In this document: positions 1 to 64,000 of the stretch, piece after piece
Position numbering within the stretch: position 1 is the stretch's first letter
Layout of the letters: each line of letters starts with the position of its first letter
From: Elusimicrobia bacterium GWF2_62_30
GTDB taxonomy: Bacteria; Elusimicrobiota; Elusimicrobia; Elusimicrobiales; UBA9959
DNA: 64,000 bases
NCBI GenBank assembly: GCA_001799995.1
Contig: MGUK01000044.1
Location: 1-64,000 of the forward strand
Direction of reading: 5' to 3'
Position numbers and translations under genes: made by a program
Notes under the pieces: model-generated
The model's input: only the letters and a program-made list of their open reading frames with translations
Databases searched by the model: none
Told to the model about the DNA's origin: nothing

Positions 1-348
1 CGGCGACCGGCTCTGCTCCTGCAGCACCACGAACTCCCAATTCCCGCGCGCCAGCTTTTCCCCCAGCCGCTTGCCGGCGAAATGGTCGGCCAGGCTATAA
101 CCGTTCGGGGCGCGCGTCACGTATTCCAGCGCGGAGCCCCGGGACTTCGCCAGTTCGGCGATGGCCGCGGGCAGGTCGTTTACCGCCGTTAAACTGTTGC
201 CGACGAACAGGACGCGCAGCGTTTTTACTCCGGCCGCGGGTTTTTCGCCGCAGGAAACTCTGGAGAGAGGCGCGAGCAGAGCTGCCAGGCACAGCAGGCC
301 GCAGGCCGGTTTCAGAACGCGGAAAGAACATAGCTCGCTCAGGTTCAT
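1..348 (-). CDS. SGNH/GDSL hydrolase-like protein, C-terminus cut by the window edge
   Basis: The minus frame is open from an ATG at 346-348 to base 1, giving 116 residues without a stop. A hydrophobic N-terminal segment ends near a cysteine (VSCG, about residue 33), so it could be a secreted protein or lipoprotein. Then come LRVLFVGNSLT, resembling the block I nucleophile region of SGNH hydrolases (the Ser of GNSL), a DLP segment, and VVLQEQS, which resembles the block with the conserved Gln in DUF4886-like members. The His-containing C-terminal block would lie outside the window. Substrate unknown; an esterase acting on envelope sugars is only an inference. Confidence 0.6.
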   Translation of the reverse strand, partial: MNLSELCSFRVLKPACGLLCLAALLAPLSRVSCGEKPAAGVKTLRVLFVGNSLTAVNDLPAAIAELAKSRGSALEYVTRAPNGYSLADHFAGKRLGEKLARGNWEFVVLQEQSRSP

Positions 349-439
349 AAGTTGAAGGCCCTCCGCCCTCTAAAGGCGATTAATTATATAATATTGCCGG
401 AAACGCCCGGGCAGGAACGAACGCGGCGGTTCCGACACG

Positions 440-865
440 ATGCGCAACAGTTTTGTAAATTACGCCACGCTTGGTACGGCCGGCCTGCTTCTGCCGGTAC
501 TGCTTTATTTCATACTTGATTTTTTCCCGCGCGACGCCTACACGCTTACAGGGATAGCCCTGATAATTCCCGGTTTTCTCCTGCTGGCCGTCGCCAGGGT
601 ACAGCTGGGCGCCTCCTTCTCGGTGTCGGCGCAGACCCACAAGCTGGTGACCACCGGGCTTTATTCGAAACTGCGCCATCCCATTTATTACTTCGGGCAG
701 TTCATCGTGATAGGCCTGGTGCTCTGCCTGCATTCCCCCTGGCTGCTGCTGCTCTGGGCGCTCACCGTCGCGGTACAGGCGTACCGGATACGCAAAGAGG
801 AGAAGGTGCTTGAAGAAAGATTCGGAGAGGAGTACCGCGCCTACAAGGCCCGGACCTGGTTCTGA
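440..865 (+). CDS. Isoprenylcysteine carboxyl methyltransferase-like integral membrane protein
   Basis: A 141-residue membrane protein with about four hydrophobic segments. The pattern TTGLYSKLRHPIYY followed at the C-terminus by EEKVLEERFGEEYRAYK matches the ICMT/PEMT-like family of membrane methyltransferases (RHPxY SAM-site region, then E..L...FG..Y..Y). The substrate of bacterial members is mostly unknown. A TATAAT box at 387-392 lies upstream. No clear Shine-Dalgarno site precedes the ATG, so the start is the least certain part. The stop is one base before the ATG of the next gene, so the two are probably cotranscribed. Confidence 0.75.
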   Translation: MRNSFVNYATLGTAGLLLPVLLYFILDFFPRDAYTLTGIALIIPGFLLLAVARVQLGASFSVSAQTHKLVTTGLYSKLRHPIYYFGQFIVIGLVLCLHSPWLLLLWALTVAVQAYRIRKEEKVLEERFGEEYRAYKARTWF

Positions 866-866
866 T

Positions 867-1874
867 ATGAGCGAAGAGACCACGCCCCCCCCGCTGAGCG
901 GCAGGCACCTGGCGGTGCTGATATTTTTCGAATGCGCGGCGGTGCTGGCGCTGGCGGAGGGCTTCCTGGCCTGGACCGGTGTGGATACCCGGCTGTTGGG
1001 CAGCCTCCTCTACTTCCAGGGCGCCGACGTGGAGGCGCACCGGGTTTCGAACAGCGTCTCCCTTCATTATGAGCTGGCGCCCGGAACGCACGTCGTTTTC
1101 GCCGGGGGCAGGGGCGTGACCGTCAACCAGCTCGGCTTCAGGGACCCGCCCCGGAGCGCGGCGAAGCCCGCGGGCGTAAAGCGCGTTATCTGCCTGGGCA
1201 GCTCCAACACCTACGGCGCGCTGGTGGGCGACGGCCTGACCTGGCCGGCGCAGCTGGAGAAGCTCCTTAATTCGAAGGGGCCCGGGAAATTCGAGGCCTG
1301 GGACGCCGGGGTGTCGGCTTACGTGATACCGCAGAACCTGGAGCAGGCGCGGCGCTTCCTAAAGGACTATTCCCCCGACCTGCTGCTCTTCCAGTTCAAC
1401 AACCGCGGCCGCAGGACTTTCCTGCTCGGGCAGCCTTTCATGGGGTTCTTCGACAAGGACCCGGAGCTTTATTACGAGAACCTGCGCTACTGCTGGCCGC
1501 GCCCGCTGGCTTTGCTGCGGCACTGGCGGCTGGCGCGCACGCTGGTCTTCTACGCCAACAGCCGCAGCCTCAAGAAGAAGGACCCGGCCTACGACTGGAA
1601 CAAGTGCGACGAGCTGGCGCCGGCCGATATCGCGGCTTTCCGGAAGTTCTACGAGGAGAATAAGGGCAGGGTAAAGATGGCCATCCTGGAAACGCCGGTG
1701 CCCGGCAACAAACTGCTGGGCGCTTTCGACGGCCTGGGCCTGCCGGTCATCCGCCTGGCTGCGAAGCTGCCCCCGAAGCACGACCCCGAATTCGACAAGA
1801 TCCACCCGGCCGCCTACGTCTACGCCTGGTACGCCAAAGAAATAGCCGCCGAACTCCCCCGCCTCGGGCTTTAA
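867..1874 (+). CDS. Membrane-anchored SGNH-hydrolase-like protein
   Basis: The protein has 335 residues from the ATG at 867. An in-frame ATG at 810 lies inside the preceding methyltransferase gene, and the downstream start, directly after that stop, is preferred. One N-terminal membrane helix (HLAVLIFFECAAVLALAEG) is followed by an extracytoplasmic domain. VICLGSSNTYG resembles SGNH block I with the nucleophile Ser, DAGVSAY and LLFQFNNRG resemble the Gly and Asn blocks, and DKIHPAAY near the C-terminus resembles the D-x-x-H block. Such proteins often act on acetylated polysaccharides; the true substrate cannot be read here. Confidence 0.65.
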   Translation: MSEETTPPPLSGRHLAVLIFFECAAVLALAEGFLAWTGVDTRLLGSLLYFQGADVEAHRVSNSVSLHYELAPGTHVVFAGGRGVTVNQLGFRDPPRSAAKPAGVKRVICLGSSNTYGALVGDGLTWPAQLEKLLNSKGPGKFEAWDAGVSAYVIPQNLEQARRFLKDYSPDLLLFQFNNRGRRTFLLGQPFMGFFDKDPELYYENLRYCWPRPLALLRHWRLARTLVFYANSRSLKKKDPAYDWNKCDELAPADIAAFRKFYEENKGRVKMAILETPVPGNKLLGAFDGLGLPVIRLAAKLPPKHDPEFDKIHPAAYVYAWYAKEIAAELPRLGL

Positions 1875-1895
1875 CCGCAAAAAGACCGTTCACAT

Positions 1896-2039
1896 CCAGA
1901 CGCCTAGTGCCTGGGGGACCGGAACGCAAAACGCGCTAGGCCAACACCGTGGCCGTCGCTCATCCTCCTCCCTCGCCGCTTACGCAAGGCTCGGTCGTCG
2001 GAAGGTTTTGCTAACCCGGTCCCCCAGTCGCTAGGCTGG
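1896..2039. repeat. Palindromic intergenic repeat, copy 1
   Basis: This is a 144 bp element between convergent genes. The outer arms are imperfect inverted repeats (CCAGACGCCTAGTG... against ...CGCTAGGCTGG), followed inward by GGGGGACCGG against CCGGTCCCCC. The core runs from CGCAAAACGCGC to GGAAGGTTTTGC. The core is shared with copies at 15827-15957, 15993-16134 and 20284-20419, while the outer arms differ in sequence between copies but remain self-complementary. It has the orientation of copy 2 and the opposite of copies 3 and 4. No ORF is supported in it. Confidence 0.85.
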
Positions 2040-2063
2040 ACCTCACCGCTAATTACAAAGCAT

Positions 2064-2090
2064 AAAAAAAACCGGCCGGAGCCGGTTTTT
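2064..2090. terminator. Bidirectional intrinsic terminator
   Basis: The stem ACCGGC/GCCGGT (2071-2076 with 2081-2086) has a 4-base loop and is flanked by an A-run on the left and a T-run on the right. It can end transcription from both the SGNH gene (+) and the hydrogenase/nhaC/ybaB operon (-). Confidence 0.8.
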
Positions 2091-2108
2091 CTATTTCGCC
2101 GGAAGGCG

Positions 2109-2393
2109 TTAACTGAGGCCGGGGAGGCCGCCGAGGGCGCTCATTTTGTGGGCGGCCGCTTTCTGGGATTCGCGCACGGCGCGGCCCACGGTCTCGGTGA
2201 GGGACGCTTCCAGTTTGGCTTTGTCGGTGGCGGAAAGCTCTACCTTGATGGTGACGGCTTTTATCTCCTGGGAGCCGGTGATGGCGACCTTCACGAGGTT
2301 GTCCTCGCTTTCCAGGACCAGGGCGTCCAGTTCCTTCTTTATCGCGTCCATCTTGGACTTCATTTCCCAAAGCTGCTTCATTTTGTCGAGCAT
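2109..2393 (-). CDS. ybaB: YbaB/EbfC-family nucleoid-associated protein
   Basis: The 94-residue protein has the family layout: an N-terminal helix with MKQLWEMKSKMDAIKKEL, then a beta region VKVAITGSQEIKAVTIK, then a C-terminal helix (VRESQKAAAHKMSAL). YbaB/EbfC dimers bind DNA. The gene is usually beside dnaX and recR; here it is the last gene of the hydrogenase/nhaC operon, 7 bases after nhaC, which is unusual. The length is slightly short for the family (about 100-110). Confidence 0.85.
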   Translation of the reverse strand: MLDKMKQLWEMKSKMDAIKKELDALVLESEDNLVKVAITGSQEIKAVTIKVELSATDKAKLEASLTETVGRAVRESQKAAAHKMSALGGLPGLS

Positions 2394-2400
2394 GGCGTCC

Positions 2401-3849
2401 TCACTTTACGGGGAGTCTTTTTATTTTTATCATGAAAGCCGCGAAGAGCAGGGTCATGAACGGGCTTACATAATTAAAAACGGCATAGGGCAGGTAGCTC
2501 AGCGTGCTTACGCCGAGGACGCTGGCCTGGTAGGCGCCGCAGGTGTTCCACGGCACCAGCGCGGAAGTGACCGTGCCGGAATCTTCCAGCGTGCGGCTGA
2601 GGTTCTCCGGGGCGAGGCCCTTGTCCTTGAACGGCTCGGCGAACATCTTGCCCGGAACCACGATGGCAAGGTACTGGTCCGAGGCCGTGAGGTTCACCGC
2701 GATACAGCTGGCCACGGTGCTGGCGAACAGGCCGAAAATGGAATTGGCCATCTTCAGCAGCGAGGAGCTTATCTTGTGCAGGGCGCCGATGGCTTCCATC
2801 ACGCCGCCGAAGAACATGGCGCAGATGATCAGCCAGACCGTGTCCAGCATGCCCTTCATGCCCTTGGAGGCGAACAGGTCGTTAAGGCTGGGCTCGGTGG
2901 TGGCGATGGAGGTCTTTATCGTCATGGCGTTCATCACGCCTTTGTACGCCGACAGGAAATCCAGTTTCTCCACGCCGGCCAGCTTGGCCAGCACCTGCGG
3001 CTGGAAGAGAAGGGCGAAAGCCCCGCCCAGCAGCGTGCCGACGACCAGGGCCACCAGGGGCTGGGTCTTGCGCACTATCATGAAGATGACCAGCGCCGGC
3101 ACCAGGAACAGCCAGGGGGTGACGGTGAAAACGGCTTCTATGGCGCCAAGCACGGTCCCGGCGTTGGCGGCGCCATGGGGGTTTATGGTGAACCCCATGC
3201 CGATGAAAGCCAGCAGGGTTACGATATAGCTGGGGATAGTGGTGATGGTCATGTAGCGCACATGGGTGAACAGGTCGGTGCCGGCCATGGCGGGCGCCAG
3301 GTTGGTGGTATCCGACAGCGGGGAGAGCTTGTCGCCGAAGTAGGCGCCGGAGATGACCGCGCCGGCGGCCATGGCGTCCGGGATGCCGATAGTCTTGCCA
3401 ATGCCGATCAGCGCCACCCCGACGGTGGCGGAAGTGGACCAGCTGCTGCCCGTGGCCAGCGAGACCACCGAGCAGATGAGCAGGGTGGCGGGCAGGAAGA
3501 TGGAGGGGTTCAGGATCTTCAGGCCGTAATAGATCATCGACGGAATGATGCCGCTTATCAGCCAGGCGCCGGACAGCGCACCCACCATCAGCAGTATCAG
3601 GATAGCCCCGGTGGTGGACTTCAGGTTGCCCGCCACGTGGCTGAGCATGCTGTCATAAGTCACCTTGTTGCGGAAGCCCACCAGCGCCGCGATAACCCCG
3701 CCCAGCAGCAGGATGAACTGGTTGGAACCACCCACAGCGCTGTCGCCGTAGACGTTCACGTTATAGGCCAGCATCGCCACCACCGCCGCCACGGGAAAAA
3801 GCGCGGTATAGATGTTTATCGGTTTGTATTCGTGCTGGCCTGGTATCAT
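2401..3849 (-). CDS. nhaC: NhaC-type Na+/H+ antiporter
   Basis: The 482-residue polytopic membrane protein has about 11-12 hydrophobic segments. Motifs such as ATGSSWSTSATVGVA, ISGAYFGDKLSPLSDTTNLAPA and the late SDQYLAIVVPGKMF fit the NhaC Na+/H+ antiporter family, which exchanges protons for sodium at the inner membrane. It is preceded by a good AAGGAG site and lies 16 bases after the hydrogenase maturation protease gene in the same direction. Location in the hydrogenase operon suggests that H2 metabolism and cation balance are expressed together, which is inference. Confidence 0.88.
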   Translation of the reverse strand: MIPGQHEYKPINIYTALFPVAAVVAMLAYNVNVYGDSAVGGSNQFILLLGGVIAALVGFRNKVTYDSMLSHVAGNLKSTTGAILILLMVGALSGAWLISGIIPSMIYYGLKILNPSIFLPATLLICSVVSLATGSSWSTSATVGVALIGIGKTIGIPDAMAAGAVISGAYFGDKLSPLSDTTNLAPAMAGTDLFTHVRYMTITTIPSYIVTLLAFIGMGFTINPHGAANAGTVLGAIEAVFTVTPWLFLVPALVIFMIVRKTQPLVALVVGTLLGGAFALLFQPQVLAKLAGVEKLDFLSAYKGVMNAMTIKTSIATTEPSLNDLFASKGMKGMLDTVWLIICAMFFGGVMEAIGALHKISSSLLKMANSIFGLFASTVASCIAVNLTASDQYLAIVVPGKMFAEPFKDKGLAPENLSRTLEDSGTVTSALVPWNTCGAYQASVLGVSTLSYLPYAVFNYVSPFMTLLFAAFMIKIKRLPVK

Positions 3850-3865
3850 ATGCTCCTTTGAACAG

Positions 3866-4348
3866 TTAGTTACCTATCTTATTAAAATAGGCGGCCAGTT
3901 CGGAAGCGGTTTTCTCCGCTTCGGGGGAAAGGCCTTCTTTGTAATCCAGCGACTTGACCTGCACGCCGATCACCACCAGCTCGGCGCCGGTGTCTTCCTT
4001 TACTATGGAGAAGGTCACCGAGAGCGGGAAGCTGTGGGTGGAGATGACGGTGGCCTGGTTTATCTGCTCGAGCGGAATGACCCGCACTTCCCCCGCCCGG
4101 CCCTCGAAATGCGCCGCGTCCACCAGGATGACCTTGTCGGGCTTCCAGTCGATGGCGGTCTGGGCGATGTTCTCGGGGGTGGTCCCGGCGTCGATAAGGC
4201 GCAGCTCCGGGCGGCTGAACTTCACGTGTTCGCAAACATAAGGGCCGACGCCATCGTCGGCCCTTAGTATGCTTCCCAGCGTTATCACGAGCGTCCGGCC
4301 CTTGGGGGCCAGCGCCGCTTTTACCTCGTCAGTCCACGAACTTGACAT
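3866..4348 (-). CDS. NiFe hydrogenase maturation protease (HycI/HyaD family)
   Basis: A 160-residue endopeptidase that removes the C-terminal tail of the hydrogenase large subunit after nickel insertion. The N-terminal half shows LGSILRADDGVGPYV (the G-N/S..R.DDG.G motif with the nickel-sensing acidic residue), then LIDAGTTPEN, ILVDAAHFEGRAGEV and STHSFPLS, as in HycI-type proteases. Its start overlaps the 3' end of the large-subunit gene by 20 bases, consistent with coupled synthesis of protease and substrate. Confidence 0.88.
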   Translation of the reverse strand: MSSSWTDEVKAALAPKGRTLVITLGSILRADDGVGPYVCEHVKFSRPELRLIDAGTTPENIAQTAIDWKPDKVILVDAAHFEGRAGEVRVIPLEQINQATVISTHSFPLSVTFSIVKEDTGAELVVIGVQVKSLDYKEGLSPEAEKTASELAAYFNKIGN

Positions 4349-5660
4349 CGAGGAAGTGCGCCGAGCACGAGATGCACGGGTCGTAGGCCCGCACGAGCAT
4401 CTCCAGCTTCAAGGTGATATCCGCCTTGGACTGGGTGATGATCTCGGGCAGGAACTTGGCGAAGTCGTGCTCTATGTTGTTGACGTTCTGGTTGGTCGGG
4501 ATGATGCAGTTGGCCTGCTTTATCATGCCGGCCTTGTCGGTGACGTAGTTGTGGTGCAGGATGCCGCGCGGCACCTCCACCGAGCCCACGCCGTCGCCGG
4601 CGCGCACCGGCACGGCGCCCTTCTCGTTGACGCCCACGGTGAGCTGCTGGCTGTAGTCCAGGCCGTTCTTCTTGAGGTCCTTGAGGATCTCGAGCGCGTG
4701 GTAGTAGCAGTGCACTATCTCTATCACCTGCGCCACGGTGTTCAGGAAGGGGTTCTTGCAGACCGGCTTGAAGCCCAGTTCCTTGGCGAGGGCCTTGGCC
4801 TTGGGATGCAGCTTGTCGGCGTTGAGGTTGAAGCGGGCCAGCGCGCCCACGAACAGGCTCTCGCGGTTCCACTTCGTCCACTTGGCGGACGAGCGCGGGT
4901 CGATGAACTCGTTGGTGGACTTGCGGTAGTCCTTGCAGCTGACGCGCTTGCCGTCGGTGGAGCCGATGTCGCCGTTCAAGAGCGGGTATTCGCCGTCGTC
5001 GGAGACCAGCGCCACGAACTCCATGTCGCGCTCGAAGTCCGGGAACTTCAGCGTCTTGGCGAGATTGAGCACGTCCGTCAGGTCGGCGGCCATGCCCTCA
5101 AGGAGCTTTATCTGCGTGTCGATCTCTTTCTTCGAAGGCAGCTTGGTCCAGCCGCCCGCTATCATCGTGATCGGGTGGATGTGGCGCCCGACGAGGATGT
5201 CGCAGCAGTCGTTGACGGCTTTCTTCAGGCGCAGTACCTGGCGCACCACTTTATTGTGCGAGGCGATAAGCGGGATGAAGGAAGGCACGCCGAGGACGTC
5301 CGGCGCGGCCAGCAGGTACACGTGCAGGATGTGGCTGTCGAGGAACTCGTAGTCGAGCAGGAGTTTCCGGAGCTTCACGGTCTGCTCGGTCGGGACCACG
5401 CCCAGGGCGTCCTCGGCGGCCTTCACGCTGGCGAGCGAGTGGCCGCAGGAGCAGATGCCGCAGATGCGGCTGGTGATGTGCTGCGCCTCGAAGATGCTGC
5501 GGCCGCGCAGCATGCCCTCGAACAGGCGGGGCGTTTCCACAACGTGGAACTCGCACTTCTCTATCTTCGCGTTCTTCACGTTGACCACGATGTTGCCGTG
5601 GCCCTCTACGCGGGTGACGTATTCGACTTTTATGTCGAGATCTTTATTAGCGGTAGCCAT
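4329..5660 (-). CDS. hydA: Group 3b NiFe hydrogenase large (alpha) subunit
   Basis: Catalytic NiFe subunit of a cytoplasmic bidirectional NADP-linked hydrogenase (sulfhydrogenase type). The 443 residues start at MATANKD, because this ATG overlaps the stop of the small-subunit gene (TAATG); an ATG seven codons upstream is less likely. The N-terminal nickel motif RICGICSCGH (C67, C70) and the C-terminal motif DPCISCSAH (C429, C432) provide the four nickel Cys ligands. Eight residues (FLDVKFVD) follow H435 and should be cleaved by the protease encoded next. The beta/gamma/delta/alpha gene order places it in group 3b rather than the F420 type. Confidence 0.92.
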   Translation of the reverse strand: MATANKDLDIKVEYVTRVEGHGNIVVNVKNAKIEKCEFHVVETPRLFEGMLRGRSIFEAQHITSRICGICSCGHSLASVKAAEDALGVVPTEQTVKLRKLLLDYEFLDSHILHVYLLAAPDVLGVPSFIPLIASHNKVVRQVLRLKKAVNDCCDILVGRHIHPITMIAGGWTKLPSKKEIDTQIKLLEGMAADLTDVLNLAKTLKFPDFERDMEFVALVSDDGEYPLLNGDIGSTDGKRVSCKDYRKSTNEFIDPRSSAKWTKWNRESLFVGALARFNLNADKLHPKAKALAKELGFKPVCKNPFLNTVAQVIEIVHCYYHALEILKDLKKNGLDYSQQLTVGVNEKGAVPVRAGDGVGSVEVPRGILHHNYVTDKAGMIKQANCIIPTNQNVNNIEHDFAKFLPEIITQSKADITLKLEMLVRAYDPCISCSAHFLDVKFVD

Positions 5661-6451
5661 TATTTCGCACCTTCCTTGCACTTGTTGTACATGTCGAACT
5701 TAGCTTTGATAAGTTCGGGCTTGAGGTTGTATTTGCTGATGACGTCGTTGGCGTTCTTGGCGGGGTTAGACACCTCGCCGCGGCAGCCGTAGCAGATGTT
5801 GCCGTTATTGACGCACCAGCTGTTGCAGCCGGCTTTCGTCCAGGGCCCCAGGCAGGCCAGGCCGCGCTCGTACATGCAGACGTTCTCGTTGAGCTTGCAC
5901 TCGGCGCAGACGGGGTTGTCCGGCACGGTGTAGGGCAGGCCGCGCAGCGCGTGCTTGACCACCTCGAGGATCTCGGGGGCGTACACCGGGCAGCCGTGTA
6001 TGTAATAATCAACCTTGACCACCTGGTCCACCGGCTTGGTCTTCGTGCTGTCGAACAGCTTGAAGTCCTTGCCGTACACGCTAGCCCGGATCTCGTCGAG
6101 TTCGAAGGAGTTCTTCATGCCGTTGACGCCGCCTATCGTGGCGCATGCGCCGTAGGCGATAAGCACCTTGGCCCGGGCGCGTATCTTCTTGATGCGCTCC
6201 TCGGCGTGGTGGTCGGCTATCGACCCCTCGATGAAGACCACGTCGTAATCCTTGTCCCATTTCTCGCTGATGGCTTCGCGGAACTCCACGACGTCGATGG
6301 CGCCGAGCACGTCGAGCAGCAGCTCGCCGAGATTGGTGATCTGGAGCTGGCAGCCCTCGCAGGAGGCGAAGTCGAAGAACGCCACCTTGGGCTTGGCGGC
6401 GGCCTTCGGGGCCTTCGCCGGTGCAGCTGCGGGTTTAGTGGTTTTTTTCAT
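5660..6451 (-). CDS. hydD: Group 3b NiFe hydrogenase small (delta) subunit
   Basis: A 263-residue electron-transfer subunit carrying iron-sulfur clusters. A Lys/Ala/Pro-rich N-terminal extension of about 20 residues precedes VAFFDFASCEGCQLQ, GACATIGG and IHGCPVYAPEIL, which supply the proximal-cluster cysteines. A second Cys-rich region (CAECKLNENVC, then CNSWCVNNGNICYGC) would hold further 4Fe-4S clusters. There is no twin-arginine signal, so the enzyme is cytoplasmic. The stop overlaps the start of hydA by one base, and the gene lies 13 bases after hydG. Confidence 0.9.
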   Translation of the reverse strand: MKKTTKPAAAPAKAPKAAAKPKVAFFDFASCEGCQLQITNLGELLLDVLGAIDVVEFREAISEKWDKDYDVVFIEGSIADHHAEERIKKIRARAKVLIAYGACATIGGVNGMKNSFELDEIRASVYGKDFKLFDSTKTKPVDQVVKVDYYIHGCPVYAPEILEVVKHALRGLPYTVPDNPVCAECKLNENVCMYERGLACLGPWTKAGCNSWCVNNGNICYGCRGEVSNPAKNANDVISKYNLKPELIKAKFDMYNKCKEGAK

Positions 6452-6464
6452 TTGTTTCTCCGTA

Positions 6465-7301
6465 TTAAAGCTTCTTCGCTTCCTTCACCTCTTCATAGGT
6501 GAAGGTGGGGCCGTCCTTGCAGCAGTAGTAGTTCTTGGGGTGGTCTATCTGGCAGTGGCCGCATTTCCCCATGCCGCATTTCATGTGCCGCTCCAGCGAC
6601 AGGATGATCTGGCGCTCGGGCAGGTTCTTCTTGAGCAGTTCGGCGATGACGAACTTGTACATGATCGGGGGGCCGACCACGACGCCGAAGGTCTTCTCCG
6701 GGTTGATGTGCACGCCGGGGATGAGGCTGGTGATGAGGCCGACATTGCCTTTCCAGTCCGGGGCTGTGCGGTCCACGGTGCAGGAGAAGTTCACGTCCAG
6801 GCGCTTCTGCCAGGCGGCTATCTCGTCTCCGAACAGCATGTCCGTCGGGGTCTTGCAGCCGAGCAGGATGTCCACTTTGCCGAACTCGCGGCGGTTGTCC
6901 ATCACGTAATTAATGAGGGAGCGCAGCGGCGCTATGCCGAGTCCCCCGGCCACGAACAGCAGGTCGTTGCCGGTCATCAGCTTGACGGGGAACGGCTTGC
7001 CGAACGGCCCGCGGATGCCCAGCCAGTCGCCCTTGCCCATGGAGTGCATGTGCCTGGTCAGGCGGCCGGCGGAGCGCACGGTAAGCTCGAAAGAGCCGCG
7101 CTTGGTCGGGCTGGAGCAGACGGAGATGGGCGCTTCGCCTATGCCGTAGAGCTCCACCTGCACGAACTGCCCGGGCTCATGGTCCAGGTCGCCGTCCTCG
7201 AGCTTGATGTCGAACCATTTCTCGGTGGCCGTCATCTGCTTGGCGGCGATTATCTGCCCTTTGCGGAGTTTCCAATTGGAGTTTTTTATTTCCTCGGTCA
7301 T
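6465..7301 (-). CDS. hydG: Hydrogenase/sulfhydrogenase gamma subunit, FAD and NAD(P)-binding
   Basis: The 278-residue ferredoxin-NADP reductase-like subunit passes electrons between the iron-sulfur subunits and NAD(P). It has an FAD-binding barrel (FVQVELYGIGEAPISVCS), a phosphate-binding GIRGPFGKPFP, the nucleotide-binding LLFVAGGLGIAPLRSL, and a C-terminal 2Fe-2S site CGMGKCGHCQ...CC as in dihydroorotate-dehydrogenase electron-transfer subunits. It sits between hydB (9 bases upstream) and hydD, the standard group 3b order. Confidence 0.9.
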   Translation of the reverse strand: MTEEIKNSNWKLRKGQIIAAKQMTATEKWFDIKLEDGDLDHEPGQFVQVELYGIGEAPISVCSSPTKRGSFELTVRSAGRLTRHMHSMGKGDWLGIRGPFGKPFPVKLMTGNDLLFVAGGLGIAPLRSLINYVMDNRREFGKVDILLGCKTPTDMLFGDEIAAWQKRLDVNFSCTVDRTAPDWKGNVGLITSLIPGVHINPEKTFGVVVGPPIMYKFVIAELLKKNLPERQIILSLERHMKCGMGKCGHCQIDHPKNYYCCKDGPTFTYEEVKEAKKL

Positions 7302-7310
7302 GATATCCCC

Positions 7311-8345
7311 TTATTTGTGCTCGGCGGCCAGGGCCTTGAGGGTGTCCTTAAGGTTGATCTTGGCCATGCAGGTGCGGGTGCAGCGGCCGCAGCCGGTGCA
7401 GAAAGAGCGGTAGAACTTGTCGAGCGGGTACTTGAACTTGCGGTAGAGGCGGTGGCGCTGCCTGTGCGCGCGCTCTTCGCGGAAGTTCTCCCCGCCGGCC
7501 ACCGCGGCGAAAGTCTCGAACTGGCAGGAATCCCAGGTGCGGTTGCGCGTGCCGGTCTTCATGTCCAGGTTGACGTTGTCGGCCATGTCGAAGCAGTAGC
7601 AGGTGGGGCAGACGTTGGTGCAGTTGCCGCAGCTGACGCAGCGGGCGCCCACGTCGTGCCAGACCTTGCTCTCCATCGCCTTGGCGAAGATCTCCGGGAG
7701 CTTCTTGGCGTCCACGCCGATCTCGTTCTGGAACGCGGCCTTCTTGGCCTCGCGCGCCTTGTCGAGGGCGGCCATGTCCGCGGCGGTGGCCTTGGGCAGG
7801 CCGATGCTCTCCACGAATTCTTCACCCTTCTGCGTATTGACGTGGATTATGAACTTCTCTCCCAGGTCGGTGAAGAACAGGTCGTAGCCGCCGTTGGGGA
7901 AGTGGTTGCCCACCAGCGCGCAGCTGGCGCTGCCGTCGCAGTAGGCCATGCACTCAAGGCCGATGATGAACATCTTTTCCTTGCGGAGCAGGTAGTTGTA
8001 GTCCCGGGGCCTTTCGGAGAAGACCATGTTCAGGCACTGTATGCCCGCCAGGTCGCAGGTATGCACGCCGAAGATGGCCGTCTCGGGCGCTTCAAGGGTG
8101 GCCGTGTCCTTCGGCTTGCCTTCGGAAATATCGAAGTCCAGCATTTTTTCGCGCTGGGGCATGAAGTACTTCTTGGGAGGCAGGATAGTGGGGATATAGT
8201 TCAGCGCTATTTCTGCGGCCGAAGTAACTTCCTCGAAAGCGAAGTTATTATGCCCTTTAGCTACAGGGGCGCAAACTTTCATTTTTTTGGCGAGTTTCTT
8301 TATGAACCCGTCCAGGTTTTCCTTCTCAAGTATATGATAGTTCAC
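7311..8345 (-). CDS. hydB: Hydrogenase/sulfhydrogenase beta subunit, 4Fe-4S dicluster protein
   Basis: First gene of the hydrogenase operon, 344 residues. The start codon is GTG (8343-8345), with GGAGG six bases upstream, which decides the start. The C-terminal half has two ferredoxin-like cluster motifs, CVSCGNCTNVCPTCYC and CTGCGRCTRTC; the N-terminal half has further cysteines (CDLAGIQC, LECMAYCDGSASC) typical of the HydB family. It relays electrons between HydG and HydD/HydA. Confidence 0.9.
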   Translation of the reverse strand: MNYHILEKENLDGFIKKLAKKMKVCAPVAKGHNNFAFEEVTSAAEIALNYIPTILPPKKYFMPQREKMLDFDISEGKPKDTATLEAPETAIFGVHTCDLAGIQCLNMVFSERPRDYNYLLRKEKMFIIGLECMAYCDGSASCALVGNHFPNGGYDLFFTDLGEKFIIHVNTQKGEEFVESIGLPKATAADMAALDKAREAKKAAFQNEIGVDAKKLPEIFAKAMESKVWHDVGARCVSCGNCTNVCPTCYCFDMADNVNLDMKTGTRNRTWDSCQFETFAAVAGGENFREERAHRQRHRLYRKFKYPLDKFYRSFCTGCGRCTRTCMAKINLKDTLKALAAEHK

Positions 8346-8383
8346 CGCGACCTCCGTTATCGGCTTAACATTGCTGCATGGAT

Positions 8384-8389
8384 ATTATA
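8384..8389 (-). promoter_or_regulatory. Candidate -10 box of the hydrogenase operon
   Basis: TATAAT on the minus strand lies 38 bases upstream of the hydB GTG. No convincing -35 hexamer is visible at 16-18 bases. The leader carries GGAGG, so this transcript has a normal ribosome binding site. Confidence 0.45.
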
Positions 8390-8617
8390 GTTAACTTTGT
8401 ATTCTCCATGTGTCCCCGTAAAACCCCGCGGCCGCGCTCCCGGCGGCCGTTTATAAGCGCCGCTAATACGCCGTGCCTGGCGGTCCGCCTGTCCCCCCCA
8501 TGAAAACGGCGCCGGTCCCGGTACGGCCTGTTCCCGGGGGATAAGAAGAATTAATAACCTTAGCCGGCCGCGAACCGCCGGGCCCGGCAGCGGCGGACAC
8601 CCGTAACTGTAATTATG
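8390..8617. other. Non-coding gap between divergent hydB and sixA
   Basis: About 230 GC-rich bases with no supportable ORF. Several short GC-rich inverted repeats occur, such as GGCGGCC near 8440 and CCGGCCGC near 8563, but no recognisable riboswitch, operator or terminator with a T-run. It must contain the promoters of both flanking genes. Confidence 0.5.
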
Positions 8618-8623
8618 TAAAAT
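8618..8623 (+). promoter_or_regulatory. TANNNT box six bases before the sixA-like start (leaderless type)
   Basis: TAAAAT at 8618-8623 is followed by six bases and then ATG at 8630. No Shine-Dalgarno sequence precedes the ATG. Such spacing puts the transcription start at or beside the ATG. Confidence 0.5.
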
Positions 8624-8629
8624 ACTTTT

Positions 8630-9121
8630 ATGAACGACCTGGTCTTCTTACGCCACGGCCATGCGCTCGGAGCTTCCGAAGCCGGCGTCAAGTCCGATTC
8701 CGAACGGCCTCTTTCAGCGCTGGGCCTGGCCGAAGCGGCCGGCTCCGCGGAGCGCCTCAGGAAGGAAGGCTTCTCCCCGGCGCTGATAGTCTCGAGCCCG
8801 TTCAGGCGCGCCGCCTCCACGGCGGACATTGCGGCAGAATTTTTTCCCGGGGCGCGCAGGCTGACCATGAACGCCCTGAGCGAAGGCGACGCGGGGGCCG
8901 TGCTGGACTTCCTTTCCGGCACCGGGCTGCCGGAAGGCGCCGGCCTCCTGGTGGTCGGGCACCAACCCCTGATCGGGGCCCTGGCCGGGCACTTCCTGGC
9001 CATGCCCGACCTCCCGATGGCGCCGGCCGGCTTCGCGCGCATACGCACCGGGAAGGGCTTCAACCCTTCCCCCGCCAACACCCTTACCGAACATTACATC
9101 CCCGGCGGGAAACCCGTTTGA
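8630..9121 (+). CDS. sixA: SixA-type phosphohistidine phosphatase
   Basis: A 163-residue histidine-phosphatase-fold protein. The catalytic FLRHGHA opens the sequence, the Arg-containing IVSSPFRRAASTA follows, and the second catalytic His lies in LLVVGHQPLIG. The short form without a cap domain matches SixA, which removes phosphate from histidine in phosphorelay or PTS proteins. The stop overlaps the TTG start of the SpoIID-like gene by four bases, so the two genes are translationally coupled. Confidence 0.8.
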   Translation: MNDLVFLRHGHALGASEAGVKSDSERPLSALGLAEAAGSAERLRKEGFSPALIVSSPFRRAASTADIAAEFFPGARRLTMNALSEGDAGAVLDFLSGTGLPEGAGLLVVGHQPLIGALAGHFLAMPDLPMAPAGFARIRTGKGFNPSPANTLTEHYIPGGKPV

Positions 9122-10254
9122 AGATACTCCTCCTTATCCTACTGGCCGCCGCGCCGGCTTTTCCGCAGGAGAAGCCGATAGAGGTGCGCCTCTATTCCCT
9201 GCACAAGTTCCCGGCCGTAGAGCTGGAATCCGACGGGGTCTCGGTGTTCGTCGGCGAACGCCTCCTGAAAGGCCGCGGCAGGATAACCGCCCGCGGGAAC
9301 CTCGTCGCGCTGGATTCCGACATCAAGGCCGGCGGCGCCAGGATAGAAGCGACGGCCTACGGCAAAGGCGTCTGGCTCTCCGGCAAAGGCCTGCCGCGGC
9401 GCCTTTACCGCGGCAAACTCACCTTCTCCGCCCGGAACGGCAAATTGAAAATAATAAATTCCCTCCCGCTGGAGACCTACCTGTCCGGCGTGGTTTCGGC
9501 GGAGGCCTCGGACCTGTCACAGCGGGAAGCCTGCAGGGCGCAGGCGGTGGCGGCCCGCACTTATACCCTTACGCACATGTACAACCACATAAAGGAAGGG
9601 TACAACATGTGCGATTCCTCGCACTGCCAGCTCTATCCCGGGCTGGGCGAGATCCAGCCTAAAGCGCAGGAGGCCGCCGATTCAACCCGCGGCGAACTGC
9701 TTTACTACCGCGGCGCGCCGGCGGACGCCTTTTATCATTCGGCCTGCGGCGGGCATACCGCGGTAATGACGGACGTCTGGCCTTTTGAACACAGGAAATA
9801 CCTGGTCTCGGTGCGCGACGGGCCGGCCGGAAAACCCTATTGTTCCATTGCGCCGGGCTTCTACTGGAAGACCCAGATCTACTACAGCGGGCTAACCCGC
9901 ATAGCGCGCGGCGCGGGCTGGATCAGCTCCGGCGAGGAGGCCACCGGGCTGCGCATCTCGGCCTGGGGCGCTTCCGGGCGCGCGGCCAAGCTGGAGATCT
10001 ACACGCAGGTGCGCCGCGTTACCGTGCCCGCCACCGAATTCTATCACGGCGTGGGGCGGCGGGCCGGCTGGCAGGCCGTCAGAAGTTCCTTCTTCAAGAT
10101 CTATTCGGGCAAGGATCATGTGATACTGGAAGGCGCGGGCAGCGGGCACGGCGTGGGGATGTGCCAGTGGGGCGCGGAAGGCATGGCGCGCAAAGGGTTC
10201 AGCTACCGCGCGATCCTGCAGCATTATTACCCCGGAACGGAGATCATAAAATGA
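9118..10254 (+). CDS. SpoIID/LytB-domain peptidoglycan protein
   Basis: The 378-residue protein starts at TTG (9118), overlapping the preceding stop. A signal peptide (KILLLILLAAAPAFPQ) shows export. The SpoIID domain follows: YLSGVVSAEA, ACRAQAVAARTYTLTH, AFYHSACGGHTA and the C-terminal GSGHGVGMCQWGAEGMA, all family hallmarks. SpoIID of spore formers is a lytic transglycosylase acting on denuded glycan strands; in non-spore-formers such proteins are thought to remodel the wall. The gene overlaps a tiny downstream ORF by ATGA. Confidence 0.88.
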   Translation: MKILLLILLAAAPAFPQEKPIEVRLYSLHKFPAVELESDGVSVFVGERLLKGRGRITARGNLVALDSDIKAGGARIEATAYGKGVWLSGKGLPRRLYRGKLTFSARNGKLKIINSLPLETYLSGVVSAEASDLSQREACRAQAVAARTYTLTHMYNHIKEGYNMCDSSHCQLYPGLGEIQPKAQEAADSTRGELLYYRGAPADAFYHSACGGHTAVMTDVWPFEHRKYLVSVRDGPAGKPYCSIAPGFYWKTQIYYSGLTRIARGAGWISSGEEATGLRISAWGASGRAAKLEIYTQVRRVTVPATEFYHGVGRRAGWQAVRSSFFKIYSGKDHVILEGAGSGHGVGMCQWGAEGMARKGFSYRAILQHYYPGTEIIK

Positions 10255-10310
10255 GCGAACTTCGATCGCTGATACCGGGCGCGTCTATCTTCTGGAGCTA
10301 TTGGAACTAG
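10251..10310 (+). CDS. Possible 19-residue ORF coupled to the SpoIID gene
   Basis: An ATG overlapping the SpoIID stop (ATGA) opens a frame for MSELRSLIPGASIFWSYWN, ending in TAG just before the convergent histidine kinase gene. The end is aromatic-rich. Nothing recognisable; it may be a chance frame or a leftover of a longer gene. Confidence 0.2.
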   Translation: MSELRSLIPGASIFWSYWN

Positions 10311-10316
10311 CGGCCG

Positions 10317-11576
10317 TCAGCCGCCCTGCGGAAGGAAAACCTCTATCTTTGCCCCGCCGCCCTCCGCGTTGGAGAGCCTGAGCTCCCCGCCGTGGCGCTG
10401 CGCTATCTGGTCGCAGACGTAAAGCCCCAGGCCGGTACCACCGGCTTCCCCGCGCGTAGTGGCGAAAGCCTTTATCCCCCCGTCGAGGAGCTCCCGCGGG
10501 AAGCCGGGGCCGTTATCCGTGACAAGCACGCGCACCGCCGCGCCTTCGGCGGCGGCCGAGAGCAGCACGCGCCCCCCTTCCGGGACGAACGAGATGGAGT
10601 TGGACAGGACGTTGATGAGCAGGCGTTCGATGTGGATCCGGCTCATCCGCAGCCGCAGCCCTTCCGGGATGTCCGTCTCCAGGGAAACGGACTTTTTGCG
10701 CGCCGAATATTCCACGAGCGCTACGGCGCCGGCGGCGGCGTCCTTCAGCGGCGCTTCCTTGAAATCGTATTCACGGCCCCGCGAGAGGTCCAGGGCGCTG
10801 TCGATCATCGTCCTGGCCAGCGTGGCGGCCTGTATGATCCGGTCCAGGTCCGCTTTTTCCGGCTTCTCGTCCTCGGAAGCGACCTGGGCGCTCAGCAGGA
10901 TCACCGAAAGCGCGTTGCCGAGGTCGTGCATTACGCCGCTGACCAGCGTGCCGACCTCGCTGGCCGAGGCTGTTTTCACGATCTCGCGTTCTTTCAGCGT
11001 GATCTCGCCGGCCAGGCGCTCCACCTCGCCGCGCTTGGCGGCCAGCACCAGCTCAGCCTTTTTGCGCGACTGCGCGGTGCGGTACACCACCCCGGCGGAA
11101 AAAGCCAGCACCCCGGCCTTTACCGCGAAGGAAAGGACTTCCGCCATTCCCCCCGAGCCCAGGGGCCAGGAAAGGGCCCCGATCGCCAGCACGCAGAGGA
11201 ACACCACCCCGAAGGCGTCCTTGAAACTGGCCATCAGCGAGGCCGCGAAGACGGGCAGCAGGTAAAGCACCCAGAAATACGACTCCCCTTTGCCGGAGCA
11301 GTACAGGACGCCGGTGATTATCCACATATTGGCCAGCAGGATAACGTCCACCAGCCACAGGTTTACGGAAGCCCTGCGCCGCAGGAGATAGTTGAAGCCG
11401 AAGTTGAAGACCAGGAGCAGGAGAAAGAAATAAAGTATGCGCGGGTATTCTATCTGCGCGCTGTTGCGGTAGAAATACGCCAGCGCTATCATGAAGATAG
11501 AGAACACTACCTCGTAGGAATTGCGCGAGAAGCTGGTGACTTCACCGCGGTCTAGGGCTTTCAGGACTTTATTCAT
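10317..11576 (-). CDS. Membrane sensor histidine kinase
   Basis: The 419 residues start at MNKVLKALDRG. The much longer open frame upstream is the out-of-frame shadow of the neighbouring nuclease gene. About six N-terminal hydrophobic segments form a membrane sensor. Then comes a dimerisation domain with the phospho-acceptor His in VSGVMHDLGNALSVI, and an ATPase domain with N-box LINVLSNSISFV, DNGPGFP and GGTGLGLYVC. Its response-regulator partner is not adjacent; the receiver fusion protein at 13035 is a candidate, though two genes lie between. The signal sensed is unknown. Confidence 0.85.
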   Translation of the reverse strand: MNKVLKALDRGEVTSFSRNSYEVVFSIFMIALAYFYRNSAQIEYPRILYFFLLLLVFNFGFNYLLRRRASVNLWLVDVILLANMWIITGVLYCSGKGESYFWVLYLLPVFAASLMASFKDAFGVVFLCVLAIGALSWPLGSGGMAEVLSFAVKAGVLAFSAGVVYRTAQSRKKAELVLAAKRGEVERLAGEITLKEREIVKTASASEVGTLVSGVMHDLGNALSVILLSAQVASEDEKPEKADLDRIIQAATLARTMIDSALDLSRGREYDFKEAPLKDAAAGAVALVEYSARKKSVSLETDIPEGLRLRMSRIHIERLLINVLSNSISFVPEGGRVLLSAAAEGAAVRVLVTDNGPGFPRELLDGGIKAFATTRGEAGGTGLGLYVCDQIAQRHGGELRLSNAEGGGAKIEVFLPQGG

Positions 11577-11608
11577 ACCAGAGCTATCCCAACCGCGGCG
11601 GCGCGGCT

Positions 11609-12358
11609 TTATCCGGGCCAGGGGCCGGTCCCGTCCCACTTCCTGGCGGGGGATTCGGCGCAGAGCTCCCTTATCGGGCAGCGCTGGCAGTTCCCTTTGC
11701 GCGACATATCGAGCGCGAGCATTTTCTCCGCCGTAGCGCGGATCAGGTCGAGCGTGGCCGTCTCCGTGGCGGGGTCGTAAGGGATGGCCACCTTGCGCGG
11801 CCCGCCGGACAGGATCATGTACCCGACGGCGCCTACCTTCAGGTCCAGGGCGCGGGAAAGGCCCAGCGCGTAAATGGAAAGCTGCAGGCTGCCGGTGACG
11901 TCTTCCGGGGTCTTGGTCTCGAACCCCATCTTGTAATCGATAAGCTCGACGAGCCCGCCGGGCAGCTGGTCGACGCGGTCTATGGTCCCTTTGATGAGCC
12001 ATTTCTCGAAAGGGAACACGAACTGCTTCTCCCAGTAGATGGTCCGCGCCTTGTGCTCCTGGTTATACCTCCACCAGTCCTCGAGCACGGCCGCCCCGCG
12101 GTTGTAGAATTCCATCCCCTGCTGCGCGCTGGCGTAGCCCTGGTGCAGCCAGGAATCCTCGTAATACATCATCAGGTCGCCGAGGTCGCCGCCCCCGGCG
12201 TGATAGCGGGCCAGCGCCCGGTGCACCGAAAGGCCGAGGGACGAGAAAGGGGTAGGCGGGGCGAAGCGCCGCTCCACGTAGAGATGGCGATAGAGAAAAG
12301 GACAGTCAAGATAAGCGCGGAGCTTGCTGTAATTGATCTCAAGCGGGTCGAAGATCAT
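11609..12358 (-). CDS. PD-(D/E)XK nuclease, RecB/Cas4-like with a cysteine cluster
   Basis: A 249-residue single-domain nuclease. The catalytic core is visible as IKGTIDRVD (Asp) and ELIDYKMG (D-x-K), followed by LQLSIYALGL (the RecB-family QLxxYA motif). One cysteine near the N-terminus (YLDCPFLYR) and three near the C-terminus (NCQRCPIRELC) would bind a 4Fe-4S cluster, as in AddB/Cas4 nucleases. No CRISPR genes are present, so a DNA-repair role is more likely than Cas4. The first four bases overlap the 3' end of the rsmD-like gene (ATGA). Confidence 0.8.
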   Translation of the reverse strand: MIFDPLEINYSKLRAYLDCPFLYRHLYVERRFAPPTPFSSLGLSVHRALARYHAGGGDLGDLMMYYEDSWLHQGYASAQQGMEFYNRGAAVLEDWWRYNQEHKARTIYWEKQFVFPFEKWLIKGTIDRVDQLPGGLVELIDYKMGFETKTPEDVTGSLQLSIYALGLSRALDLKVGAVGYMILSGGPRKVAIPYDPATETATLDLIRATAEKMLALDMSRKGNCQRCPIRELCAESPARKWDGTGPWPG

Positions 12359-12936
12359 TTCTTAAGGCGGAAGAAATCCACGAAAGAATCCCCGTATTTT
12401 TCGCGCCGGGTCATTTCCAGTCCGGCGGGGGCGGTAACCTCTTCCTTGTTGTGGTGCTGCAGCACGATGACGGCGTTGGGGGCGGCTATGCCGGACGCGG
12501 CCAGCAGTTCCAGCGTTTCCATGCTGTAGAACAGCGGCAAGTTCTCGTCGGTGCGGTAGGGCGGCCCCATGAAAACTATGTCGTAGCCTTTATAATCCGA
12601 ATAATGTTCCAGCCATTTCAGCCCGGAGAGCACGTCGGCCTTGAGGGCTTTCGCCTGCTCTTTAAAGTCCAGGGCTTCGATATTGCGCTCGATGACCTTC
12701 AGGCACTGGCCGTCCTTCTCGACGAACACCGCCTTGGAGGCGCCGCGCGAGAGGGCTTCCAGGCCGACGGTGCCCACCCCGGCGTAAAGGTCGAGGAAGG
12801 TCGCCCCGGTCACGTAGGGCCGGAGGATGTCGAACAGCGACTGGCGGATACGGGCGGAGATGGGTTTTACGAACTTGTCCTTCGGCACGGAATAGATCTT
12901 CCTGCTTCCCCTGGTGCCGGCTATTATACGCATCAT
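12355..12936 (-). CDS. rsmD: RsmD-like 16S rRNA (guanine-N2) methyltransferase with altered catalytic motif
   Basis: About 193 residues starting at MMRIIAGTRGSRKI, where GGGA lies seven bases upstream; longer open sequence upstream does not look like protein of this family. RsmD methylates G966 of 16S rRNA. The SAM site FLDLYAGVGTVGLEALSRGA and the acidic FVEKD are normal. The catalytic motif, DPPY/F in the family, reads GPPY here (Gly124), losing the usual Asp. The DNA is unambiguous on this point, so this is either a sequence error, a real change, or loss of activity. Confidence 0.8.
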   Translation of the reverse strand: MMRIIAGTRGSRKIYSVPKDKFVKPISARIRQSLFDILRPYVTGATFLDLYAGVGTVGLEALSRGASKAVFVEKDGQCLKVIERNIEALDFKEQAKALKADVLSGLKWLEHYSDYKGYDIVFMGPPYRTDENLPLFYSMETLELLAASGIAAPNAVIVLQHHNKEEVTAPAGLEMTRREKYGDSFVDFFRLKK

Positions 12937-13021
12937 ATTAAAGTCCCTTTGTTGCCAGCGGGGCAGGAATAAAGCCTTAACGCCGGCGCAACATTTCCTT
13001 AACCGCAAAAAATGTATAATG

Positions 13022-13027
13022 TATTAT
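13022..13027 (+). promoter_or_regulatory. TANNNT box seven bases before the receiver/MBL gene start
   Basis: TATTAT at 13022-13027 is followed by seven bases and ATG at 13035. A second box, TATAAT, lies at 13015-13020. No Shine-Dalgarno sequence precedes the start. Confidence 0.45.
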
Positions 13028-13034
13028 AGTAAAT

Positions 13035-14363
13035 ATGGAGAAACCCGATATCATAGTCGTTGACGACGACCCCATGGTGGGCGAGCTTTCCCGCGACCTG
13101 CTTACCGACGGCGGCTACACGGTCACGCTCGTACAGGACTCCATGCAGGCTATCCCGATTATTAAGCAGCAGGTCCCGCGGCTGATCGTCACCGACATCA
13201 TGATGCCGGGCATCAGCGGCATGGACATCTGCAAAGCGGTCAAGTCCGACCCCGCCCTGCGCCATATCAAGATCATCGTAGTTTCCGGCAAATCCTACCA
13301 GGTGGAAAAGCAGCGCGCCTTCCAGTTCGGCGCCGATTTCTTCCTGCAGAAACCCTATAACGTCGAGACCTTCTTCTCCACGGTGAAGAACATCCTGGAC
13401 GGCACCCAGGCCAACGCCGGCCGCCCCCCCGCCGCGCCGGCCGTGCCGGAAATAATCCGCGACAACGAATACGAGCAGGCCAGCGACCTGGGCGCCGGCC
13501 AGATCCGCGTGACCGTCTGGGGCTCGCGCGGGATGTCCCCGGTACTCCCCAACTCGGCTTCGCGCTACGGGCACCAGACCTCCTGCGTTTCGGTTGAGAC
13601 CCAGGAGCACCTGTTCGTCTTCGACGCCGGAACGGGCATAGTGGAGCTGGGCCGCGAGATAGTGCAGAAGAAGCGCCATTACAAGAACATCTGGGTCTGC
13701 CTCACACATTTCCACCTTGACCACATAATCGGGCTGGGCAGCTTCCTGCCGGCGTACGACTCCAATTTCTCCATACACCTGATAGGCGCCAACGACCCCG
13801 AAAAGAGCCTGAAGGAAGTGGCGCAGGCGGCTTTCTACAGCTCGTTCTCGGTAGCCAAGAACCCCCCGAAGGCCAAAATAGATATTTACGAGATCCTCGA
13901 GGACAACTACGAGCTGCTGCCGGGCATCAGGCTTTCTTCCATCTACTCCAACCACCCGACCAGCACGATGGTCTTCCTGCTGGAAGCGCTGGGCAAGAAA
14001 ATAGCTTACGCCCCCGACAGCGAGATCTGGGGCGACGCCACCGCTTTCCAGGACTACGACGAAAAGCTGGGCGGGTTCTTCCGCAACGCCGACATCCTGT
14101 TGCACGACGCGGCTTTCAGCGACAAGGATTTCGAGACGCATAAGAACGAAGGTCATTCCTGCGTTTCGACCACGGTGGATTTCGCCGCCGAGAAGGCCCA
14201 GGCGCGCGACCTCGTCCTGTTCCACGGCAACGCCGACTATTCGGACGAGGAACTGGACCAGCTGCTCGCCGACGCCAAGGCGCGCATCCAGGCGAAAGGA
14301 TTCGCCCTCAACTGCTTCATGCCCTCCGAAAAACAGTCTTTCCTGCTGCAGGGCCAGAAATAG
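13035..14363 (+). CDS. Response-regulator receiver fused to metallo-beta-lactamase-fold hydrolase
   Basis: A two-domain protein of 442 residues. The receiver domain (about 1-122) has the acidic pocket D10-D12, the phospho-acceptor D54 in IVTDIMMPG and K106 in FLQKPY. A Pro/Ala-rich linker (about 125-145) leads to an MBL-fold domain with FDAGTG, the metal motif H225-x-H227-x-D229-H230 (THFHLDH), YAPDSE and a C-terminal FHGNADYSDEEL. The output is therefore likely a phosphorylation-controlled hydrolase; the substrate cannot be told. No DNA-binding domain is present. Confidence 0.85.
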   Translation: MEKPDIIVVDDDPMVGELSRDLLTDGGYTVTLVQDSMQAIPIIKQQVPRLIVTDIMMPGISGMDICKAVKSDPALRHIKIIVVSGKSYQVEKQRAFQFGADFFLQKPYNVETFFSTVKNILDGTQANAGRPPAAPAVPEIIRDNEYEQASDLGAGQIRVTVWGSRGMSPVLPNSASRYGHQTSCVSVETQEHLFVFDAGTGIVELGREIVQKKRHYKNIWVCLTHFHLDHIIGLGSFLPAYDSNFSIHLIGANDPEKSLKEVAQAAFYSSFSVAKNPPKAKIDIYEILEDNYELLPGIRLSSIYSNHPTSTMVFLLEALGKKIAYAPDSEIWGDATAFQDYDEKLGGFFRNADILLHDAAFSDKDFETHKNEGHSCVSTTVDFAAEKAQARDLVLFHGNADYSDEELDQLLADAKARIQAKGFALNCFMPSEKQSFLLQGQK

Positions 14364-14388
14364 CGCCCGCCGCCCGAAGGCGCGGCAA

Positions 14389-14425
14389 AAGAAAATCCCG
14401 GGACAAGTCCCGGGATTTTCTTTTA
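14389..14425. terminator. Bidirectional intrinsic terminator
   Basis: AAAATCCCGGGA and TCCCGGGATTTT pair around a short ACAAG loop with A- and T-runs on the two sides. It serves the receiver/MBL gene and the convergent DUF3467 gene. Confidence 0.85.
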
Positions 14426-14442
14426 TGAAGGCCGGCCGCTCT

Positions 14443-14745
14443 CTAGCTGTGGCCGTGCGTTATATTGACGGCGCGCTCCGGCACGGCCCCGAACCGTTCC
14501 TCGTAGCGCTTGATATTCTCCAGCAGGGCCGCGAGGAAGCGCTTGGTGTGCACCGGGCTCGAGATCACCCTGGCGCGCAGTTTGGCCTTGGGCTGGTTGG
14601 GCTGGAGGAAAAGAAAATCGAAAATAAATTCGGTTTCGCTGTGGGTAACGCCCGCCAGGTTGGCGTAAATGCCCTGCGCGGTGGTTTCGTCCATCTGGAC
14701 CTCGAGCTGCAGCGGTTTATTCGGGTCCTGTTTATTTTCAGCCAT
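14443..14745 (-). CDS. DUF3467-family protein
   Basis: A 100-residue cytoplasmic protein with the DUF3467 signature: YANLAGVTHSETEFIFDFLFLQP, then a basic KAKLRARVISSPVHTKRFLAALLENIKRYE helix. The function of the family is unknown. A strong AAGGAGG site sits seven bases before the ATG. It is convergent with the receiver/MBL gene and divergent from the secreted protein gene at 14819. Confidence 0.75.
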   Translation of the reverse strand: MAENKQDPNKPLQLEVQMDETTAQGIYANLAGVTHSETEFIFDFLFLQPNQPKAKLRARVISSPVHTKRFLAALLENIKRYEERFGAVPERAVNITHGHS

Positions 14746-14762
14746 GCGGCCTCCTTAAAGCC

Positions 14763-14791
14763 TGTTCACGAACGCGTCTACAAAGTATAAT
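14763..14791 (+). promoter_or_regulatory. Candidate promoter of the secreted protein gene
   Basis: TGTTCA (14763-14768), 17 bases, then TATAAT (14786-14791). The -35 is weak but the spacing is ideal. The leader contains GGGAGA before the ATG at 14819. Confidence 0.4.
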
Positions 14792-14818
14792 ATATTTTCG
14801 CGTACGGGAGACAACAAA

Positions 14819-15820
14819 ATGAAACACCTCAGCCTCTTGATCCTGATCCTTTCGCTCGCCCCGGCGGCGCAGTCGGCGGACCAGGGCCTTAAATGCCAGG
14901 ATATCAGGCCTAAAATACGGTCGGTAAAGGTTTCCCGCATGCAGCCCCTGAAGCGGGGCGACAACTGGCTGGAAGGCTCCGCGAAGAACGTGCATTCCCA
15001 GTCCTGCGACCTCTACGGCATGAAGACGGAGGAGGCGGAATACGACGGCAAGACGCTGCTGCTGAAGACCGTTTACGAGTACCACGAGAAAGAGGCGGCG
15101 AAAAAGCTCTGCGAGACGCTGAGGTCCGAGGAGAAGATCACCACGACCTTCAGCGGCGAAGGCCGCTCCTCGCTCGACGAGTTCTGCCGCAGGAACAAGA
15201 AGAAGGATTTCGGCGTGGTGCTTGTTTATGACGCGACCCCGTCGCAGGGCAGAGAAACCACCCGCAAGCCCATCCGCCAGATCTTCCGGCTGTACAACGG
15301 GAAGGGGTTCGTTACCGAGGAGCACGCGTTCGACCCGACGATGAACCTGGAGACAGTGACGCTCTACGTCTACGACAAGGGCAACAACCTGACGGAAACG
15401 ACGGTGAACGATTTCGACGGCCGGCAGCTGCGGCGCGAGACGGCGGCCTGGAACAAGCCTACCCGCTCGAGGACCGTTTCGGAGTTCGGCGAGAACAACG
15501 AGCTGCGGCGCAAGGCCATCTACGAGCAGCGCGAGGACGGCACGCTGCGGCGCGAGGTCCGCACCACCCACGACTCCGGCGAGCAGGTAGTTTCGAAGTC
15601 CGAGGTCTACTGCGACGAGAAGGGCCGCTACCAGAAGGAGCTGGTCTACGACGCGGATTCGCCGGAGCCGGCCTATGAATTTACCTACGTGCTGAAGTTC
15701 GACGACAAGGGCAACTGGACCGAGGAGCGCAAGGCCAAGGTCATCGTTTATAACGGCAACCGCATGCCGGACAAGCAGCACGCCCCCGAACTGACCAAGC
15801 GCGAGATCCTTTACTACTGA
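14819..15820 (+). CDS. Secreted protein of unknown function with YD-like strand repeats
   Basis: The 333-residue protein has a signal peptide (LSLLILILSLAPAAQSA) and otherwise unrecognised sequence. The second half has repeating short segments such as LYVYDKGNNLTE, RTVSEFGENNELRRKAIYE and KSEVYCDEKGRYQKELVYD, reminiscent of YD/RHS-type beta repeats, each about 20-25 residues. Cysteines come in spaced pairs, suggesting disulfides. It is probably periplasmic or surface-exposed. It is followed within seven bases by two palindromic repeats. Confidence 0.6.
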   Translation: MKHLSLLILILSLAPAAQSADQGLKCQDIRPKIRSVKVSRMQPLKRGDNWLEGSAKNVHSQSCDLYGMKTEEAEYDGKTLLLKTVYEYHEKEAAKKLCETLRSEEKITTTFSGEGRSSLDEFCRRNKKKDFGVVLVYDATPSQGRETTRKPIRQIFRLYNGKGFVTEEHAFDPTMNLETVTLYVYDKGNNLTETTVNDFDGRQLRRETAAWNKPTRSRTVSEFGENNELRRKAIYEQREDGTLRREVRTTHDSGEQVVSKSEVYCDEKGRYQKELVYDADSPEPAYEFTYVLKFDDKGNWTEERKAKVIVYNGNRMPDKQHAPELTKREILYY

Positions 15821-15826
15821 ACCGGG

Positions 15827-15957
15827 TTGCGGACGGCCAGGGGGCCGCAGCGCAAAACGCGCTCGGCACACCGTGCCTCGCTCACCCTCCGGCCTCGGCG
15901 CTATGCAAGCCTCGGCCTCCGGAAGGTTTTGCGCTGCGGCCCCCTGGCCGTCTGCAG
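15827..15957. repeat. Palindromic intergenic repeat, copy 2 (diverged)
   Basis: The 131 bp element starts seven bases after the stop of the secreted protein gene. Terminal arms of about 31 bp are nearly perfect inverted repeats (GACGGCCAGGGGGCCGCAGC with its complement near 15930-15952). The core matches copy 1 in outline (CGCAAAACGCGCT ... GGAAGGTTTTGCG), but its middle is diverged. The arms share no evident sequence with those of copies 1, 3 and 4 apart from the inner AAAAC/GTTTT parts. Confidence 0.8.
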
Positions 15958-15992
15958 TCATCCACAGTATAGAAACCCTATAAACGACCACC

Positions 15993-16134
15993 CTGCCGGG
16001 ACTGACGCGGGGACCGGGTTAGCAAAACCTTCCGACGACCGAGCCTTGCGTAAGCGGCGAGGGAGGAGGATGAGCGAGGCCACGGTGCTGGCCGAGCGCG
16101 TTTTGCGTTCCGGTCCCCGCGTCAGTCCCGGCAG
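15993..16134. repeat. Palindromic intergenic repeat, copy 3
   Basis: The 142 bp element has perfect 25-base terminal inverted repeats (15993-16017 with 16110-16134). It has the same core as copy 1, from GCAAAACCTTCC to GCGCGTTTTGCG, but in the opposite orientation. It lies 35 bases from copy 2 in the inverted direction, within one convergent intergenic space. Confidence 0.88.
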
Positions 16135-16160
16135 CAATCTTTTTAGACATAAAACGACAT

Positions 16161-16192
16161 AAAAAACCGGCCCCGTTTTAAGGCGGGGCCGG
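16161..16192 (-). terminator. Intrinsic terminator of the cold-shock gene
   Basis: The stem CCGGCCCCG/CGGGGCCGG (16167-16175 with 16184-16192) is flanked on the left by six A, so the minus-strand transcript ends in a U-run after the hairpin. Confidence 0.85.
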
Positions 16193-16215
16193 CGGCTAAA
16201 GTAAAGAGGGGGTCT

Positions 16216-16431
16216 TTATTTAGCGGCCTGGGTTTTCCTTACGTTCACCGCTTTCGGGCCTTTGTCCGAATTCTCGGTGTCGAACTCGACTTCCTGGTTT
16301 TCCGCCAGGGTCTTGAAGCCTTCACCTGTTATGGAAGAGTGATGCACGAAGAGGTCTTTTGAGCCGTCCTCCGGGATGATAAAGCCGAACCCCTTCTTGT
16401 CGTTGAACCACTTTACTTTGCCTTTTGCCAT
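16216..16431 (-). CDS. cspA: CspA-family cold-shock protein
   Basis: The 71-residue single cold-shock domain has KGFGFI (RNP1) and DLFVHHSSI (RNP2). It binds RNA or single-stranded DNA and melts RNA structure. The C-terminus GPKAVNV matches the family, with a short TQAAK tail. An AGGAA site lies just before the ATG, and it has its own terminator. Confidence 0.95.
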
Positions 16432-16546
16432 TTCCTGATTACCTCTCTTTATTTACCGCTCTCCCGGCCGCGTCGCTGACCGTTCAACGCCGCCGGCCGG
16501 GCTCCGAAAACATTATATATTATTTTCCGGAAAGCGGCTGCCCGCG

Positions 16547-19093
16547 TTACTCCTCGCTCCACTTCATGAACATGGGCATGAACGGGTTCGCCACGTCCGG
16601 GTGCTTGCCTACCACGCGGACGGCGAAATCGTGCCGGCCGCTCTTGTAGCAGGGGACGTCCCCCTTGTAGAGGTACGCCTCGCCCATGCGCGCGTCGAAA
16701 GACATGGAGACGGAACGGCCTTCCTTGAAAACGGCCTCGCCGTCGGCCGCGCCGACGTGCAGCTGCACGTCCACGTCCTCGGGCTTCAGGTCGCCCAGCC
16801 AGACCACGGCCGTGACGGGGAGCTTCGCCCCGGAATGCACTTCCATCTCCGGCTTGAACTGGTCCGGCACGATCTTTACGCGCGGCCAGCTCTCCTCGAG
16901 CTTTTTACGCCAGCGCGCCAGCTCGGCCACGCGCGAGTTCTCCGAGAACTTCACGGAAGAGCGGTGCGCGGGCGTGTAGAACTTCTCGTAATACTCGCGC
17001 AGCATGCGGTTGGTGTTGAAATGAGGCGCGAGCTTGCGCACGCAGGCCTTCATCATCTTCAGCCACCCGTGCGGCAGGCCGTCCGTCCCGCGGTCGTAGT
17101 AGAGCGGCGCTATCACTTTCTTTATGAGGTTATAGATGGATTCGGCCTCGACGTAATCGCGCTCTTCGTCGCTGTTGTACGCCTCCGTGCCGCCAATGGC
17201 CCAGCCCACGTCGGGAGAGTAGCCTTCCACCCACCAGCCGTCCAGGACGGAGAGGTTCATGACGCCGTTGATCACGGCCTTCATGCCGCTGGTGCCGGAA
17301 GCCTCGAGGGGCCGGATGGGGTTGTTCATCCACACATCCACGCCCTGCACCATGTAGCGGGCCACGTTCATGTTGTAGTCTTCCACGAAGATGATGCGGC
17401 TCTTGAAGCGCTTGTCCATGGAAAGCTTGGCCACGGCGCGGATGAATTCCTTGCCCTGGGCGTCGGCCTGGTGCGCCTTGCCGGCGAACACGAACTGCAC
17501 CGGCAGTTTCTCGTCGTTGACCAGTTCCAGCAGGCGGGTGAGGTCGCGCATGAACAGCGTGGCGCGCTTATAGGTGGCGAAGCGCCGCGCGAAACCTATC
17601 GTGAGATATTCGGGGTTCAGGACCTTCTCCGCCTCGGCCAGCACGGTCGGGTCGGCGCTCAGGCGCTGGTGCTGGCGCTTGAGGCGCTCGCGCACCAGCT
17701 TCACCAGCTTGACCTTGCGCACCATGTGGGTATCCCACAGCTCGCGGTCGTCTATCTCGTCGGTCTTGACCCAGTCGCAGGAATCGGGGATGCCGTTCCC
17801 CCCGCCGGCCAGGTAGCGGCTGTAAAGCTGGTGATGCTCGTGGCTGATCCAGGAGCAGGTATGCACGCCGTTGGTGATGCCCTCTATCGGCACTTCGTAG
17901 AGCGGGAGGCCGGGCCAGAGCTTATGCCACATCTCGCGGGACACGTCGCGGTGCAGGAGGCTTACGCCGTTAAGATAGGCGCTGAGGCGCATGGCCACCA
18001 CGGTCATGCAGAAGCCCATGGAAGCGGGCTCTTCCTTGCCTATCTCCAGGAATTCCGGGAACGTCAGCCCCAGGTCCTTGGAATAGACTTCCAGGTGCTT
18101 GCGCACCAGCTCGAAATCGAAATACTCGTTGCCGGCCATCACCGGCGTGTGCGTGGTGAACACGGAAGAGGACCACACCACTTCCCGGGCCTCGGCGAAG
18201 GTCAGCCCGCGGGACCGCATGAGCTGCCGGATGCGCTCGAAGAGCAGGAAGGCGCTGTGGCCCTCGTTGACGTGGAACACCGTAGGGCTTATGCCCATGG
18301 CCTCGAGGGCGCGGGCGCCGCCGATGCCCAGCACTATCTCCTGGCGGATGCGGTTCTCGCGGTCGCCGCCGTAAAGCTGCTCGGTGATGGTCCGGGTCTG
18401 GGGCGTGTTCTCCGGCAGGTTGGTGTCCAGCAGGAACAGGGATGTCCTGCCCACCGGCACCTGCCAGACGCCTATCTTCACTTTCTCGCCCGCGAATTCC
18501 ACCTCGACGCGCAGCGGCTGGCCGGAGGCGTCCTTCACGATCTGCACCGGCATGTTGTACCAGTCGTTCTCGGGATAGCGCTCCACCTGCCAGCTGTCGC
18601 GGTTAAGCACCTGCTGCACGTAGCCCTTGCGGTAAAGCAGGCCCACGCCTACCAGGGGCAGGCCCAGGTCCGAAGCGGATTTAAGATGGTCGCCGCTGAG
18701 CATCCCGAGGCCGCCGGAATAGATCGGCAGGCCTTCGCCTATGCCGTATTCCATGGAGAAATAGGCGATATGCATCGTCTTGTCGGGGCCCTGGGCGTTC
18801 TTGGCGTACCAGGTGTCCTTGAACGCCATGTAGCTTTCGAATTTGCGCTGGATCTCGCCCAGCTTGCCGAGGAAATTATTGTCGCGGCTGAGCGAGTCGA
18901 GCTTTTCGGGGGCCAGCGTGCCCAGGATCCACTTGGGATTGCGGTGGGAGCGGTGCCACAGCTCTTCGTCTATGCCTACGAACATCATGATGGCGTCCCA
19001 GTTCCAGGTGAACCACATATTGGTGGAAAGCTCGTCAAGCGCCTTGAGGCTGGCCGGAAGATTGGGAATAACGTTGAACGATTTGATTTTCAT
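16547..19093 (-). CDS. glgP: Alpha-glucan (glycogen/maltodextrin) phosphorylase
   Basis: An 848-residue GT35 phosphorylase of the shorter type with an N-terminal DUF3417-like region (ALDELSTNMWFTWNWDA). It releases glucose-1-phosphate from glycogen or maltodextrin using PLP. The PLP-lysine region reads EASGTSGMKAVINGVMNLSVLDGWW, and FARRFATYKRATL and VHVNEGHSAF-like segments are present. It stands alone on its strand; no other glycogen gene is nearby. The ATG follows a TAGAAT box by seven bases without a Shine-Dalgarno site. Confidence 0.93.
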   Translation of the reverse strand: MKIKSFNVIPNLPASLKALDELSTNMWFTWNWDAIMMFVGIDEELWHRSHRNPKWILGTLAPEKLDSLSRDNNFLGKLGEIQRKFESYMAFKDTWYAKNAQGPDKTMHIAYFSMEYGIGEGLPIYSGGLGMLSGDHLKSASDLGLPLVGVGLLYRKGYVQQVLNRDSWQVERYPENDWYNMPVQIVKDASGQPLRVEVEFAGEKVKIGVWQVPVGRTSLFLLDTNLPENTPQTRTITEQLYGGDRENRIRQEIVLGIGGARALEAMGISPTVFHVNEGHSAFLLFERIRQLMRSRGLTFAEAREVVWSSSVFTTHTPVMAGNEYFDFELVRKHLEVYSKDLGLTFPEFLEIGKEEPASMGFCMTVVAMRLSAYLNGVSLLHRDVSREMWHKLWPGLPLYEVPIEGITNGVHTCSWISHEHHQLYSRYLAGGGNGIPDSCDWVKTDEIDDRELWDTHMVRKVKLVKLVRERLKRQHQRLSADPTVLAEAEKVLNPEYLTIGFARRFATYKRATLFMRDLTRLLELVNDEKLPVQFVFAGKAHQADAQGKEFIRAVAKLSMDKRFKSRIIFVEDYNMNVARYMVQGVDVWMNNPIRPLEASGTSGMKAVINGVMNLSVLDGWWVEGYSPDVGWAIGGTEAYNSDEERDYVEAESIYNLIKKVIAPLYYDRGTDGLPHGWLKMMKACVRKLAPHFNTNRMLREYYEKFYTPAHRSSVKFSENSRVAELARWRKKLEESWPRVKIVPDQFKPEMEVHSGAKLPVTAVVWLGDLKPEDVDVQLHVGAADGEAVFKEGRSVSMSFDARMGEAYLYKGDVPCYKSGRHDFAVRVVGKHPDVANPFMPMFMKWSEE

Positions 19094-19100
19094 ATATACA

Positions 19101-19106
19101 ATTCTA
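19101..19106 (-). promoter_or_regulatory. TANNNT box seven bases before the glgP start
   Basis: On the minus strand TAGAAT is followed by TGTATAT and then the glgP ATG (19091-19093). No Shine-Dalgarno sequence, suggesting a leaderless transcript. Confidence 0.5.
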
Positions 19107-19124
19107 CGAAATTATGGGGCGGCA

Positions 19125-19199
19125 AAAAAGGGGACAGGCTGGTTTATTTTCGGCCGGACTTCTTTGAGTGCGGCAAAAAAAGCAGCCTGTCCCCTTTTT
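19125..19199. repeat. REP-like inverted repeat with GGGGACAGGCTG arms
   Basis: AAAAAGGGGACAGGCTG (19125-19141) and its exact complement (19183-19199) enclose 41 bases. The arms resemble GGGGACAG-type palindromic interspersed repeats that in many bacteria accompany REP-associated tyrosine transposases. No transposase is in the window. It lies in the divergent promoter space of glgP and a GT2 gene, ending 11 bases before the latter's TAATAT box. Confidence 0.7.
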
Positions 19200-19210
19200 C
19201 CTCGATATGC

Positions 19211-19216
19211 TAATAT
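19211..19216 (+). promoter_or_regulatory. TANNNT box seven bases before a GT2 start
   Basis: TAATAT at 19211-19216, then seven bases, then ATG at 19224. No Shine-Dalgarno sequence is visible. Confidence 0.45.
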
Positions 19217-19223
19217 TTACCGA

Positions 19224-20066
19224 ATGGAATTGAGCGTTATCATACCCACGCTGGCCAACCACGAAAACTTCGTCCGCTCGTGCGAAAGCATCGTTGCCGG
19301 CACCGCCGCGGAGGCGGAATTCTTCCTGGCCTATAACGGCGAGCCAGCCGGCCTGGAGGCCGTTAAAGCGCGCCTTAAACACGTGCCCCGCCTGAGCGTG
19401 GTCCAGACCACGCCGTACGGGGGCATCTCGAAGACCTGCAACGAGGCCTTCGGCCTGTCCGGCGGTACTTACGTGGCGTTCATCCACGACGACGTCATCC
19501 TGGAAGACCCGGACTGGTTCCCCAAACTGCGGAAAGTGCTGGAGACCCGTCAGGACGTGGGCATGGTAGGCGGCAGCGAGGCCAAGTACATAGACCGCTC
19601 GCCGGTAGAGCTTCCCGCCCTGGATGACGCAGGGATACTTAAGGAATGCGACTGGTCCCCCACCATCTCGCTGGCCAGGCGCGCCACGCTGGAAGCCGGC
19701 GGGCTGTTCGACGAATTTTACCTGATCGGCCTGGAGGACAAGGACTGGGCGCTGGGCTTCCGGCGCAAGAACCTGAAGGTGGCCTTCTTCCCCGTAAAGC
19801 ACGAGCACATCGGCTGCCAGGGCTCTTATTCCCTTTTCAGGAAGAAACTGGATTTCCTCGATTATTATTCCAAAGAGGGCAAGCGAGAACGCTACTTCCT
19901 GGAAAAGAACAAGGATATCCTGGCCCCGGCCTATTACGCGGCCTCCATGAAGAAATGGGGCGAAAAGGAGCGGGACTGGAACAAGAAGTGGTGGAAGGAA
20001 CTATACGTGAAACACTACGCGGCGCGGGCCGCGGAAGCGCTCCGGTCCCTGTTCCGCAAACAGTGA
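19224..20066 (+). CDS. Family 2 glycosyltransferase
   Basis: The 280-residue protein starts at MELSVIIPTLANHENF, the typical N-terminus of GT2 enzymes; the longer frame upstream runs through the glgP promoter and gene antisense. GGISKTCNEAF and the metal-binding AFIHDDV are conserved. A later GLFDEFYLIGLEDKDWALGFRRK matches the acceptor-side motif of rhamnosyl/galactosyl-type GT2 proteins. Acceptor and sugar are unknown. It is followed by tRNA-Ala. Confidence 0.8.
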   Translation: MELSVIIPTLANHENFVRSCESIVAGTAAEAEFFLAYNGEPAGLEAVKARLKHVPRLSVVQTTPYGGISKTCNEAFGLSGGTYVAFIHDDVILEDPDWFPKLRKVLETRQDVGMVGGSEAKYIDRSPVELPALDDAGILKECDWSPTISLARRATLEAGGLFDEFYLIGLEDKDWALGFRRKNLKVAFFPVKHEHIGCQGSYSLFRKKLDFLDYYSKEGKRERYFLEKNKDILAPAYYAASMKKWGEKERDWNKKWWKELYVKHYAARAAEALRSLFRKQ

Positions 20067-20147
20067 ATTTGAATTGCCACCGTGTTTTTTTATAAGATAT
20101 ACGTAGTTCTTTAAAAGACCGTTCAGTTGTCGCGGTCTACTGTATTC

Positions 20148-20223
20148 GGGCGTGTAGCTCAGCTGGGAGAGCGCCTCCATGGCATGGAGGAGGTCGCAGG
20201 TTCGATCCCTGTCACGTCCACCA
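20148..20223 (+). tRNA. tRNA-Ala (anticodon GGC), CCA encoded
   Basis: Cloverleaf of 76 bases: acceptor GGGCGTG/CACGTCC, D-stem GCTC/GAGC, anticodon stem CCTCC/GGAGG with loop ATGGCAT (GGC), T-loop GTTCGATCC, and an encoded CCA end. A terminator follows at once. Confidence 0.95.
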
Positions 20224-20228
20224 GATTT

Positions 20229-20256
20229 AAAAAGCCCCTTACGGGGCTTTTTAATT
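20229..20256 (+). terminator. Terminator of tRNA-Ala
   Basis: AAAAAGCCCC TTA CGGGGCTTTTT: a stem of AGCCCC/GGGGCT with a short loop and T-run six bases after the tRNA. Confidence 0.88.
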
Positions 20257-20283
20257 TTATCGGCGAAGCGATGGAATAGCGCC

Positions 20284-20419
20284 GCAGGGCTGGACGCGGG
20301 GACCGGTTTAGCAAAACCTTCCGACGACTGAGCCTTGCATAGCGGCGAAGGAGGAGGATGAGCGACGGGCACGGTGTGCCCTAGCGCGTTTTGCGCACCG
20401 GTCCCCGCGGCTGGCCCTG
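20284..20419. repeat. Palindromic intergenic repeat, copy 4
   Basis: The 136 bp element has the same orientation and core as copy 3 (GCAAAACCTTCCGACGACTG ... GCGCGTTTTGCG) and outer arms GCAGGGCTGGACGCGGGGACC and their imperfect complement. It lies between the tRNA terminator and the promoter of a GT4 gene. Confidence 0.85.
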
Positions 20420-20493
20420 CCCCGGGTGTGTGCCAACCATCTTCTATCGCAGTCACGACGGGGCGCCTTATTTGTTAGAATATTCACACTATT

Positions 20494-21651
20494 ATGGAGA
20501 AACGCCTCACCGTATTTCACCTCGACGACGGCAAAGAACTGCGCGGCGGCCAGCGCCAGATGATGTACCTGGTCAAAGAGCTGGACCGCCTGGGCCACGA
20601 CAACACCGTGGTCTGCCGCCACGGCTCCCCCCTGCACAAAGCCGCCGCCCGCAAGAATTTCAAAACCCTCACGCTCCCCTACTTCTTCGAGTGGGACCCC
20701 GTTTCCGCGCTGCTGCTGCGCCGCGTCCTTAAAGCCCTCCCGGCCGCCGGGCAGCCGCCCATACTGCATTCCCACACCGGCCATACCGCCGCCGTCTCCT
20801 GGCTGGCCTCGGCCGGCCTCGACTGCGTGCGCGTGGCTCACAGGCGCGTGGATTTCATGCCGGGCTCCTTCACCGCCAGGTTCAAATATTCCAAGGCCCA
20901 CAGCGTTATAGCCATCTCCGACGCCGTGAAGGAAATCCTCCTTAAGGCCGGCGTACCCGACGAAAGGGTCGCCGTGGTGAACAGCACCATAGACCTCGAC
21001 GACACACCCTGGAAGCAGAGCGGCTACCAGGCCTACCGCGACAGCGCCCGCAAAGAACTCGCCGCCGAGCTCGCCATCCCCGCCGGCGCCTTCTGGGCGG
21101 GCTCGCTTATAGCCCTGGTCCCGCACAAGGACCCCGAGAACATGGTCCGCGCCGCGGCCCTGGTCCTGAAAGAAGTCCCCGACCTGTTCTTCCTGGTCGC
21201 CGGGGAGGGCCCGCTGGAGCAGCGCACCGCGCACCTGGCGAAGATGCTCAAGATCTCCGACCGCTTCAGGCTGATAGGCTACCGCCCCGACCCCTACAAG
21301 GTACTGGCCGCCCTTGATATGTTCGTGTTGTCTTCGGCGGAAGAAGGTATGGGCAGCGTCCTGGTAGAAGCCATGAACGCTCGCCTGCCCATCGTCGCCA
21401 CCACGGCCGGCGGCATAACGGACGTAGTGGAGAACGGGGCCAACGGGCTGACCGTGCCCCCCCGCGACCACGAAGCCCTCGCCAAAGCCCAGCTCCGCCT
21501 TATCGGCGACCCGGAGCTCCGCGCGCGCCTGGCCGAGGAGGCCCACCGCCGGCGGGAGGATTTTTCCTCCCCGCGCATGGCCGCGCTCACCTTAAAGTGT
21601 TATGAAACAGCCCTTGAAAATTTTAAGCGCAATCGACATCCCCTGGAATAG
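20494..21651 (+). CDS. Family 4 glycosyltransferase
   Basis: A 385-residue GT-B enzyme. The N-terminal domain has HLDDGKELRGGQRQMMYLVKEL (acceptor side), the C-terminal domain LIALVPHKDPENMVRAA and the donor-binding SSAEEGMGSVLVEAMNARLPIVATTAGG (E-x7-E). It is probably part of lipooligosaccharide or lipid-linked glycan assembly with the next two transferases. TAGAAT lies 12 bases upstream of the ATG, without a Shine-Dalgarno site. The 3' end overlaps the next GT4 gene by 50 bases. Confidence 0.85.
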   Translation: MEKRLTVFHLDDGKELRGGQRQMMYLVKELDRLGHDNTVVCRHGSPLHKAAARKNFKTLTLPYFFEWDPVSALLLRRVLKALPAAGQPPILHSHTGHTAAVSWLASAGLDCVRVAHRRVDFMPGSFTARFKYSKAHSVIAISDAVKEILLKAGVPDERVAVVNSTIDLDDTPWKQSGYQAYRDSARKELAAELAIPAGAFWAGSLIALVPHKDPENMVRAAALVLKEVPDLFFLVAGEGPLEQRTAHLAKMLKISDRFRLIGYRPDPYKVLAALDMFVLSSAEEGMGSVLVEAMNARLPIVATTAGGITDVVENGANGLTVPPRDHEALAKAQLRLIGDPELRARLAEEAHRRREDFSSPRMAALTLKCYETALENFKRNRHPLE

Positions 21652-22651
21652 CGGGCTTGCCGACTACGCTTTTGAACAGGCGCGCGCCCTCCGGGCGGCG
21701 GGCCATACCGTCTATTTCGCCTGCCCCGCCGGCAGCGCCGCCATGGACCTGGCCGGGCGCGAAGGTTTCAGTACCTTCGAGCTCCCCGGGCGCAGGGACC
21801 ACCTGCGCCTGCCGCAGGCCGTCTTCGCCCTGCGCGCTTTCTGCCGGAAAGAAGGCGTGGACGTGGTCTGCGCCCATACCGGCCGGACGCAGACTATCGC
21901 CTGCCTGCTGGGCCGCCCGGTAATCAGGGTAAAGGCCGACGCGAAACTCCCGACGGCCGGGCTGATCTATTCCAGGGTAGCCAAAGTAATTTCAGCGTCG
22001 GGCTACATTCAAAGGCTTTACCTTAAAGCCGGCCTGGACGGCCGCCGCCTGGCCCTGATACCCCGCGGCATCAAGGTCCGGCCCGTAACGGCCCGCGACC
22101 CGGGCCGCCCGGCGAAAGTAGGGATAGTGGGCCGGCTGGACCCCGTGAAGGGCCACGCTATTTTCCTGAAGGCCGCCGCAGAGCTGCAAAAACGCGGGCT
22201 CAAGGCCGAGTTCCATATCGCCGGGGCAGAGGCCAACGTGAAGCAGGCGGACCTTGAGAAGGCCGCGGCCGGGCTCGGCATACGCGAGAGCGTATTCTTT
22301 CATGGCGGCATCAGCGACGTTTTTGGTTTCATGGCGTCCTGCGACGCCGGGGTTATAGCCTCGCTGGCCAGCGAGGCGGTCTCGCGCGTGGCCCTGGAGT
22401 GGATCTCCTGCGGCAAGCCGCTTGTTTCCACCACGGCCGGCAGCCTCCCGGAATTCACCGGCCTGGGCTGGCTGGTCCCGCCCGGAGATCACGCGGCCAT
22501 AGCTGACAAGCTTGCGGCGCTGCTTTCCGATCCCGCGCTGCTCGCGTCCGCCGGTAGCGAGAACCTTACCAGGGCGGAGCGGGAGTATTCCCCCGAAATT
22601 TTCTCCGCTTCCACCTGCGCGGTTTTCCAGGAGGCCGCCGCCGCGCGCTGA
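21602..22651 (+). CDS. Family 4 glycosyltransferase
   Basis: The 349-residue GT-B protein begins MKQPLKILSAIDIPWNSG. The C-terminal donor domain has GIVGRLDPVKGHAIFLKAAAEL and SLASEAVSRVALEWISCGKPLVSTTAG, with the family's Glu residue replaced in context by SEAVSRVALE. The layout is similar to heptosyl- or glucosyltransferases of core oligosaccharide. The long 50-base overlap with the upstream GT4 implies tight coupling. Confidence 0.8.
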   Translation: MKQPLKILSAIDIPWNSGLADYAFEQARALRAAGHTVYFACPAGSAAMDLAGREGFSTFELPGRRDHLRLPQAVFALRAFCRKEGVDVVCAHTGRTQTIACLLGRPVIRVKADAKLPTAGLIYSRVAKVISASGYIQRLYLKAGLDGRRLALIPRGIKVRPVTARDPGRPAKVGIVGRLDPVKGHAIFLKAAAELQKRGLKAEFHIAGAEANVKQADLEKAAAGLGIRESVFFHGGISDVFGFMASCDAGVIASLASEAVSRVALEWISCGKPLVSTTAGSLPEFTGLGWLVPPGDHAAIADKLAALLSDPALLASAGSENLTRAEREYSPEIFSASTCAVFQEAAAAR

Positions 22652-22659
22652 CCCGACCT

Positions 22660-23400
22660 ATGCCCACCATAGCCATAGCGATGATAGCCAACAACGAGGA
22701 GAAGAACCTCAAGCGCTCCCTTTCCAGCGCCGCTTGGGCCGACGAAATAATCTTCGTGGACTGCGGCTCCACCGACGGCACCGCGCTGGCGGCCAGGGAC
22801 TTCCCGGTAAAGTTCTTCTCGCGCCCCAACAGCCGCGCGGTCTACGTCAACAAGCAGTTCGCCGCCGACCAGGCCGTTTCCGACTGGATCTTCATCCTGG
22901 ACGCGGACGAGGAGGTAACCCCCTCCCTGCGGGCCGAGATCAGGCGCGTCACCGCCGCGCCCGCGGCCCCCGCCGCTTTCGAAATGCCCCGCAAGAATTT
23001 TTACTTCGGCGCCTGGCTCAGGCACGGCGGCAAATACCCGGACCGGCAGCTGCGCCTTTTCAAACGGGGCTCGGCGCGCTACCTGCCCAGGCCGGTGCAC
23101 GAACGCCTGGAGGTAGACGGCGCCATCGGCAGGCTCAAAGAGCCCCTGCTGCATTATCCCTACACCGACAGCGAGGACCAGCGCAGGAAGCTGGACTTCT
23201 ACTCGGAGACGCTTACGCGCCTCTACGCGCTGAAAGGACGCAGCCGCCTCTTTATAATTTTCCGCCCTTTCACGCGCTTCATCTCCGCCTATTTCCTGAA
23301 GCTGGGCTTCCTGGACGGCGCGGCCGGGCTCAAGACGGCCCTGATGGATTTCCGCACGGTGTTCGCTTCCGCGCTGCGCTATATCCGTGACCGGGAATAA
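22660..23400 (+). CDS. WaaE/KdtX-like family 2 glycosyltransferase
   Basis: The 246-residue protein has the family sequence AMIANNEEKNLKRSLSS, DEIIFVDCGSTDGT, DWIFILDADEEVTP, then GKYPDRQLRLFKRG and RPVHERL, typical of the WaaE (KdtX) group that adds a beta-glucosyl residue to inner-core heptose in enterobacteria. A membrane-associated C-terminal amphipathic helix is likely. It closes the group of three transferases starting at 20494. Confidence 0.82.
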   Translation: MPTIAIAMIANNEEKNLKRSLSSAAWADEIIFVDCGSTDGTALAARDFPVKFFSRPNSRAVYVNKQFAADQAVSDWIFILDADEEVTPSLRAEIRRVTAAPAAPAAFEMPRKNFYFGAWLRHGGKYPDRQLRLFKRGSARYLPRPVHERLEVDGAIGRLKEPLLHYPYTDSEDQRRKLDFYSETLTRLYALKGRSRLFIIFRPFTRFISAYFLKLGFLDGAAGLKTALMDFRTVFASALRYIRDRE

Positions 23401-23466
23401 TGTTTTGCCCCAAAGGCCCAGCCGCGGGCGGGCCTTAAAGCCCTCCCGCGGGAAGCCGCGCGATAA

Positions 23467-23472
23467 TATAAT
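23467..23472 (+). promoter_or_regulatory. TATAAT box six bases before the amidase start
   Basis: TATAAT at 23467-23472, then TGATAT, then ATG at 23479. No Shine-Dalgarno site and no -35 hexamer at 16-18 bases. Confidence 0.5.
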
Positions 23473-23478
23473 TGATAT

Positions 23479-24603
23479 ATGCTAAGAACCGCTTTACGAA
23501 CTGCTCTCGCCGCTATCTGCCTTGCCGCCGTTCCCGCTTATGCCCTGGAAGATAAAGAAATAGTTATCCCCGGCCTGGCTTACCCGATGCAGATCACGCT
23601 GCAGGGTTCGCAGAAAGCCGGCGCGGTCCTGTTCGAAAGCCGGTTCAGCGAAACTCCCGGGGCGACTTACGACACCGTGCTGCTGGAAGGCGAGATGCCC
23701 GACGCGGCGATACGCCTTGACGTGGTGCTGAGATCGGGTTTCTTCCTGGCCGCGGACAAACGCTACCAGCCGGAGACGCTGCGCCGCTTTCCCAACGGCC
23801 GCTTCTGGGCCAGGTACCGCCTGGGGCCGCTCACCCGCCAGCCGCTCAAGCTAAGCGTGGTGAACCTGGGAGTGGAAAAAGATTCGACGCTGACCATCTA
23901 CGGCACTGAGCTGCTTAAAGCGGACTCCATGCGCGAGACGCGCGAAGTCCAGGCTTCGACTTTCACCTATGTGCCCGACCCGGCCCTTTCCCTGCCGGAG
24001 AACGCCCCCTTCAGGCTTGTGCGCCGCGCCGCCTGGAGCGCGGCCGCGCCCAAAGAGCCCTTTACCCCGCACCAGCCCGTCTACTTCACCCTGCACCACA
24101 CACAGGCGCATTACCCGCTGACCTATGACCGCTCGGTGCTGGAAATGCAGTTCATCCAGGACTTCCACCAGAACGGCCGGGGGTGGATAGACATCGGCTA
24201 CCACTTCCTGGTAGACCCGTTCGGCAACATCTTCGAAGGCCGGCCCATAAACGTAGTGGGCGCGCACACCAAGTACCGCAACACCGGGAATATCGGCATC
24301 TCCATCATGGGCAATTTTCACCCGCCCGTCTCCAATGTTTTTACGCCGGAGACCCAGAGTTCTTTTCTTGCCGCAGGCACGTACCTTAAGGATACGTACA
24401 CCGTGAACAAGAGCAGCTTCTACGCCCACCGCGACCTGCAGGCCACCGACTGCCCCGGCGACGACCTCTACGCAAAAATGGAGACGCTGCGCGGCCTGCT
24501 CTTCGACAACCAGGCCGTCCCGGTGGACCTCGTTCCGGCCCGGGTAGAACTGAACGCCGAGCAGTCGAAAAGCCTGCGCCAGCTGATGAATTTTTACAGG
24601 TAA
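23479..24603 (+). CDS. Secreted N-acetylmuramoyl-L-alanine amidase, PGRP/amidase_2 type
   Basis: The 374-residue protein has a signal peptide (LRTALAAICLAAVPAYA), a beta-rich N-terminal region of about 160 residues, and a PGRP-like zinc amidase domain. The expected zinc ligands appear in FTLHHTQ, AHRDLQATDCPGDD, and DIGYHFLVDPFGNIFEGRP supplies the catalytic Tyr. It cleaves the amide between MurNAc and L-Ala in the periplasm. Together with the SpoIID-like protein it gives this region two cell-wall remodelling enzymes. Confidence 0.88.
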   Translation: MLRTALRTALAAICLAAVPAYALEDKEIVIPGLAYPMQITLQGSQKAGAVLFESRFSETPGATYDTVLLEGEMPDAAIRLDVVLRSGFFLAADKRYQPETLRRFPNGRFWARYRLGPLTRQPLKLSVVNLGVEKDSTLTIYGTELLKADSMRETREVQASTFTYVPDPALSLPENAPFRLVRRAAWSAAAPKEPFTPHQPVYFTLHHTQAHYPLTYDRSVLEMQFIQDFHQNGRGWIDIGYHFLVDPFGNIFEGRPINVVGAHTKYRNTGNIGISIMGNFHPPVSNVFTPETQSSFLAAGTYLKDTYTVNKSSFYAHRDLQATDCPGDDLYAKMETLRGLLFDNQAVPVDLVPARVELNAEQSKSLRQLMNFYR

Positions 24604-24619
24604 AGGTTCCCGCCGCGAC

Positions 24620-24653
24620 AAAATACCCCCGCCGTACGCGGGGGTATTTTTTT
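24620..24653. terminator. Bidirectional terminator between the amidase and lysA
   Basis: AAAATACCCCCGC and GCGGGGGTATTTT pair around CGTA, with A- and T-runs on the two sides. Confidence 0.88.
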
Positions 24654-24664
24654 AGATGGAAGGA

Positions 24665-25885
24665 TTAAGGCAGTTCGGCGGCTACGAGGTCGCGCAGGGT
24701 CTCGCGGCGGCGCACCAGGCGCCAGGAGGCGGCGCCGGTGATAAGCGCCTCCGCCGCGCGCGGGCGGGAATTGTACTGCGAGCTCATCGAGAAGCCGTAG
24801 GCGCCCGCCGACAGCACCAGGAGCAGGTCCCCGGCCGCCGGCTCCGGCAGGCGCACGCCTTTGGCCAGGAAATCGCCGCTTTCGCAGACCGGCCCCACCA
24901 CGTCGAATTTTTTAACGGGCCCGCGCGGGCCCGCCACCGGCACCACGGGATGCTTCGCGCCGTAGATGGCGGGACGCACCAGGTCGTTCATGGCGCCGTC
25001 CACGACGATGAAATTCTTATCCCCGCCCCGCTTACGGTAGATCACCCTGGTGAGCAGGGCGCCGCACGGCGCGGCGATGGAGCGGCCGGGCTCCAATATC
25101 ACCTTAAGCCCGGTACCGCTGAAAACCCCGCCCACGGCCCGCGCAAGCGCGGAGAGGCCCGGCATCTCGGCGCCTTCCTTCACGCCCCAGCCGCCGCCCA
25201 CGTCGGCATATTTAAGCGTGACGCCGCGCGAGGCGAGCTTGACGATGAAAGCGGCCAGCCGCCCCGCGGCCAGCGCGTAGGGCGCCGCCGACTGCACCTG
25301 GGAGCCTATATGGAACTGCGCGCCGACGGGCCGCAGCCATTTGGACTCGGCCGCGTACATATAGATCTTCAGCGCTTCGTCGAACGACACGCCGAACTTG
25401 CTGCCCAGCTTGCCGGTGGTGATATACCTGTGGGTATGCGGGTCCACGTCGGGGTTGATGCGCAGGGAGACCGGGGCCGGCTTCTTCAGCCTGGCCGCGG
25501 CCTTCTCAAGGGCCAGCACCTCTTCGAAAGATTCGGCGTTTATGAACAGGATGCCGGCCTTCAGCGCGTACTCAAGCTCCTCGGCCGTCTTGCCGACCCC
25601 GGAAAAGATAATTTTCCCGGGCTTGAAGCCGGCGCGCAGCGCGCGGTAAAGCTCTCCCCCGCTGACCACGTCGGCGCCGAAGCCCTCCCGGGCCGCCAGC
25701 GCGCAGAGCGCGCCGTTGGAATTGGCCTTCAGGGCGTAGCAGAAGAGCGGGTCGAGGGCGCGGAAAGCTTTTTTATAAGCGCGCAGCTGTTTTAGAAAAG
25801 CCGCCTGGGAGTAGACGTACGCGGGAGTGCCGGCGCGCGCGGCGATGGTCTTAAGGAGGGCCGGAGGAAAATATTTGGAAAGCAT
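24665..25885 (-). CDS. lysA: Diaminopimelate decarboxylase
   Basis: A 406-residue fold III PLP enzyme making lysine from meso-diaminopimelate. The PLP lysine is K53 in YALKANSN; GADVVSGGELYRAL, DVGGGWGV, ILEPGRSIAAPCG and the C-terminal CESGDFLAKG and GAYGFSMSSQYNSRPRAAE (active-site Cys and Tyr) are all present. The gene stands alone; a terminator-like hairpin ends 14 bases before the start codon. Confidence 0.95.
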   Translation of the reverse strand: MLSKYFPPALLKTIAARAGTPAYVYSQAAFLKQLRAYKKAFRALDPLFCYALKANSNGALCALAAREGFGADVVSGGELYRALRAGFKPGKIIFSGVGKTAEELEYALKAGILFINAESFEEVLALEKAAARLKKPAPVSLRINPDVDPHTHRYITTGKLGSKFGVSFDEALKIYMYAAESKWLRPVGAQFHIGSQVQSAAPYALAAGRLAAFIVKLASRGVTLKYADVGGGWGVKEGAEMPGLSALARAVGGVFSGTGLKVILEPGRSIAAPCGALLTRVIYRKRGGDKNFIVVDGAMNDLVRPAIYGAKHPVVPVAGPRGPVKKFDVVGPVCESGDFLAKGVRLPEPAAGDLLLVLSAGAYGFSMSSQYNSRPRAAEALITGAASWRLVRRRETLRDLVAAELP

Positions 25886-25898
25886 GGTTATAAGGATA

Positions 25899-25931
25899 TA
25901 AAAAAAAGCGGGGAGCTTTCCCGCTTTTTAT
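25899..25931. terminator. Terminator-like hairpin in front of lysA
   Basis: AAAGCGGG and CCCGCTTT with flanking A- and T-runs, effective on either strand. On the minus strand it lies between tRNA-Leu(GAG) and lysA, so it could end the tRNA transcript or act as an attenuator for lysA. Confidence 0.75.
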
Positions 25932-26068
25932 CTGTCTCACCTTTAGCGAATTGGAATTACGTATGCGGGGGGTGACCGATGATACAGCCAATTGTGTCGT
26001 CCGCCTTCGGCGGACTCCGCCCGAACCCCTTTCGGAAATGGGGGTTCTCGCCCCCCCTTTTTAAATTC

Positions 26069-26150
26069 TGCTCGGGGGGGGACTCGAACCCCCACGCCGT
26101 TAGGCACACGCCCCTCAAACGTGCGTGTCTACCAGTTCCACCACCCGAGC
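26069..26150 (-). tRNA. tRNA-Leu (anticodon GAG), CCA not encoded
   Basis: Class II tRNA: acceptor GCTCGGG/CCCGAGC, anticodon stem CACGT/GCGTG around TTGAGGG (GAG), a short variable arm, and T-stem GGGGG/CCCCC with TTCGAGT. The 3' end is discriminator A then GAA, so CCA must be added enzymatically, unlike tRNA-Ala in this window. Confidence 0.92.
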
Positions 26151-26258
26151 ATAGATCTGTGTTTAACCGGGCGCCGGGCTTGTTCCCCGCCGTGACTTCC
26201 GGTAAATCGAAACTTTAAAAGAACTGTGTATATTTTACCAAATTCCCGGCGAAAATTG

Positions 26259-26264
26259 TAAAAT
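26259..26264 (+). promoter_or_regulatory. TANNNT box seven bases before the CNNM-EIIA start
   Basis: TAAAAT at 26259-26264, then ATGAGAA, then ATG at 26272. No Shine-Dalgarno sequence. Confidence 0.45.
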
Positions 26265-26271
26265 ATGAGAA

Positions 26272-27792
26272 ATGACAGAATTGCTTTACCTCCTGGCCGC
26301 GTTGTTCTTCCTGTTGCTCAACGCCTTCTTCGTCCTTTCCGAATTCGCGGTGGTAAAGGTCCGGTTTACCCGCCTTGAAGAGCTGGCCGCCAAGGGTATA
26401 ACCCGCGCAAAAATAGCCAAAGAAGCCGTAAAAGACCTGGAGGCCTACCTCTCCACCGCCCAGCTCGGCATTACCATAGCCAGCATCGGCCTGGGCTGGG
26501 TAGGCGAGCCCGCCCTGGCGCACCTCATTGCCCCCCTCTTCGATCTTTTGGGCGTCGCCGCCAACCCGGCCGCGCTCCATACGGCGTCCATCGCCCTGGC
26601 CTTCACCATTATTACCGCCTTTCACGTGGTGCTCGGGGAACTGGTACCGAAGAACATGGCCATCCGCATGCCGGAAAAATCCGCCCTCTGGATAGCCGCG
26701 CCGTTCAAATTCTTCCACACGGTATTCTTCGTCCCCATGTGGCTGCTCAATGAAAGCGCCAACCTGGTGCTGCGCCTGCTGCATGTAAAGGCGAACCAGG
26801 AAGAAACCATCCACTCCGACGAGGAGTTGCGCATGATACTCGGCCAGTCGCAGGAGCACGGCAAGATCTCGCTGGGCCGCCTGATGATGTTCGAACACCT
26901 TTTCGATTTCGGCAAGACCAGGATAAAAGAGGTAATGACCCCCCGCGGCGCTATAGCCCTCCTTGATCCGGCCGCCCCCTGGGAGTCTAACCTCAAGATA
27001 ATAAAAGAGAGGAAATTATCCCGCTACCCTCTCGGCCCGGCCGCAGGCCCGATAACGGGCTACGTCCACTTCAAGGATATGGCGTCCTGCATGCTCAACC
27101 CCGGCAACTGCGGCGTGCCGGACCTGGCCGCCATCAAGAGGCCGCTGGCGGAGATCTCCGAAGAAAGTTCGGTGGAGCGCGCCCTGAGGGAATTCCAGGA
27201 GAAGCGCATGCAGCTGGCGCTGGTAAAGACCGCCAAGGGAGAAATTTCCGGGCTGCTGACGATGGAGGACATCGTAGAGGAGCTGACCGGGGAGATACGC
27301 GACGAGTTTGAGCAGCCGCCCAAGCAGCTGCTCAGCTCCCTGCTGGTGCCGCACGCCTGCGAGCTAGATCTCACCGAAGCCGGGCGCTTCGAAGCGATAG
27401 AGGAAGTGCTCACCAAGCTGTACACCGCCTCTCCTACTTTCGACAAGGACGAAGCGCTGAAGGCCCTGATAAAGAGGGAGACGAATTTTTCCACCGCGCT
27501 CGGGCACCAGACAGCTTTCCCCCATGCCCGCCTGGCCTCGCTGTCGAAGCCGCTGCTGGCGATAGGCAAAAGCCGCGAGGGCATGTATTTCCCCTCCCCC
27601 GACGGCCAGCCGGTAAAAATGCTCTTCCTCATCCTGACGCCGTTCAACGAGCCCACGCTGCAGCTGAACATCCTTTCGCAGCTCTCCGGGCTGATCTCCA
27701 ACGTGACCCTGCGCAAGCGCCTGTTCTCGGCCAAGACCTCGGCCAACCTGATGGACGTGATACGCACGTTCGAAAACAAAGTGATGGAATAA
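26272..27792 (+). CDS. CNNM membrane protein with CBS pair and C-terminal PTS EIIA-type-2 domain
   Basis: A 506-residue protein. The N-terminal DUF21/CNNM domain (about 1-190) has four hydrophobic segments with STAQLGITIASIGLGWVGEP and the HVVLGELVPKNMAI motif, found in Mg2+/Co2+ efflux or hemolysin-C-like proteins. A CBS pair follows (about 215-335; VMTPRGAI, GLLTMEDIVEELTGEI). Where a CorC/HlyC domain is usual, the C-terminus (about 345-500) is a PtsN/fructose EIIA-like domain with the phosphorylatable His418 in TAFPHARL and PVKMLFLILTP. This suggests ion transport under PTS-type phosphorylation control. Confidence 0.85.
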   Translation: MTELLYLLAALFFLLLNAFFVLSEFAVVKVRFTRLEELAAKGITRAKIAKEAVKDLEAYLSTAQLGITIASIGLGWVGEPALAHLIAPLFDLLGVAANPAALHTASIALAFTIITAFHVVLGELVPKNMAIRMPEKSALWIAAPFKFFHTVFFVPMWLLNESANLVLRLLHVKANQEETIHSDEELRMILGQSQEHGKISLGRLMMFEHLFDFGKTRIKEVMTPRGAIALLDPAAPWESNLKIIKERKLSRYPLGPAAGPITGYVHFKDMASCMLNPGNCGVPDLAAIKRPLAEISEESSVERALREFQEKRMQLALVKTAKGEISGLLTMEDIVEELTGEIRDEFEQPPKQLLSSLLVPHACELDLTEAGRFEAIEEVLTKLYTASPTFDKDEALKALIKRETNFSTALGHQTAFPHARLASLSKPLLAIGKSREGMYFPSPDGQPVKMLFLILTPFNEPTLQLNILSQLSGLISNVTLRKRLFSAKTSANLMDVIRTFENKVME

Positions 27793-27825
27793 AAGGCCCG
27801 CCGACAAAGGCCCGGGAACGGGCAA

Positions 27826-27861
27826 AGAAAAGCCCCGCGCCTAACGCGGGGCTTCTCTTTT
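27826..27861. terminator. Bidirectional terminator between the CNNM gene and secG
   Basis: AAAAGCCCCGCG and CGCGGGGCTTCTCTTTT pair around CCTAA; A-run left, T-rich right. Confidence 0.85.
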
Positions 27862-27891
27862 GTGCCTGCCTGTTCCCTGCCGGACTTCCGC

Positions 27892-28257
27892 TTATTTCTT
27901 TACGGGAGCGGGAGCCGCTTTGGCCGGGGCCGCCGCGGGGGCGGGCTGGGTTCCCGGCTGGGCGGGAGCCGCCTGCTGGGCCGGAGGCTGCGTCGGCAGC
28001 GGGTTATCCTGCACCACCGAGCGGAACCGCGCGCTCGACGAGAAGATGGTGAGCAGCAGCGAGGTGGCCGCGAAGAGCGCGGCCGCGCCGGCGGTAAGCT
28101 TCTTTATGAAAGAAGTGCCGCTGGCGGCGTTAAAGAGCGAATCCCCGCCGCCGCCGAACATGGAAAGCGCCGACCCTTTGCTGGTCTGGAACACCACTAT
28201 GGCCAGTATCAGGATGATGGCAAGCAGCACGTGAACGGTTATGATAACGGTATACAT
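27892..28257 (-). CDS. secG: Preprotein translocase subunit SecG
   Basis: A 121-residue membrane protein with two helices (HVLLAIILILAIVVFQ and LTAGAAALFAATSLLLTI) linked by a loop with SKGSALSMFGGGG, the SecG pattern. It supports SecA-driven export through SecYEG. The C-terminal 35 residues are rich in Pro, Ala and Gln, a common low-complexity tail. It follows pgk by 15 bases, the usual gap-pgk-secG neighbourhood. Confidence 0.93.
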   Translation of the reverse strand: MYTVIITVHVLLAIILILAIVVFQTSKGSALSMFGGGGDSLFNAASGTSFIKKLTAGAAALFAATSLLLTIFSSSARFRSVVQDNPLPTQPPAQQAAPAQPGTQPAPAAAPAKAAPAPVKK

Positions 28258-28272
28258 TAATATTCCTCCGGG

Positions 28273-29490
28273 TTATTTCTGCGAGAGCGCCACCAGACCG
28301 GGCAGCTGCTTCCCTTCTATAAATTCTAGGCTGGCGCCGCCGCCGGTCGAACAATGCGAGATATTCTCCGACTTCACCTTCGCCGTTTTCAGGACGGAGA
28401 GGGTGTCGCCGCCGCCCAGGATGGTGGTGGCGCCGCCGCGCGTGGCCTGCGCCATGGCGTTAGCCACGGTGATGCTGCCGCTGGCGAAAGCCGGCGTCTC
28501 GAAGATGCCGACAGGGCCGTTCCAGAAGATGGTCTTGGAGGACTTGATCTTGTCGGCGAACAGCAGTTCCGTGCGGGGGCCTATGTCCACGCCTATCCAG
28601 CCGTCCGGCACGGCCATCGCCTGCGTCACGTCCACCTTGGCGTCGGGCTTTATTTCCTGCACCACGCGGTGGTCGGCCGGCAGCAGCATCTCGACGTTGT
28701 TGCGGTGGGCCTTCAGGATGATGTTCTTGGCCTCTTCCACCTTTTCCGCCTCGAGGAGCGACTTGCCGATATTGGTGTTCTGCGCGGCCAGGAAAGTATA
28801 GGCCATGCCGCCGCCGATGATAAGGGTGTCCACTTTCTCGATAAGGCTGTACAGCACGCTGATCTTGTCGGAGACCTTGGCCCCGCCGATGATGGCGAGG
28901 AAAGGCCGTACGGGGCTGACCATGGCCTTGTCGAGGTACTCCAGTTCCTTCTGCACCAGGAAGCCTATGGCCCCGGGCAGTGACTTGCAGATGGCGGAGG
29001 TGGAGGCGTGCGCGCGGTGCAGCGCGCCGAAAGCCTCCTGCACGAAGAATTCCCCGTGTTTGGCCAGCAGCTTGGCGAAAGCTTCGTCGTTCTTCTCTTC
29101 CTCGGCGTGGTAGCGCAGGTTCTCGAGGAGCACTATCTCCCCCTTCTTGGCCGCGGCCACGACCTTGTCCGCTTCCGGTCCCACGCAGTCGGGCGCGAAA
29201 TGGACCTTGGCCCCCATCAGCTTTTCGAGATGGGCGACCAGGGGCTTCAGGCTGTATTTGGGCTCGGGCTTGCCCTTAGGGCGGCCCAGGTGCGCCATCA
29301 GCACCACCCGGTTGTTGCCCTCGAGCAGCAGCTTAACGGTCTTCATCGTCTCGCGCATGCGCGTGTCGTCCGTTATTACGCCGTCCTTCAGGGGCACGTT
29401 GTAGTCCACGCGGACCACTACGTTCTTATCCTTAAGGCGGGCGTCCTGCACTTTAGCCAGCTTCAATACGGTCTTGTTTTCCGTGGTCAT
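28273..29490 (-). CDS. pgk: Phosphoglycerate kinase
   Basis: The 405-residue glycolytic kinase has VVRVDYNVPLKDG, MAHLGRPKG, FVQEAFGALHRAHAST, a nucleotide site FLAIIGGAKVSDKI and the late FWNGPVGIFE with GGGDTLS. It converts 1,3-bisphosphoglycerate and ADP to 3-phosphoglycerate and ATP. It lies between the COG2403 gene and secG. Confidence 0.97.
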   Translation of the reverse strand: MTTENKTVLKLAKVQDARLKDKNVVVRVDYNVPLKDGVITDDTRMRETMKTVKLLLEGNNRVVLMAHLGRPKGKPEPKYSLKPLVAHLEKLMGAKVHFAPDCVGPEADKVVAAAKKGEIVLLENLRYHAEEEKNDEAFAKLLAKHGEFFVQEAFGALHRAHASTSAICKSLPGAIGFLVQKELEYLDKAMVSPVRPFLAIIGGAKVSDKISVLYSLIEKVDTLIIGGGMAYTFLAAQNTNIGKSLLEAEKVEEAKNIILKAHRNNVEMLLPADHRVVQEIKPDAKVDVTQAMAVPDGWIGVDIGPRTELLFADKIKSSKTIFWNGPVGIFETPAFASGSITVANAMAQATRGGATTILGGGDTLSVLKTAKVKSENISHCSTGGGASLEFIEGKQLPGLVALSQK

Positions 29491-29516
29491 CTTGTACCTC
29501 TTAAATTTTAGCCGCG

Positions 29517-29541
29517 CCCGGGCCGGAAATACCGGCCCGGG
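29517..29541. other. Intercistronic hairpin before pgk
   Basis: A perfect 10-bp inverted repeat, CCCGGGCCGG AAATA CCGGCCCGGG, without a T-run, lies between the COG2403 gene and pgk. It is likely an mRNA stability or processing element rather than a terminator. Confidence 0.6.
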
Positions 29542-29552
29542 GCGGGCTTGTC

Positions 29553-30866
29553 TTATATTACTTTCTTCAGGGCGGCCTTGAGGCCGCCGGCTTTGCGCTC
29601 TTTCAGGTCGTAAGTCACGCGCACGGACGGCTTGTTGAACTTCAGGTGGCGCGCCAGGTCTATGGGCGTGCCCACTATCACGACGTCGGCTTTCACGTCG
29701 TTGATGGTCTTGTTAAGCTCGGCCATCTGCTTGTCGCCGTAGCCCATCGCCGGCAGGATGTCGGTGATCTGCTTGAAGTTCTCGTACACTTTCTTTATGG
29801 TGCCGATAGCGTACGGGCGCGGATCCACGATCTTGGCGGCTTTGTACTTCTTGGCGGCCACGTGGCCGGCGCCGAAGTGCATGTCGCCGTGGGTCAGCGT
29901 GGGGCCGTCCTCTACGACCAGGACCCTCTTGCCCTTCACGGCGGCGGGATTGTCCACGGTCACGGGGCTCTCGGCCTCTATGATCTGCGCTTTCGGGTTC
30001 ATCGCCTTGATGTTCGCCTTAACGACGGCTACTTCCTTGGCGGTGGCGGTGTCCACCTTATTGATGACGATGATGTCGGCCATCCGCATGTTGGCGGCGC
30101 CGGGGTGGAAGGTGGCTTCGTGGCCGGAGCGCAGCGGGTCCGTCACGGTGATGTGGAGGTCCGGCTTGTAGAAGGGCAGGTCATTGTTGCCGCCGTCCCA
30201 CAGGATGACGTCCGCTTCCTTCTCGGCGCGCTTGAGGATCTCGCCGTAGTCCACGCCGGAGTAGATGATGTGGCCGGCGGCTATGTGCGGTTCGTACTCC
30301 TCCATCTCCTCGATGGTGCACTTGTGCTTCTTGAGGTCCGCCAGGGTCTCGTAGCGCTGCCAGGTCTGGGCGACCAGGTCGCCGTAGGGCATGGGGTGGC
30401 GTATGGCCACCACCTTCTTGCCCATCTCCTTGAGCATGCCGGCAATGGCGCGGGTGGTCTGGCTCTTGCCGCAGCCGGTGCGCACGGCGCAGACGGCGAC
30501 CACGGGCTTGCTGGACTTAATATAGGTATGCTCGCCGCTGAGCAGCTTGAAGTCGGCGCCGCAGGAGATGACCAGCGAGGCCTTGGCCATGACGGTATTG
30601 AAAGCCACGTCGGAGTAGGCGAACTCCACTTCGTCCACTTTCAGCTTTTTGATCAGGACCGGCAGTTCCTTCTCTTCGTATATCGGGATGCCCTTCGGGT
30701 ACAGCTTGCCGGCAAGTTCCTTGGGATACTTGCGGCCCGCTATGTTAGGGATCTGGTAGGCGGTGAACGCCACCACTTCGTAGGCAGGGTTGTTGCGGTA
30801 ATACACGTTGAAGTTATGGAAGTCGCGGCCGGCAGCTCCCATTATCAGCACTCTTTTCTTAGCCAT
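29553..30866 (-). CDS. COG2403-family GTPase-like protein, similar to cyclic 2,3-diphosphoglycerate synthetase
   Basis: A 437-residue protein. The N-terminal part has VLIMGAAGRDFHNFNVYYR (a nucleotide-binding-like start); the central P-loop region is VCAVRTGCGKSQTTRAIAGML; then DVILWDGGNNDLPF, HPGAANMRMADIIVINKVD (NKxD guanine-type motif) and LVVEDGPTLTHGDM. The layout matches COG2403, whose characterised archaeal member cyclises 2,3-diphosphoglycerate. Its position between gap and pgk, which make and use 1,3-bisphosphoglycerate, supports a phosphoglycerate-linked substrate, but the bacterial reaction is unproven. Confidence 0.75.
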   Translation of the reverse strand: MAKKRVLIMGAAGRDFHNFNVYYRNNPAYEVVAFTAYQIPNIAGRKYPKELAGKLYPKGIPIYEEKELPVLIKKLKVDEVEFAYSDVAFNTVMAKASLVISCGADFKLLSGEHTYIKSSKPVVAVCAVRTGCGKSQTTRAIAGMLKEMGKKVVAIRHPMPYGDLVAQTWQRYETLADLKKHKCTIEEMEEYEPHIAAGHIIYSGVDYGEILKRAEKEADVILWDGGNNDLPFYKPDLHITVTDPLRSGHEATFHPGAANMRMADIIVINKVDTATAKEVAVVKANIKAMNPKAQIIEAESPVTVDNPAAVKGKRVLVVEDGPTLTHGDMHFGAGHVAAKKYKAAKIVDPRPYAIGTIKKVYENFKQITDILPAMGYGDKQMAELNKTINDVKADVVIVGTPIDLARHLKFNKPSVRVTYDLKERKAGGLKAALKKVI

Positions 30867-30906
30867 GTTGCTCTCCTATCGAAACACGAACAAGCCGGGC
30901 GTCTTA

Positions 30907-30931
30907 GGGTCCGCGCGCGCGGCGCGGACCC
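30907..30931. other. Intercistronic hairpin between gap and the COG2403 gene
   Basis: GGGTCCGCG and CGCGGACCC form a 9-bp stem with a 7-base loop and no T-run. With the hairpin at 29517-29541 it means that gap-COG2403 and COG2403-pgk junctions each carry a strong stem-loop. Confidence 0.55.
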
Positions 30932-30945
30932 GACACCCAGGCAGA

Positions 30946-31998
30946 TCAAAGGCCCTTCTGGATCATCAGCAGGGCAAGGTCGACGACGCGGTTGGAATAA
31001 CCCCACTCGTTGTCGTACCAGGCCAGCACTTTGGCCATGTTCCCGCCGATAACCTTGGTGCTCTTGGCGTCCACGCTGGAGCTCAGCGGGGAGTGGTTGA
31101 AGTCGATGCTGACGAGCGGCTCGTCGACGTAGTCCATGATGCCTTTCATCGGGCCCTCGGCGGCCTTCTTGATGGCGGCGTTGATCTCTTCGGCGGTGGC
31201 GGGCTTGGCCAGGGTGACGGTGAGGTCGACCACGGAAACGTTGGGGGTAGGCACGCGGATGGCGAAGCCGTCCATTTTCCCCTTCAGCTCGGGCATGACC
31301 AGGGCGATGGCCTTGGCGGCGCCGGTGGAGGTCGGGATCATGGAAAGAGCGGCGGCGCGGGCGCGGCGCAGGTCGGAATGGGCCATGTCGTGGATCTTCT
31401 GGTCGTTGGTGTAGGCGTGGATGGTGGTCATCAGGCCTTTCTCGATGCCCCAGTTGTCCTGCAGGACCTTGCAGAAAGGCGCCAGGCAGTTGGTGGTGCA
31501 GGAGGCGTTGGAGACCACGTTGTGGGCCTTCGGGTCGTACTTATTATCGTTGACGCCCATCACGATGGTGATATCCTCGCCTTCGGCGGGGGCGCTGATG
31601 ATGACTTTCTTCGCGCCGCCCTTGGTGATATGGTTCTCTGCGCCTTCCACGGTCTTGCCCTTCTTGTTCACGCCGTCCTTCTTGATGGTGAACAGGCCGG
31701 TGGATTCCACCACGATCTCGACGCCCAGGCTTTTCCAGTTAATGGCGGCCGGGGACTTTTCCTTGAAAACCTTTATTTTCTTGCCGTCGACGGTGATCTC
31801 GTCGTCGGCGGTGGCCTTCACGTCGCCCTGCAGGCGGCCGTGCACGGAATCGTACTTAAGAAGATGGGCGTTGGTCTTGGAGTCGGTGAGGTCGTTGATA
31901 GCCACCAGCTCGAGTTTGCCGTCGGTCCGCGCCAGTATCGCGCGCGCTACCAGCCTGCCGATGCGTCCGAAACCGTTAATGCCAATTTTAGTCGCCAT
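30946..31998 (-). CDS. gap: Glyceraldehyde-3-phosphate dehydrogenase
   Basis: The 350-residue type I enzyme has [15 protein letters not shown] (NAD site), catalytic Cys in [12 protein letters not shown], and [13 protein letters not shown] at the C-terminus. It leads the operon gap-COG2403-pgk-secG. A GGAGG site precedes the ATG. The residue after the second beta strand reads AINDLTD, favouring NAD over NADP, which is inference. Confidence 0.97.
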
Positions 31999-32155
31999 GT
32001 TATATTTATCCTCCGTGAAACGTGATTTACCGAAATCTTAGCGCGCCCCTGTACCGCGAACGCACCTTAATTATAACAAATTCCCCCCCTCCAGGTCCTT
32101 TGACCTGCGGCAAGCCCTGACGCCTCCGGGGAGAGGGCCGCGGCGGAGTTATTGG

Positions 32156-32161
32156 TATAAT
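32156..32161 (+). promoter_or_regulatory. TATAAT box seven bases before an O-antigen-ligase-like start
   Basis: TATAAT at 32156-32161, then ATCCCGC, then ATG at 32169. No Shine-Dalgarno sequence and no -35 hexamer. Confidence 0.5.
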
Positions 32162-32168
32162 ATCCCGC

Positions 32169-33398
32169 ATGCCTATCCCGAAATCTTTGCGGCTATCCCT
32201 GGATGGAGCCATCTCGCTGACCCTTGGCCTGTTCGCCCTTTCCGTGATCTTCTCGGTAACCATAGTAGAAGGGGCGCTTTTCCTGGCCCTTATACTCCTT
32301 CTAGTCAAAAAATATCGGGAGAGAACCCTAAAGGAACTTAAGGCCGAGGTGACCGGCCACCCCCTGTTCCTCCCGTGGATGGGCTACCTCGCCATCTGCC
32401 TGCTCACCAGCCTTACGGCCTATTACCCCGCCAAGGGATTCGGCCAGCTTAATTCCGACTTCCTTAAATACCTCTGCGTCGCGACCTTGCTGCTCGGCAT
32501 AAAAAAAGAGCACCTGCCCCGGCTTTCGGTGGTCTATACTGTAGCGGCTTTTTTTGCCGCGATCTACGCCATCTCCGAAGTGACCGGCGCCAACATGGCC
32601 GGGCTTACCATGCAGCGCACCAACGCCTTCATGAACGCTATCCGCTACAGCGAGGTGATGACGATCGCGTTCATGTTCATCCTGAGCCGGCTGATTATAC
32701 CGGGGAAGATGGTTTTCAAAGGGGAACACCTGTTCTACGGCATCGCGGCCGTGCCCGTCTTCATCTCGCTCATAATGAGCCAGGCCCGCGGCTCTTATCT
32801 GGGCCTGATGGTCGGCATTGCCGCCATGCTGTATTTCTGCACCCCCTCCAGGAAAAAAATGGCGGCCTATGCCGCCATAATGATCACCGTGGCCTCGCTG
32901 ATGATCGGGACGAACCCCGAGATGCGGGACCGGCTTACGGCTGTCGCGAACGCCAAACAGGGAGACTTCTCCCCAAATACCCCGCAGGCCGGGATCAATA
33001 TTCGCAAAGCTCTCTGGAAGATCGGCTTTACGATGATAAAGGCCCACCCCGTACTGGGCGTGGGCCCCGACAACATCAAACCGGTTTTCAAGAAATTCTA
33101 CGAGGGGATTATAGGCGAGCAGAAAGCCTGGGGCAGCCTGCACAACCTCTATATCCACCAGGCGGCGGAGCGGGGGCTGCCTGGCCTGGCGGCGCTGCTG
33201 TTCCTTTTCTGGGCCATGTTCGACTTCGCGCGCAGGCGTTTCCGCGAGGTCCGCAGCGCCTACACTCTCTGGGCGGTTTGCGTACTGCCGGCTTTCTACG
33301 CGGTAAACCTTACGGAAATATCCTTCCAGCACGTGCACACGTCGTTCGCCGTTTTCCTGGCATTGGCCTTCTCGGCCGCCTCGGAAAAAGCGGAATAG
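32169..33398 (+). CDS. O-antigen ligase/polymerase-like membrane protein (WaaL/Wzy superfamily)
   Basis: The 409-residue protein has about ten hydrophobic segments and a large periplasmic loop. SQARGSYLGLMVGI carries the conserved Arg-containing motif, and HPVLGVGPDNIKPVF plus WGSLHNLYIHQAAERGLPGL match the His-containing loop of ligases and polymerases. It would join or polymerise undecaprenyl-linked glycan. It is the first gene of the polysaccharide half of the window; a second family member is at 46003. Confidence 0.82.
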   Translation: MPIPKSLRLSLDGAISLTLGLFALSVIFSVTIVEGALFLALILLLVKKYRERTLKELKAEVTGHPLFLPWMGYLAICLLTSLTAYYPAKGFGQLNSDFLKYLCVATLLLGIKKEHLPRLSVVYTVAAFFAAIYAISEVTGANMAGLTMQRTNAFMNAIRYSEVMTIAFMFILSRLIIPGKMVFKGEHLFYGIAAVPVFISLIMSQARGSYLGLMVGIAAMLYFCTPSRKKMAAYAAIMITVASLMIGTNPEMRDRLTAVANAKQGDFSPNTPQAGINIRKALWKIGFTMIKAHPVLGVGPDNIKPVFKKFYEGIIGEQKAWGSLHNLYIHQAAERGLPGLAALLFLFWAMFDFARRRFREVRSAYTLWAVCVLPAFYAVNLTEISFQHVHTSFAVFLALAFSAASEKAE

Positions 33399-33425
33399 CC
33401 GGCCCCGCGGCCCGGTCCGTGCGGT

Positions 33426-34805
33426 TTATTTCATCCCGGCGTCTTTCTGGAACACCCTGCGGAAAGTCCTTAAAATAATGCCCAGGTCCAGGGCGAGGGA
33501 CATGTTCTTCACATAATAAAGGTCGTAGTGGAGCTTCTCCACCGATTCCTCCTTGCTGGAGGTGGCGTGGTAATTTATCTGCGCCCAGCCGGTAACGCCG
33601 GGCTTGATGAGGTGGCGCAGGTGATAATGCGGCACCGAACGCTCTAGGATATGCACCTCGCTGGTCCACTCCGGGCGCGGGCCGACCAAAGACATTTCGC
33701 CTTTCAGTACGTTCCAGAGCTGAGGGATCTCGTCGAGCCGGGAAGCCCGGAGGAAGCGCCCGAGGGCGGTTACCCGTGAGTCTCCGGATCCGGCCTTGTA
33801 AAGCGGCCCGGCCTTGCTGGCCCCCACCACCATCGTGCGCAGTTTCCAGATTATGAACCTGCGGCCCAGGTGCCCCACGCGCTTCTGCACGAAGAACATG
33901 GGCGCGCGCCAGCCGCCCTCTATTTTGACGGCGATATAGATAAGGAGGAAGAAAGGTAGCGACACCAGGAGCCCGATGACGGCGCCCAGGATGTCCAGCG
34001 CGCGCTTGAAGACCGCATAGAACTGGTCGCTCTGATGCAGCACGTTGCTCAGCAGCCAGCTGGGCTTGGCGGCATGCTCCGGCGGCACTTTGTCGTAAAG
34101 GTCCTCGTAGAAGTCCAGGTGGGTTATGATGGGGATCTCCTCCATCACGGCGGTGGACAGCAGCAGCCCCTCTATGGACGGCGTCTTTTCCGCGTCATCG
34201 GCGTCGACCACCAGCAGGTCTATTTTGGCCAGGGCGGTGCAGCGCCGGCCGTTCGGCCTCCAGTAGCCCTCGGTCTCCTGCGCCTCGCCCAGGTCCGGGA
34301 GCTCCACCACGGAAAACCCAAGGTGGGGACTGTTCTTAAGGTCCTTCTTTATCTCGTCGACGACGGTATTGCTGCCCAGGAAAGCTACGCGCTGCACTAA
34401 CAGTTTCGAAAGCACCACCCGCGTCCAGAAGCGCCTCCAGGCCGTAGAGAGGACGTGCAGGAAAAGCACGGTCAGGAAAAGGTGGGTCTTGGGCGTAAGC
34501 CCGAGCTGCAGGTAAAAAGCGTAAAAGAGAGCGCTGGCCGCGGCCAGGTTTATCACCATGGACAGCAGGCTGATATTGATGAGGTTGACCAGCTTGTTGA
34601 TGCGGCGCAGGTCGTAAAAACCGATGACGTAGAACACCCCGGTCCAGACGGGCAGGAAGACGGAGAACACCTTGACGTGCTGCAGGTAGAAATCCAGCGG
34701 CACGACGCTGAACCGGCGGGCCATGAGCGCCAGCGCCAGCGCCGCGTAAAAAAGGAAGGCGTCGCCGAGGAAGAGGAAGAACCTTCGCCACCTGAATATA
34801 AGCAT
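33426..34805 (-). CDS. Polyprenyl glycosylphosphotransferase (WcaJ/WbaP-like)
   Basis: The 459-residue initiating enzyme has four or five N-terminal membrane segments, a central Rossmann-like region (VAFLGSNTVVDEI), and the C-terminal catalytic bacterial-sugar-transferase domain with KRALDILGAVIGLLVSLPFF, FVQKRVGHLGRRFIIWKLRTM and the Arg-rich DEIPQLWNVLKGEMSLVGPRPEW. It attaches a sugar-1-phosphate to undecaprenyl phosphate. It is convergent with the ligase gene and divergent from a second such enzyme at 34929. Confidence 0.88.
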   Translation of the reverse strand: MLIFRWRRFFLFLGDAFLFYAALALALMARRFSVVPLDFYLQHVKVFSVFLPVWTGVFYVIGFYDLRRINKLVNLINISLLSMVINLAAASALFYAFYLQLGLTPKTHLFLTVLFLHVLSTAWRRFWTRVVLSKLLVQRVAFLGSNTVVDEIKKDLKNSPHLGFSVVELPDLGEAQETEGYWRPNGRRCTALAKIDLLVVDADDAEKTPSIEGLLLSTAVMEEIPIITHLDFYEDLYDKVPPEHAAKPSWLLSNVLHQSDQFYAVFKRALDILGAVIGLLVSLPFFLLIYIAVKIEGGWRAPMFFVQKRVGHLGRRFIIWKLRTMVVGASKAGPLYKAGSGDSRVTALGRFLRASRLDEIPQLWNVLKGEMSLVGPRPEWTSEVHILERSVPHYHLRHLIKPGVTGWAQINYHATSSKEESVEKLHYDLYYVKNMSLALDLGIILRTFRRVFQKDAGMK

Positions 34806-34928
34806 TAAGAGGTCACCCTAGATAACCTTATTATACAACTAAATGGCCAGCGCCCCGCTCAGCCCGCCCTGAATTTGGAATAGCGGCTAAAAAAATGTAA
34901 TCTGTTAATCACGGGTTTACTACGAACG

Positions 34929-36356
34929 ATGACCTTCCTCCCAAAAATTAAAAATCGCATTGGCGTCGCCCTTCTGTTCCTGGGCGACATCCTCGCCATC
35001 TTTGCCTTTTTCCACTTGTCCGTGCTTATCCGCGAAGGCATCCTCCCCAGGTTCATCTCGGACATGCCCGACTACAACTACAGTTTCAAGAACTATTCCT
35101 GGATCTTCGTGGTCTGGCTGCTGATCCTGCTCTACGAGGAGGGCTATTCAAAACGCCTGGCGCTCTGGGACGAGATCCGGTTCATCTGGAAATCTTCTTT
35201 CTTTTCCTCCGTGGCCATCTTCACCATGCTGTTCGTCATGAAGCGCGGCCACGAATACTCCAGGGCCCTGATCATCACGATGGCCATGGTAGCGATAATC
35301 CTTTTCCCCTTCGTGCGCATTTATTACAAACGGTTCCTGTATTACCTCGGGCTGATGCGGCGCAAGATCCTCATAATCGGCTCGGGGCCCGCGGCGGTAA
35401 GCGCTTATACCGCGATAAGGCATGAGCCGAACCTGGGCTACGAGATAGCCGGGTTCGTAGATAACGATCCCGCCATGGAAGAGATAGACGGCAACAAGGT
35501 CCGAAAAGGCATAAACAAAATAGACCGCTACATCCGCAGCGCCGGCATACATGACGTAATAGTGGCCAAGCCGGAACTGGACAAAGACGAACTGGCAAAG
35601 CTGCTGAACCACTTGCAGCACAAGGTCGAGAACACCCTTTTCATCCCGGATATAAAGGGGATAGCCGTAGCGGGCACGGAACTGCGCCATTTCTTCAGGG
35701 AACAGACCATCATCATCGAGGTAAGCAACACCCTGGCCAACCCGCTCAAATACGGCGCCAAGCGCCTCCTGGACTATCTAGCCGGCGTTATCATCTTCCT
35801 GGTTTTCCTCGCGCCGATGCTGCTGATAGCCCTTATCATCAAGCTGGACTCCAAGGGCCCGGCCATACTGCGCCAGAAGCGCATCGGCAAGAACGCCCGC
35901 GAGTTTTACTGTTTCAAATTCCGCACCATGCTGCCCGACGCGGATGAACGCCTGAAGAAGCTGCTCGAGAACGACAGGTCCGCAAAAGAGGAGTGGGAGA
36001 AATACTGGAAGCTTACCGACGATCCGCGGATAACCAGGGTCGGGAACATCCTGCGCAAGACCTCGCTGGACGAACTGCCGCAGATCCTTAACGTCATCCT
36101 CGGAGAAATGAGCCTGATCGGCCCGAGGCCCTACCTTCCGCGGGAGTGGGAGTACATCAAGGAGGAAAGCGACATCATCCACGCCCTCCCCCCCGGCATC
36201 ACCGGGCTGTGGCAGGTAAGCGGCAGGAACAACCAGGATTATAATTTCCGGATAACCATGGACAGCTGGTATGTAAAGAACTGGAACCTCTGGCTGGACG
36301 TGATGATCCTGTTCGAAACCGTCGGGGTGGTGCTTAAGAGGGACGGCGCGCGATAG
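34929..36356 (+). CDS. Polyprenyl glycosylphosphotransferase (second copy type)
   Basis: The 475-residue protein has the same domain order as the divergent neighbour: membrane segments, a Rossmann-like ILIIGSGPAAVSAYTAIRHEPNLGYEIAGFVDN, then KRLLDYLAGVIIFLVFLAPML, LRQKRIGKNAREFYCFKFRTM and DELPQILNVILGEMSLIGPRPY. Two such enzymes suggest two glycans or two possible first sugars. The start has no clear Shine-Dalgarno site. The stop is five bases from the convergent GT4 gene. Confidence 0.88.
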   Translation: MTFLPKIKNRIGVALLFLGDILAIFAFFHLSVLIREGILPRFISDMPDYNYSFKNYSWIFVVWLLILLYEEGYSKRLALWDEIRFIWKSSFFSSVAIFTMLFVMKRGHEYSRALIITMAMVAIILFPFVRIYYKRFLYYLGLMRRKILIIGSGPAAVSAYTAIRHEPNLGYEIAGFVDNDPAMEEIDGNKVRKGINKIDRYIRSAGIHDVIVAKPELDKDELAKLLNHLQHKVENTLFIPDIKGIAVAGTELRHFFREQTIIIEVSNTLANPLKYGAKRLLDYLAGVIIFLVFLAPMLLIALIIKLDSKGPAILRQKRIGKNAREFYCFKFRTMLPDADERLKKLLENDRSAKEEWEKYWKLTDDPRITRVGNILRKTSLDELPQILNVILGEMSLIGPRPYLPREWEYIKEESDIIHALPPGITGLWQVSGRNNQDYNFRITMDSWYVKNWNLWLDVMILFETVGVVLKRDGAR

Positions 36357-36361
36357 CCGGG

Positions 36362-37573
36362 CTAGGCAGGCCGGCCTCCGACCAACTCCGACAGCCCCTC
36401 AATTATTTTAGTCCTGTTATAGACTTTTTCAAGCAGCAGGCGCGAATTCCCGGAAAAAGCCCCGAGGCCGGACTTCCCGAGAGAATAAAACTTCAGAAAG
36501 CCGGCTTTTATGTCTTCCGGGCTGTCGGGCCGCGCGCAGATGCCGGTGTTGTATTCCTCCACCACGCGTTTAACTTCGCCGTTCATCACGCAGAAGATAG
36601 GTTTGGAAAAGGCCAGGTACGCCTGGAACTTGGCGGGGACCGTAAGGGCGAGCACGGGCTGATCGCAAAGAGAGATCACCATTACGTCGCTGGCCGTGAA
36701 GTAACCCGGCATTTCATCCTGCCTCTTGCGGCCCCAGAAAGCCACGCCGTTGATCCCTTCTTTTGCGGCGATGTCCTTCAACCGCTGCAGGTCGGAGCCG
36801 TCACCCACTATATTCAGCTGCATCTCCGCGTTCTCGGCCGAGGCCAGCCCGAAACCGCGGATCACATTCTCTAAATTCTGGAACTTGCCGATATTTCCCG
36901 CGAACGTAAAGTTGAATTTATCGGAAAGCTTCACGCCGCCGCCCCCTCCCTGCCCGGGCGTAACGGTGGGCCAGTTAGGAAAATGCGGCATCTGTTTGGC
37001 CCGCACATAAGGCTCTATACTTTTTGCGAACCCGGAACAGGAGACGGCGATATTATCGCAGTTGCGGTAGATGAACCCCACCAGCGTGTCCAGGAATAAA
37101 GCCAGCAGCTTCGTTTTTTTGAAGCCATAGGCGTAGACCATGTCGGGCCACACGTCCTGCACCCAGATAGTCACCGGGATGCCGCGCAGCTTGCGCAGCA
37201 GTACCGCCGGCAGCGCGAGCGTAAGCGGGCCGGTCTGGTAAACGAAGATCCTGTCGTAGCTGCGGGAGGTGAACGCGGCGACAAGGCAGCCGGTCACCGC
37301 GAAGCTGAAGTAGTTCAGGAGCTTGAAGAACAGGGAATCACGATAGCCGGTAACGGTAAAGAACCGGGTGATCTTTATGTCCTTCCAGGTTTCCCGCGCG
37401 AGCGGGCTGTTGGCATAACCCGGGAAGATCTTTCCGAAAGGATAGCTGGGAGCCTGCGTCAGCACGTCCACTTCTGCCCCGCCGGCGGCCCATTGCGAGG
37501 CCAGGTCATTAATTATGAATTCTTCCGGGTAAAAGCGCTCCGTCAGTATCAGGACCTTCAGTTTACCCGGCAT
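36362..37573 (-). CDS. WbuB-like family 4 glycosyltransferase (putative L-FucNAc/L-QuiNAc transferase)
   Basis: The 403 residues start at MPGKLKVLILTERFYPEEF; the longer frame upstream overlaps the epimerase gene antisense-like and lacks family sequence. The features FYPEEFIINDLA, EVDVLTQAPSYPFGKIFPGY, PVTIWVQDVWPDMVYAYG and the C-terminal QAYLAFSKPIFCVMNGE match the WbuB group. It follows the FnlC-like epimerase gene by eight bases, so the sugar made by that set is the likely donor. Confidence 0.8.
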   Translation of the reverse strand: MPGKLKVLILTERFYPEEFIINDLASQWAAGGAEVDVLTQAPSYPFGKIFPGYANSPLARETWKDIKITRFFTVTGYRDSLFFKLLNYFSFAVTGCLVAAFTSRSYDRIFVYQTGPLTLALPAVLLRKLRGIPVTIWVQDVWPDMVYAYGFKKTKLLALFLDTLVGFIYRNCDNIAVSCSGFAKSIEPYVRAKQMPHFPNWPTVTPGQGGGGGVKLSDKFNFTFAGNIGKFQNLENVIRGFGLASAENAEMQLNIVGDGSDLQRLKDIAAKEGINGVAFWGRKRQDEMPGYFTASDVMVISLCDQPVLALTVPAKFQAYLAFSKPIFCVMNGEVKRVVEEYNTGICARPDSPEDIKAGFLKFYSLGKSGLGAFSGNSRLLLEKVYNRTKIIEGLSELVGGRPA

Positions 37574-37581
37574 ACTTGGCC

Positions 37582-38715
37582 TCAGGCGGTCTTGCGCCAG
37601 ACAGTGCGGTTTATATAATCGGTATAGCTGAGCACGATGCGCAGCACTTTCTTGGAAACGTTGCCGGTGTCGTAGTCCGGCACCAGGCGGAACTGCCGTT
37701 CTTTCCACGAATGCTGGCTGACCACGACGGCTACGGATTCAAGCACGCGCTCCGTCTTTAGGCCGCACATGATCAGCGTGCCCTCGTCCATTCCCTCGGG
37801 CCGTTCGTGGGCCTGGCGGATGGTGACGGCGGGCACGTTGAGGATAGTGGACTCCTCGGTGATGGTGCCGCTGTCGGACACCACGCAGAAAGCGTTGAGC
37901 TGCAGTTTCACGTAGTCGTAGAAGCCCAGCGGTTTGAGGAAGCTGATGCGTTTATCCAGGCCCTTCATGCCCAGCTCTTCGAGCTTCTTGCGGGTGCGCG
38001 GATGCGTGGACACGATGACGGGCATATCGTATTTCTTCGCCAGCGCGTTGAGCGAGCCCAGCAGGTTGCGGAAATTCTCGGGGCTGTCCACGTTCTCCTC
38101 ACGGTGCGTGCTCACCACGAAGTAGGCGTTCTCTTTGAGCTTCAGGCGCTTGAGCACGCCGGACTTCATGATCTCGGGCATATAATGCGCCAGCACTTCC
38201 TTCATGGGCGAGCCGGTCTTTATCACCGTCTCCGGGCGCAGGCCCTCGGCCAGCAGGTAGCGGCGGGCATGCTCGGTGAGCGTCATATTGATGTCGCTCA
38301 GGTGGTCCACCACTTTGCGGTTGAGCTCCTCGGGCACCCGCTGGTCGAAGGAGCGGTTGCCGGCCTCCATGTGGAACACCGGGATCTTGCGGCGCTTGGC
38401 CGCTATCACGGAGAGGCAGCTGTTGGTGTCGCCGTAAAGCAGGATGGCGTCGGGCTTCTCTTTTTCCATCACCTCGTCGGCCTTGGCGATGATGTTGCCG
38501 ATGGTGGCCGCCAGCGTGGCGCCGACGGAGTCCAGGAAATAATCGGGCTTGCGGATGCCCAGCTCCTTGAAGAAGATCTCGTTGAGCTCGTAATCGTAAT
38601 TCTGCCCGGTGTGCACGATGACGTGCTCCAGGTGCTGCTCCGCCTCGTACATTACGCGGCTCAGCTTTATTATTTCCGGGCGGGTACCGACTATCGTCAT
38701 CAGTTTCAAAGGCAT
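37582..38715 (-). CDS. FnlC/WbjD-like UDP-N-acetyl sugar 2-epimerase
   Basis: A 377-residue WecB-superfamily epimerase: MTIVGTRPEIIKLSRVM, HTGQNYDYELNEIFF, LLYGDTNSCLS, FHMEAGNRSFDQRVPEELNRKVVDHLSD and the late ERPEGMDEGTLIMCGL, the last typical of FnlC/WbjD rather than plain WecB. It would perform the final C2 epimerisation giving UDP-L-FucNAc or UDP-L-QuiNAc. A good AGGAG site precedes the ATG. Confidence 0.85.
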   Translation of the reverse strand: MPLKLMTIVGTRPEIIKLSRVMYEAEQHLEHVIVHTGQNYDYELNEIFFKELGIRKPDYFLDSVGATLAATIGNIIAKADEVMEKEKPDAILLYGDTNSCLSVIAAKRRKIPVFHMEAGNRSFDQRVPEELNRKVVDHLSDINMTLTEHARRYLLAEGLRPETVIKTGSPMKEVLAHYMPEIMKSGVLKRLKLKENAYFVVSTHREENVDSPENFRNLLGSLNALAKKYDMPVIVSTHPRTRKKLEELGMKGLDKRISFLKPLGFYDYVKLQLNAFCVVSDSGTITEESTILNVPAVTIRQAHERPEGMDEGTLIMCGLKTERVLESVAVVVSQHSWKERQFRLVPDYDTGNVSKKVLRIVLSYTDYINRTVWRKTA

Positions 38716-38749
38716 AAGATCTCCTGGGGGTGTATTCCGGCAGCTCCGG

Positions 38750-39763
38750 CTATTTCAGTTCCGCCGCCACTTCCGGCAGTTTCAAAAGCAGTTCCTTTAC
38801 CTGTTTCACGCTGAGGCGTTCGGTGTTATGCGAAGTGTAGTCGGACAGCAGCGCTTCCTTCTTGTCCCCCTCGGTGAAGTACTTGTTGTAGTTCAGGTCG
38901 CGGCCGTCCATGCTCACCCGGTAGTAATTCCCCATATCCTCGGCGCGGCGCAGCTCCTCGGTGGTGGCCAGGGTCTCGAAGATCTTTTCGCCGTGGCGGA
39001 TGCCGATGCTCTTGACCGGCACGTCGGACTTGAACAGTTCCTTCAGGGCGGCTGCCAGGTCCCCCACGGTGCAGGCCGGGGCTTTTCGGATAAAGATGTC
39101 GCCCTGTTTGGCGTGATTGAAAGCGAACAGCACCAGCTTGATGGCCTCGGGCAGCGGCAGCAGGAACCTGGTCATGCCGGCGTCGGTCACGGTTATGGGC
39201 TTTTTTTCCTTGATCTGTTTGATGAACAGCGGGATGACGGAACCGCGCGAGCACATCACGTTGCCGTACCGCACGCAGGAAACCACGGTGTCCTTTTCGC
39301 CCAGCCCGCGGCAGGCGGCCTGGCTCACCTTCTCCATCAGCGCCTTGGTCATGCCCATGGCGTTGACGGGGTAAACGGCTTTGTCCGTGCCCAGGCAGAC
39401 CACGCTGGCCGCCTTGTGCTGGATGGCGGATTCCACCACGTTATGGCTGCCCATGATATTGGTCATTACGGCCTGGATAGGGAAGAATTCGCAGGAAGGG
39501 ACCTGCTTCAGGGCGGCCGCGTGGAAAACCATGTCCACGCCTTTCATGGCCTGGTCGACGCTGTCGCGCTCGCGCACGTCGCCGATATAGAACTTGACCT
39601 TGGGGTTATTGAGCTGGATGCGCATGTGCTCCTGCTTGAGCTCGTCGCGGCTGAAAATGCGCACTTCTTTGAAGTCCTTGTCCAGTATCGTATCGAGCAG
39701 TTCATGCCCGAAAGAGCCGGTGCCCCCGGTTATTAAAATAGTTTTGTTCTTGATATTCGGCAT
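38750..39763 (-). CDS. FnlA/WbjB/CapE-like UDP-GlcNAc 4,6-dehydratase/epimerase
   Basis: A 337-residue SDR enzyme with ILITGGTGSFGHELLDTIL, FHAAALKQVPSCEFFP and the Thr-Asp-Lys-type LGTDKAVYPVNAMGMTKALMEK, as in FnlA/CapE. The C-terminal region (YYRVSMDGRDLNYNKYF) is also that of FnlA. It starts the path from UDP-GlcNAc to L-configured 6-deoxy amino sugars. It lies 34 bases from the epimerase and follows the reductase by 31 bases. Confidence 0.88.
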   Translation of the reverse strand: MPNIKNKTILITGGTGSFGHELLDTILDKDFKEVRIFSRDELKQEHMRIQLNNPKVKFYIGDVRERDSVDQAMKGVDMVFHAAALKQVPSCEFFPIQAVMTNIMGSHNVVESAIQHKAASVVCLGTDKAVYPVNAMGMTKALMEKVSQAACRGLGEKDTVVSCVRYGNVMCSRGSVIPLFIKQIKEKKPITVTDAGMTRFLLPLPEAIKLVLFAFNHAKQGDIFIRKAPACTVGDLAAALKELFKSDVPVKSIGIRHGEKIFETLATTEELRRAEDMGNYYRVSMDGRDLNYNKYFTEGDKKEALLSDYTSHNTERLSVKQVKELLLKLPEVAAELK

Positions 39764-39794
39764 AATGAACAGTTCCTTTTTCTCCGGCAGGTCC

Positions 39795-40688
39795 CTATTT
39801 CCGCCAGTCGCTGTAAGGCGTAATGTCCGCGGCCATTTCGGCCATCATCTGTTTCCAGGGCGGGCAGACGAAGCCCGCCGCTTTGGCGAACCTTTCCCCG
39901 TTCAGATCGCGCCTGCATTCAAAACTGTCGTCGGGTTCTATCTGCACGTCCAGCTTATAGGCCTCTTTCATCAGCTTGACCAGCTCGAACTTGGAAACGG
40001 TCTCGCTGGAGACGTGGAAAAGCCCGTTGAGCGCGGGATGGTTCAGCACCAGGTCCTTGACCAGCAAAGCCAGCTGGTTGGTGGTAAGGCCGGTGAACAT
40101 GGCCCTGGTAAAGCCTTTTATCTTTTTCCCCTGCTGCGCCAGGAACCATTCCAGGAGCTCGGTGCCCGCGAAGATCTCGCGGCCGATAAAGGAGGAGCGC
40201 AGCGTAAGCGCGAAAGGCGCGGAGACGTCGCCCAGGGCCTTAGTGGTGCCGTAAAGGTCGCGCGCGTCCGGCAGGCTGTCCTCTACGTAGCCGCCGGTCT
40301 TGCCGTCGAAGACGCAGACGGTGCTGAAATGTATCAGGCGCGATCCGCTCTTCGAGCACCACTCGGCCAGCCGGTGCGGCAGCAGCGCGTTTATGGAAAT
40401 GGCGGAATTCTTGTCCAGGGCCTCTTTGCTGCGCAGCGTAACCCCGGCGCAATTGATTATCACGGAGGGCTTCAGGTTGTCCAGGACGGAGTTGAGGCGG
40501 GAGAAATCGCGCAGGTCCAGCCCGTCTATGACGTTAGGGCCCGTGAAAAGCCCGGTTTTAGCGTAGAAGTCCCTGTGTTTGCGGATGGAAACGAAAGCGC
40601 CGGGGAATTCCCGCGAAAAAGTCTGCCAGAGCTTATGCCCCAGCGTCCCGCCTCCGCCCGTTATAAGCAGCCTTCCCGTTTTAGACAC
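39795..40688 (-). CDS. RmlD-like NAD(P)-dependent sugar 4-reductase
   Basis: The 297-residue SDR starts at GTG (40686-40688), with GGAG 12 bases before. LLITGGGGTLGHKLW, VIINCAGVTLR, FSTVCVFDGKTGGYVED and YGTTKALGD resemble RmlD reductases. It has no C-terminal cupin domain as found in FnlB/WbjC (about 370 residues), so it resembles the RmlD-type reductases used for UDP-L-QuiNAc. It is the first gene of the four-gene set ending in the WbuB-like transferase. Confidence 0.8.
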   Translation of the reverse strand: MSKTGRLLITGGGGTLGHKLWQTFSREFPGAFVSIRKHRDFYAKTGLFTGPNVIDGLDLRDFSRLNSVLDNLKPSVIINCAGVTLRSKEALDKNSAISINALLPHRLAEWCSKSGSRLIHFSTVCVFDGKTGGYVEDSLPDARDLYGTTKALGDVSAPFALTLRSSFIGREIFAGTELLEWFLAQQGKKIKGFTRAMFTGLTTNQLALLVKDLVLNHPALNGLFHVSSETVSKFELVKLMKEAYKLDVQIEPDDSFECRRDLNGERFAKAAGFVCPPWKQMMAEMAADITPYSDWRK

Positions 40689-40803
40689 GCGCGTTGTACT
40701 CCGGCATTCCAGCGAAAGTTAATACAGGGATCACTCGCCCTTATGATGTAATGATAACAAATTTTAATTGGAGCAACTATCCAAAGCCGCGTACTCGTCC
40801 GCA

Positions 40804-40832
40804 GCTGACAAAAGCACGCCCCACGCTATATA
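40804..40832 (+). promoter_or_regulatory. Candidate promoter of the GT87 gene
   Basis: CTGACA (40804-40809), 17 bases, then TATATA (40827-40832). Another TATAAT lies at 40840-40845. The transcript would have a leader of at least 25 bases without a clear Shine-Dalgarno site. Confidence 0.45.
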
Positions 40833-40872
40833 TTTTATCTATAATGGTAAGCGTGCTGCACGCACGCGTCTT

Positions 40873-42180
40873 ATGTCAGAACGAAACAACACCGCCTTAA
40901 AAAGAGTCCTCTCCCGTTTCTCCGGGGCGCGGAACAGGCTCAGGGAGCTGACCTTGTTCCAGCTTGGCGCTTTCATCTGGGTGACAGGCTCGCTCCTTGG
41001 CTATCACATTTACAGGCTTGGAGGGCGCGGCTTATACCGGGACCATTACAGTTTGCCGTCAATGCTCCCGATGGGAATAGATTTCAACGCCGTCTATTCC
41101 TTCGGCGTGGGACTGCGGGAAGGGACTTCCGCCTATTTCCAGGCGGCGAACTGTTACCCCCCTTTTGTTACCGTGGCGCTGCTGCCACTGACCTTCTTCC
41201 CGCCTCACCTGGCTTATTCCCTTTATGTCCTGGTCCTGATGCTGGCACTGTTCGCCATGACCTTCGCCTGCCTGAAGGAAGGAGAGGAGCTGCTCCCCGC
41301 GAACGAACTCTTCTATGCGCTGATCATTACCGCGCTTTTATTCTTTTCTTATCCCGTTAATTTCGCCTTTGAGCGCGGGAACAGCGACCTTGTGGCCGGC
41401 AGCTTCGCCGCTTTCTCCCTGTTTGCGATGTCCCGCGGGTGGTTCTTTCCCAGTATTATCGCCCTGACTATCAGCACCCAGTTCAAGGTCTATCCGGCCG
41501 TACTCATCGTCCTGCTTTCCACGCGCTTCGGAGTTCGCGCGGCCGTATATTTTTTTGCGCTCAACGCGGCCGCGCTTTTTATCCTGGGGATGCCAGCTTT
41601 TCTGCACTTTACAAGTTCGCTCCAGACTCTGACCGAAGCACCGTCTGCCTGGCAAGGGAATCACTCCCTGTATGCCTATGTTTCCCGCCTCGCAAAAAAG
41701 GGCTTTATTTTTTCGGACAGCCAGGGCCTGGCCAGGAAATTGTCCTACCTGTTCTTTACAGGGCTGTTCTGCGCTGCCTGGGTGAAGTCCTGGCTATCGA
41801 CTCGGAAGCACTTTGCAGCCGGCGGCCAGAAGCGCGGCTGCCATTTAAGCGGCTCTGAAATTGGCCTTACAGGCATGTCTTTCACCCTGATGAGCCTTCT
41901 GCCGGCGGTAAGCTACGATTACAAACTCGCCATTCAAGTAGTCCCTTTCCTGCTGCTGCTGTCGCGCCCGGAAAGCCAGCTGTTTGAGTCGCATGCGCGC
42001 GCCCGGACGGTCGCGGCGCTGGCGGCGGCGCTGATGGCCCTGCTTTTGCTTCCGCGCGACCTGGTTTCCGTACTTAAGACCCCCTGGCTGATCCTGCTTT
42101 TTATTCTTTACTTCTATCTGGCCTGGACCGGGAAAAAAACCTGCCCGGGAAAGATCTCCGCCGAGAAAGGCGAGGCATGA
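40873..42180 (+). CDS. GT87/DUF2029-like membrane glycosyltransferase
   Basis: The 435 residues start at MSERNNTALKR; the open frame upstream passes through the promoter. About ten hydrophobic segments, with IDFNAVYSFGVGLREGTSAYF, NCYPPFVTVALLPLTFFPP, FAFERGNSDLVAGSFAAF and QFKVYPAVLIVLL, match GT87-like C-type enzymes that use polyprenyl-phosphate sugars on the periplasmic side. A diverged homologue lies at 62918-64000 on the other strand. Next to it is a cassette whose third gene is a DPM1-like polyprenyl-phosphate sugar synthase, a fitting partner. Confidence 0.8.
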   Translation: MSERNNTALKRVLSRFSGARNRLRELTLFQLGAFIWVTGSLLGYHIYRLGGRGLYRDHYSLPSMLPMGIDFNAVYSFGVGLREGTSAYFQAANCYPPFVTVALLPLTFFPPHLAYSLYVLVLMLALFAMTFACLKEGEELLPANELFYALIITALLFFSYPVNFAFERGNSDLVAGSFAAFSLFAMSRGWFFPSIIALTISTQFKVYPAVLIVLLSTRFGVRAAVYFFALNAAALFILGMPAFLHFTSSLQTLTEAPSAWQGNHSLYAYVSRLAKKGFIFSDSQGLARKLSYLFFTGLFCAAWVKSWLSTRKHFAAGGQKRGCHLSGSEIGLTGMSFTLMSLLPAVSYDYKLAIQVVPFLLLLSRPESQLFESHARARTVAALAAALMALLLLPRDLVSVLKTPWLILLFILYFYLAWTGKKTCPGKISAEKGEA

Positions 42181-42249
42181 TGCCTGTAATGATAAAATTA
42201 ACCACGGAGCGCTGCGCAAGAGCAGCGCGGCATTTTCATAAAGGGCGCA

Positions 42250-43137
42250 ATGGCCAGTAAACCCCGGATCTTCCTTACAGGCGGCAACGGATTTCTAGGC
42301 AGCAACCTGCTCAGAAAGCTTATAGCGCTCGATTCCGATGTTTTTGTGCTGCTTCGGGCGAAATCAATACTGACCCGGATCGAAGACCTGCGCGGGAAGT
42401 TTACCCCGGTATACCTGGAGACCTCCGATCTTGCCGGCCTGTTCACCGGTGAAAGAATAGACTCGATAATCCATTGCGCCACCAACTACGGCCGCGAAAA
42501 TCAGGCCCCGCTGGATATCCTCGAAGCGAATCTTACGCTGCCGCTCAAGCTCCTCCAGATAGGTTCGGCTTCGGGAGTAAAATGCTTTATCAACACCGAT
42601 ACGGTGCTGGATAAACGGGTCAGCAATTACGCCCTGTCAAAAAGGCATTTCCGCGACTGGCTGCAGAGTTATTCGGACAGGATGACCTGCGTGAACGTCG
42701 CCCTGGAGCATTTCTACGGCCCGGGAGACAACCCGTCGAAATTCGTTACGTGGATCATCCAGTCGCTTATCAAAGACCTGCCGGAGATAAAGCTGACCAG
42801 GGGAGAACAAAAGCGCGACTTTATCCATATAGACGACGTAGCCGAGGCTTTCGTCTATATCCTGCGGGACTCCCTGACCCGTGAAAAAGGTTTTTTCCAC
42901 TATGAAATAGGTTCCGGGCAGCTGGTTTCCATCTCGGATTTTGTCTTGACGATAAAGGGCCTGGTCGGGAACACCTCAACTTTCCTTGACTTCGGGGCCA
43001 TCCCCTACCGCAAGAACGAGGTAATGGCTTCGACGGTGGAGCTCTCCGGCATTAAGAAACTCGGCTGGGAACCGGCGATCGGCCTCAGAGACGGCCTTGG
43101 CAGAACGATAGAGATAGAAAAGAGGAAACTTAAATGA
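42250..43137 (+). CDS. CDP-paratose-synthase-like SDR reductase, cassette A
   Basis: The 295-residue protein has IFLTGGNGFLGSNLL (NAD(P) site), HCATNYGRENQAPLDILEANL, FINTDTVLDKRVSNYALSK (YxxxK), VALEHFYGPGDNPSKFVTW and RGEQKRDFIHIDDVAEAF. The order and wording are those of RfbS/RfbJ, which reduce CDP-4-keto-3,6-dideoxyglucose to CDP-paratose or CDP-abequose. The stop overlaps the rfbE-like start by ATGA, which supports the assignment. Homologues: 58461-59354 and 53391-54296. Confidence 0.75.
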   Translation: MASKPRIFLTGGNGFLGSNLLRKLIALDSDVFVLLRAKSILTRIEDLRGKFTPVYLETSDLAGLFTGERIDSIIHCATNYGRENQAPLDILEANLTLPLKLLQIGSASGVKCFINTDTVLDKRVSNYALSKRHFRDWLQSYSDRMTCVNVALEHFYGPGDNPSKFVTWIIQSLIKDLPEIKLTRGEQKRDFIHIDDVAEAFVYILRDSLTREKGFFHYEIGSGQLVSISDFVLTIKGLVGNTSTFLDFGAIPYRKNEVMASTVELSGIKKLGWEPAIGLRDGLGRTIEIEKRKLK

Positions 43138-44153
43138 GAATACTTATTACGGGCGGCTGCGGCTTCCTTGGCAGCAACCTTGCCGACTATGCGGCCAAAG
43201 GCGGGCACAAAGTCGCGCTGTTCGACAGCCTGCGCCGGGAGGGCTCCGTACTTAATCTGCAATGGCTGAAGAGCGCCGGGGACTTCAGATTCGACCACGG
43301 GGATATCCGTTCTTCCGAAGAAGTAGAGTCCCTGGTCAGGGATTTCAAGCCCCAGGCGATCTTCCACCTGGCCGGCCAGGTAGCGATGACGACCTCCATC
43401 GCTTCCCCCCGCACCGACTTCGAGATAAACGTCGGCGGCACGATAAACCTGCTCGAGGCGGTCCGCAAACACGCCCCCGGCGCCGCGGTCTTTTACTCCT
43501 CGACGAACAAGGTTTACGGGGACCTGGAACAATACTCTTACCGCACAACAGCTTCCAGATATGTCTGCAAGGATAAGCCCCGGGGCTTCGACGAAGCCAC
43601 TCCGCTGGAATTCCATTCCCCTTACGGGTGCTCGAAGGGCGCGGCGGACCAGTATATGCTGGACTATGCCAGGATCTTCGGACTTAAGACCGTAGTGTTC
43701 CGCCATTCCTCCATGTACGGAGGCAGGCAGTTCGCCACCTATGACCAGGGCTGGATAGGCTGGTTCTGCCAGAAAGCCCTGGAGCAGAAACGCGGGGAGA
43801 AAAAAGCGTTCACTATTTCAGGCGACGGCAGGCAGGTACGCGACGTGCTGCACTCGGAAGATATGCAGCGTCTCTATTTCAGCGCGCTAAAGAGCGTCTC
43901 AAAGATAAGGGGCCAGGCTTTCAATGTCGGCGGCGGAATGGCGAATTCCCTTTCCCTGCTGGAACTGTTCTCCTTCCTGGAGAAAAAGACCGGAGTTAAA
44001 CTCAAGTACGTAAAGCTACCGGTAAGGGCGAGCGATCAGAAAGTGTTCGTCTCCGACCTGGCCAAGATCACCAGGCTGACCGGGTGGGCGCCGCGGGTGG
44101 GCAAAGATGAGGGAGTGACCAAAATGCTCGGCTGGGTGGAAAATGGAAAATAA
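43134..44153 (+). CDS. rfbE: CDP-paratose 2-epimerase (CDP-tyvelose epimerase), cassette A
   Basis: The 339-residue SDR has ILITGGCGFLGSNLADYA, FHLAGQVAMTTSI, VFYSSTNKVYGDLEQYSY, HSPYGCSKGAADQYMLDYA, VFRHSSMYGGRQFATYDQG and SGDGRQVRDVLHSEDM, a close match to the Salmonella/Yersinia tyvelose epimerase RfbE as remembered. It epimerises C2 of CDP-paratose to CDP-tyvelose. The genes for CDP-glucose formation and 3-dehydration (RfbF, RfbG, RfbH) are not in the window. Its end overlaps the next gene by 11 bases. Confidence 0.85.
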   Translation: MRILITGGCGFLGSNLADYAAKGGHKVALFDSLRREGSVLNLQWLKSAGDFRFDHGDIRSSEEVESLVRDFKPQAIFHLAGQVAMTTSIASPRTDFEINVGGTINLLEAVRKHAPGAAVFYSSTNKVYGDLEQYSYRTTASRYVCKDKPRGFDEATPLEFHSPYGCSKGAADQYMLDYARIFGLKTVVFRHSSMYGGRQFATYDQGWIGWFCQKALEQKRGEKKAFTISGDGRQVRDVLHSEDMQRLYFSALKSVSKIRGQAFNVGGGMANSLSLLELFSFLEKKTGVKLKYVKLPVRASDQKVFVSDLAKITRLTGWAPRVGKDEGVTKMLGWVENGK

Positions 44154-44844
44154 ACCAGACCTGAGCGTTATTGTACCGGCTTATAACGAGGCTGAAAACC
44201 TCCGGGACCTCCTGCCGCGCCTTACCGGAGTGCTGGGAGCGGAAGGGATCCATTTCGAAATACTGGTAGTGGACAGGATCGCGAGTACTGACGAGACCCC
44301 GGAGATCTGCGCCGCCAACAGCGCCGTATATATAAACAGGAAGGACAGCGATTCCTACGGCGACGCTGTCCGCACGGGGATCGCCTGTTGCCGGGGACGG
44401 CACGCCATCTTCATGGACGCCGACGGCTCCCATCCCCCGGAGTTCATATCGGAACTTTACAAAAGCAGGCACGACTCCGATGTGGTTATCGCCTCGCGGT
44501 ATGTGGCCGGCGGCGGCACGGAGAACGCGAAGTCCCTGATCTTAATGAGCAGGGTCCTGAACCTGATCTATTCGGTGGTCCTGAATATCCCGTGCAAGGA
44601 CATTTCAAACAGCTTTAAGCTCTACCGCAAAGACCTGCTTGCGGGGCTCAGGCTGGATTGCGACAATTTCGACATCGTCGAAGAAATACTTTACAAGATA
44701 GTTAAGTCCAACCCGCGGGTAAAGATAAAAGAAATACCGTTCACCTTTGAAAAACGCAAGTTCGGGGAAACAAAGAGGAACCTGTTCCTCTTCATCCTCT
44801 CCTTTGCGGTCACCTTGTTCAAACTGCGTTTTGGAATTAAATAG
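44143..44844 (+). CDS. DPM1-like GT2 polyprenyl-phosphate glycosyl synthase, cassette A
   Basis: A 233-residue GT2: LSVIVPAYNEAENLRDLLP, EILVVDRIASTDET, SYGDAVRTGI, FMDADGSHPPEF, SDVVIASRYV, ISNSFKLYRKDL and FEKRKFGETKRNL are typical of dolichyl-phosphate-mannose synthase-like enzymes. It has a weakly hydrophobic C-terminus but no clear pair of helices. It overlaps rfbE by 11 bases, so it probably loads the sugar (perhaps a dideoxyhexose) onto polyprenyl phosphate for the GT87 protein; this is inference. Homologue with the same overlap: 56754-57455. Confidence 0.78.
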   Translation: MENKPDLSVIVPAYNEAENLRDLLPRLTGVLGAEGIHFEILVVDRIASTDETPEICAANSAVYINRKDSDSYGDAVRTGIACCRGRHAIFMDADGSHPPEFISELYKSRHDSDVVIASRYVAGGGTENAKSLILMSRVLNLIYSVVLNIPCKDISNSFKLYRKDLLAGLRLDCDNFDIVEEILYKIVKSNPRVKIKEIPFTFEKRKFGETKRNLFLFILSFAVTLFKLRFGIK

Positions 44845-44852
44845 AGCGCCGG

Positions 44853-45983
44853 TCAGCGCGCGCGGACCGCTTTCCCGAGAACGGCGAGCGTCGCGCCGGC
44901 TGCGGCGTCCCAGGAGAAAGCCCCGGCCCGCGCGGCGGCAGCCGAAGCTGCGGCGAGACGTTCCTCTCCGGTGCGCGCAAGGACAGCGGAAACCGCGAGG
45001 GAGAGGCCGCTCTCGTCCCCGGCTTCATAATATAGCGCCGCCTCTTTAAAGATCTCGGGAAGACAGGCGCTGCGGGTTGAAACGATATTGCAGCCGTGAG
45101 TCAGCGCCTCAAGCGCTACAAAACAAAACGATTCCATGCGGCTGGTGAGGGCGAAGGCGGCGCAGTTGCTGTAGCACCAGGACAGTTCCGCCTCCGGGAG
45201 ATTGCCAAGCCAGGCAATGTCGCCGGCAACCCCCAGGCCCGCGGCCAGCTCCCTCAAGGAAACGGCGTATTTTTCCGCGCCTGTCCGGGCCCCTCCCGCT
45301 ATAACAAGTTTGAGGTCCGGGTGCGCAATTTTTAATCCCGGCAAAGCCCGGACAAGGTCTTCCAGCCCGCGGTAAGCTTCGAGAGAACCCGCGGTAAAGA
45401 TGAACTTCTCCTCCCCTCCGGAGAAGGCGGCAGGCGGACGAGCCGAGCCGGACACCGAGTTCCGCCCGTAATGTATTACGGTCAGCTTTTCAGCCGGAAC
45501 CCCGGCCTTTCCGGCCAGGAAATCCTTGACGTAGCCCGTGGGCACTATAGCCGCCGCGGCCCGTTCGAGCGCGATCCGCGTCTCGTGGCGCCTGGCTATG
45601 GCTACCGCTATTTCTTTTAACCCCGAGCCTGTCTTCACGCCGGCCAAAGGCGCCATGTTCTGCAGCATTACCACTACGGGCAGGTCGTTATAGTTTACAT
45701 ACCGCTCTATAGGGATGAACAGCAGATCGGGCTTGAACGCGTCGAGACCCGCCCTTAGGCCTTCGTCGGGCACGTGTCTGAAAGGGCGGAAAGGCTCGCA
45801 GAGGGAATAGGACACTTTCGGGATGGCGGGCAGCCAGTCCCCGGCGGACATCCCGGCGGGAGAGGCGCAAAGTATGTTCTCTATTTCGGTGCAAGCGGCC
45901 AGCCGCGGAAGCATATTCTGCAGATACTTGCGGTGACCGCCGCTTATACCGCCGCCGGTAAGGTTGATAATGGCGATTCTCAT
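44853..45983 (-). CDS. Family 4 glycosyltransferase
   Basis: The 376 residues start at MRIAIINLTGGGISGGHRKYL, a usual GT4 start; the upstream frame overlaps the ligase gene. FIFTAGSLEAYRGLEDLVRAL, IAWLGNLPEAEL and ALTSRMESFCFVALEALTHGCNIVS (E-x7-E) mark the donor domain. Ala content in the last 40 residues is very high. It is the last gene of the minus-strand transferase operon that starts near 54508. Confidence 0.8.
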   Translation of the reverse strand: MRIAIINLTGGGISGGHRKYLQNMLPRLAACTEIENILCASPAGMSAGDWLPAIPKVSYSLCEPFRPFRHVPDEGLRAGLDAFKPDLLFIPIERYVNYNDLPVVVMLQNMAPLAGVKTGSGLKEIAVAIARRHETRIALERAAAAIVPTGYVKDFLAGKAGVPAEKLTVIHYGRNSVSGSARPPAAFSGGEEKFIFTAGSLEAYRGLEDLVRALPGLKIAHPDLKLVIAGGARTGAEKYAVSLRELAAGLGVAGDIAWLGNLPEAELSWCYSNCAAFALTSRMESFCFVALEALTHGCNIVSTRSACLPEIFKEAALYYEAGDESGLSLAVSAVLARTGEERLAAASAAAARAGAFSWDAAAGATLAVLGKAVRAR

Positions 45984-46002
45984 CTTGGTGGGAAAAGCGG
46001 GC

Positions 46003-47352
46003 TCAGGGCTTGGAAGCCGTAAGGGGAGACGCGCCGGCTTTATCCGGCCTGGCAACAGCTCCCAGCCCTGCCACAGCGCCGAGCGCGATCCAGAAGATCC
46101 TTTCGTTTATATAATCGCAGGTGACCATCCACAAGCATACGGTTACCCCCCCGATAAGGAAAGGGAATACCGCGGAGGAAACCCCGGCGCGCAGGCCTGA
46201 AAAAAAGATAAAGCCCATGAAAAAGAAAAGCAGCAGGGCGGGCAGCAAACCCGCTTCGACGGTATAATACAGGTACGAATTGTGCGGGATCTGCTTCGTG
46301 TTAGGGTCGAATTTATCAGCGGCCAGGCCTTTGAAGAGGTTCGGGAAGGCTTTTTCGTACAGAGCGGGATACTGGCCGATGCCGACGCCCCAGAAAGGAT
46401 TCGACTTTATGCCGTCCAGCGCCACGCCCCAGGCCTTCAACCGTGTTAAAGACGCGGCGTCATTTACCAGGGCCAGTTTAGGGGAATCATAAACATTCCC
46501 CATGAAGGCAATTTTTTCCTGCATTTTATAAACATCAGGATGGATGGTAAACCGGCAGAATGCGACAAAGATGAACATTACAGCCAGACCCTTAAGAACA
46601 CGCCACAAAGGGACTTTGGAACGAACAAGGATACCCCCAAGAAATATAATGGCCAGGCCCAACCCAAGCCAGGCCCCCCTGTTCATCGTGTAAAAAAGGC
46701 CCGCCGCGCCGATACCCAGGGAGAATACATATAACAGTTCGACGGGAAGACGCAGCTGCTCCTTGGGTTCAATGGCGTACCGGCTCAGCACTATGCCCAG
46801 CATCCAGGCCGCCGCGCCTCCCGCCCAGATATGGGTATTGCCGAATCCCCAGCCCTGGGTCCCGATCCCGAAATTCAACTGCCCCAGGAAACCCGCAACA
46901 TAGAACGGACTGACGAAATTCACCTGCAGCAGGATAAGGATGCCGGAAACTATCAGGTAAATTTTCATCCAGTAAACCAGCCTATCAAGGCTGACAGAGT
47001 TGACCGCGACCCTGATAAAGAACAGGCAGCAGAAGGAAACGGTATAGGCCTGGACTCCCGCCCTTGAAAAATCCCCGAAGTGTATGACCCCGGCGGAAAA
47101 CCAGAATAACCCGACTACCAGCGCAAAAATAGAGATGTCGAGCGGAAGGCGGAAAACGCCGCTGCGCACTTCCTGCCATACCTGCAAAGCATAAAGCAGC
47201 AGCCCGAAAGCTAAAAAGGGAGTATGAAAACTTATCGGGGAAAGCCAGGGTTTATACGGCACAAGGAAATACAGCGCCAGGTAAACAAAAAAAACGCTGG
47301 AAATAGCCGCCTGCAGCGGGAAACGGGAAAGTTTTTGAAAAAGCTCTGACAT
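46003..47352 (-). CDS. O-antigen ligase/polymerase-like membrane protein
   Basis: The 449 residues start at MSELFQKLSRFPLQ, about 11 hydrophobic segments. MNRGAWLGLGLAIIFLG holds the Arg motif and NPFWGVGIGQYPALYE plus IPHNSYLYYTVEAGLLPALL the His motif of the WaaL/Wzy superfamily. With Wzx close by, it may be the Wzy polymerase. A TATAAT box on the minus strand at about 47383-47388 may be its own promoter. Confidence 0.8.
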   Translation of the reverse strand: MSELFQKLSRFPLQAAISSVFFVYLALYFLVPYKPWLSPISFHTPFLAFGLLLYALQVWQEVRSGVFRLPLDISIFALVVGLFWFSAGVIHFGDFSRAGVQAYTVSFCCLFFIRVAVNSVSLDRLVYWMKIYLIVSGILILLQVNFVSPFYVAGFLGQLNFGIGTQGWGFGNTHIWAGGAAAWMLGIVLSRYAIEPKEQLRLPVELLYVFSLGIGAAGLFYTMNRGAWLGLGLAIIFLGGILVRSKVPLWRVLKGLAVMFIFVAFCRFTIHPDVYKMQEKIAFMGNVYDSPKLALVNDAASLTRLKAWGVALDGIKSNPFWGVGIGQYPALYEKAFPNLFKGLAADKFDPNTKQIPHNSYLYYTVEAGLLPALLLFFFMGFIFFSGLRAGVSSAVFPFLIGGVTVCLWMVTCDYINERIFWIALGAVAGLGAVARPDKAGASPLTASKP

Positions 47353-47453
47353 TTTTACGCCCAAAACGGTGTTACCATTATATATTATTTGCCTTCCTGA
47401 GAAATCAGAAGGGCCGCACAACGGATAATATGGAAGTAATGCAAAAGGGAAGT

Positions 47454-48491
47454 CTAGCTGGTGTGCCTGGCTTTAAAAATCCGGCTGCGGACACTTTCCG
47501 GAAGTGGCAGAAAAGAATACAGAAAGACCGCATACCCGTAGGCGAGCACCTTGAGGTAAATAGTACTTTTAACCGCATACAGCAGGGTCTCTGTTTCGAA
47601 AAGGCCGCGCAGGAGCGGGAAGGCCTCTTTGCGCTGGCCTGAAGAAACGATGTTGAAGGCGCGGTTAACGTTATCCTTGAGGATAAGCAGTTTAAGCGCG
47701 GCACGCTCAGCCGGGCCCATAAATTCAGCGGCAAACCCGGTGGAATAGGCCTCAAGGACCTTCAGCATGTCGTGGGGAGCGGTCTTTTTTCTCAGCGCGG
47801 TATAGCTAAAGCTGGTGGCCGCCGCGCCGCGGTAGCGCAGGAGCGGCGCGGGCAGGATCCCTATCGGGGCTGACTTCAATATCCGGAACCAGACATCCAG
47901 GTCGGCGGAAGACCGATACCCCGCGGCATCCCACACTTTGATCTGATCCCTGTAGACAACGGTCCTTGCCATCGCGCTGGGGCAAAAAAAGAAATTCCCA
48001 TACTTGAGCACCGCGCGGAATATTTCCGGGAAAGTGTAAAGCGAAGCTTCCGCGCGGACCAGCTCGTCCGGGAGCTTGAAGATCCTGCTGGGTTTCCCTT
48101 CGGCGTTGATATACTCGGCCATCGTGAAGACAGCCCCGGCCTGAGGGTGCTTTTCAAGGAAAGACACCTGTTCGGAGATCATCTCCGGGGTATAGATGTC
48201 GTCGGAATGGAAGATTGCGGTATAGTCGCCGCCCGCAAGCTGCAGGCAGCGCGTGAAGTTCCCCTCGGGGCCGACGTTCTCCGTGTGGCGGTAAACCCGC
48301 ACCCGGCTGTCCCTGGAGGCATAGGTGTCGGCGATCCCCAGCGTATTATCCGTAGAGGCATTATCCACTATAAGGAGCGTGAGATTGCGGTATGTCTGCC
48401 CCAATATAGAATCAAGCGTCTCCGGCAGCGTCTTTTCGGCGTTATAGGTCGGGACACAAATATATACAAGCGGCATTGCCGGATCGGTCAT
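47454..48491 (-). CDS. Family 2 glycosyltransferase
   Basis: The 345-residue GT-A enzyme: VYICVPTYNAEKTLPETLDSIL, LLIVDNASTDNT, NVGPEGNFTRCLQLAGGDYTAIFHSDDIY. The C-terminal domain is Leu/Ala rich and unrecognised. The start overlaps the wzx stop by ATGA. The donor sugar is not evident. Confidence 0.8.
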   Translation of the reverse strand: MTDPAMPLVYICVPTYNAEKTLPETLDSILGQTYRNLTLLIVDNASTDNTLGIADTYASRDSRVRVYRHTENVGPEGNFTRCLQLAGGDYTAIFHSDDIYTPEMISEQVSFLEKHPQAGAVFTMAEYINAEGKPSRIFKLPDELVRAEASLYTFPEIFRAVLKYGNFFFCPSAMARTVVYRDQIKVWDAAGYRSSADLDVWFRILKSAPIGILPAPLLRYRGAAATSFSYTALRKKTAPHDMLKVLEAYSTGFAAEFMGPAERAALKLLILKDNVNRAFNIVSSGQRKEAFPLLRGLFETETLLYAVKSTIYLKVLAYGYAVFLYSFLPLPESVRSRIFKARHTS

Positions 48492-49930
48492 GCTCCCTCC
48501 CGTACTGCCGCGGCCTTGCGGTAAAGAAGGTATTGCGCAAACATGAAATAAAGGCCCAGGGCCAGCAGTACCGCGAATGAAATTACTATCGACCCGCCAT
48601 TGTTCCTTACAAGCAGCCCCGCAGGGAACGGCAAAGCCAGCAGCATGGCCATTTTTATAGCCCTGAAATTTATCGCCAGCTTCAGGATGCGGCGCATTCC
48701 GGCGATCATAAAGAAAAGAGTAACAAAGCCGGAAAGAACAAGGGTAACGGGCACCCAGAATGAATAACCGGCCGATAGCGAGGCTAAATAGACTCCGCCT
48801 GCGGTAAAAACACCGCCAAAAACATAAGGCTTCGCCAGTGGCCCTGTGCGCATTTCAGAATGGGCGACGTTCGAGAAGATATTTGTGGTGATTCGCGCAA
48901 ATTCCACCCACGCCCCAAAGACGGTAAAGACCCAGACCGCATGGAATTTTGCGTCTACAAGCACCGTCACAATATGCCAGGAGAGAAAAGAAACGAACAA
49001 GGTCGTAAGCAGATATATCGGGATAATCGTCCCTGCCATTTTATCCCAGGCGGCTTTCCTGGCGCCGACATCCTGCGTGTTTATCTCCGCGTAATAAATG
49101 GGCTGATAGATCTGCTGGATAAGGGACTCCGCGGCCGCGGCAATAGCCGCCGCTATCCCCAAACCCACCGCCATCCGCCCCAGGAAATCCAGCCCGATAT
49201 TTCTTTCGAGAACAAGCCGATAGGACTGGTTTTGCATCCACATAAAGAATGTTGTCACCAGCAGCGGAAAACTGAATTTGGTTATCCCCTGTAAGCCGGG
49301 GTTTTTGATGGTTTCCCAAACCCCTGGGAAGTTTACCCCGTATTCCACTTTGTGCTGAAAATAATATAAGGACGCGGCGGCAAGGGTTATAAGGCCGAAG
49401 ATCTGGCCTGAGATCCACATCGTCGAGGTGGCGCCGGACGCTTTTACAAGTGAAACGGAAAATGCCAGTGAGAGCAGCAGGGTCGCGGTGGAAAAGAAAA
49501 CAAAACTCTTCCGGTGGTGGAGCATGTTGAGGGCCGGTATGATAGTCGAGTTCCATGTACCGGCGTAAATATAGCCGCCGGCGAGCAGGCAGAGGCTCAG
49601 GGTGCTCATCCCAGTGCCTATCCCGAAGGCCTTTTTGACCAGGTATAAGACCGGGAAAACGGACAGGGAAACGGCCAGGACATACAGATTGTAACAGGCG
49701 AAGTAGTCCAGCAGGCGTCTTTCTTTGTGCCAATCGTTCAACCGCCTCGTCATGTACAGGCCTACCGGGCTCAGGAGCACCAGGGAGAAATATGAGGTAA
49801 CGGAAAGGACCAGATAGACGTTGCCGACCTCGCTTCCCGACAGGAGATGCGTCATCAGGCGCATGGCCGCCAGAGCTACAAAGATCTGGAGCACGCGCCC
49901 GGCGCTGAGTATTATGTAATCGCGTTTCAT
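48488..49930 (-). CDS. Wzx-like polysaccharide flippase
   Basis: The 480-residue protein has about 12-14 hydrophobic segments and no soluble domain, as in MATE/PST-family flippases. It starts MKRDYIILSAGRVLQIFVALAAMRLMTHLLSGSEVGN, the usual Wzx N-terminus. It would turn undecaprenyl-linked repeat units over the inner membrane. It overlaps both flanking genes by four bases. Confidence 0.8.
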   Translation of the reverse strand: MKRDYIILSAGRVLQIFVALAAMRLMTHLLSGSEVGNVYLVLSVTSYFSLVLLSPVGLYMTRRLNDWHKERRLLDYFACYNLYVLAVSLSVFPVLYLVKKAFGIGTGMSTLSLCLLAGGYIYAGTWNSTIIPALNMLHHRKSFVFFSTATLLLSLAFSVSLVKASGATSTMWISGQIFGLITLAAASLYYFQHKVEYGVNFPGVWETIKNPGLQGITKFSFPLLVTTFFMWMQNQSYRLVLERNIGLDFLGRMAVGLGIAAAIAAAAESLIQQIYQPIYYAEINTQDVGARKAAWDKMAGTIIPIYLLTTLFVSFLSWHIVTVLVDAKFHAVWVFTVFGAWVEFARITTNIFSNVAHSEMRTGPLAKPYVFGGVFTAGGVYLASLSAGYSFWVPVTLVLSGFVTLFFMIAGMRRILKLAINFRAIKMAMLLALPFPAGLLVRNNGGSIVISFAVLLALGLYFMFAQYLLYRKAAAVREGA

Positions 49931-51324
49931 CGATGGAACATTACTTGTTTCAGCTTGCGCAGCCGGGGCACGACTTTTCTCATTGCCTGGGCGGGATTAA
50001 GCAGGAGTTCGCTGAAAATACGCTTAACCCACTGCCGCCAGGGCTGGCAGGCCAGTGTTATTCGCGTAACCATGCGCTCCAATTCCTCTTCGCTATGCTC
50101 AAGCGTAAAGAACGGGACATCTTTATCCGTCAGCCAGTAGCTGTCGTCTATACGTCCGCTGGCCCGGAGAACTTCATACACCTCGGTATTGGGATAGACC
50201 CAGAGGCGCGCCACGCCCGCGAATTCAAAATATTTTATCTTCTGCAATTTCTTTACGAGGTCTATGGTTTCAGCCACGGTTTCATCATTCTCCCCGGGAA
50301 AGCCCACCATGAGGTAGGTGGCGATACGGATACTCCTGCCTTTGAGCATTTCAAAGGTTTTGATGACCTCGTCGCGCGTTATGTTCTTATGGATGGACTT
50401 AAGCAGTTTTTCGCTGCCCGTTTCCAGGCCGAAGCCGATACCCTCGAATCCGGCCTTTTCCATTATCTCGAACAGTTCCACGCTGGCCGGCTTTATGCGG
50501 GCCGAGCAGAGAAACCTCATTTTTATGCCGCGCCGGATTATTTCGCGGCAGATCTCTATGGCCCTGGGCTGGTTAAGCGTAAAGGTGTCGTCAGCTATCT
50601 GCAGTACCTTTATCTGCGGAAAGTTCTCGGCTATATGAGCTATTTCATCCACCACGTTCTTTACCGAACGGGTGCGGAAACGGCGCCGGGAAATAGTATG
50701 AAGGCAGCAGAAGCTGCAGCGGTAAGGGCAGCCGCGGCTGGTCAGGATACAGCCCATCTCACGCAGCGGCTCAGGTTTGATGAAGAGTTCATGCTTGGGG
50801 AAAGGGATGGAATCCAGGTCCTCTATCAGCGGCCTTTGGGGTGTCAGTACAGCGGCACCAGCCTTACGGTAGGCAATTCCCTTTACCGTCCCGAGGTCTT
50901 CCCCGGAGGAAAGCACCCGCAGGAGCTCAACGATAGTGGCTTCCCCTTCTCCTATAACCACGCAGTCCAGCGGATAGTTATCAAGCAGCTGCGCCGGATA
51001 GATGGAAGCGTGCACCCCTCCGGCTATTATACGGGCCCCGGGGAGCAGTTCCCGGGCTTTCTTTATGGTTTTATAACACTCCACCCGGTTCATGGTGAAG
51101 ATCTGTACCAGCAGGAAATCAGGCCTGAACCCGGACAATTCCGCCTCTACGGCTGCCGACGCCGCCGCCAGGTCGTCGTTGTTATGGCTTAACGTACGGA
51201 TGTCGTACCCCTCCCGCTCCAGGACCGCGTGAAGGTAGGCAAGGCCAAGTCCATATGAATTGTCCTTGGAATGAGCCTGAGCGTTTACCTGTAGCGGCGG
51301 ACTTACAAGCAGGATCTTTTTCAT
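49927..51324 (-). CDS. B12-binding radical SAM protein
   Basis: A 465-residue protein. The N-terminal B12-binding-like domain (about 1-150) starts ILLVSPPLQVNAQAHSKDN and has PDFLLVQIF and IIAGGVHASIYP. The radical SAM domain has the 4Fe-4S motif SRGCPYRCSFCCLH (CxxxCxxC). Such enzymes do methylations or ring changes at unreactive carbons. In a polysaccharide operon it may alter a sugar or lipid carrier; the substrate cannot be told. A truncated homologue lies at 59344-59520. Confidence 0.82.
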   Translation of the reverse strand: MKKILLVSPPLQVNAQAHSKDNSYGLGLAYLHAVLEREGYDIRTLSHNNDDLAAASAAVEAELSGFRPDFLLVQIFTMNRVECYKTIKKARELLPGARIIAGGVHASIYPAQLLDNYPLDCVVIGEGEATIVELLRVLSSGEDLGTVKGIAYRKAGAAVLTPQRPLIEDLDSIPFPKHELFIKPEPLREMGCILTSRGCPYRCSFCCLHTISRRRFRTRSVKNVVDEIAHIAENFPQIKVLQIADDTFTLNQPRAIEICREIIRRGIKMRFLCSARIKPASVELFEIMEKAGFEGIGFGLETGSEKLLKSIHKNITRDEVIKTFEMLKGRSIRIATYLMVGFPGENDETVAETIDLVKKLQKIKYFEFAGVARLWVYPNTEVYEVLRASGRIDDSYWLTDKDVPFFTLEHSEEELERMVTRITLACQPWRQWVKRIFSELLLNPAQAMRKVVPRLRKLKQVMFHR

Positions 51325-52355
51325 ATTTCTCCTAGTAACGCATCAGCTATTGTTTTCGCGAAACGCTCGACTGAAAAGCTGCGGCCCTTTTCGCTGTTCA
51401 AGAAGGTTTCTATTGCCTGCAGGCGTGAAAGGTATTCGGCGTCGGTCATTTCTTTCATGCGCTTATACAAAGCTTCGTAATCATGGAACTCCCGCTTATC
51501 CAGGAAGCACTCTTGCGGGATGTGCTCTTTGATATTCGGGGCGCCCCAGTAAACCGGCAGGCAGCCCGCCAGAAAACAATCGAATATCTTCTCGCTGATA
51601 TATCCGGGCATCCCGCAGTTGTTCTCGTAACATACGGAAAATTTATATTTTCCCAGGACATCCAGCTTCCGGGCGGCCTCCCCCCTGTAGGACGGGAACC
51701 TGGGGGCCAGTATTTTCCTGAGAAACTTTATCCTGTTAAGAGCGCGCCAGAGTCTGGGCCCCTGGAACAGGTATTCATCCCAGCCTCGCCCATAAAGGTC
51801 GAACTCCCCGGGATGGTGGGCTTCGAACCAGCGGATCACCTCTTCACGCTTTGAATACAATTCGACCGGATGTGCGGATTTACGGTGCCCGGCTATCACA
51901 ACGCACAGGTTCTTTTTTTTCGAAAGGTCCTTGGGAATACTCTGCGGCAGCACGTTCCCGTAATTGAATTTGAAGTAGAACTTATTGTCCACCAGACCAT
52001 CATTCCATGTCAGTATGCGGTCGAACTGCTTATGCAGGGAGAAGTCCCAGTTCTGCGGCACGATCGTTTCCGGTTCCTGCAATAACACGCATTTGAAAAC
52101 GCGGTCCGCCCACTTCCCCAGAAGTTCATTAACCGGCCGCAAAGGGATATCAAGGAACAGAACGGCGTCCGGGATGGTATTTTCCGCAAGGTAGACGTCA
52201 AAAGTATTACAGCTGCTTCCCGCAGCCTCAATAGTGCTTTTTAGCGCACGGAAGCCGGCCAGGCAATTGTCGCGGTTGAGCACGGAGGCGGCATCAAAGA
52301 CAGCGTTCTTGGCGTACAACGGGGCGACCCAGATTGCGATTTTTTTAGGTTCCAT
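51321..52355 (-). CDS. GT10 alpha-1,3/4-fucosyltransferase-like protein
   Basis: A 344-residue enzyme. The conserved donor region is clear: YKFSVCYENNCGMPGYISEKI, then FDCFLAGCLPVYWGAP and IPQECFLDKREF. GT10 enzymes transfer L-fucose from GDP-fucose. A GDP-fucose-synthase-like gene is at 60692, so donor synthesis is plausible, although a colitose donor is also possible. The 3' end overlaps the radical SAM gene by four bases; a fragment of a homologue is at 59517-59678. Confidence 0.88.
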   Translation of the reverse strand: MEPKKIAIWVAPLYAKNAVFDAASVLNRDNCLAGFRALKSTIEAAGSSCNTFDVYLAENTIPDAVLFLDIPLRPVNELLGKWADRVFKCVLLQEPETIVPQNWDFSLHKQFDRILTWNDGLVDNKFYFKFNYGNVLPQSIPKDLSKKKNLCVVIAGHRKSAHPVELYSKREEVIRWFEAHHPGEFDLYGRGWDEYLFQGPRLWRALNRIKFLRKILAPRFPSYRGEAARKLDVLGKYKFSVCYENNCGMPGYISEKIFDCFLAGCLPVYWGAPNIKEHIPQECFLDKREFHDYEALYKRMKEMTDAEYLSRLQAIETFLNSEKGRSFSVERFAKTIADALLGEI

Positions 52356-52395
52356 ATCTGCGACTCATTAAACAGTTCCGGCAACACTACGGCTA

Positions 52396-53394
52396 TTATT
52401 CAAACAAGCACTTGTAATCGCCTGAAATCATTTTTTTCAATGCCCGTTTAACCCGCGGGAGATTAGGGATGAAAAGCAGCGCCGGCAAATGAATCAGCCA
52501 GAATACCGGATATTTGTAAAGATAATGCGCCATCCCTTTCGCAATTTTCACCTTGCTCGCAAGATCCGACGGCTTTAAAGTCAGGATCGCCATCAGGTTA
52601 GACGCGACGCGTTGCCTGATAAATTCGTCGAAGATTTCCGGAGAATATCCTTCTGTATTAAGGCGGGACAACGTGTCAAGGTGAGAAACCCCTGCCCATA
52701 ACTGGTTCCCGAAATTTCCCTGCCATCTCGGGTTGCGTATCCGGACAATTACCGGCGGGGACGACAACACGATCCCGGGCCTGTTCCTCATTATCCTGAT
52801 CAGGCCGGCAAGATGCACCCATTGGCTGCCGTAAGAATCGGCCAGGTCGATCCGTTCCCAATCGGCCCGTCTGACAATGACCGACGCCATCGAGGAGGTC
52901 GCCCACATGGTGCTCTGAAAAAAGGAATTCCCGTCGGGGTATACTTTGTCCGCGGCCGGACGCGCCGCATACACCATCTCTTTGCGAACCATGTTGTAAT
53001 GATCCGCCGGAGCGATACAGGCGGCCGGTTTGGGATCACTGAACGCTAAAACTTTGGCCCGGATTACGGATACTGCGTCCGGGCTCAAATAATCATCGTC
53101 CCCGATGAGCCAGACATATTCACCTTTCGCCGCCCTTATCGCCAGATCGACATTGCGGTCATAACCGGCATTTTCAGCGTTCCTGCGGTATCTTACAAGC
53201 CCCGGATATTGCGCCTGATACTTTTCGGATATCTCTCCCGTTGCGTCCCGGGAACAATTGTCCGAGATTAATATTTCGATGTCATCTATTTTTTTCGCCA
53301 GTACCTCGTTAAGAATAGAGTCTATGGCCCCTTTAAGATATTCCGCCCCATTATACGTGGGGATCGCGAACGTTAAGAGAGGAAGACTGGTCAC
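52396..53394 (-). CDS. RfbV-like family 2 glycosyltransferase (dideoxyhexosyl transferase candidate)
   Basis: A 332-residue GT2: LLTFAIPTYNGAEYLKGAIDSIL, ILISDNCSRDATGEI, AGYDRNVDLAIRAAKGEYVWLIGDDDY, then a tail with SVIVRRADWERID. The arrangement resembles abequosyltransferase RfbV of Salmonella as remembered. The start overlaps the stop of the abequose/paratose-synthase-like gene by four bases, so that its product is the likely donor. Confidence 0.72.
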   Translation of the reverse strand: MTSLPLLTFAIPTYNGAEYLKGAIDSILNEVLAKKIDDIEILISDNCSRDATGEISEKYQAQYPGLVRYRRNAENAGYDRNVDLAIRAAKGEYVWLIGDDDYLSPDAVSVIRAKVLAFSDPKPAACIAPADHYNMVRKEMVYAARPAADKVYPDGNSFFQSTMWATSSMASVIVRRADWERIDLADSYGSQWVHLAGLIRIMRNRPGIVLSSPPVIVRIRNPRWQGNFGNQLWAGVSHLDTLSRLNTEGYSPEIFDEFIRQRVASNLMAILTLKPSDLASKVKIAKGMAHYLYKYPVFWLIHLPALLFIPNLPRVKRALKKMISGDYKCLFE

Positions 53395-54296
53395 ATACCC
53401 TTCTTTGTTGCTGAAGCGGCAACAGTACGGGAAAGCCCTTCTTTAAGAGAGAAAGCGGGTTTCCATCCGAGGTTTTTCAGCTCTATCGGGTCCGCGAACG
53501 AGTTCATTATCTCGTCGTCCCTATAGGGCAGCGCGCCGAAATCCAGGAAGGTCGGGCTGCCGGAAACTTCTTTAACGGTCTCGGCGAATTCCTTTATAGA
53601 AGTGCTGACGCCGGTACCTACCTCGAAGGTCTTAAACCTGAAACTGTTTTTTTCCGCGAAATCGACGACGGTCCTGTAAGCGCTGACGACGTCGGACACA
53701 TAAACGAAATCCCGCTTTTGATGTCCGTAGGTAAGGGCCAGCCGCTCCTGCGGATTAACGGCTATGGCGTCTATCAGCATCGGCACGAATTTAGCGCGTG
53801 AATCCCCCTCGCCGTACAGATGTTCCAGCACGAGATTGCAGACCTTGATACTCTTGGAAAAGTGGTGCAGCCATTTTAAAAAGACTTTTTTAGAAAGCGA
53901 GTAATTGATCAGGTGAAAATATGAAAGATTTTCCTTGTTGAAATAGGAATCGGTATTAATGAAGGTTTTTAATCCGTGTTTAATCCCTTCCTCGATCAAT
54001 TGCACAGGGAAGACCAGGTTTGTATCTATCGCCTTTATGCAGGAAGGGTCGCCGCGCCCGTATTCCGTAGCTGCGTGTATGATCGTATCGATCTGTTCCG
54101 CGGCGAATATTTCAGGCAGGGCAGTGCGGTCGATATCGTACATTTTAAGAGAGGGATCCGAAACCAGATGGGTTATTCTCTCTAAACTGGAGAAGCTCCT
54201 TTTCAGCGCAGTGACTTTTATTCCCTCGCCGGAAAGGAGCATCTCAAGAATATGGCTCCCCAGGAAACCGGTAGCCCCGGTCAACAGAACATTCAT
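53391..54296 (-). CDS. CDP-abequose/paratose-synthase-like SDR reductase (third copy)
   Basis: A 301-residue homologue of the cassette enzymes, more diverged: VLLTGATGFLGSHILEMLL, HAATEYGRGDPSCIKAIDTNL, INYSLSKKVFLKWL (YxxxK), LVLEHLYGEGDSRAKFVPM and GHQKRDFVYVSDVVSAY. It has no rfbE-like partner beside it, so it would supply paratose or abequose directly to the RfbV-like enzyme. The start overlaps the CgeB fragment by four bases. Confidence 0.72.
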   Translation of the reverse strand: MNVLLTGATGFLGSHILEMLLSGEGIKVTALKRSFSSLERITHLVSDPSLKMYDIDRTALPEIFAAEQIDTIIHAATEYGRGDPSCIKAIDTNLVFPVQLIEEGIKHGLKTFINTDSYFNKENLSYFHLINYSLSKKVFLKWLHHFSKSIKVCNLVLEHLYGEGDSRAKFVPMLIDAIAVNPQERLALTYGHQKRDFVYVSDVVSAYRTVVDFAEKNSFRFKTFEVGTGVSTSIKEFAETVKEVSGSPTFLDFGALPYRDDEIMNSFADPIELKNLGWKPAFSLKEGLSRTVAASATKKGM

Positions 54297-54508
54297 TTCC
54301 CCCCCCAGATAGCCGACAGGATCTCTTTTAACCGGGCCTCATAGGTGTGCTCTTTTTCAGCCCGGCCCTTACCGGCCAGCAGCACGGCAAGGCGCTCCGG
54401 CTCGTTATCGAGGTAATACCTGATCTGCTGCGCGCATTCCTCCGGCGAGGAAAAGACCGCCACTTCTTCCCCGATCTTCAGATAATGTTCCAGGCCGGCG
54501 TTGTGCAT
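54293..54508 (-). pseudogene. C-terminal fragment of a CgeB-like glycosyltransferase
   Basis: The 71-codon frame reads GLEHYLKIGEEVAVFSSPEE and so on to the C-terminus, equal to the last 68 or so residues of the full gene at 59679-60695. Over bases 54321-54499 versus 59707-59885 only three differences were counted, so the copy is recent. Identity stops at 54499, where MHNA replaces the upstream part. It has an ATG, a promoter box (54529-54539) and ATGA coupling to the next gene, so it may persist as a leader for the operon. Confidence 0.85.
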
Positions 54509-54528
54509 AATATTTTTTTCGTATTTAC

Positions 54529-54539
54529 ATTATATTATA
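54529..54539 (-). promoter_or_regulatory. Overlapping TATAAT boxes at the fragment/operon start
   Basis: Two overlapping TATAAT boxes on the minus strand lie 21-31 bases upstream of the CgeB-fragment ATG (54506-54508). GCGGGC/GCCCGC (54545-54562) forms a hairpin just upstream. This could drive the minus-strand operon towards 46003. Confidence 0.45.
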
Positions 54540-54627
54540 TGCGGCGGGCGCATAAGCCCGCTGCCAGGGCACGCATGGACTAACACGCCCAAACTGGCTC
54601 GCCGGACCTTGACGGTCAGCGGAGCGG

Positions 54628-56709
54628 CTATAGGACAAAAAGCAGAAGAGCCGCCAATAAAGCCACGTATGGCGCCATAATCGCCAGAATGAGAGAAACC
54701 GGCTGAAACTTGAACTGAACAGTGTAACTTCCTTCCGCGGGAAGCAGAGTTCCCATAAATATATGGTTAACGCTCAGCAGCTGCGCCTTCTTGCCGTCGA
54801 CAAACACCTCCCACCCTGGAACGAAATTATTATTAAAGGATACCAGAACTGGGCCATTGGTTTGTACCCGTACGACTGCTTTGTTAGGCCACAATTCTGT
54901 GTGCAGTATCTTGGCACTAATCTTCACTGCGGGACCAGCTTTCGAAACGGGAATATTTATCGTCGGAATATCCGGACGGGCCAGTATATCGGAGACAACA
55001 GCATCGACATAGCGGTTATCGTTCTCATACCCGGCTCTTAGTATCCTGGCCTCTTCCCGGATATCCTGGGCTACGGTAAAGAGATGGGCAACGACCTGGG
55101 TGTCCTTAAGATGCCAGTAAATAGGGTTGCCTAAAGGATCGTATCCGTGGGAATAAGGAGACTTCCGCACATACCAGTCTGTATCCGTGTAATCATAATC
55201 TTTACTAATTCCGAGCCTTCTCTCATTTAGGTCCATGAGGACCGGGGATACAATTCTTCCTGCAAGAGCGGCCCTGTACGTCTTTTCACAATGTTGCGGT
55301 TTGCATATACTGCCTCCAGGTAAACAGTAGACAAGCAACAGCCAGTCAAAAATCGCCAAGGCGGCGACAGCGACAAGCTGATGCCTGCGGGAACTTATAA
55401 AACCGTCCACACCAAGAACAAAGTACAGTCCAGAAAGAACCACGAACTCATACCACGGCGCGTGCTGGTAAAGCAGGAACAGGACCAGAAAAGCAAGAAA
55501 TGTCCGCAGGCACCATTTTCCCCGGCCTACGGCGTTCAGAACGCCGTTGCCGACAGCATCTCCCAACCAGGTAACCGTAAGGATCACCAGCGCGATAATA
55601 CTGTAATCCACCCCAAGGACCCACCACCGGTTAGAACTAAAAAGCGGCACGCGCCTTATTAATGCGCTCAGATGATGGCCCGTCGCGCTTGAATAGATAA
55701 GACCCGCGGCAACGATGGCGCCCCAGAAATAATACTCAGGTCGGAGTTTCGGCTTCCTGCAGATCGCGTTAATGAGAAGAAGACAAGTTGCCCACCCGGC
55801 TCCGAGGGTCCAGCCGGCTCCGGCGCCGGGTCGGAAACTCGCCCAGTTGATCAGGCCCAGGATTGCCTGGAATGGGTCGTTATAAGTATATGCCCAGCCG
55901 CCACCGCCTAAGGCGCGGAGGCGCGGCTCCGGGTTAGCGTAGTCCCCTGAAAAACCGGAATAGTTAAAGCCAAGATTAGCTAGGCCTGGATAAATAAGGA
56001 TCAGGTGTACGGCCAGCAACGGGAGCAGGAACAAAACAAGCCTGAGACCGACTTCTTCTAATCTGGCCCTCTCCGCGCAGTACCGGTAAGTAAACAAAAC
56101 ATAAGCGACAAAGATCCCGGTATTTACCAGATTCATCCATTGGTAACCGGAGGCATAAACAAAGCCGAGAAGGATACCGAATAAAGGCCAGTTCGACAGT
56201 TTCCGTTCGCCCTTCACTATTGCATGGGCGGCGGCCAGCAGCCAGGGGAGCGCGGCAAACGAAAAAATGAACCACACCTGACCAATATTGACAACCATCG
56301 TCGTAAGGGTATAAATGAACGCGCCTAAACAAGCGATATCTTGCTCGGACTCTGCGGCCCGGAAATATACATAGGCCCCTACGCCGCCCATAAGAACTAC
56401 GAACTGAAGCATCCACTCATAAGCCAGCATGGGAGGGACAAGCAGCGCCAGGACTGCGAAGGGAAACTGGAAAAGCGCAAAATGCCCTATCTGGAAAAGC
56501 GAAGGGAAAAAAGTGCCGGACTGAATGAAAGGATTCCACAGAGGGAGCATCCCGTTCGCCAGACAATCGCGGAAATATACGAAGTTGTCGAAACTTAAAT
56601 CATGGGTATCCCAACCGGTGAAGCCCAGGCCTATCAGACGCTGCGCTCCGAATATAATGATGATGGGGATAAGGAAATAGAACAAAGACATTGGACGCTT
56701 CTGGTCCAT
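54628..56709 (-). CDS. YfhO-family membrane protein
   Basis: A 693-residue protein with about 12 hydrophobic segments and a C-terminal periplasmic beta domain of about 120 residues. GWDTHDLSFDNFVYFRDCL and GMLPLWNPFIQSGTFF are the YfhO signature. The C-terminal NGPVLVSFNNNFVPGWEVFVDGKKAQ and LLPAEGSYTVQFKFQP are typical as well. YfhO proteins belong to the GT-C-like fold and are linked to glycosylation of wall polymers. GC content appears a little lower than in its neighbours. Confidence 0.85.
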   Translation of the reverse strand: MDQKRPMSLFYFLIPIIIIFGAQRLIGLGFTGWDTHDLSFDNFVYFRDCLANGMLPLWNPFIQSGTFFPSLFQIGHFALFQFPFAVLALLVPPMLAYEWMLQFVVLMGGVGAYVYFRAAESEQDIACLGAFIYTLTTMVVNIGQVWFIFSFAALPWLLAAAHAIVKGERKLSNWPLFGILLGFVYASGYQWMNLVNTGIFVAYVLFTYRYCAERARLEEVGLRLVLFLLPLLAVHLILIYPGLANLGFNYSGFSGDYANPEPRLRALGGGGWAYTYNDPFQAILGLINWASFRPGAGAGWTLGAGWATCLLLINAICRKPKLRPEYYFWGAIVAAGLIYSSATGHHLSALIRRVPLFSSNRWWVLGVDYSIIALVILTVTWLGDAVGNGVLNAVGRGKWCLRTFLAFLVLFLLYQHAPWYEFVVLSGLYFVLGVDGFISSRRHQLVAVAALAIFDWLLLVYCLPGGSICKPQHCEKTYRAALAGRIVSPVLMDLNERRLGISKDYDYTDTDWYVRKSPYSHGYDPLGNPIYWHLKDTQVVAHLFTVAQDIREEARILRAGYENDNRYVDAVVSDILARPDIPTINIPVSKAGPAVKISAKILHTELWPNKAVVRVQTNGPVLVSFNNNFVPGWEVFVDGKKAQLLSVNHIFMGTLLPAEGSYTVQFKFQPVSLILAIMAPYVALLAALLLFVL

Positions 56710-56753
56710 AAAATTCTCCTAAACCCAGGCATTCCGCTGCCGGCTACGCTTCC

Positions 56754-57455
56754 TTAACTCCTGCCGAAACGCAGTCGTATGAGCGTAGTTAAAAACGAAA
56801 GCATGAAAACAATAAGGTTCCGCTTCGTCTCCCCGTGCTTGCGCTTTTCGAACCTGAACGGCAGTTCTTTTATACGCAGCCCCGGGACCTTCTTCACCAG
56901 CTTGTAAAATATTTCTTCTACGATATCGAAGTTCTCCGTGGTCAGTGCAAGCCCCTTGAGCAGTTCCCCCCTGTAAAGTTTGAAGCTGTTGGAGATATCG
57001 TTGCAGGGTATCCCGAGCACCAGTGAGTAAATAATATTAAGCGTACGGCTCATCAGCACAAGGGCCAGACTGTTATCTGTCCGCCCCCCGTCCACGTACC
57101 TGGAGGCCACCACCACGTCCGCGCTCTCCCTGGCTTGCCACAGTTCGGCCAGGAAGGCCGGGGCGTGAGACCCGTCTGCGTCCATGAAGACGACATACGT
57201 GCCGGCGGCCTCTGAAATCCCGGTCCGCACCGCGTCGCCGTAGGCGTCGCTGCCGCGCCGGTTCACGCACCTGACGCCCAGGCCGCGGCACAGTGCCGCG
57301 GTTTCGTCCAGCGGCTGGAAGGAGTCCACCACCAGTATCTCGAACGCGCCTGTAAGTTCAGCCGCCACCCGCTTGATTTCCGGGAGCAGCAGGGCCAGGT
57401 TGTCCCGCTCTCTGTAGGCGGGCAGCACAATGCTTAGTTCTGTTTTACCGGGCAT
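56754..57455 (-). CDS. DPM1-like GT2 polyprenyl-phosphate glycosyl synthase, cassette B
   Basis: The 233-residue homologue of 44143-44844: LSIVLPAYRERDNLALLLP, EILVVDSFQPLDET, AYGDAVRTGI, FMDADGSHAPAF, SADVVVASRYV, ISNSFKLYRGELL, FEKRKHGETKRNL. Roughly half of residues are identical by eye. Again it overlaps the rfbE-like gene by 11 bases. Confidence 0.78.
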   Translation of the reverse strand: MPGKTELSIVLPAYRERDNLALLLPEIKRVAAELTGAFEILVVDSFQPLDETAALCRGLGVRCVNRRGSDAYGDAVRTGISEAAGTYVVFMDADGSHAPAFLAELWQARESADVVVASRYVDGGRTDNSLALVLMSRTLNIIYSLVLGIPCNDISNSFKLYRGELLKGLALTTENFDIVEEIFYKLVKKVPGLRIKELPFRFEKRKHGETKRNLIVFMLSFLTTLIRLRFGRS

Positions 57456-58464
57456 TTTTCACCCAGTTTAGCATCTTGATGATGCCGGATCTTTTGTCCA
57501 CGCGCGGGGACCATTTAAACATGGAACGCGCGGCGGTTATATCCGCCACGAAAACCTTCTGGTCGCTCTGCCTGAAAGGCAGCCTTTTGTATTTCAGTTT
57601 AACGCCCATGATATCTTCCAGCTCGGCGAACAGCTCCAGCAGGGAAAGGCTGTTGTTCATGCCGCCGCCGATATTGAACGGCCGCCCCTTCGCCCTGCCG
57701 ATGCAGCCGGGGACCTTGTAATACAGTTCAGCCGCGTCGTCGGCGTGGAGCACGTCCCGCACCTGCTTGCCCGTGCCTGAAATGGTGAAGACTTTGCCTT
57801 TACCGGCGGCGGCTTCCACCGCCTGCCGGCAGAACCAGCCTATCCAACCCTGGTCGTAGGTGGAGAACTGGCGGCCGCCGAAGATGGAGGAGTGGCGAAA
57901 AACAACGGTCTTCAGGCCGAACATCTTCGCGTAGTCCAGCACGTACTGGTCCGCCGCGCCCTTGGAACAGCCATAAGGAGTTGTGAAGTGCAGAGGCGTC
58001 GCTTCATCGAACCCTTTCGGTTTCCCCTTACAGACGAAACGGGTCGGGGTAGCGGCGTATTTGTGATCCTCCAGATCGCCATAGACCTTGTTGGTGGACG
58101 AATACACCACCACGGTAGCCGGCGAGAAGCGGCGCACCGCCTCCAGGAGGTTCTGCGTCCCCACGGCGTTCACCTCGAAATCCATCCGCGGGTCCTGCAG
58201 CGAAGTGGTCATCGCCACCTGTCCGGCCAAATGATAGATAACGTCCGGCCTGATCGTTTTAACGGCCGCGTCCAGCCGGGACCTGTCCCGGATGTCTGCT
58301 TTCAGAAAGCCGAACTTCCCGAGGGACTTCAGCCACGCCAGGTTCTTTTCCGCGCCGTGCCGGTACAGGTTATCGTATACCCACAGCTTGTCCTTCAAAG
58401 CGAGCGCCTTGCAAGCGATATTGCTTCCCAGGAACCCGCAGCCGCCGGTGATAAGTATTTTCAT
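57445..58464 (-). CDS. rfbE: CDP-paratose 2-epimerase-like SDR, cassette B
   Basis: The 339-residue protein, same length as the cassette A enzyme: ILITGGCGFLGSNIACKA, YHLAGQVAMTTSLQDPRMDF, VVYSSTNKVYGDLEDHKY, TTPYGCSKGAADQYVLDYA, VFRHSSIFGGRQFSTYDQG, SGTGKQVRDVLHADDA. It probably makes CDP-tyvelose. The conserved lengths and overlaps show that cassettes A and B share ancestry. Confidence 0.83.
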   Translation of the reverse strand: MKILITGGCGFLGSNIACKALALKDKLWVYDNLYRHGAEKNLAWLKSLGKFGFLKADIRDRSRLDAAVKTIRPDVIYHLAGQVAMTTSLQDPRMDFEVNAVGTQNLLEAVRRFSPATVVVYSSTNKVYGDLEDHKYAATPTRFVCKGKPKGFDEATPLHFTTPYGCSKGAADQYVLDYAKMFGLKTVVFRHSSIFGGRQFSTYDQGWIGWFCRQAVEAAAGKGKVFTISGTGKQVRDVLHADDAAELYYKVPGCIGRAKGRPFNIGGGMNNSLSLLELFAELEDIMGVKLKYKRLPFRQSDQKVFVADITAARSMFKWSPRVDKRSGIIKMLNWVKNAR

Positions 58465-59354
58465 TTGAGAATTCTTTCCTTTTCGGATAGTATCGCGCCC
58501 CTGAGCCCCCGCGCCAGCGGCATTTTAGGCCGCCAGCCCGCGGCCCGGATAAGGGACAGGTCCACGTTCGATTCCATCACCTCGTTCTCCCTGTAGGGAA
58601 AGGCTCCGAAATCCAGCTTCGTCACAGTGTTCCCGGTCAGTTCCTTGAGCAGGCACATGAAGTCCCTGATCGAGATCGTGCTGCCGGTGCCGATCTCGAA
58701 ATTATAGAAGCCGGCCTTCTTCCTTTTGAGCCATTCCACCACCGTTGAGAAAGCGTTAACCACGTCCGAAATATGGATGAAGTCGCGCTTCTGCTCTCCG
58801 GGCGTAAGCCCTATACTGGGGACGCCGCGCAGCAGCGACTGTATCATGAGCGTAACGAACTTGGAATTGTCGTCACCGGGGCCGTAGAAATGCTCCAGCG
58901 CCACATTGCCGCACACCACCCTGTCGGAATACAGGTTAAGCCATTCCCTGAACTGTGACTTGGAAAGTGAATAATGGCTGACGCGTTTGTCCAATATCGT
59001 ATCGGAATTTATGAAGCAATTCAACCCGTGTTCCGCGCCTATCTGCAGCAGGCGCAGGGGCAGCAGCAGGTTGGCCTGCAGCACCGAGACGGGGGGCTCC
59101 ATTTTCCTGCCGTAATTAGTGGCGCAGTGAAGTATCACGTCGATCTTCTCAGCCTTGAAGAACCTTTCCAACGAGATCTCATCTATGGAGAAAAGCTTTA
59201 ACTTCGGCACCAGGTCCTTTATCCGCGAGTAGTTGGAGGCGGAGCGCACGAGCAGGCACACGTCGCGCTTCTCGGCAAGGAATTTGCGCAGCAGGTTGCT
59301 GCCGAGAAAACCGGTAGCACCTGTCATCAGTATCTTGAAAGGCTTAGCTGCCAT
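58461..59354 (-). CDS. CDP-paratose-synthase-like SDR reductase, cassette B
   Basis: The 297-residue homologue of 42250-43137: ILMTGATGFLGSNLLRKFL, HCATNYGRKMEPPVSVLQANL, FINSDTILDKRVSHYSLSK, VALEHFYGPGDDNSKFVTL, GEQKRDFIHISDVVNAF. It overlaps rfbE by four bases and the radical SAM remnant by 11 bases. Confidence 0.75.
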   Translation of the reverse strand: MAAKPFKILMTGATGFLGSNLLRKFLAEKRDVCLLVRSASNYSRIKDLVPKLKLFSIDEISLERFFKAEKIDVILHCATNYGRKMEPPVSVLQANLLLPLRLLQIGAEHGLNCFINSDTILDKRVSHYSLSKSQFREWLNLYSDRVVCGNVALEHFYGPGDDNSKFVTLMIQSLLRGVPSIGLTPGEQKRDFIHISDVVNAFSTVVEWLKRKKAGFYNFEIGTGSTISIRDFMCLLKELTGNTVTKLDFGAFPYRENEVMESNVDLSLIRAAGWRPKMPLARGLRGAILSEKERILK

Positions 59355-59520
59355 ATTTAACCCGCGGCACGAATAGTTTCATTTCGCGCATATCCCCGTA
59401 ATAAAGCGGCGCCCGCAGCACCGCGTGGAGATAAGCCAGGCCCAGGCCATTGGAATTATCCTTGGAATGCGCCTGGGCGTTAACCTGCAGGGGCGGGTTT
59501 ATCAAGAGGACTTTTTTCAT
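59344..59520 (-). pseudogene. Internally deleted radical SAM gene remnant
   Basis: The 58-codon frame begins MKKVLLINPPLQVNAQAHSK, the N-terminus of the radical SAM protein at 49927, runs to GLGLAYLHAVL, then jumps to RAPLYYGDMREMKLFVPRVKYGS, likely the C-terminus of a radical SAM paralogue. The B12 and iron-sulfur regions are missing, so it cannot be a working enzyme. The ATG overlaps the stop of the GT10 remnant, repeating the overlap of the intact pair. Confidence 0.82.
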
Positions 59521-59678
59521 ATTTCTCCATGAAGAACGTTCGAGGTCATTTCCGCGAAACACGCCGTTGAGAATCTGCGGCCCTTTTCCCCTGAAAGGAA
59601 AGCTTTGATAGCTTCCAGGCGGGAAAGATACTCGGCGTCATGCACCCCTTTCATGCGGCGCACAAGGCACCAGAACAC
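59517..59678 (-). pseudogene. C-terminal fragment of a GT10 fucosyltransferase gene
   Basis: Directly after the CgeB-like stop the minus strand reads VRRMKGVHDAEYLSRLEAIK and on to LHGEI-stop, matching the C-terminus of the GT10 protein at 51321 (YKRMKEMTDAEYLSRLQAIE ... LLGEI). About 50 codons survive, without the donor-binding region. There is no proper start; GTG at 59676-59678 is the only nearby candidate. Confidence 0.82.
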
Positions 59679-61630
<1,952 letters not shown>

Positions 61631-61692
61631 TCAGTGTGTATCCTTATTTTACTCCGGCTTCACGCCATGACGGCAGGCGGACCGCGTCCTTG

Positions 61693-62871
61693 TCAGGCGT
61701 AACGTCTCAGGCAGCTCTTGAGCATATCCAGGTCGGAACCCGTCAGCTCCGGGTAGTTCCCGAAGTAGAAGCCGCACTCGTGCAGAGTTTCCGCGCCTTT
61801 CAGGTCGTACGTCTCGCCCACGTACTTGGCGTAGAAAGGCTGGCGCTGCATATTGCCGGCTATCACGGGCCGGATCTCCACGCCGTCGCCGGAGAACTGC
61901 TCGATATATTTGCTGCGCAGTTCCTTGGTCTTGCAGAGCACCGGGAAAGCGAAGTTGGAGACGAAGGAAAGATGCCCGCGCTTAAGCGGCAGCAGGTCGG
62001 GGTTGTTGTTCACCTCTTCCTCGAGGGCCAGGTAATTCTTCTGGCGCACCTTGCAGTTATCGTCGAGATACCTCAGCTGGGTAAGGCCCAGGAAGCCGGT
62101 TATTTCCGTGGGGCGCAGGTTGAAGCCCAGGTCGTAGAACGTGTATTTGGCCTCGAACTCGTTCTTGACCTTGTACTTCTCGCGCAGGCGGCGCTGCGCG
62201 GCGAAATTCAGGTTGCGGTCCCAGCCGTTGGCGCGCGTGATGCGCAGCATCTCGTCGAGCTCGTCGTCGTCGGTGCAGGCGCAGCCGCCCTCTATGGTGG
62301 ACATATGGTGCGCCACGAAGAAGGAGAAAGTTGAGCCGACGCCGAAATTGCCGGTCTTCCCCTCCGGGAGAGCCGTGCCCAGGGATTCGCAGTTGTCCTC
62401 AATAAGCAGCACGCCGTTCTTGTTGCACAGGTCGCGGATGGCGCCCAGGTCCCCGGCGAAGCCAAGGGCGTTGGTGATGAAGAACGCGTTCAACTTCTTC
62501 TTCTTGAGCGTTTCGGCCAGGTTGGCTGACATGCAGTTGAGCGTCTGCGCCTCGCAGTCCACCGGCACGGCCTTCATGCCCAGCTGCAGGATGGGCATCA
62601 CGTTAGTAGACCAGGTGAGCGCCGAGAAGCCTATGGAATCCCCGTCCTTGAGCCGCCCCAGGTTCTTGAGCGCCTGCAGCAGGGCCAGGTTGGCGCTGCC
62701 GCCGCTGTTGAAAAGGATGCAGTGCTTGCGGCCCTGCACCTTGGCGAAGGCCTTTTCGAATTCCAGGCATTTCTCGCCCATGCTCAGGATCTTGGCCTTC
62801 ATAATGAAGTCCACCAGCTCTTTCTTGGTCTCGTACTCGTTGAGGAACGTGTTCTTCATCAGTGGTATCAT
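61693..62871 (-). CDS. colD: ColD-like PLP-dependent GDP-4-keto-6-deoxymannose 3-dehydratase
   Basis: A 392-residue DegT/DnrJ-fold protein. The usual PLP lysine is replaced by His in FSFFVAHHMSTIEGGC, as in sugar 3-dehydratases (ColD, RfbH). The sequences FNSGGSANLALLQAL, ALTWSTNVMPILQLG, IEDNCESLGTA, RANGWDRNL, GFNLRPTEITGFLGL and VEIRPVIAGNM fit ColD. RfbH is less likely because no CxC iron-sulfur cluster region follows RANGW. AAGGAG precedes the ATG. It would remove the C3 hydroxyl on the way to GDP-colitose. Confidence 0.65.
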   Translation of the reverse strand: MIPLMKNTFLNEYETKKELVDFIMKAKILSMGEKCLEFEKAFAKVQGRKHCILFNSGGSANLALLQALKNLGRLKDGDSIGFSALTWSTNVMPILQLGMKAVPVDCEAQTLNCMSANLAETLKKKKLNAFFITNALGFAGDLGAIRDLCNKNGVLLIEDNCESLGTALPEGKTGNFGVGSTFSFFVAHHMSTIEGGCACTDDDELDEMLRITRANGWDRNLNFAAQRRLREKYKVKNEFEAKYTFYDLGFNLRPTEITGFLGLTQLRYLDDNCKVRQKNYLALEEEVNNNPDLLPLKRGHLSFVSNFAFPVLCKTKELRSKYIEQFSGDGVEIRPVIAGNMQRQPFYAKYVGETYDLKGAETLHECGFYFGNYPELTGSDLDMLKSCLRRYA

Positions 62872-62917
62872 TTTTTGTCTCCTTAACCGGCAAAGCAGAT
62901 TCCGGACCGTGATCAGC

Positions 62918-64000
62918 TCAAGTCTTCTCCTGACCGGTCAGGCCGCGCTCCGCTTTTCCGAAGAAAGCCAGGCAGAAGTAAAGCAGGAACAGCAGCAGCA
63001 GCCATGGGGTCTTCAACAAAGTCAGTATATCGCGGGGGATCAGGCTCAGGGAAAGAAGCCCTCCGGCCAGTACGGCCGCCAACCGCGACCAGGCTGGCAA
63101 GGCGAACAGTTGTGTATCCTCCCTGGAAGTCAGCAGCAGGAACGGCATTGCCTGCAGCACCAGCTTATAGTCATAACTCACCGAGGGGATCAGCGTCATC
63201 AGGCAGAAGCTCATCCCCACCAGTCCTATCTCCGCCCCGTTGAGCCGCCGCGGCGCGGCGGCCGGAGAAATAGGCTTCAGTGAGGACAGCCAGTATTTAA
63301 GCCAGGCAGCGGCGAACAACCCGAGCGAGCAAAAATAAAAACCATCCCGGAACAGCGCCTGGCTGCCAGAGAAAATGGTACCTTTCGCCGCGAGGCTGGC
63401 GACATAGGAATAGATGGAATGATTGCCCTCCCAGGTGGAGGGGGCGGTGGCCATGGTTTTCAGGATCGCTACGAACTGCAGGACTGGCGTCCAGCCTAGC
63501 ATGAGCAGCGCCGCCGCGTTAAGAAGGATAAACCACAACAGGGACCGAAAACCGAAGCGGAGAAACAAGACGGCAATAAGGATGGCGGGATAGAGCTTGA
63601 ACTGCGTGGCGGCCGCAAGCGCTATCACGCTGAGGAAGAAACGCCCCCTGGTCATCGCGAACAGGGAAATAACGGCAAAAGCGCCGGCGAGGAGGTCGCT
63701 GTTGCCGCGCTCAAGCGCGAAGTTGAACGGGTAGGAAAAGTAGAGCACCGAAGAGATGGCAAGCGCCTGGAAGAACCCTGCCGCACCCCCTGCCCTCCCC
63801 CCCTCGCGCAGACAGAGGTATATCATTGAGAACAGGGCCAGGATCAAGACCAGGACATATATGCGGTAGGCCGTATGCGGCGGGAAGTAAGTAAGCGGAA
63901 GCAGAAGGATGGTAATAAGAGGCGGATAGCCGCTGCCGGCGGCGCTATAACTTGAGATGCCTTCGCGCAGGGCGGCGCCGTAGCCATAGACATAGCCGAA
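62918..64000 (-). CDS. GT87/DUF2029-like membrane glycosyltransferase, N-terminus cut by the window edge
   Basis: The minus frame is open from 62918 to the window edge, 361 codons minus the stop. The TTG at 63845-63847 is internal, because upstream codons continue the family sequence (GAALREGISSYS, GYPPLITILLLPLTYFPPH). LERGNSDLLAGAFAVISLF, QFKLYPAILIAVLFL, STWEGNHSIYSYV and VSYDYKLVLQAMPFLLL align with the gene at 40873-42180. It is the partner of cassette B in the mirrored arrangement. Confidence 0.82.
   Translation of the reverse strand, partial: FGYVYGYGAALREGISSYSAAGSGYPPLITILLLPLTYFPPHTAYRIYVLVLILALFSMIYLCLREGGRAGGAAGFFQALAISSVLYFSYPFNFALERGNSDLLAGAFAVISLFAMTRGRFFLSVIALAAATQFKLYPAILIAVLFLRFGFRSLLWFILLNAAALLMLGWTPVLQFVAILKTMATAPSTWEGNHSIYSYVASLAAKGTIFSGSQALFRDGFYFCSLGLFAAAWLKYWLSSLKPISPAAAPRRLNGAEIGLVGMSFCLMTLIPSVSYDYKLVLQAMPFLLLTSREDTQLFALPAWSRLAAVLAGGLLSLSLIPRDILTLLKTPWLLLLFLLYFCLAFFGKAERGLTGQEKT

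Follow-up and report, generated by a model that had tools for sequence, protein, structure and literature searches.

Paired CDP-tyvelose epimerase and DPM1-like glycosyltransferase genes point to a candidate lipid-carrier route for 3,6-dideoxyhexoses

Tyvelose-type sugars are rare, with Salmonella as their most familiar source. In the Salmonella group D1 O-antigen cluster the genes run prt-tyv-wzx-wbaV, and WbaV adds its sugar before Wzx acts (PMC3715488). Three-component glycosylation systems, represented by GtrABC and the Citrobacter pentofuranose systems, employ a lipid-phosphate sugar synthase and a GT-C transferase, and auxiliary epimerases diversify the donor (PMC11127046). The locus analyzed here lies in a 64,000-nucleotide stretch (the window; positions 1 to 64,000 of contig MGUK01000044.1) of the uncultured Elusimicrobia bacterium GWF2_62_30 and resembles both. 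As in group D1, ddh (rfbFGH-type) genes are joined by genes for a Prt-like reductase and an RfbE/Tyv epimerase; unlike in the Salmonella cluster, where wzx and wbaV follow tyv, rfbE here overlaps a DPM1-like GT2 gene and GT-C-type genes lie nearby. No Salmonella-type wzx directly follows rfbE, that place being taken by the GT2 in both copies. As in three-component systems, there is a putative lipid-phosphate sugar synthase with an accompanying epimerase and, in many related loci, a GT-C gene, whereas the proposed donor is a CDP-3,6-dideoxyhexose; the Citrobacter systems start from PRPP and not from a nucleotide sugar. The RfbE-GT2 system is probably a new variant of three-component glycosylation and an alternative to the Salmonella arrangement. 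Among the titles and abstract openings listed by a literature search that had most subscription journals outside its scope, none describes a polyprenyl-phosphate dideoxyhexose route.

A sequence-only reading of the window had reported two mirrored cassettes of a Prt-like SDR, RfbE and a DPM1-like GT2, and this is confirmed: open reading frame calls place both where they were claimed, in the order SDR-RfbE-GT2, with overlaps of 4 and 11 bp in each and with products of 339 aa (RfbE) and 233 aa (GT2) in both. Copy A, on the plus strand, comprises the SDR (42250..43137; Pfam Epimerase, E 1.4e-31; YxxxK motif at residue 127), RfbE (43134..44153) and the GT2 (44143..44844; Pfam Glycos_transf_2). Copy B, on the minus strand, comprises the SDR (58461..59354), RfbE (57445..58464; RfbE profile 591 bits) and the GT2 (56754..57455). 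The estimate that the proteins are about half identical is borne out by pairwise identities of 55-60% (RfbE 60%, GT2 58%, SDR 55%), and the GT87 proteins near the two cassettes are 58% identical across 375 aligned positions. This resemblance is more than chance, each gene pair being homologous over its full length or nearly so. A third SDR of the same family (53391..54296, minus strand) is 38% identical to that of copy A.

The explanation we consider fairly likely, judging from sequence, is that the cassettes complete a CDP-3,6-dideoxyhexose, that the GT2 charges polyprenyl phosphate with it, and that a GT-C enzyme transfers the sugar outside the cytoplasm. Specifically, RfbF, RfbG and RfbH would produce CDP-4-keto-3,6-dideoxyglucose, which the SDR would reduce to CDP-paratose and which RfbE is then predicted to epimerize at C2 to CDP-tyvelose. 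The GT2 would transfer the sugar to polyprenyl phosphate at the cytoplasmic face, the lipid-linked sugar would be flipped across the membrane, and a GT-C, with GT87 copy A and a 693-aa YfhO-like protein as local candidates, would add it to O-antigen or another surface glycan. Such a polyprenyl-phosphate periplasmic route had been suggested by the sequence-only reading and is favored by a comparison of 80 loci; what we observe directly is which genes are present, their order and homology, the conserved residues and the patterns of co-occurrence, and from this we infer the chemistry, with its substrates and acceptor, the membrane side and the partner GT-C.

An alternative that we regard as unlikely casts the GT2 as a WbaV analogue, a tyvelosyltransferase of the usual cytoplasmic kind acting on a lipid-PP-linked repeat unit before Wzx flipping. 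The closest solved relatives speak against it, as they are polyprenyl-phosphate sugar synthases: profile searches match DPMS (5mlz, E 2.4e-37) over the full length, followed by ArnC and GtrB. Within the DPMS/GtrB/ArnC group, the GT2s form a distinct clade of 29 rows (support 100/99) that includes both window copies. R119, S136 and R205 are kept in 29/29 clade rows and K211 in 28/29, at positions where DPMS and GtrB have acceptor-phosphate or A-loop residues; R119 and R205 match the acceptor-phosphate arginines R122 and R200 of GtrB. The GT-A domain, the DxD motif, the acceptor-phosphate Arg/Ser residues and a C-terminal helix are features shared with DPMS (5mlz; PMC5526996) and GtrB (PMC4728340), the helix being predicted here at residues 214-230 of an AlphaFold model of GT2 copy A (pLDDT 91.8). 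In line with a WbaV analogue, the window GT2s gave no Pfam match to a GtrA/DPMS-type membrane domain, and the GtrA family search of the 84%-complete assembly returned a single match, on another contig. Additionally, the window holds a Wzy_C protein and a Wzx-like gene, whose product is 61% identical to a protein of the related genome G028 with a below-cutoff Polysacc_synt_3 match, so that cytoplasmic assembly occurs there too. Against these points stands the clade GT2 of locus L091, which is fused to GtrA_DPMS_TM (E 1.1e-21). In L175 a GT2 is fused to a 10-TM part that has no Pfam match, and a crude hydropathy measure counts two hydrophobic segments in GT2 copy A, one in copy B and none in 14/29 clade rows.

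The survey of loci, anchored on RfbE, further disfavors the WbaV analogue. A clade GT2 is present in 20 of the 80 loci (GT2+; the other 60 are GT2-) and overlaps rfbE or lies within 5 bp of it in 19/20. Among proteins with seven or more hydrophobic segments (n=22 in GT2+ and n=70 in GT2- loci), GT87/PMT_2 matches account for 12/22 in GT2+ loci versus 0/70 in GT2- loci, whereas Polysacc_synt, MatE and Wzy_C are found in 0/22 versus 26, 21 and 8 of 70, respectively. When the GT87 profile was run over every open reading frame of the 80 loci, 15 matched, all within nine GT2+ loci, eight of these 15 being the profile's own training rows. A multi-TM frame directly follows rfbE in 27/60 GT2- loci; among 26 of these (L057, the twin of L056, excluded) 21 match MatE and 16 Polysacc_synt. 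The separation has exceptions: 5/20 GT2+ loci have no frame with seven or more segments, the membrane proteins adjoining the GT2 in L041, L063, L073, L087 and L104 fall outside both GT87 and PMT_2, and possible GT-C proteins occur in GT2- loci too (YfhO 3/70, DUF2079 1/17).

A second alternative, also rather improbable, accepts the lipid route and changes the sugar: RfbE would act on CDP-glucose, CDP-mannose or another CDP-sugar, or the GT2 would use GDP- or UDP-sugars and have some other reason to adjoin rfbE. Sequence comparison identifies RfbE as a CDP-tyvelose 2-epimerase, as the earlier reading held, with scores far above that of any UDP- or GDP-sugar epimerase: the best matches of copy A are the solved CDP-tyvelose 2-epimerases 1orr (505 bits, E 9.1e-151) and 9rl0 (494 bits, E 2.3e-147), the next best being a UDP-Glc 4-epimerase at 125.5 bits. 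Both copies keep V83 A84 M85, T124 N125 K126, Y164, K168 and Q205 of the Thermodesulfatator atlanticus enzyme (TaTyvE; 9rl0), that is, the catalytic triad T124/Y164/K168 and the substrate-contact residues, according to the roles assigned in PMC13098431; what sets the window RfbEs apart from that enzyme is an operon with a GT2 and a substrate that is predicted. TaTyvE interconverts CDP-Glc and CDP-Man (PMC7851689, PMC13098431), which favors another sugar, as do the GDP-sugar genes encoded on the contig and the lack of rfbF/G/H in the fetched stretch of 10/20 GT2+ loci, several of which lie on short contigs.

The supply genes argue the other way. The earlier reading had made the proposal depend on rfbF, rfbG and rfbH, and all three are encoded on this contig shortly beyond the window, at about 71.4-74.6 kb, each scoring above its curated cutoff (430.8, 512.4 and 684.6 bits). 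The RfbI position holds a 228-aa FNR-like protein whose domain matches are limited to NAD_binding_1 and a weak hit to FAD_binding_8 (E 0.001); a ferredoxin-type domain is expected of the E3 reductase RfbI. No curated model gives the SDRs a Prt/RfbS name, and we call the two cassette SDRs Prt/RfbS-like candidate CDP-paratose synthases because of their gene position, an SDR homologue ending less than 300 bp 5' of rfbE in 53/80 loci. In the relative G045 the genes form a single run, rfbF-rfbG-MBL-rfbH-rfbI-SDR-rfbE-GT2-GT87-PMT_2. Additionally, the aspartate with which DPMS (Asp39) and GtrB (Asp43) recognize guanine or uracil is missing in 29/29 clade GT2s, as it is in 26/44 outgroup GT2s, and is replaced by Thr in 19/29. 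Position 46 holds a residue in 29/29 clade rows and a gap in 44/44 outgroup rows, which together with the replaced aspartate separates the clade from DPMS and GtrB.

The RfbE-GT2 pair is spread over about a dozen bacterial phyla, in many cases together with a GT-C gene. In the window's phylum (294 genomes), RfbE occurs in 18 and the GT2 in nine, of which seven have both; in two of these (G206, G179) the genes are on separate contigs, and in G223 they are 23 kb apart. In a second phylum (332 genomes), GT2 and RfbE occur in the same two genomes, adjacent, one of the two being the chosen centre. The evidence leans modestly towards a broader proposal, namely an undescribed clade of polyprenyl-phosphate glycosyltransferases that would use CDP-3,6-dideoxyhexoses and form, with RfbE and a GT-C, a widespread extracytoplasmic tyvelose/paratose pathway in many phyla, including Lachnospiraceae and Patescibacteria; the replaced aspartate and the longer loop would account for the CDP preference. 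If so, immunodominant dideoxyhexoses would reach the surface in two ways, by the cytoplasmic one of Salmonella and by an extracytoplasmic lipid carrier, three-component systems would extend to CDP-sugars, and an rfbE that overlaps a clade GT2 beside a GT-C gene would be a signature for predicting such glycans from sequence alone.

As to the partner GT-C, it had been stated that a GT87 accompanies each cassette. GT87 copy A, a candidate extracytoplasmic transferase, adjoins cassette A (40873..42180, plus strand, open frame from 40768; Pfam GT87 50.0 bits, E 4.4e-13, cutoff 25). GT87 copy B (62918..64000, minus strand, running to contig position 64207; 55.0 bits) more likely belongs to a neighboring GDP-sugar ColD/Fcl-like module, judging from synteny with G028, a relative in which neither the RfbE nor the GT2 search gave a match. 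There, a GT87 that is 55-62% identical to both window GT87s (62.5% to copy A) sits in such a module, and membership of GT87 copy B in cassette B is therefore not supported; since this homologue lies outside the RfbE and GT2 matches, GT87 copy A may also serve another sugar. The window's own module includes a PLP enzyme (61693..62871, minus strand; Pfam DegT_DnrJ_EryC1; RfbH model 213 bits against a cutoff of 423) that is 84% identical to a G028 protein and that we take to be ColD-like. A candidate partner for copy B is encoded right after its GT2, namely the 693-aa YfhO-like membrane protein (54628..56709, minus strand; weak Pfam YfhO match of 21.1 bits against a cutoff of 28.5), which has nine hydrophobic segments, no counterpart in the 20 kb of G028 that were compared, no PDB relative and an unusable structure model.

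The notion that the mirrored cassettes arose by local inverted duplication of a single set is very improbable: the equal lengths, the same overlaps and the even 55-60% identity over four gene pairs would fit it, but GT2 copy A groups with those of G045 and L059 to the exclusion of copy B (support 100/96), a topology constraining the two window copies together is rejected (p-AU 0.014), and G028 lacks cassette B between syntenic flanks. The 4-bp SDR/rfbE overlap is weak evidence because it is also present in loci without the GT2 (L085, L026, L028, L074, L033). The 11-bp rfbE/GT2 overlap also occurs in G045 and L059, whose GT2s are the closest relatives, and thus most likely reflects common descent.

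The coordinates of the open reading frames bear out the two mirrored SDR-RfbE-GT2 sets of the sequence-only reading, each with overlaps of 4 and 11 bp. Specifically, copy A on the forward strand comprises SDR_A (42250-43137), RfbE_A (43134-44153) and GT2_A (44143-44844), in a run whose first gene is GT87_A (40873-42180, +), and copy B on the reverse strand comprises SDR_B (58461-59354), RfbE_B (57445-58464) and GT2_B (56754-57455). The impression that the copies are about half identical also holds, with measured identities of 60% for RfbE, 58% for GT2 and 55% for SDR; GT87_A and GT87_B, the GT87 proteins near the two copies, share 58% over 375 positions. The same reading had made its case depend on rfbFGH, and all three genes lie just beyond the window (positions 1-64000) on the same 88,482-bp contig (G000:C44; genome of 2.9 Mb, 84% complete), at contig positions about 71.4-74.6 kb. 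They match the models for glucose-1-phosphate cytidylyltransferase (430.8 bits, cutoff 300), CDP-glucose 4,6-dehydratase (512.4 bits, cutoff 278) and RfbH (684.6 bits, cutoff 423), and an FNR-like protein of 228 aa lies beside them. This RfbI-like reductase (L009:8771-9457) is short and gave no ferredoxin-domain match. A gene of the metallo-beta-lactamase fold adjoins rfbF on this contig (L009:12726-13469), and another lies between rfbG and rfbH in G045, a genome of the same family (L166:6472-7218).

The possibility that RfbE is instead a UDP- or GDP-sugar epimerase finds no support, as the best matches of RfbE_A are solved CDP-tyvelose 2-epimerases (505 bits to 1orr, 494 to 9rl0) and the next family scores 125.5. 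The catalytic and substrate-contacting residues named for the Thermodesulfatator atlanticus enzyme (PMC13098431) are conserved in both RfbE_A and RfbE_B. Since that enzyme is described there as converting CDP-glucose into CDP-mannose (PMC13098431), a tyvelose-type substrate is a probable one for the window's RfbE proteins. Obtaining CDP-paratose is a known difficulty, and PMC7851689 reports attempts at its synthesis that failed. No curated model naming the SDR was matched; its position makes it a candidate paratose synthase, and at 53 of 80 surveyed loci (the best 80 of 556) the end of an SDR homologue lies no more than 300 bp upstream of rfbE.

The GT2 protein resembles enzymes that load sugars onto polyprenyl phosphate, namely dolichyl-phosphate mannose synthase (DPMS), ArnC and GtrB. 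A profile built from 22 GT2s matched DPMS best, over its full length (E = 2.4e-37), followed by ArnC and then GtrB. Residues of DPMS and GtrB, with roles taken from PMC5526996 and PMC4728340, were mapped onto the GT2 clade described below through the profile alignment. R119 and R205 (GtrB R122 and R200) and S136 (DPMS Ser135) are conserved in 29/29 clade members and the A-loop lysine K211 in 28/29. Most of the 44 outgroup GT2s also keep R119 (40), R205 (42) and K211 (40), so that S136 (24) alone stands out as more conserved within the clade. The aspartate with which DPMS recognizes guanine and GtrB uracil (PMC5526996, PMC4728340) is missing from all 29, being replaced by Thr (19), Ala (3), Arg (2), Ser (2), Pro (2) or Cys (1), and the adjoining position 46 is occupied in 29/29 clade members and a gap in 44/44 outgroup rows. 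Loss of the aspartate as a unique mark of the clade was rejected, as 26 of the 44 outgroup rows also do without it. From the alignment we infer that its replacement and the filled position 46 would fit a different base, such as cytosine. The AlphaFold model of the GT2 is confident (pLDDT 91.8, pTM 0.88), and a crude hydropathy scan finds two and one hydrophobic segments in the window's GT2s. The Kaiserbacteria locus L091 encodes a fusion of GT2 with a GtrA_DPMS_TM domain (E = 1.1e-21), and the 919-aa GT2 of G186 (L175:1592-4351) carries a fused C-terminal half with 10 transmembrane segments and no Pfam match, a single polypeptide that may unite the synthase with a transferase or flippase.

Genome contigs were scanned with both window RfbE proteins, and the best 80 of 556 confirmed loci were analyzed. 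A homologue of the window GT2 (at least 186 bits) occurs at 20 of these 80 loci; at 19 of them the GT2 gene and rfbE overlap or are at most 5 bp apart, the exception being L096 with 2 kb between the genes. The hosts include Spirochaetota, Bacillota, Fibrobacterota, Omnitrophota, Lentisphaerota, Acidobacteriota, Bacteroidota, Pseudomonadota, Bdellovibrionota, Chloroflexota and several Patescibacteria lineages, and 19 of the 20 records are titled MAG or uncultured, the exception being Lachnospiraceae NC2004, a cultured isolate. Among the 60 GT2-free loci, two from bins named Sericytochromatia and Leptospiraceae (L056, L057) have identical RfbE rows and near-identical neighbours, a likeness that may reflect recent transfer or mis-binning. 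Together with GT2_A, GT2_B and seven sequences from further Elusimicrobiota genomes, the GT2s of the 20 loci form one clade of 29 rows against 44 other GT2s (support 100/99), with membership fixed by profile score before tree building; the GT2 tree excludes L167, and the RfbE tree excludes L168, which repeats the locus L074. On the RfbE tree the presence of GT2 costs 12 changes against a shuffled mean of 22.3, and the association is thus clustered rather than of single origin.

The membrane proteins of loci with and without GT2 differ in a census in which proteins with at least seven hydrophobic segments were scanned against Pfam, again within the best 80 of 556 loci. The 70 proteins from 45 of the 60 GT2-free loci include no GT87 or PMT_2, and match Polysacc_synt (26), MatE (21), Polysacc_synt_3 (9), Wzy_C (8) and YfhO (3). 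The 22 proteins from 15 of the 20 GT2-bearing loci include ten GT87 and two PMT_2, and no Wzx/Wzy family was matched among them; the membrane proteins adjoining GT2 at L041, L063, L073, L087 and L104 match neither GT87 nor PMT_2. The census omits one ORF of L077 (2514 aa), the fused L091 GT2 and five mutually overlapping minus-strand ORFs of L099, and as the latter also match the GT87 profile, their omission lowers the count for the GT2-bearing loci. Six overlapping ORFs beside the RfbE-GT2 pair at L099:5799-13620 (-) all match that profile at 94-140 bits and resemble GT87 genes repeated in tandem. Because the window's own GT87s score only six segments and would be overlooked by the cut-off of seven, a GT87 profile and a scan of proteins with 4-6 segments were added. 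The profile, run on every ORF of the 80 loci, matched 15 ORFs, all in nine GT2-bearing loci, eight of the 15 being its own training rows. Among 17 GT2-free ORFs with 4-6 segments (280-1000 aa), GT87 and PMT_2 were absent from the 25 of 27 families listed, and one ORF matched DUF2079; this family and YfhO we take to be GT-C-like. A structure prediction for the 693-aa YfhO-like protein adjoining GT2_B (54628-56709, -) was discarded as unusable (pLDDT 43).

In GT2-free loci, 26 multi-TM proteins encoded directly 3' of rfbE (L057 excluded) include 21 with a MatE match and 16 with a Polysacc_synt match. This is the order described for Salmonella D1 (PMC3715488), in which prt-tyv is followed by wzx and wbaV, and WbaV attaches the sugar ahead of the action of Wzx. 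For GT2-bearing loci, the known three-component systems described in PMC11127046 provide a model: GT2 would most likely transfer the sugar of CDP-tyvelose (or CDP-paratose) to polyprenyl phosphate, a further protein would flip the product across the membrane, and a GT-C enzyme would then transfer the sugar. The sole GtrA match of the assembly lies on another contig. Among the papers listed in literature searches, mostly outside subscription journals, no title or abstract opening describes such a route.

In the window's phylum (294 genomes), both genes show a clean break in score: nine genomes reach at least 289 bits for GT2 (next score 199.5) and 18 at least 530 for RfbE (next score 439). RfbE is present in seven of the nine GT2 genomes; the two without it have a completeness of 70% and 63%, and one of this pair, G176, has GT2 beside rfbF and rfbG. 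Eleven of the 18 RfbE genomes have no GT2. The two genes are adjacent in the window and G045; one gene lies between them in G023 and G050, 23 kb separate them in G223, and they are on separate contigs in G206 and G179. G045 carries a single run of rfbF-rfbG-MBL-rfbH-rfbI-SDR-rfbE-GT2-GT87-PMT_2. In the phylum of L091 (332 genomes), two genomes carry GT2 and the same two carry RfbE, namely the chosen centre and G733, with the genes adjacent in each; among 398 Bacillota, searched for GT2 alone, it occurs in the chosen centre only, which is uninformative as replication. At the cut-offs used, neither RfbE nor GT2 occurs in any of the 20 listed genomes of the same genus, and the locus is therefore patchy.

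Local duplication as the source of the mirrored cassettes is disfavoured, as GT2_A groups with its homologues in G045 (72% identity) and L059 to the exclusion of GT2_B (100/96) and a tree forcing A and B together is rejected (p-AU 0.014). The 11-bp overlap is common to A, B, G045 and L059. The resolution of the RfbE tree does not suffice to place the window copies; by identity, RfbE_A is nearest to a GT2-free Desulfuromonadaceae protein (70%, with G045 at only 64%), and since RfbE_A and GT2_A thus have different nearest relatives, members of a single cassette may have had separate histories. The relative G028, absent from the RfbE and GT2 matches of the phylum search, keeps the flank genes of cassette B in a 20-kb contig-end stretch at 55-84% identity (GT87, Fcl-like, ColD-like, CgeB-like, radical SAM, GT10, Wzx-like, GT2 and GT4), in which SDR_B, RfbE_B, GT2_B, the 693-aa protein, a ThDP enzyme and Wzy are unmatched. 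As G028 has the flanks and no cassette, cassette B was either inserted here or lost in G028. The proposal that a GT87 accompanies each cassette thereby loses its support for copy B, and GT87_B is more probably a member of the flanking module. GT87_A, which shares 62.5% identity with the GT87 of G028, is only a candidate for tyvelose transfer.

A GDP-linked deoxysugar module occupies window positions 60692-62871 and C44 positions 62918-70603 (L009), with ManC, two GMD-like, two Fcl-like and one ColD-like protein and an acetolactate-synthase-like ThDP enzyme. The latter may be YerE-like; YerE branches 3,6-dideoxy-4-ketosugars in Yersinia (PMC12247030). Homologues of the ThDP enzyme occur in the fetched stretch of seven of 20 GT2-bearing loci (L049, L051, L059, L087, L091, L094 and L104) versus four of 60 GT2-free loci among the best 80 of 556, and the same lipid route may serve branched dideoxysugars; Fisher tests on such locus counts ignore genome kinship and are descriptive only. 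The O-antigen cluster also encodes a radical SAM protein that has a B12-binding domain (49927-51324) and is conserved in G028 at 67% identity. At the cluster edge, two Bac_transf sugar transferases stand head to head (33426-34805, -; 34929-36356, +), which suggests two glycans or two clusters.
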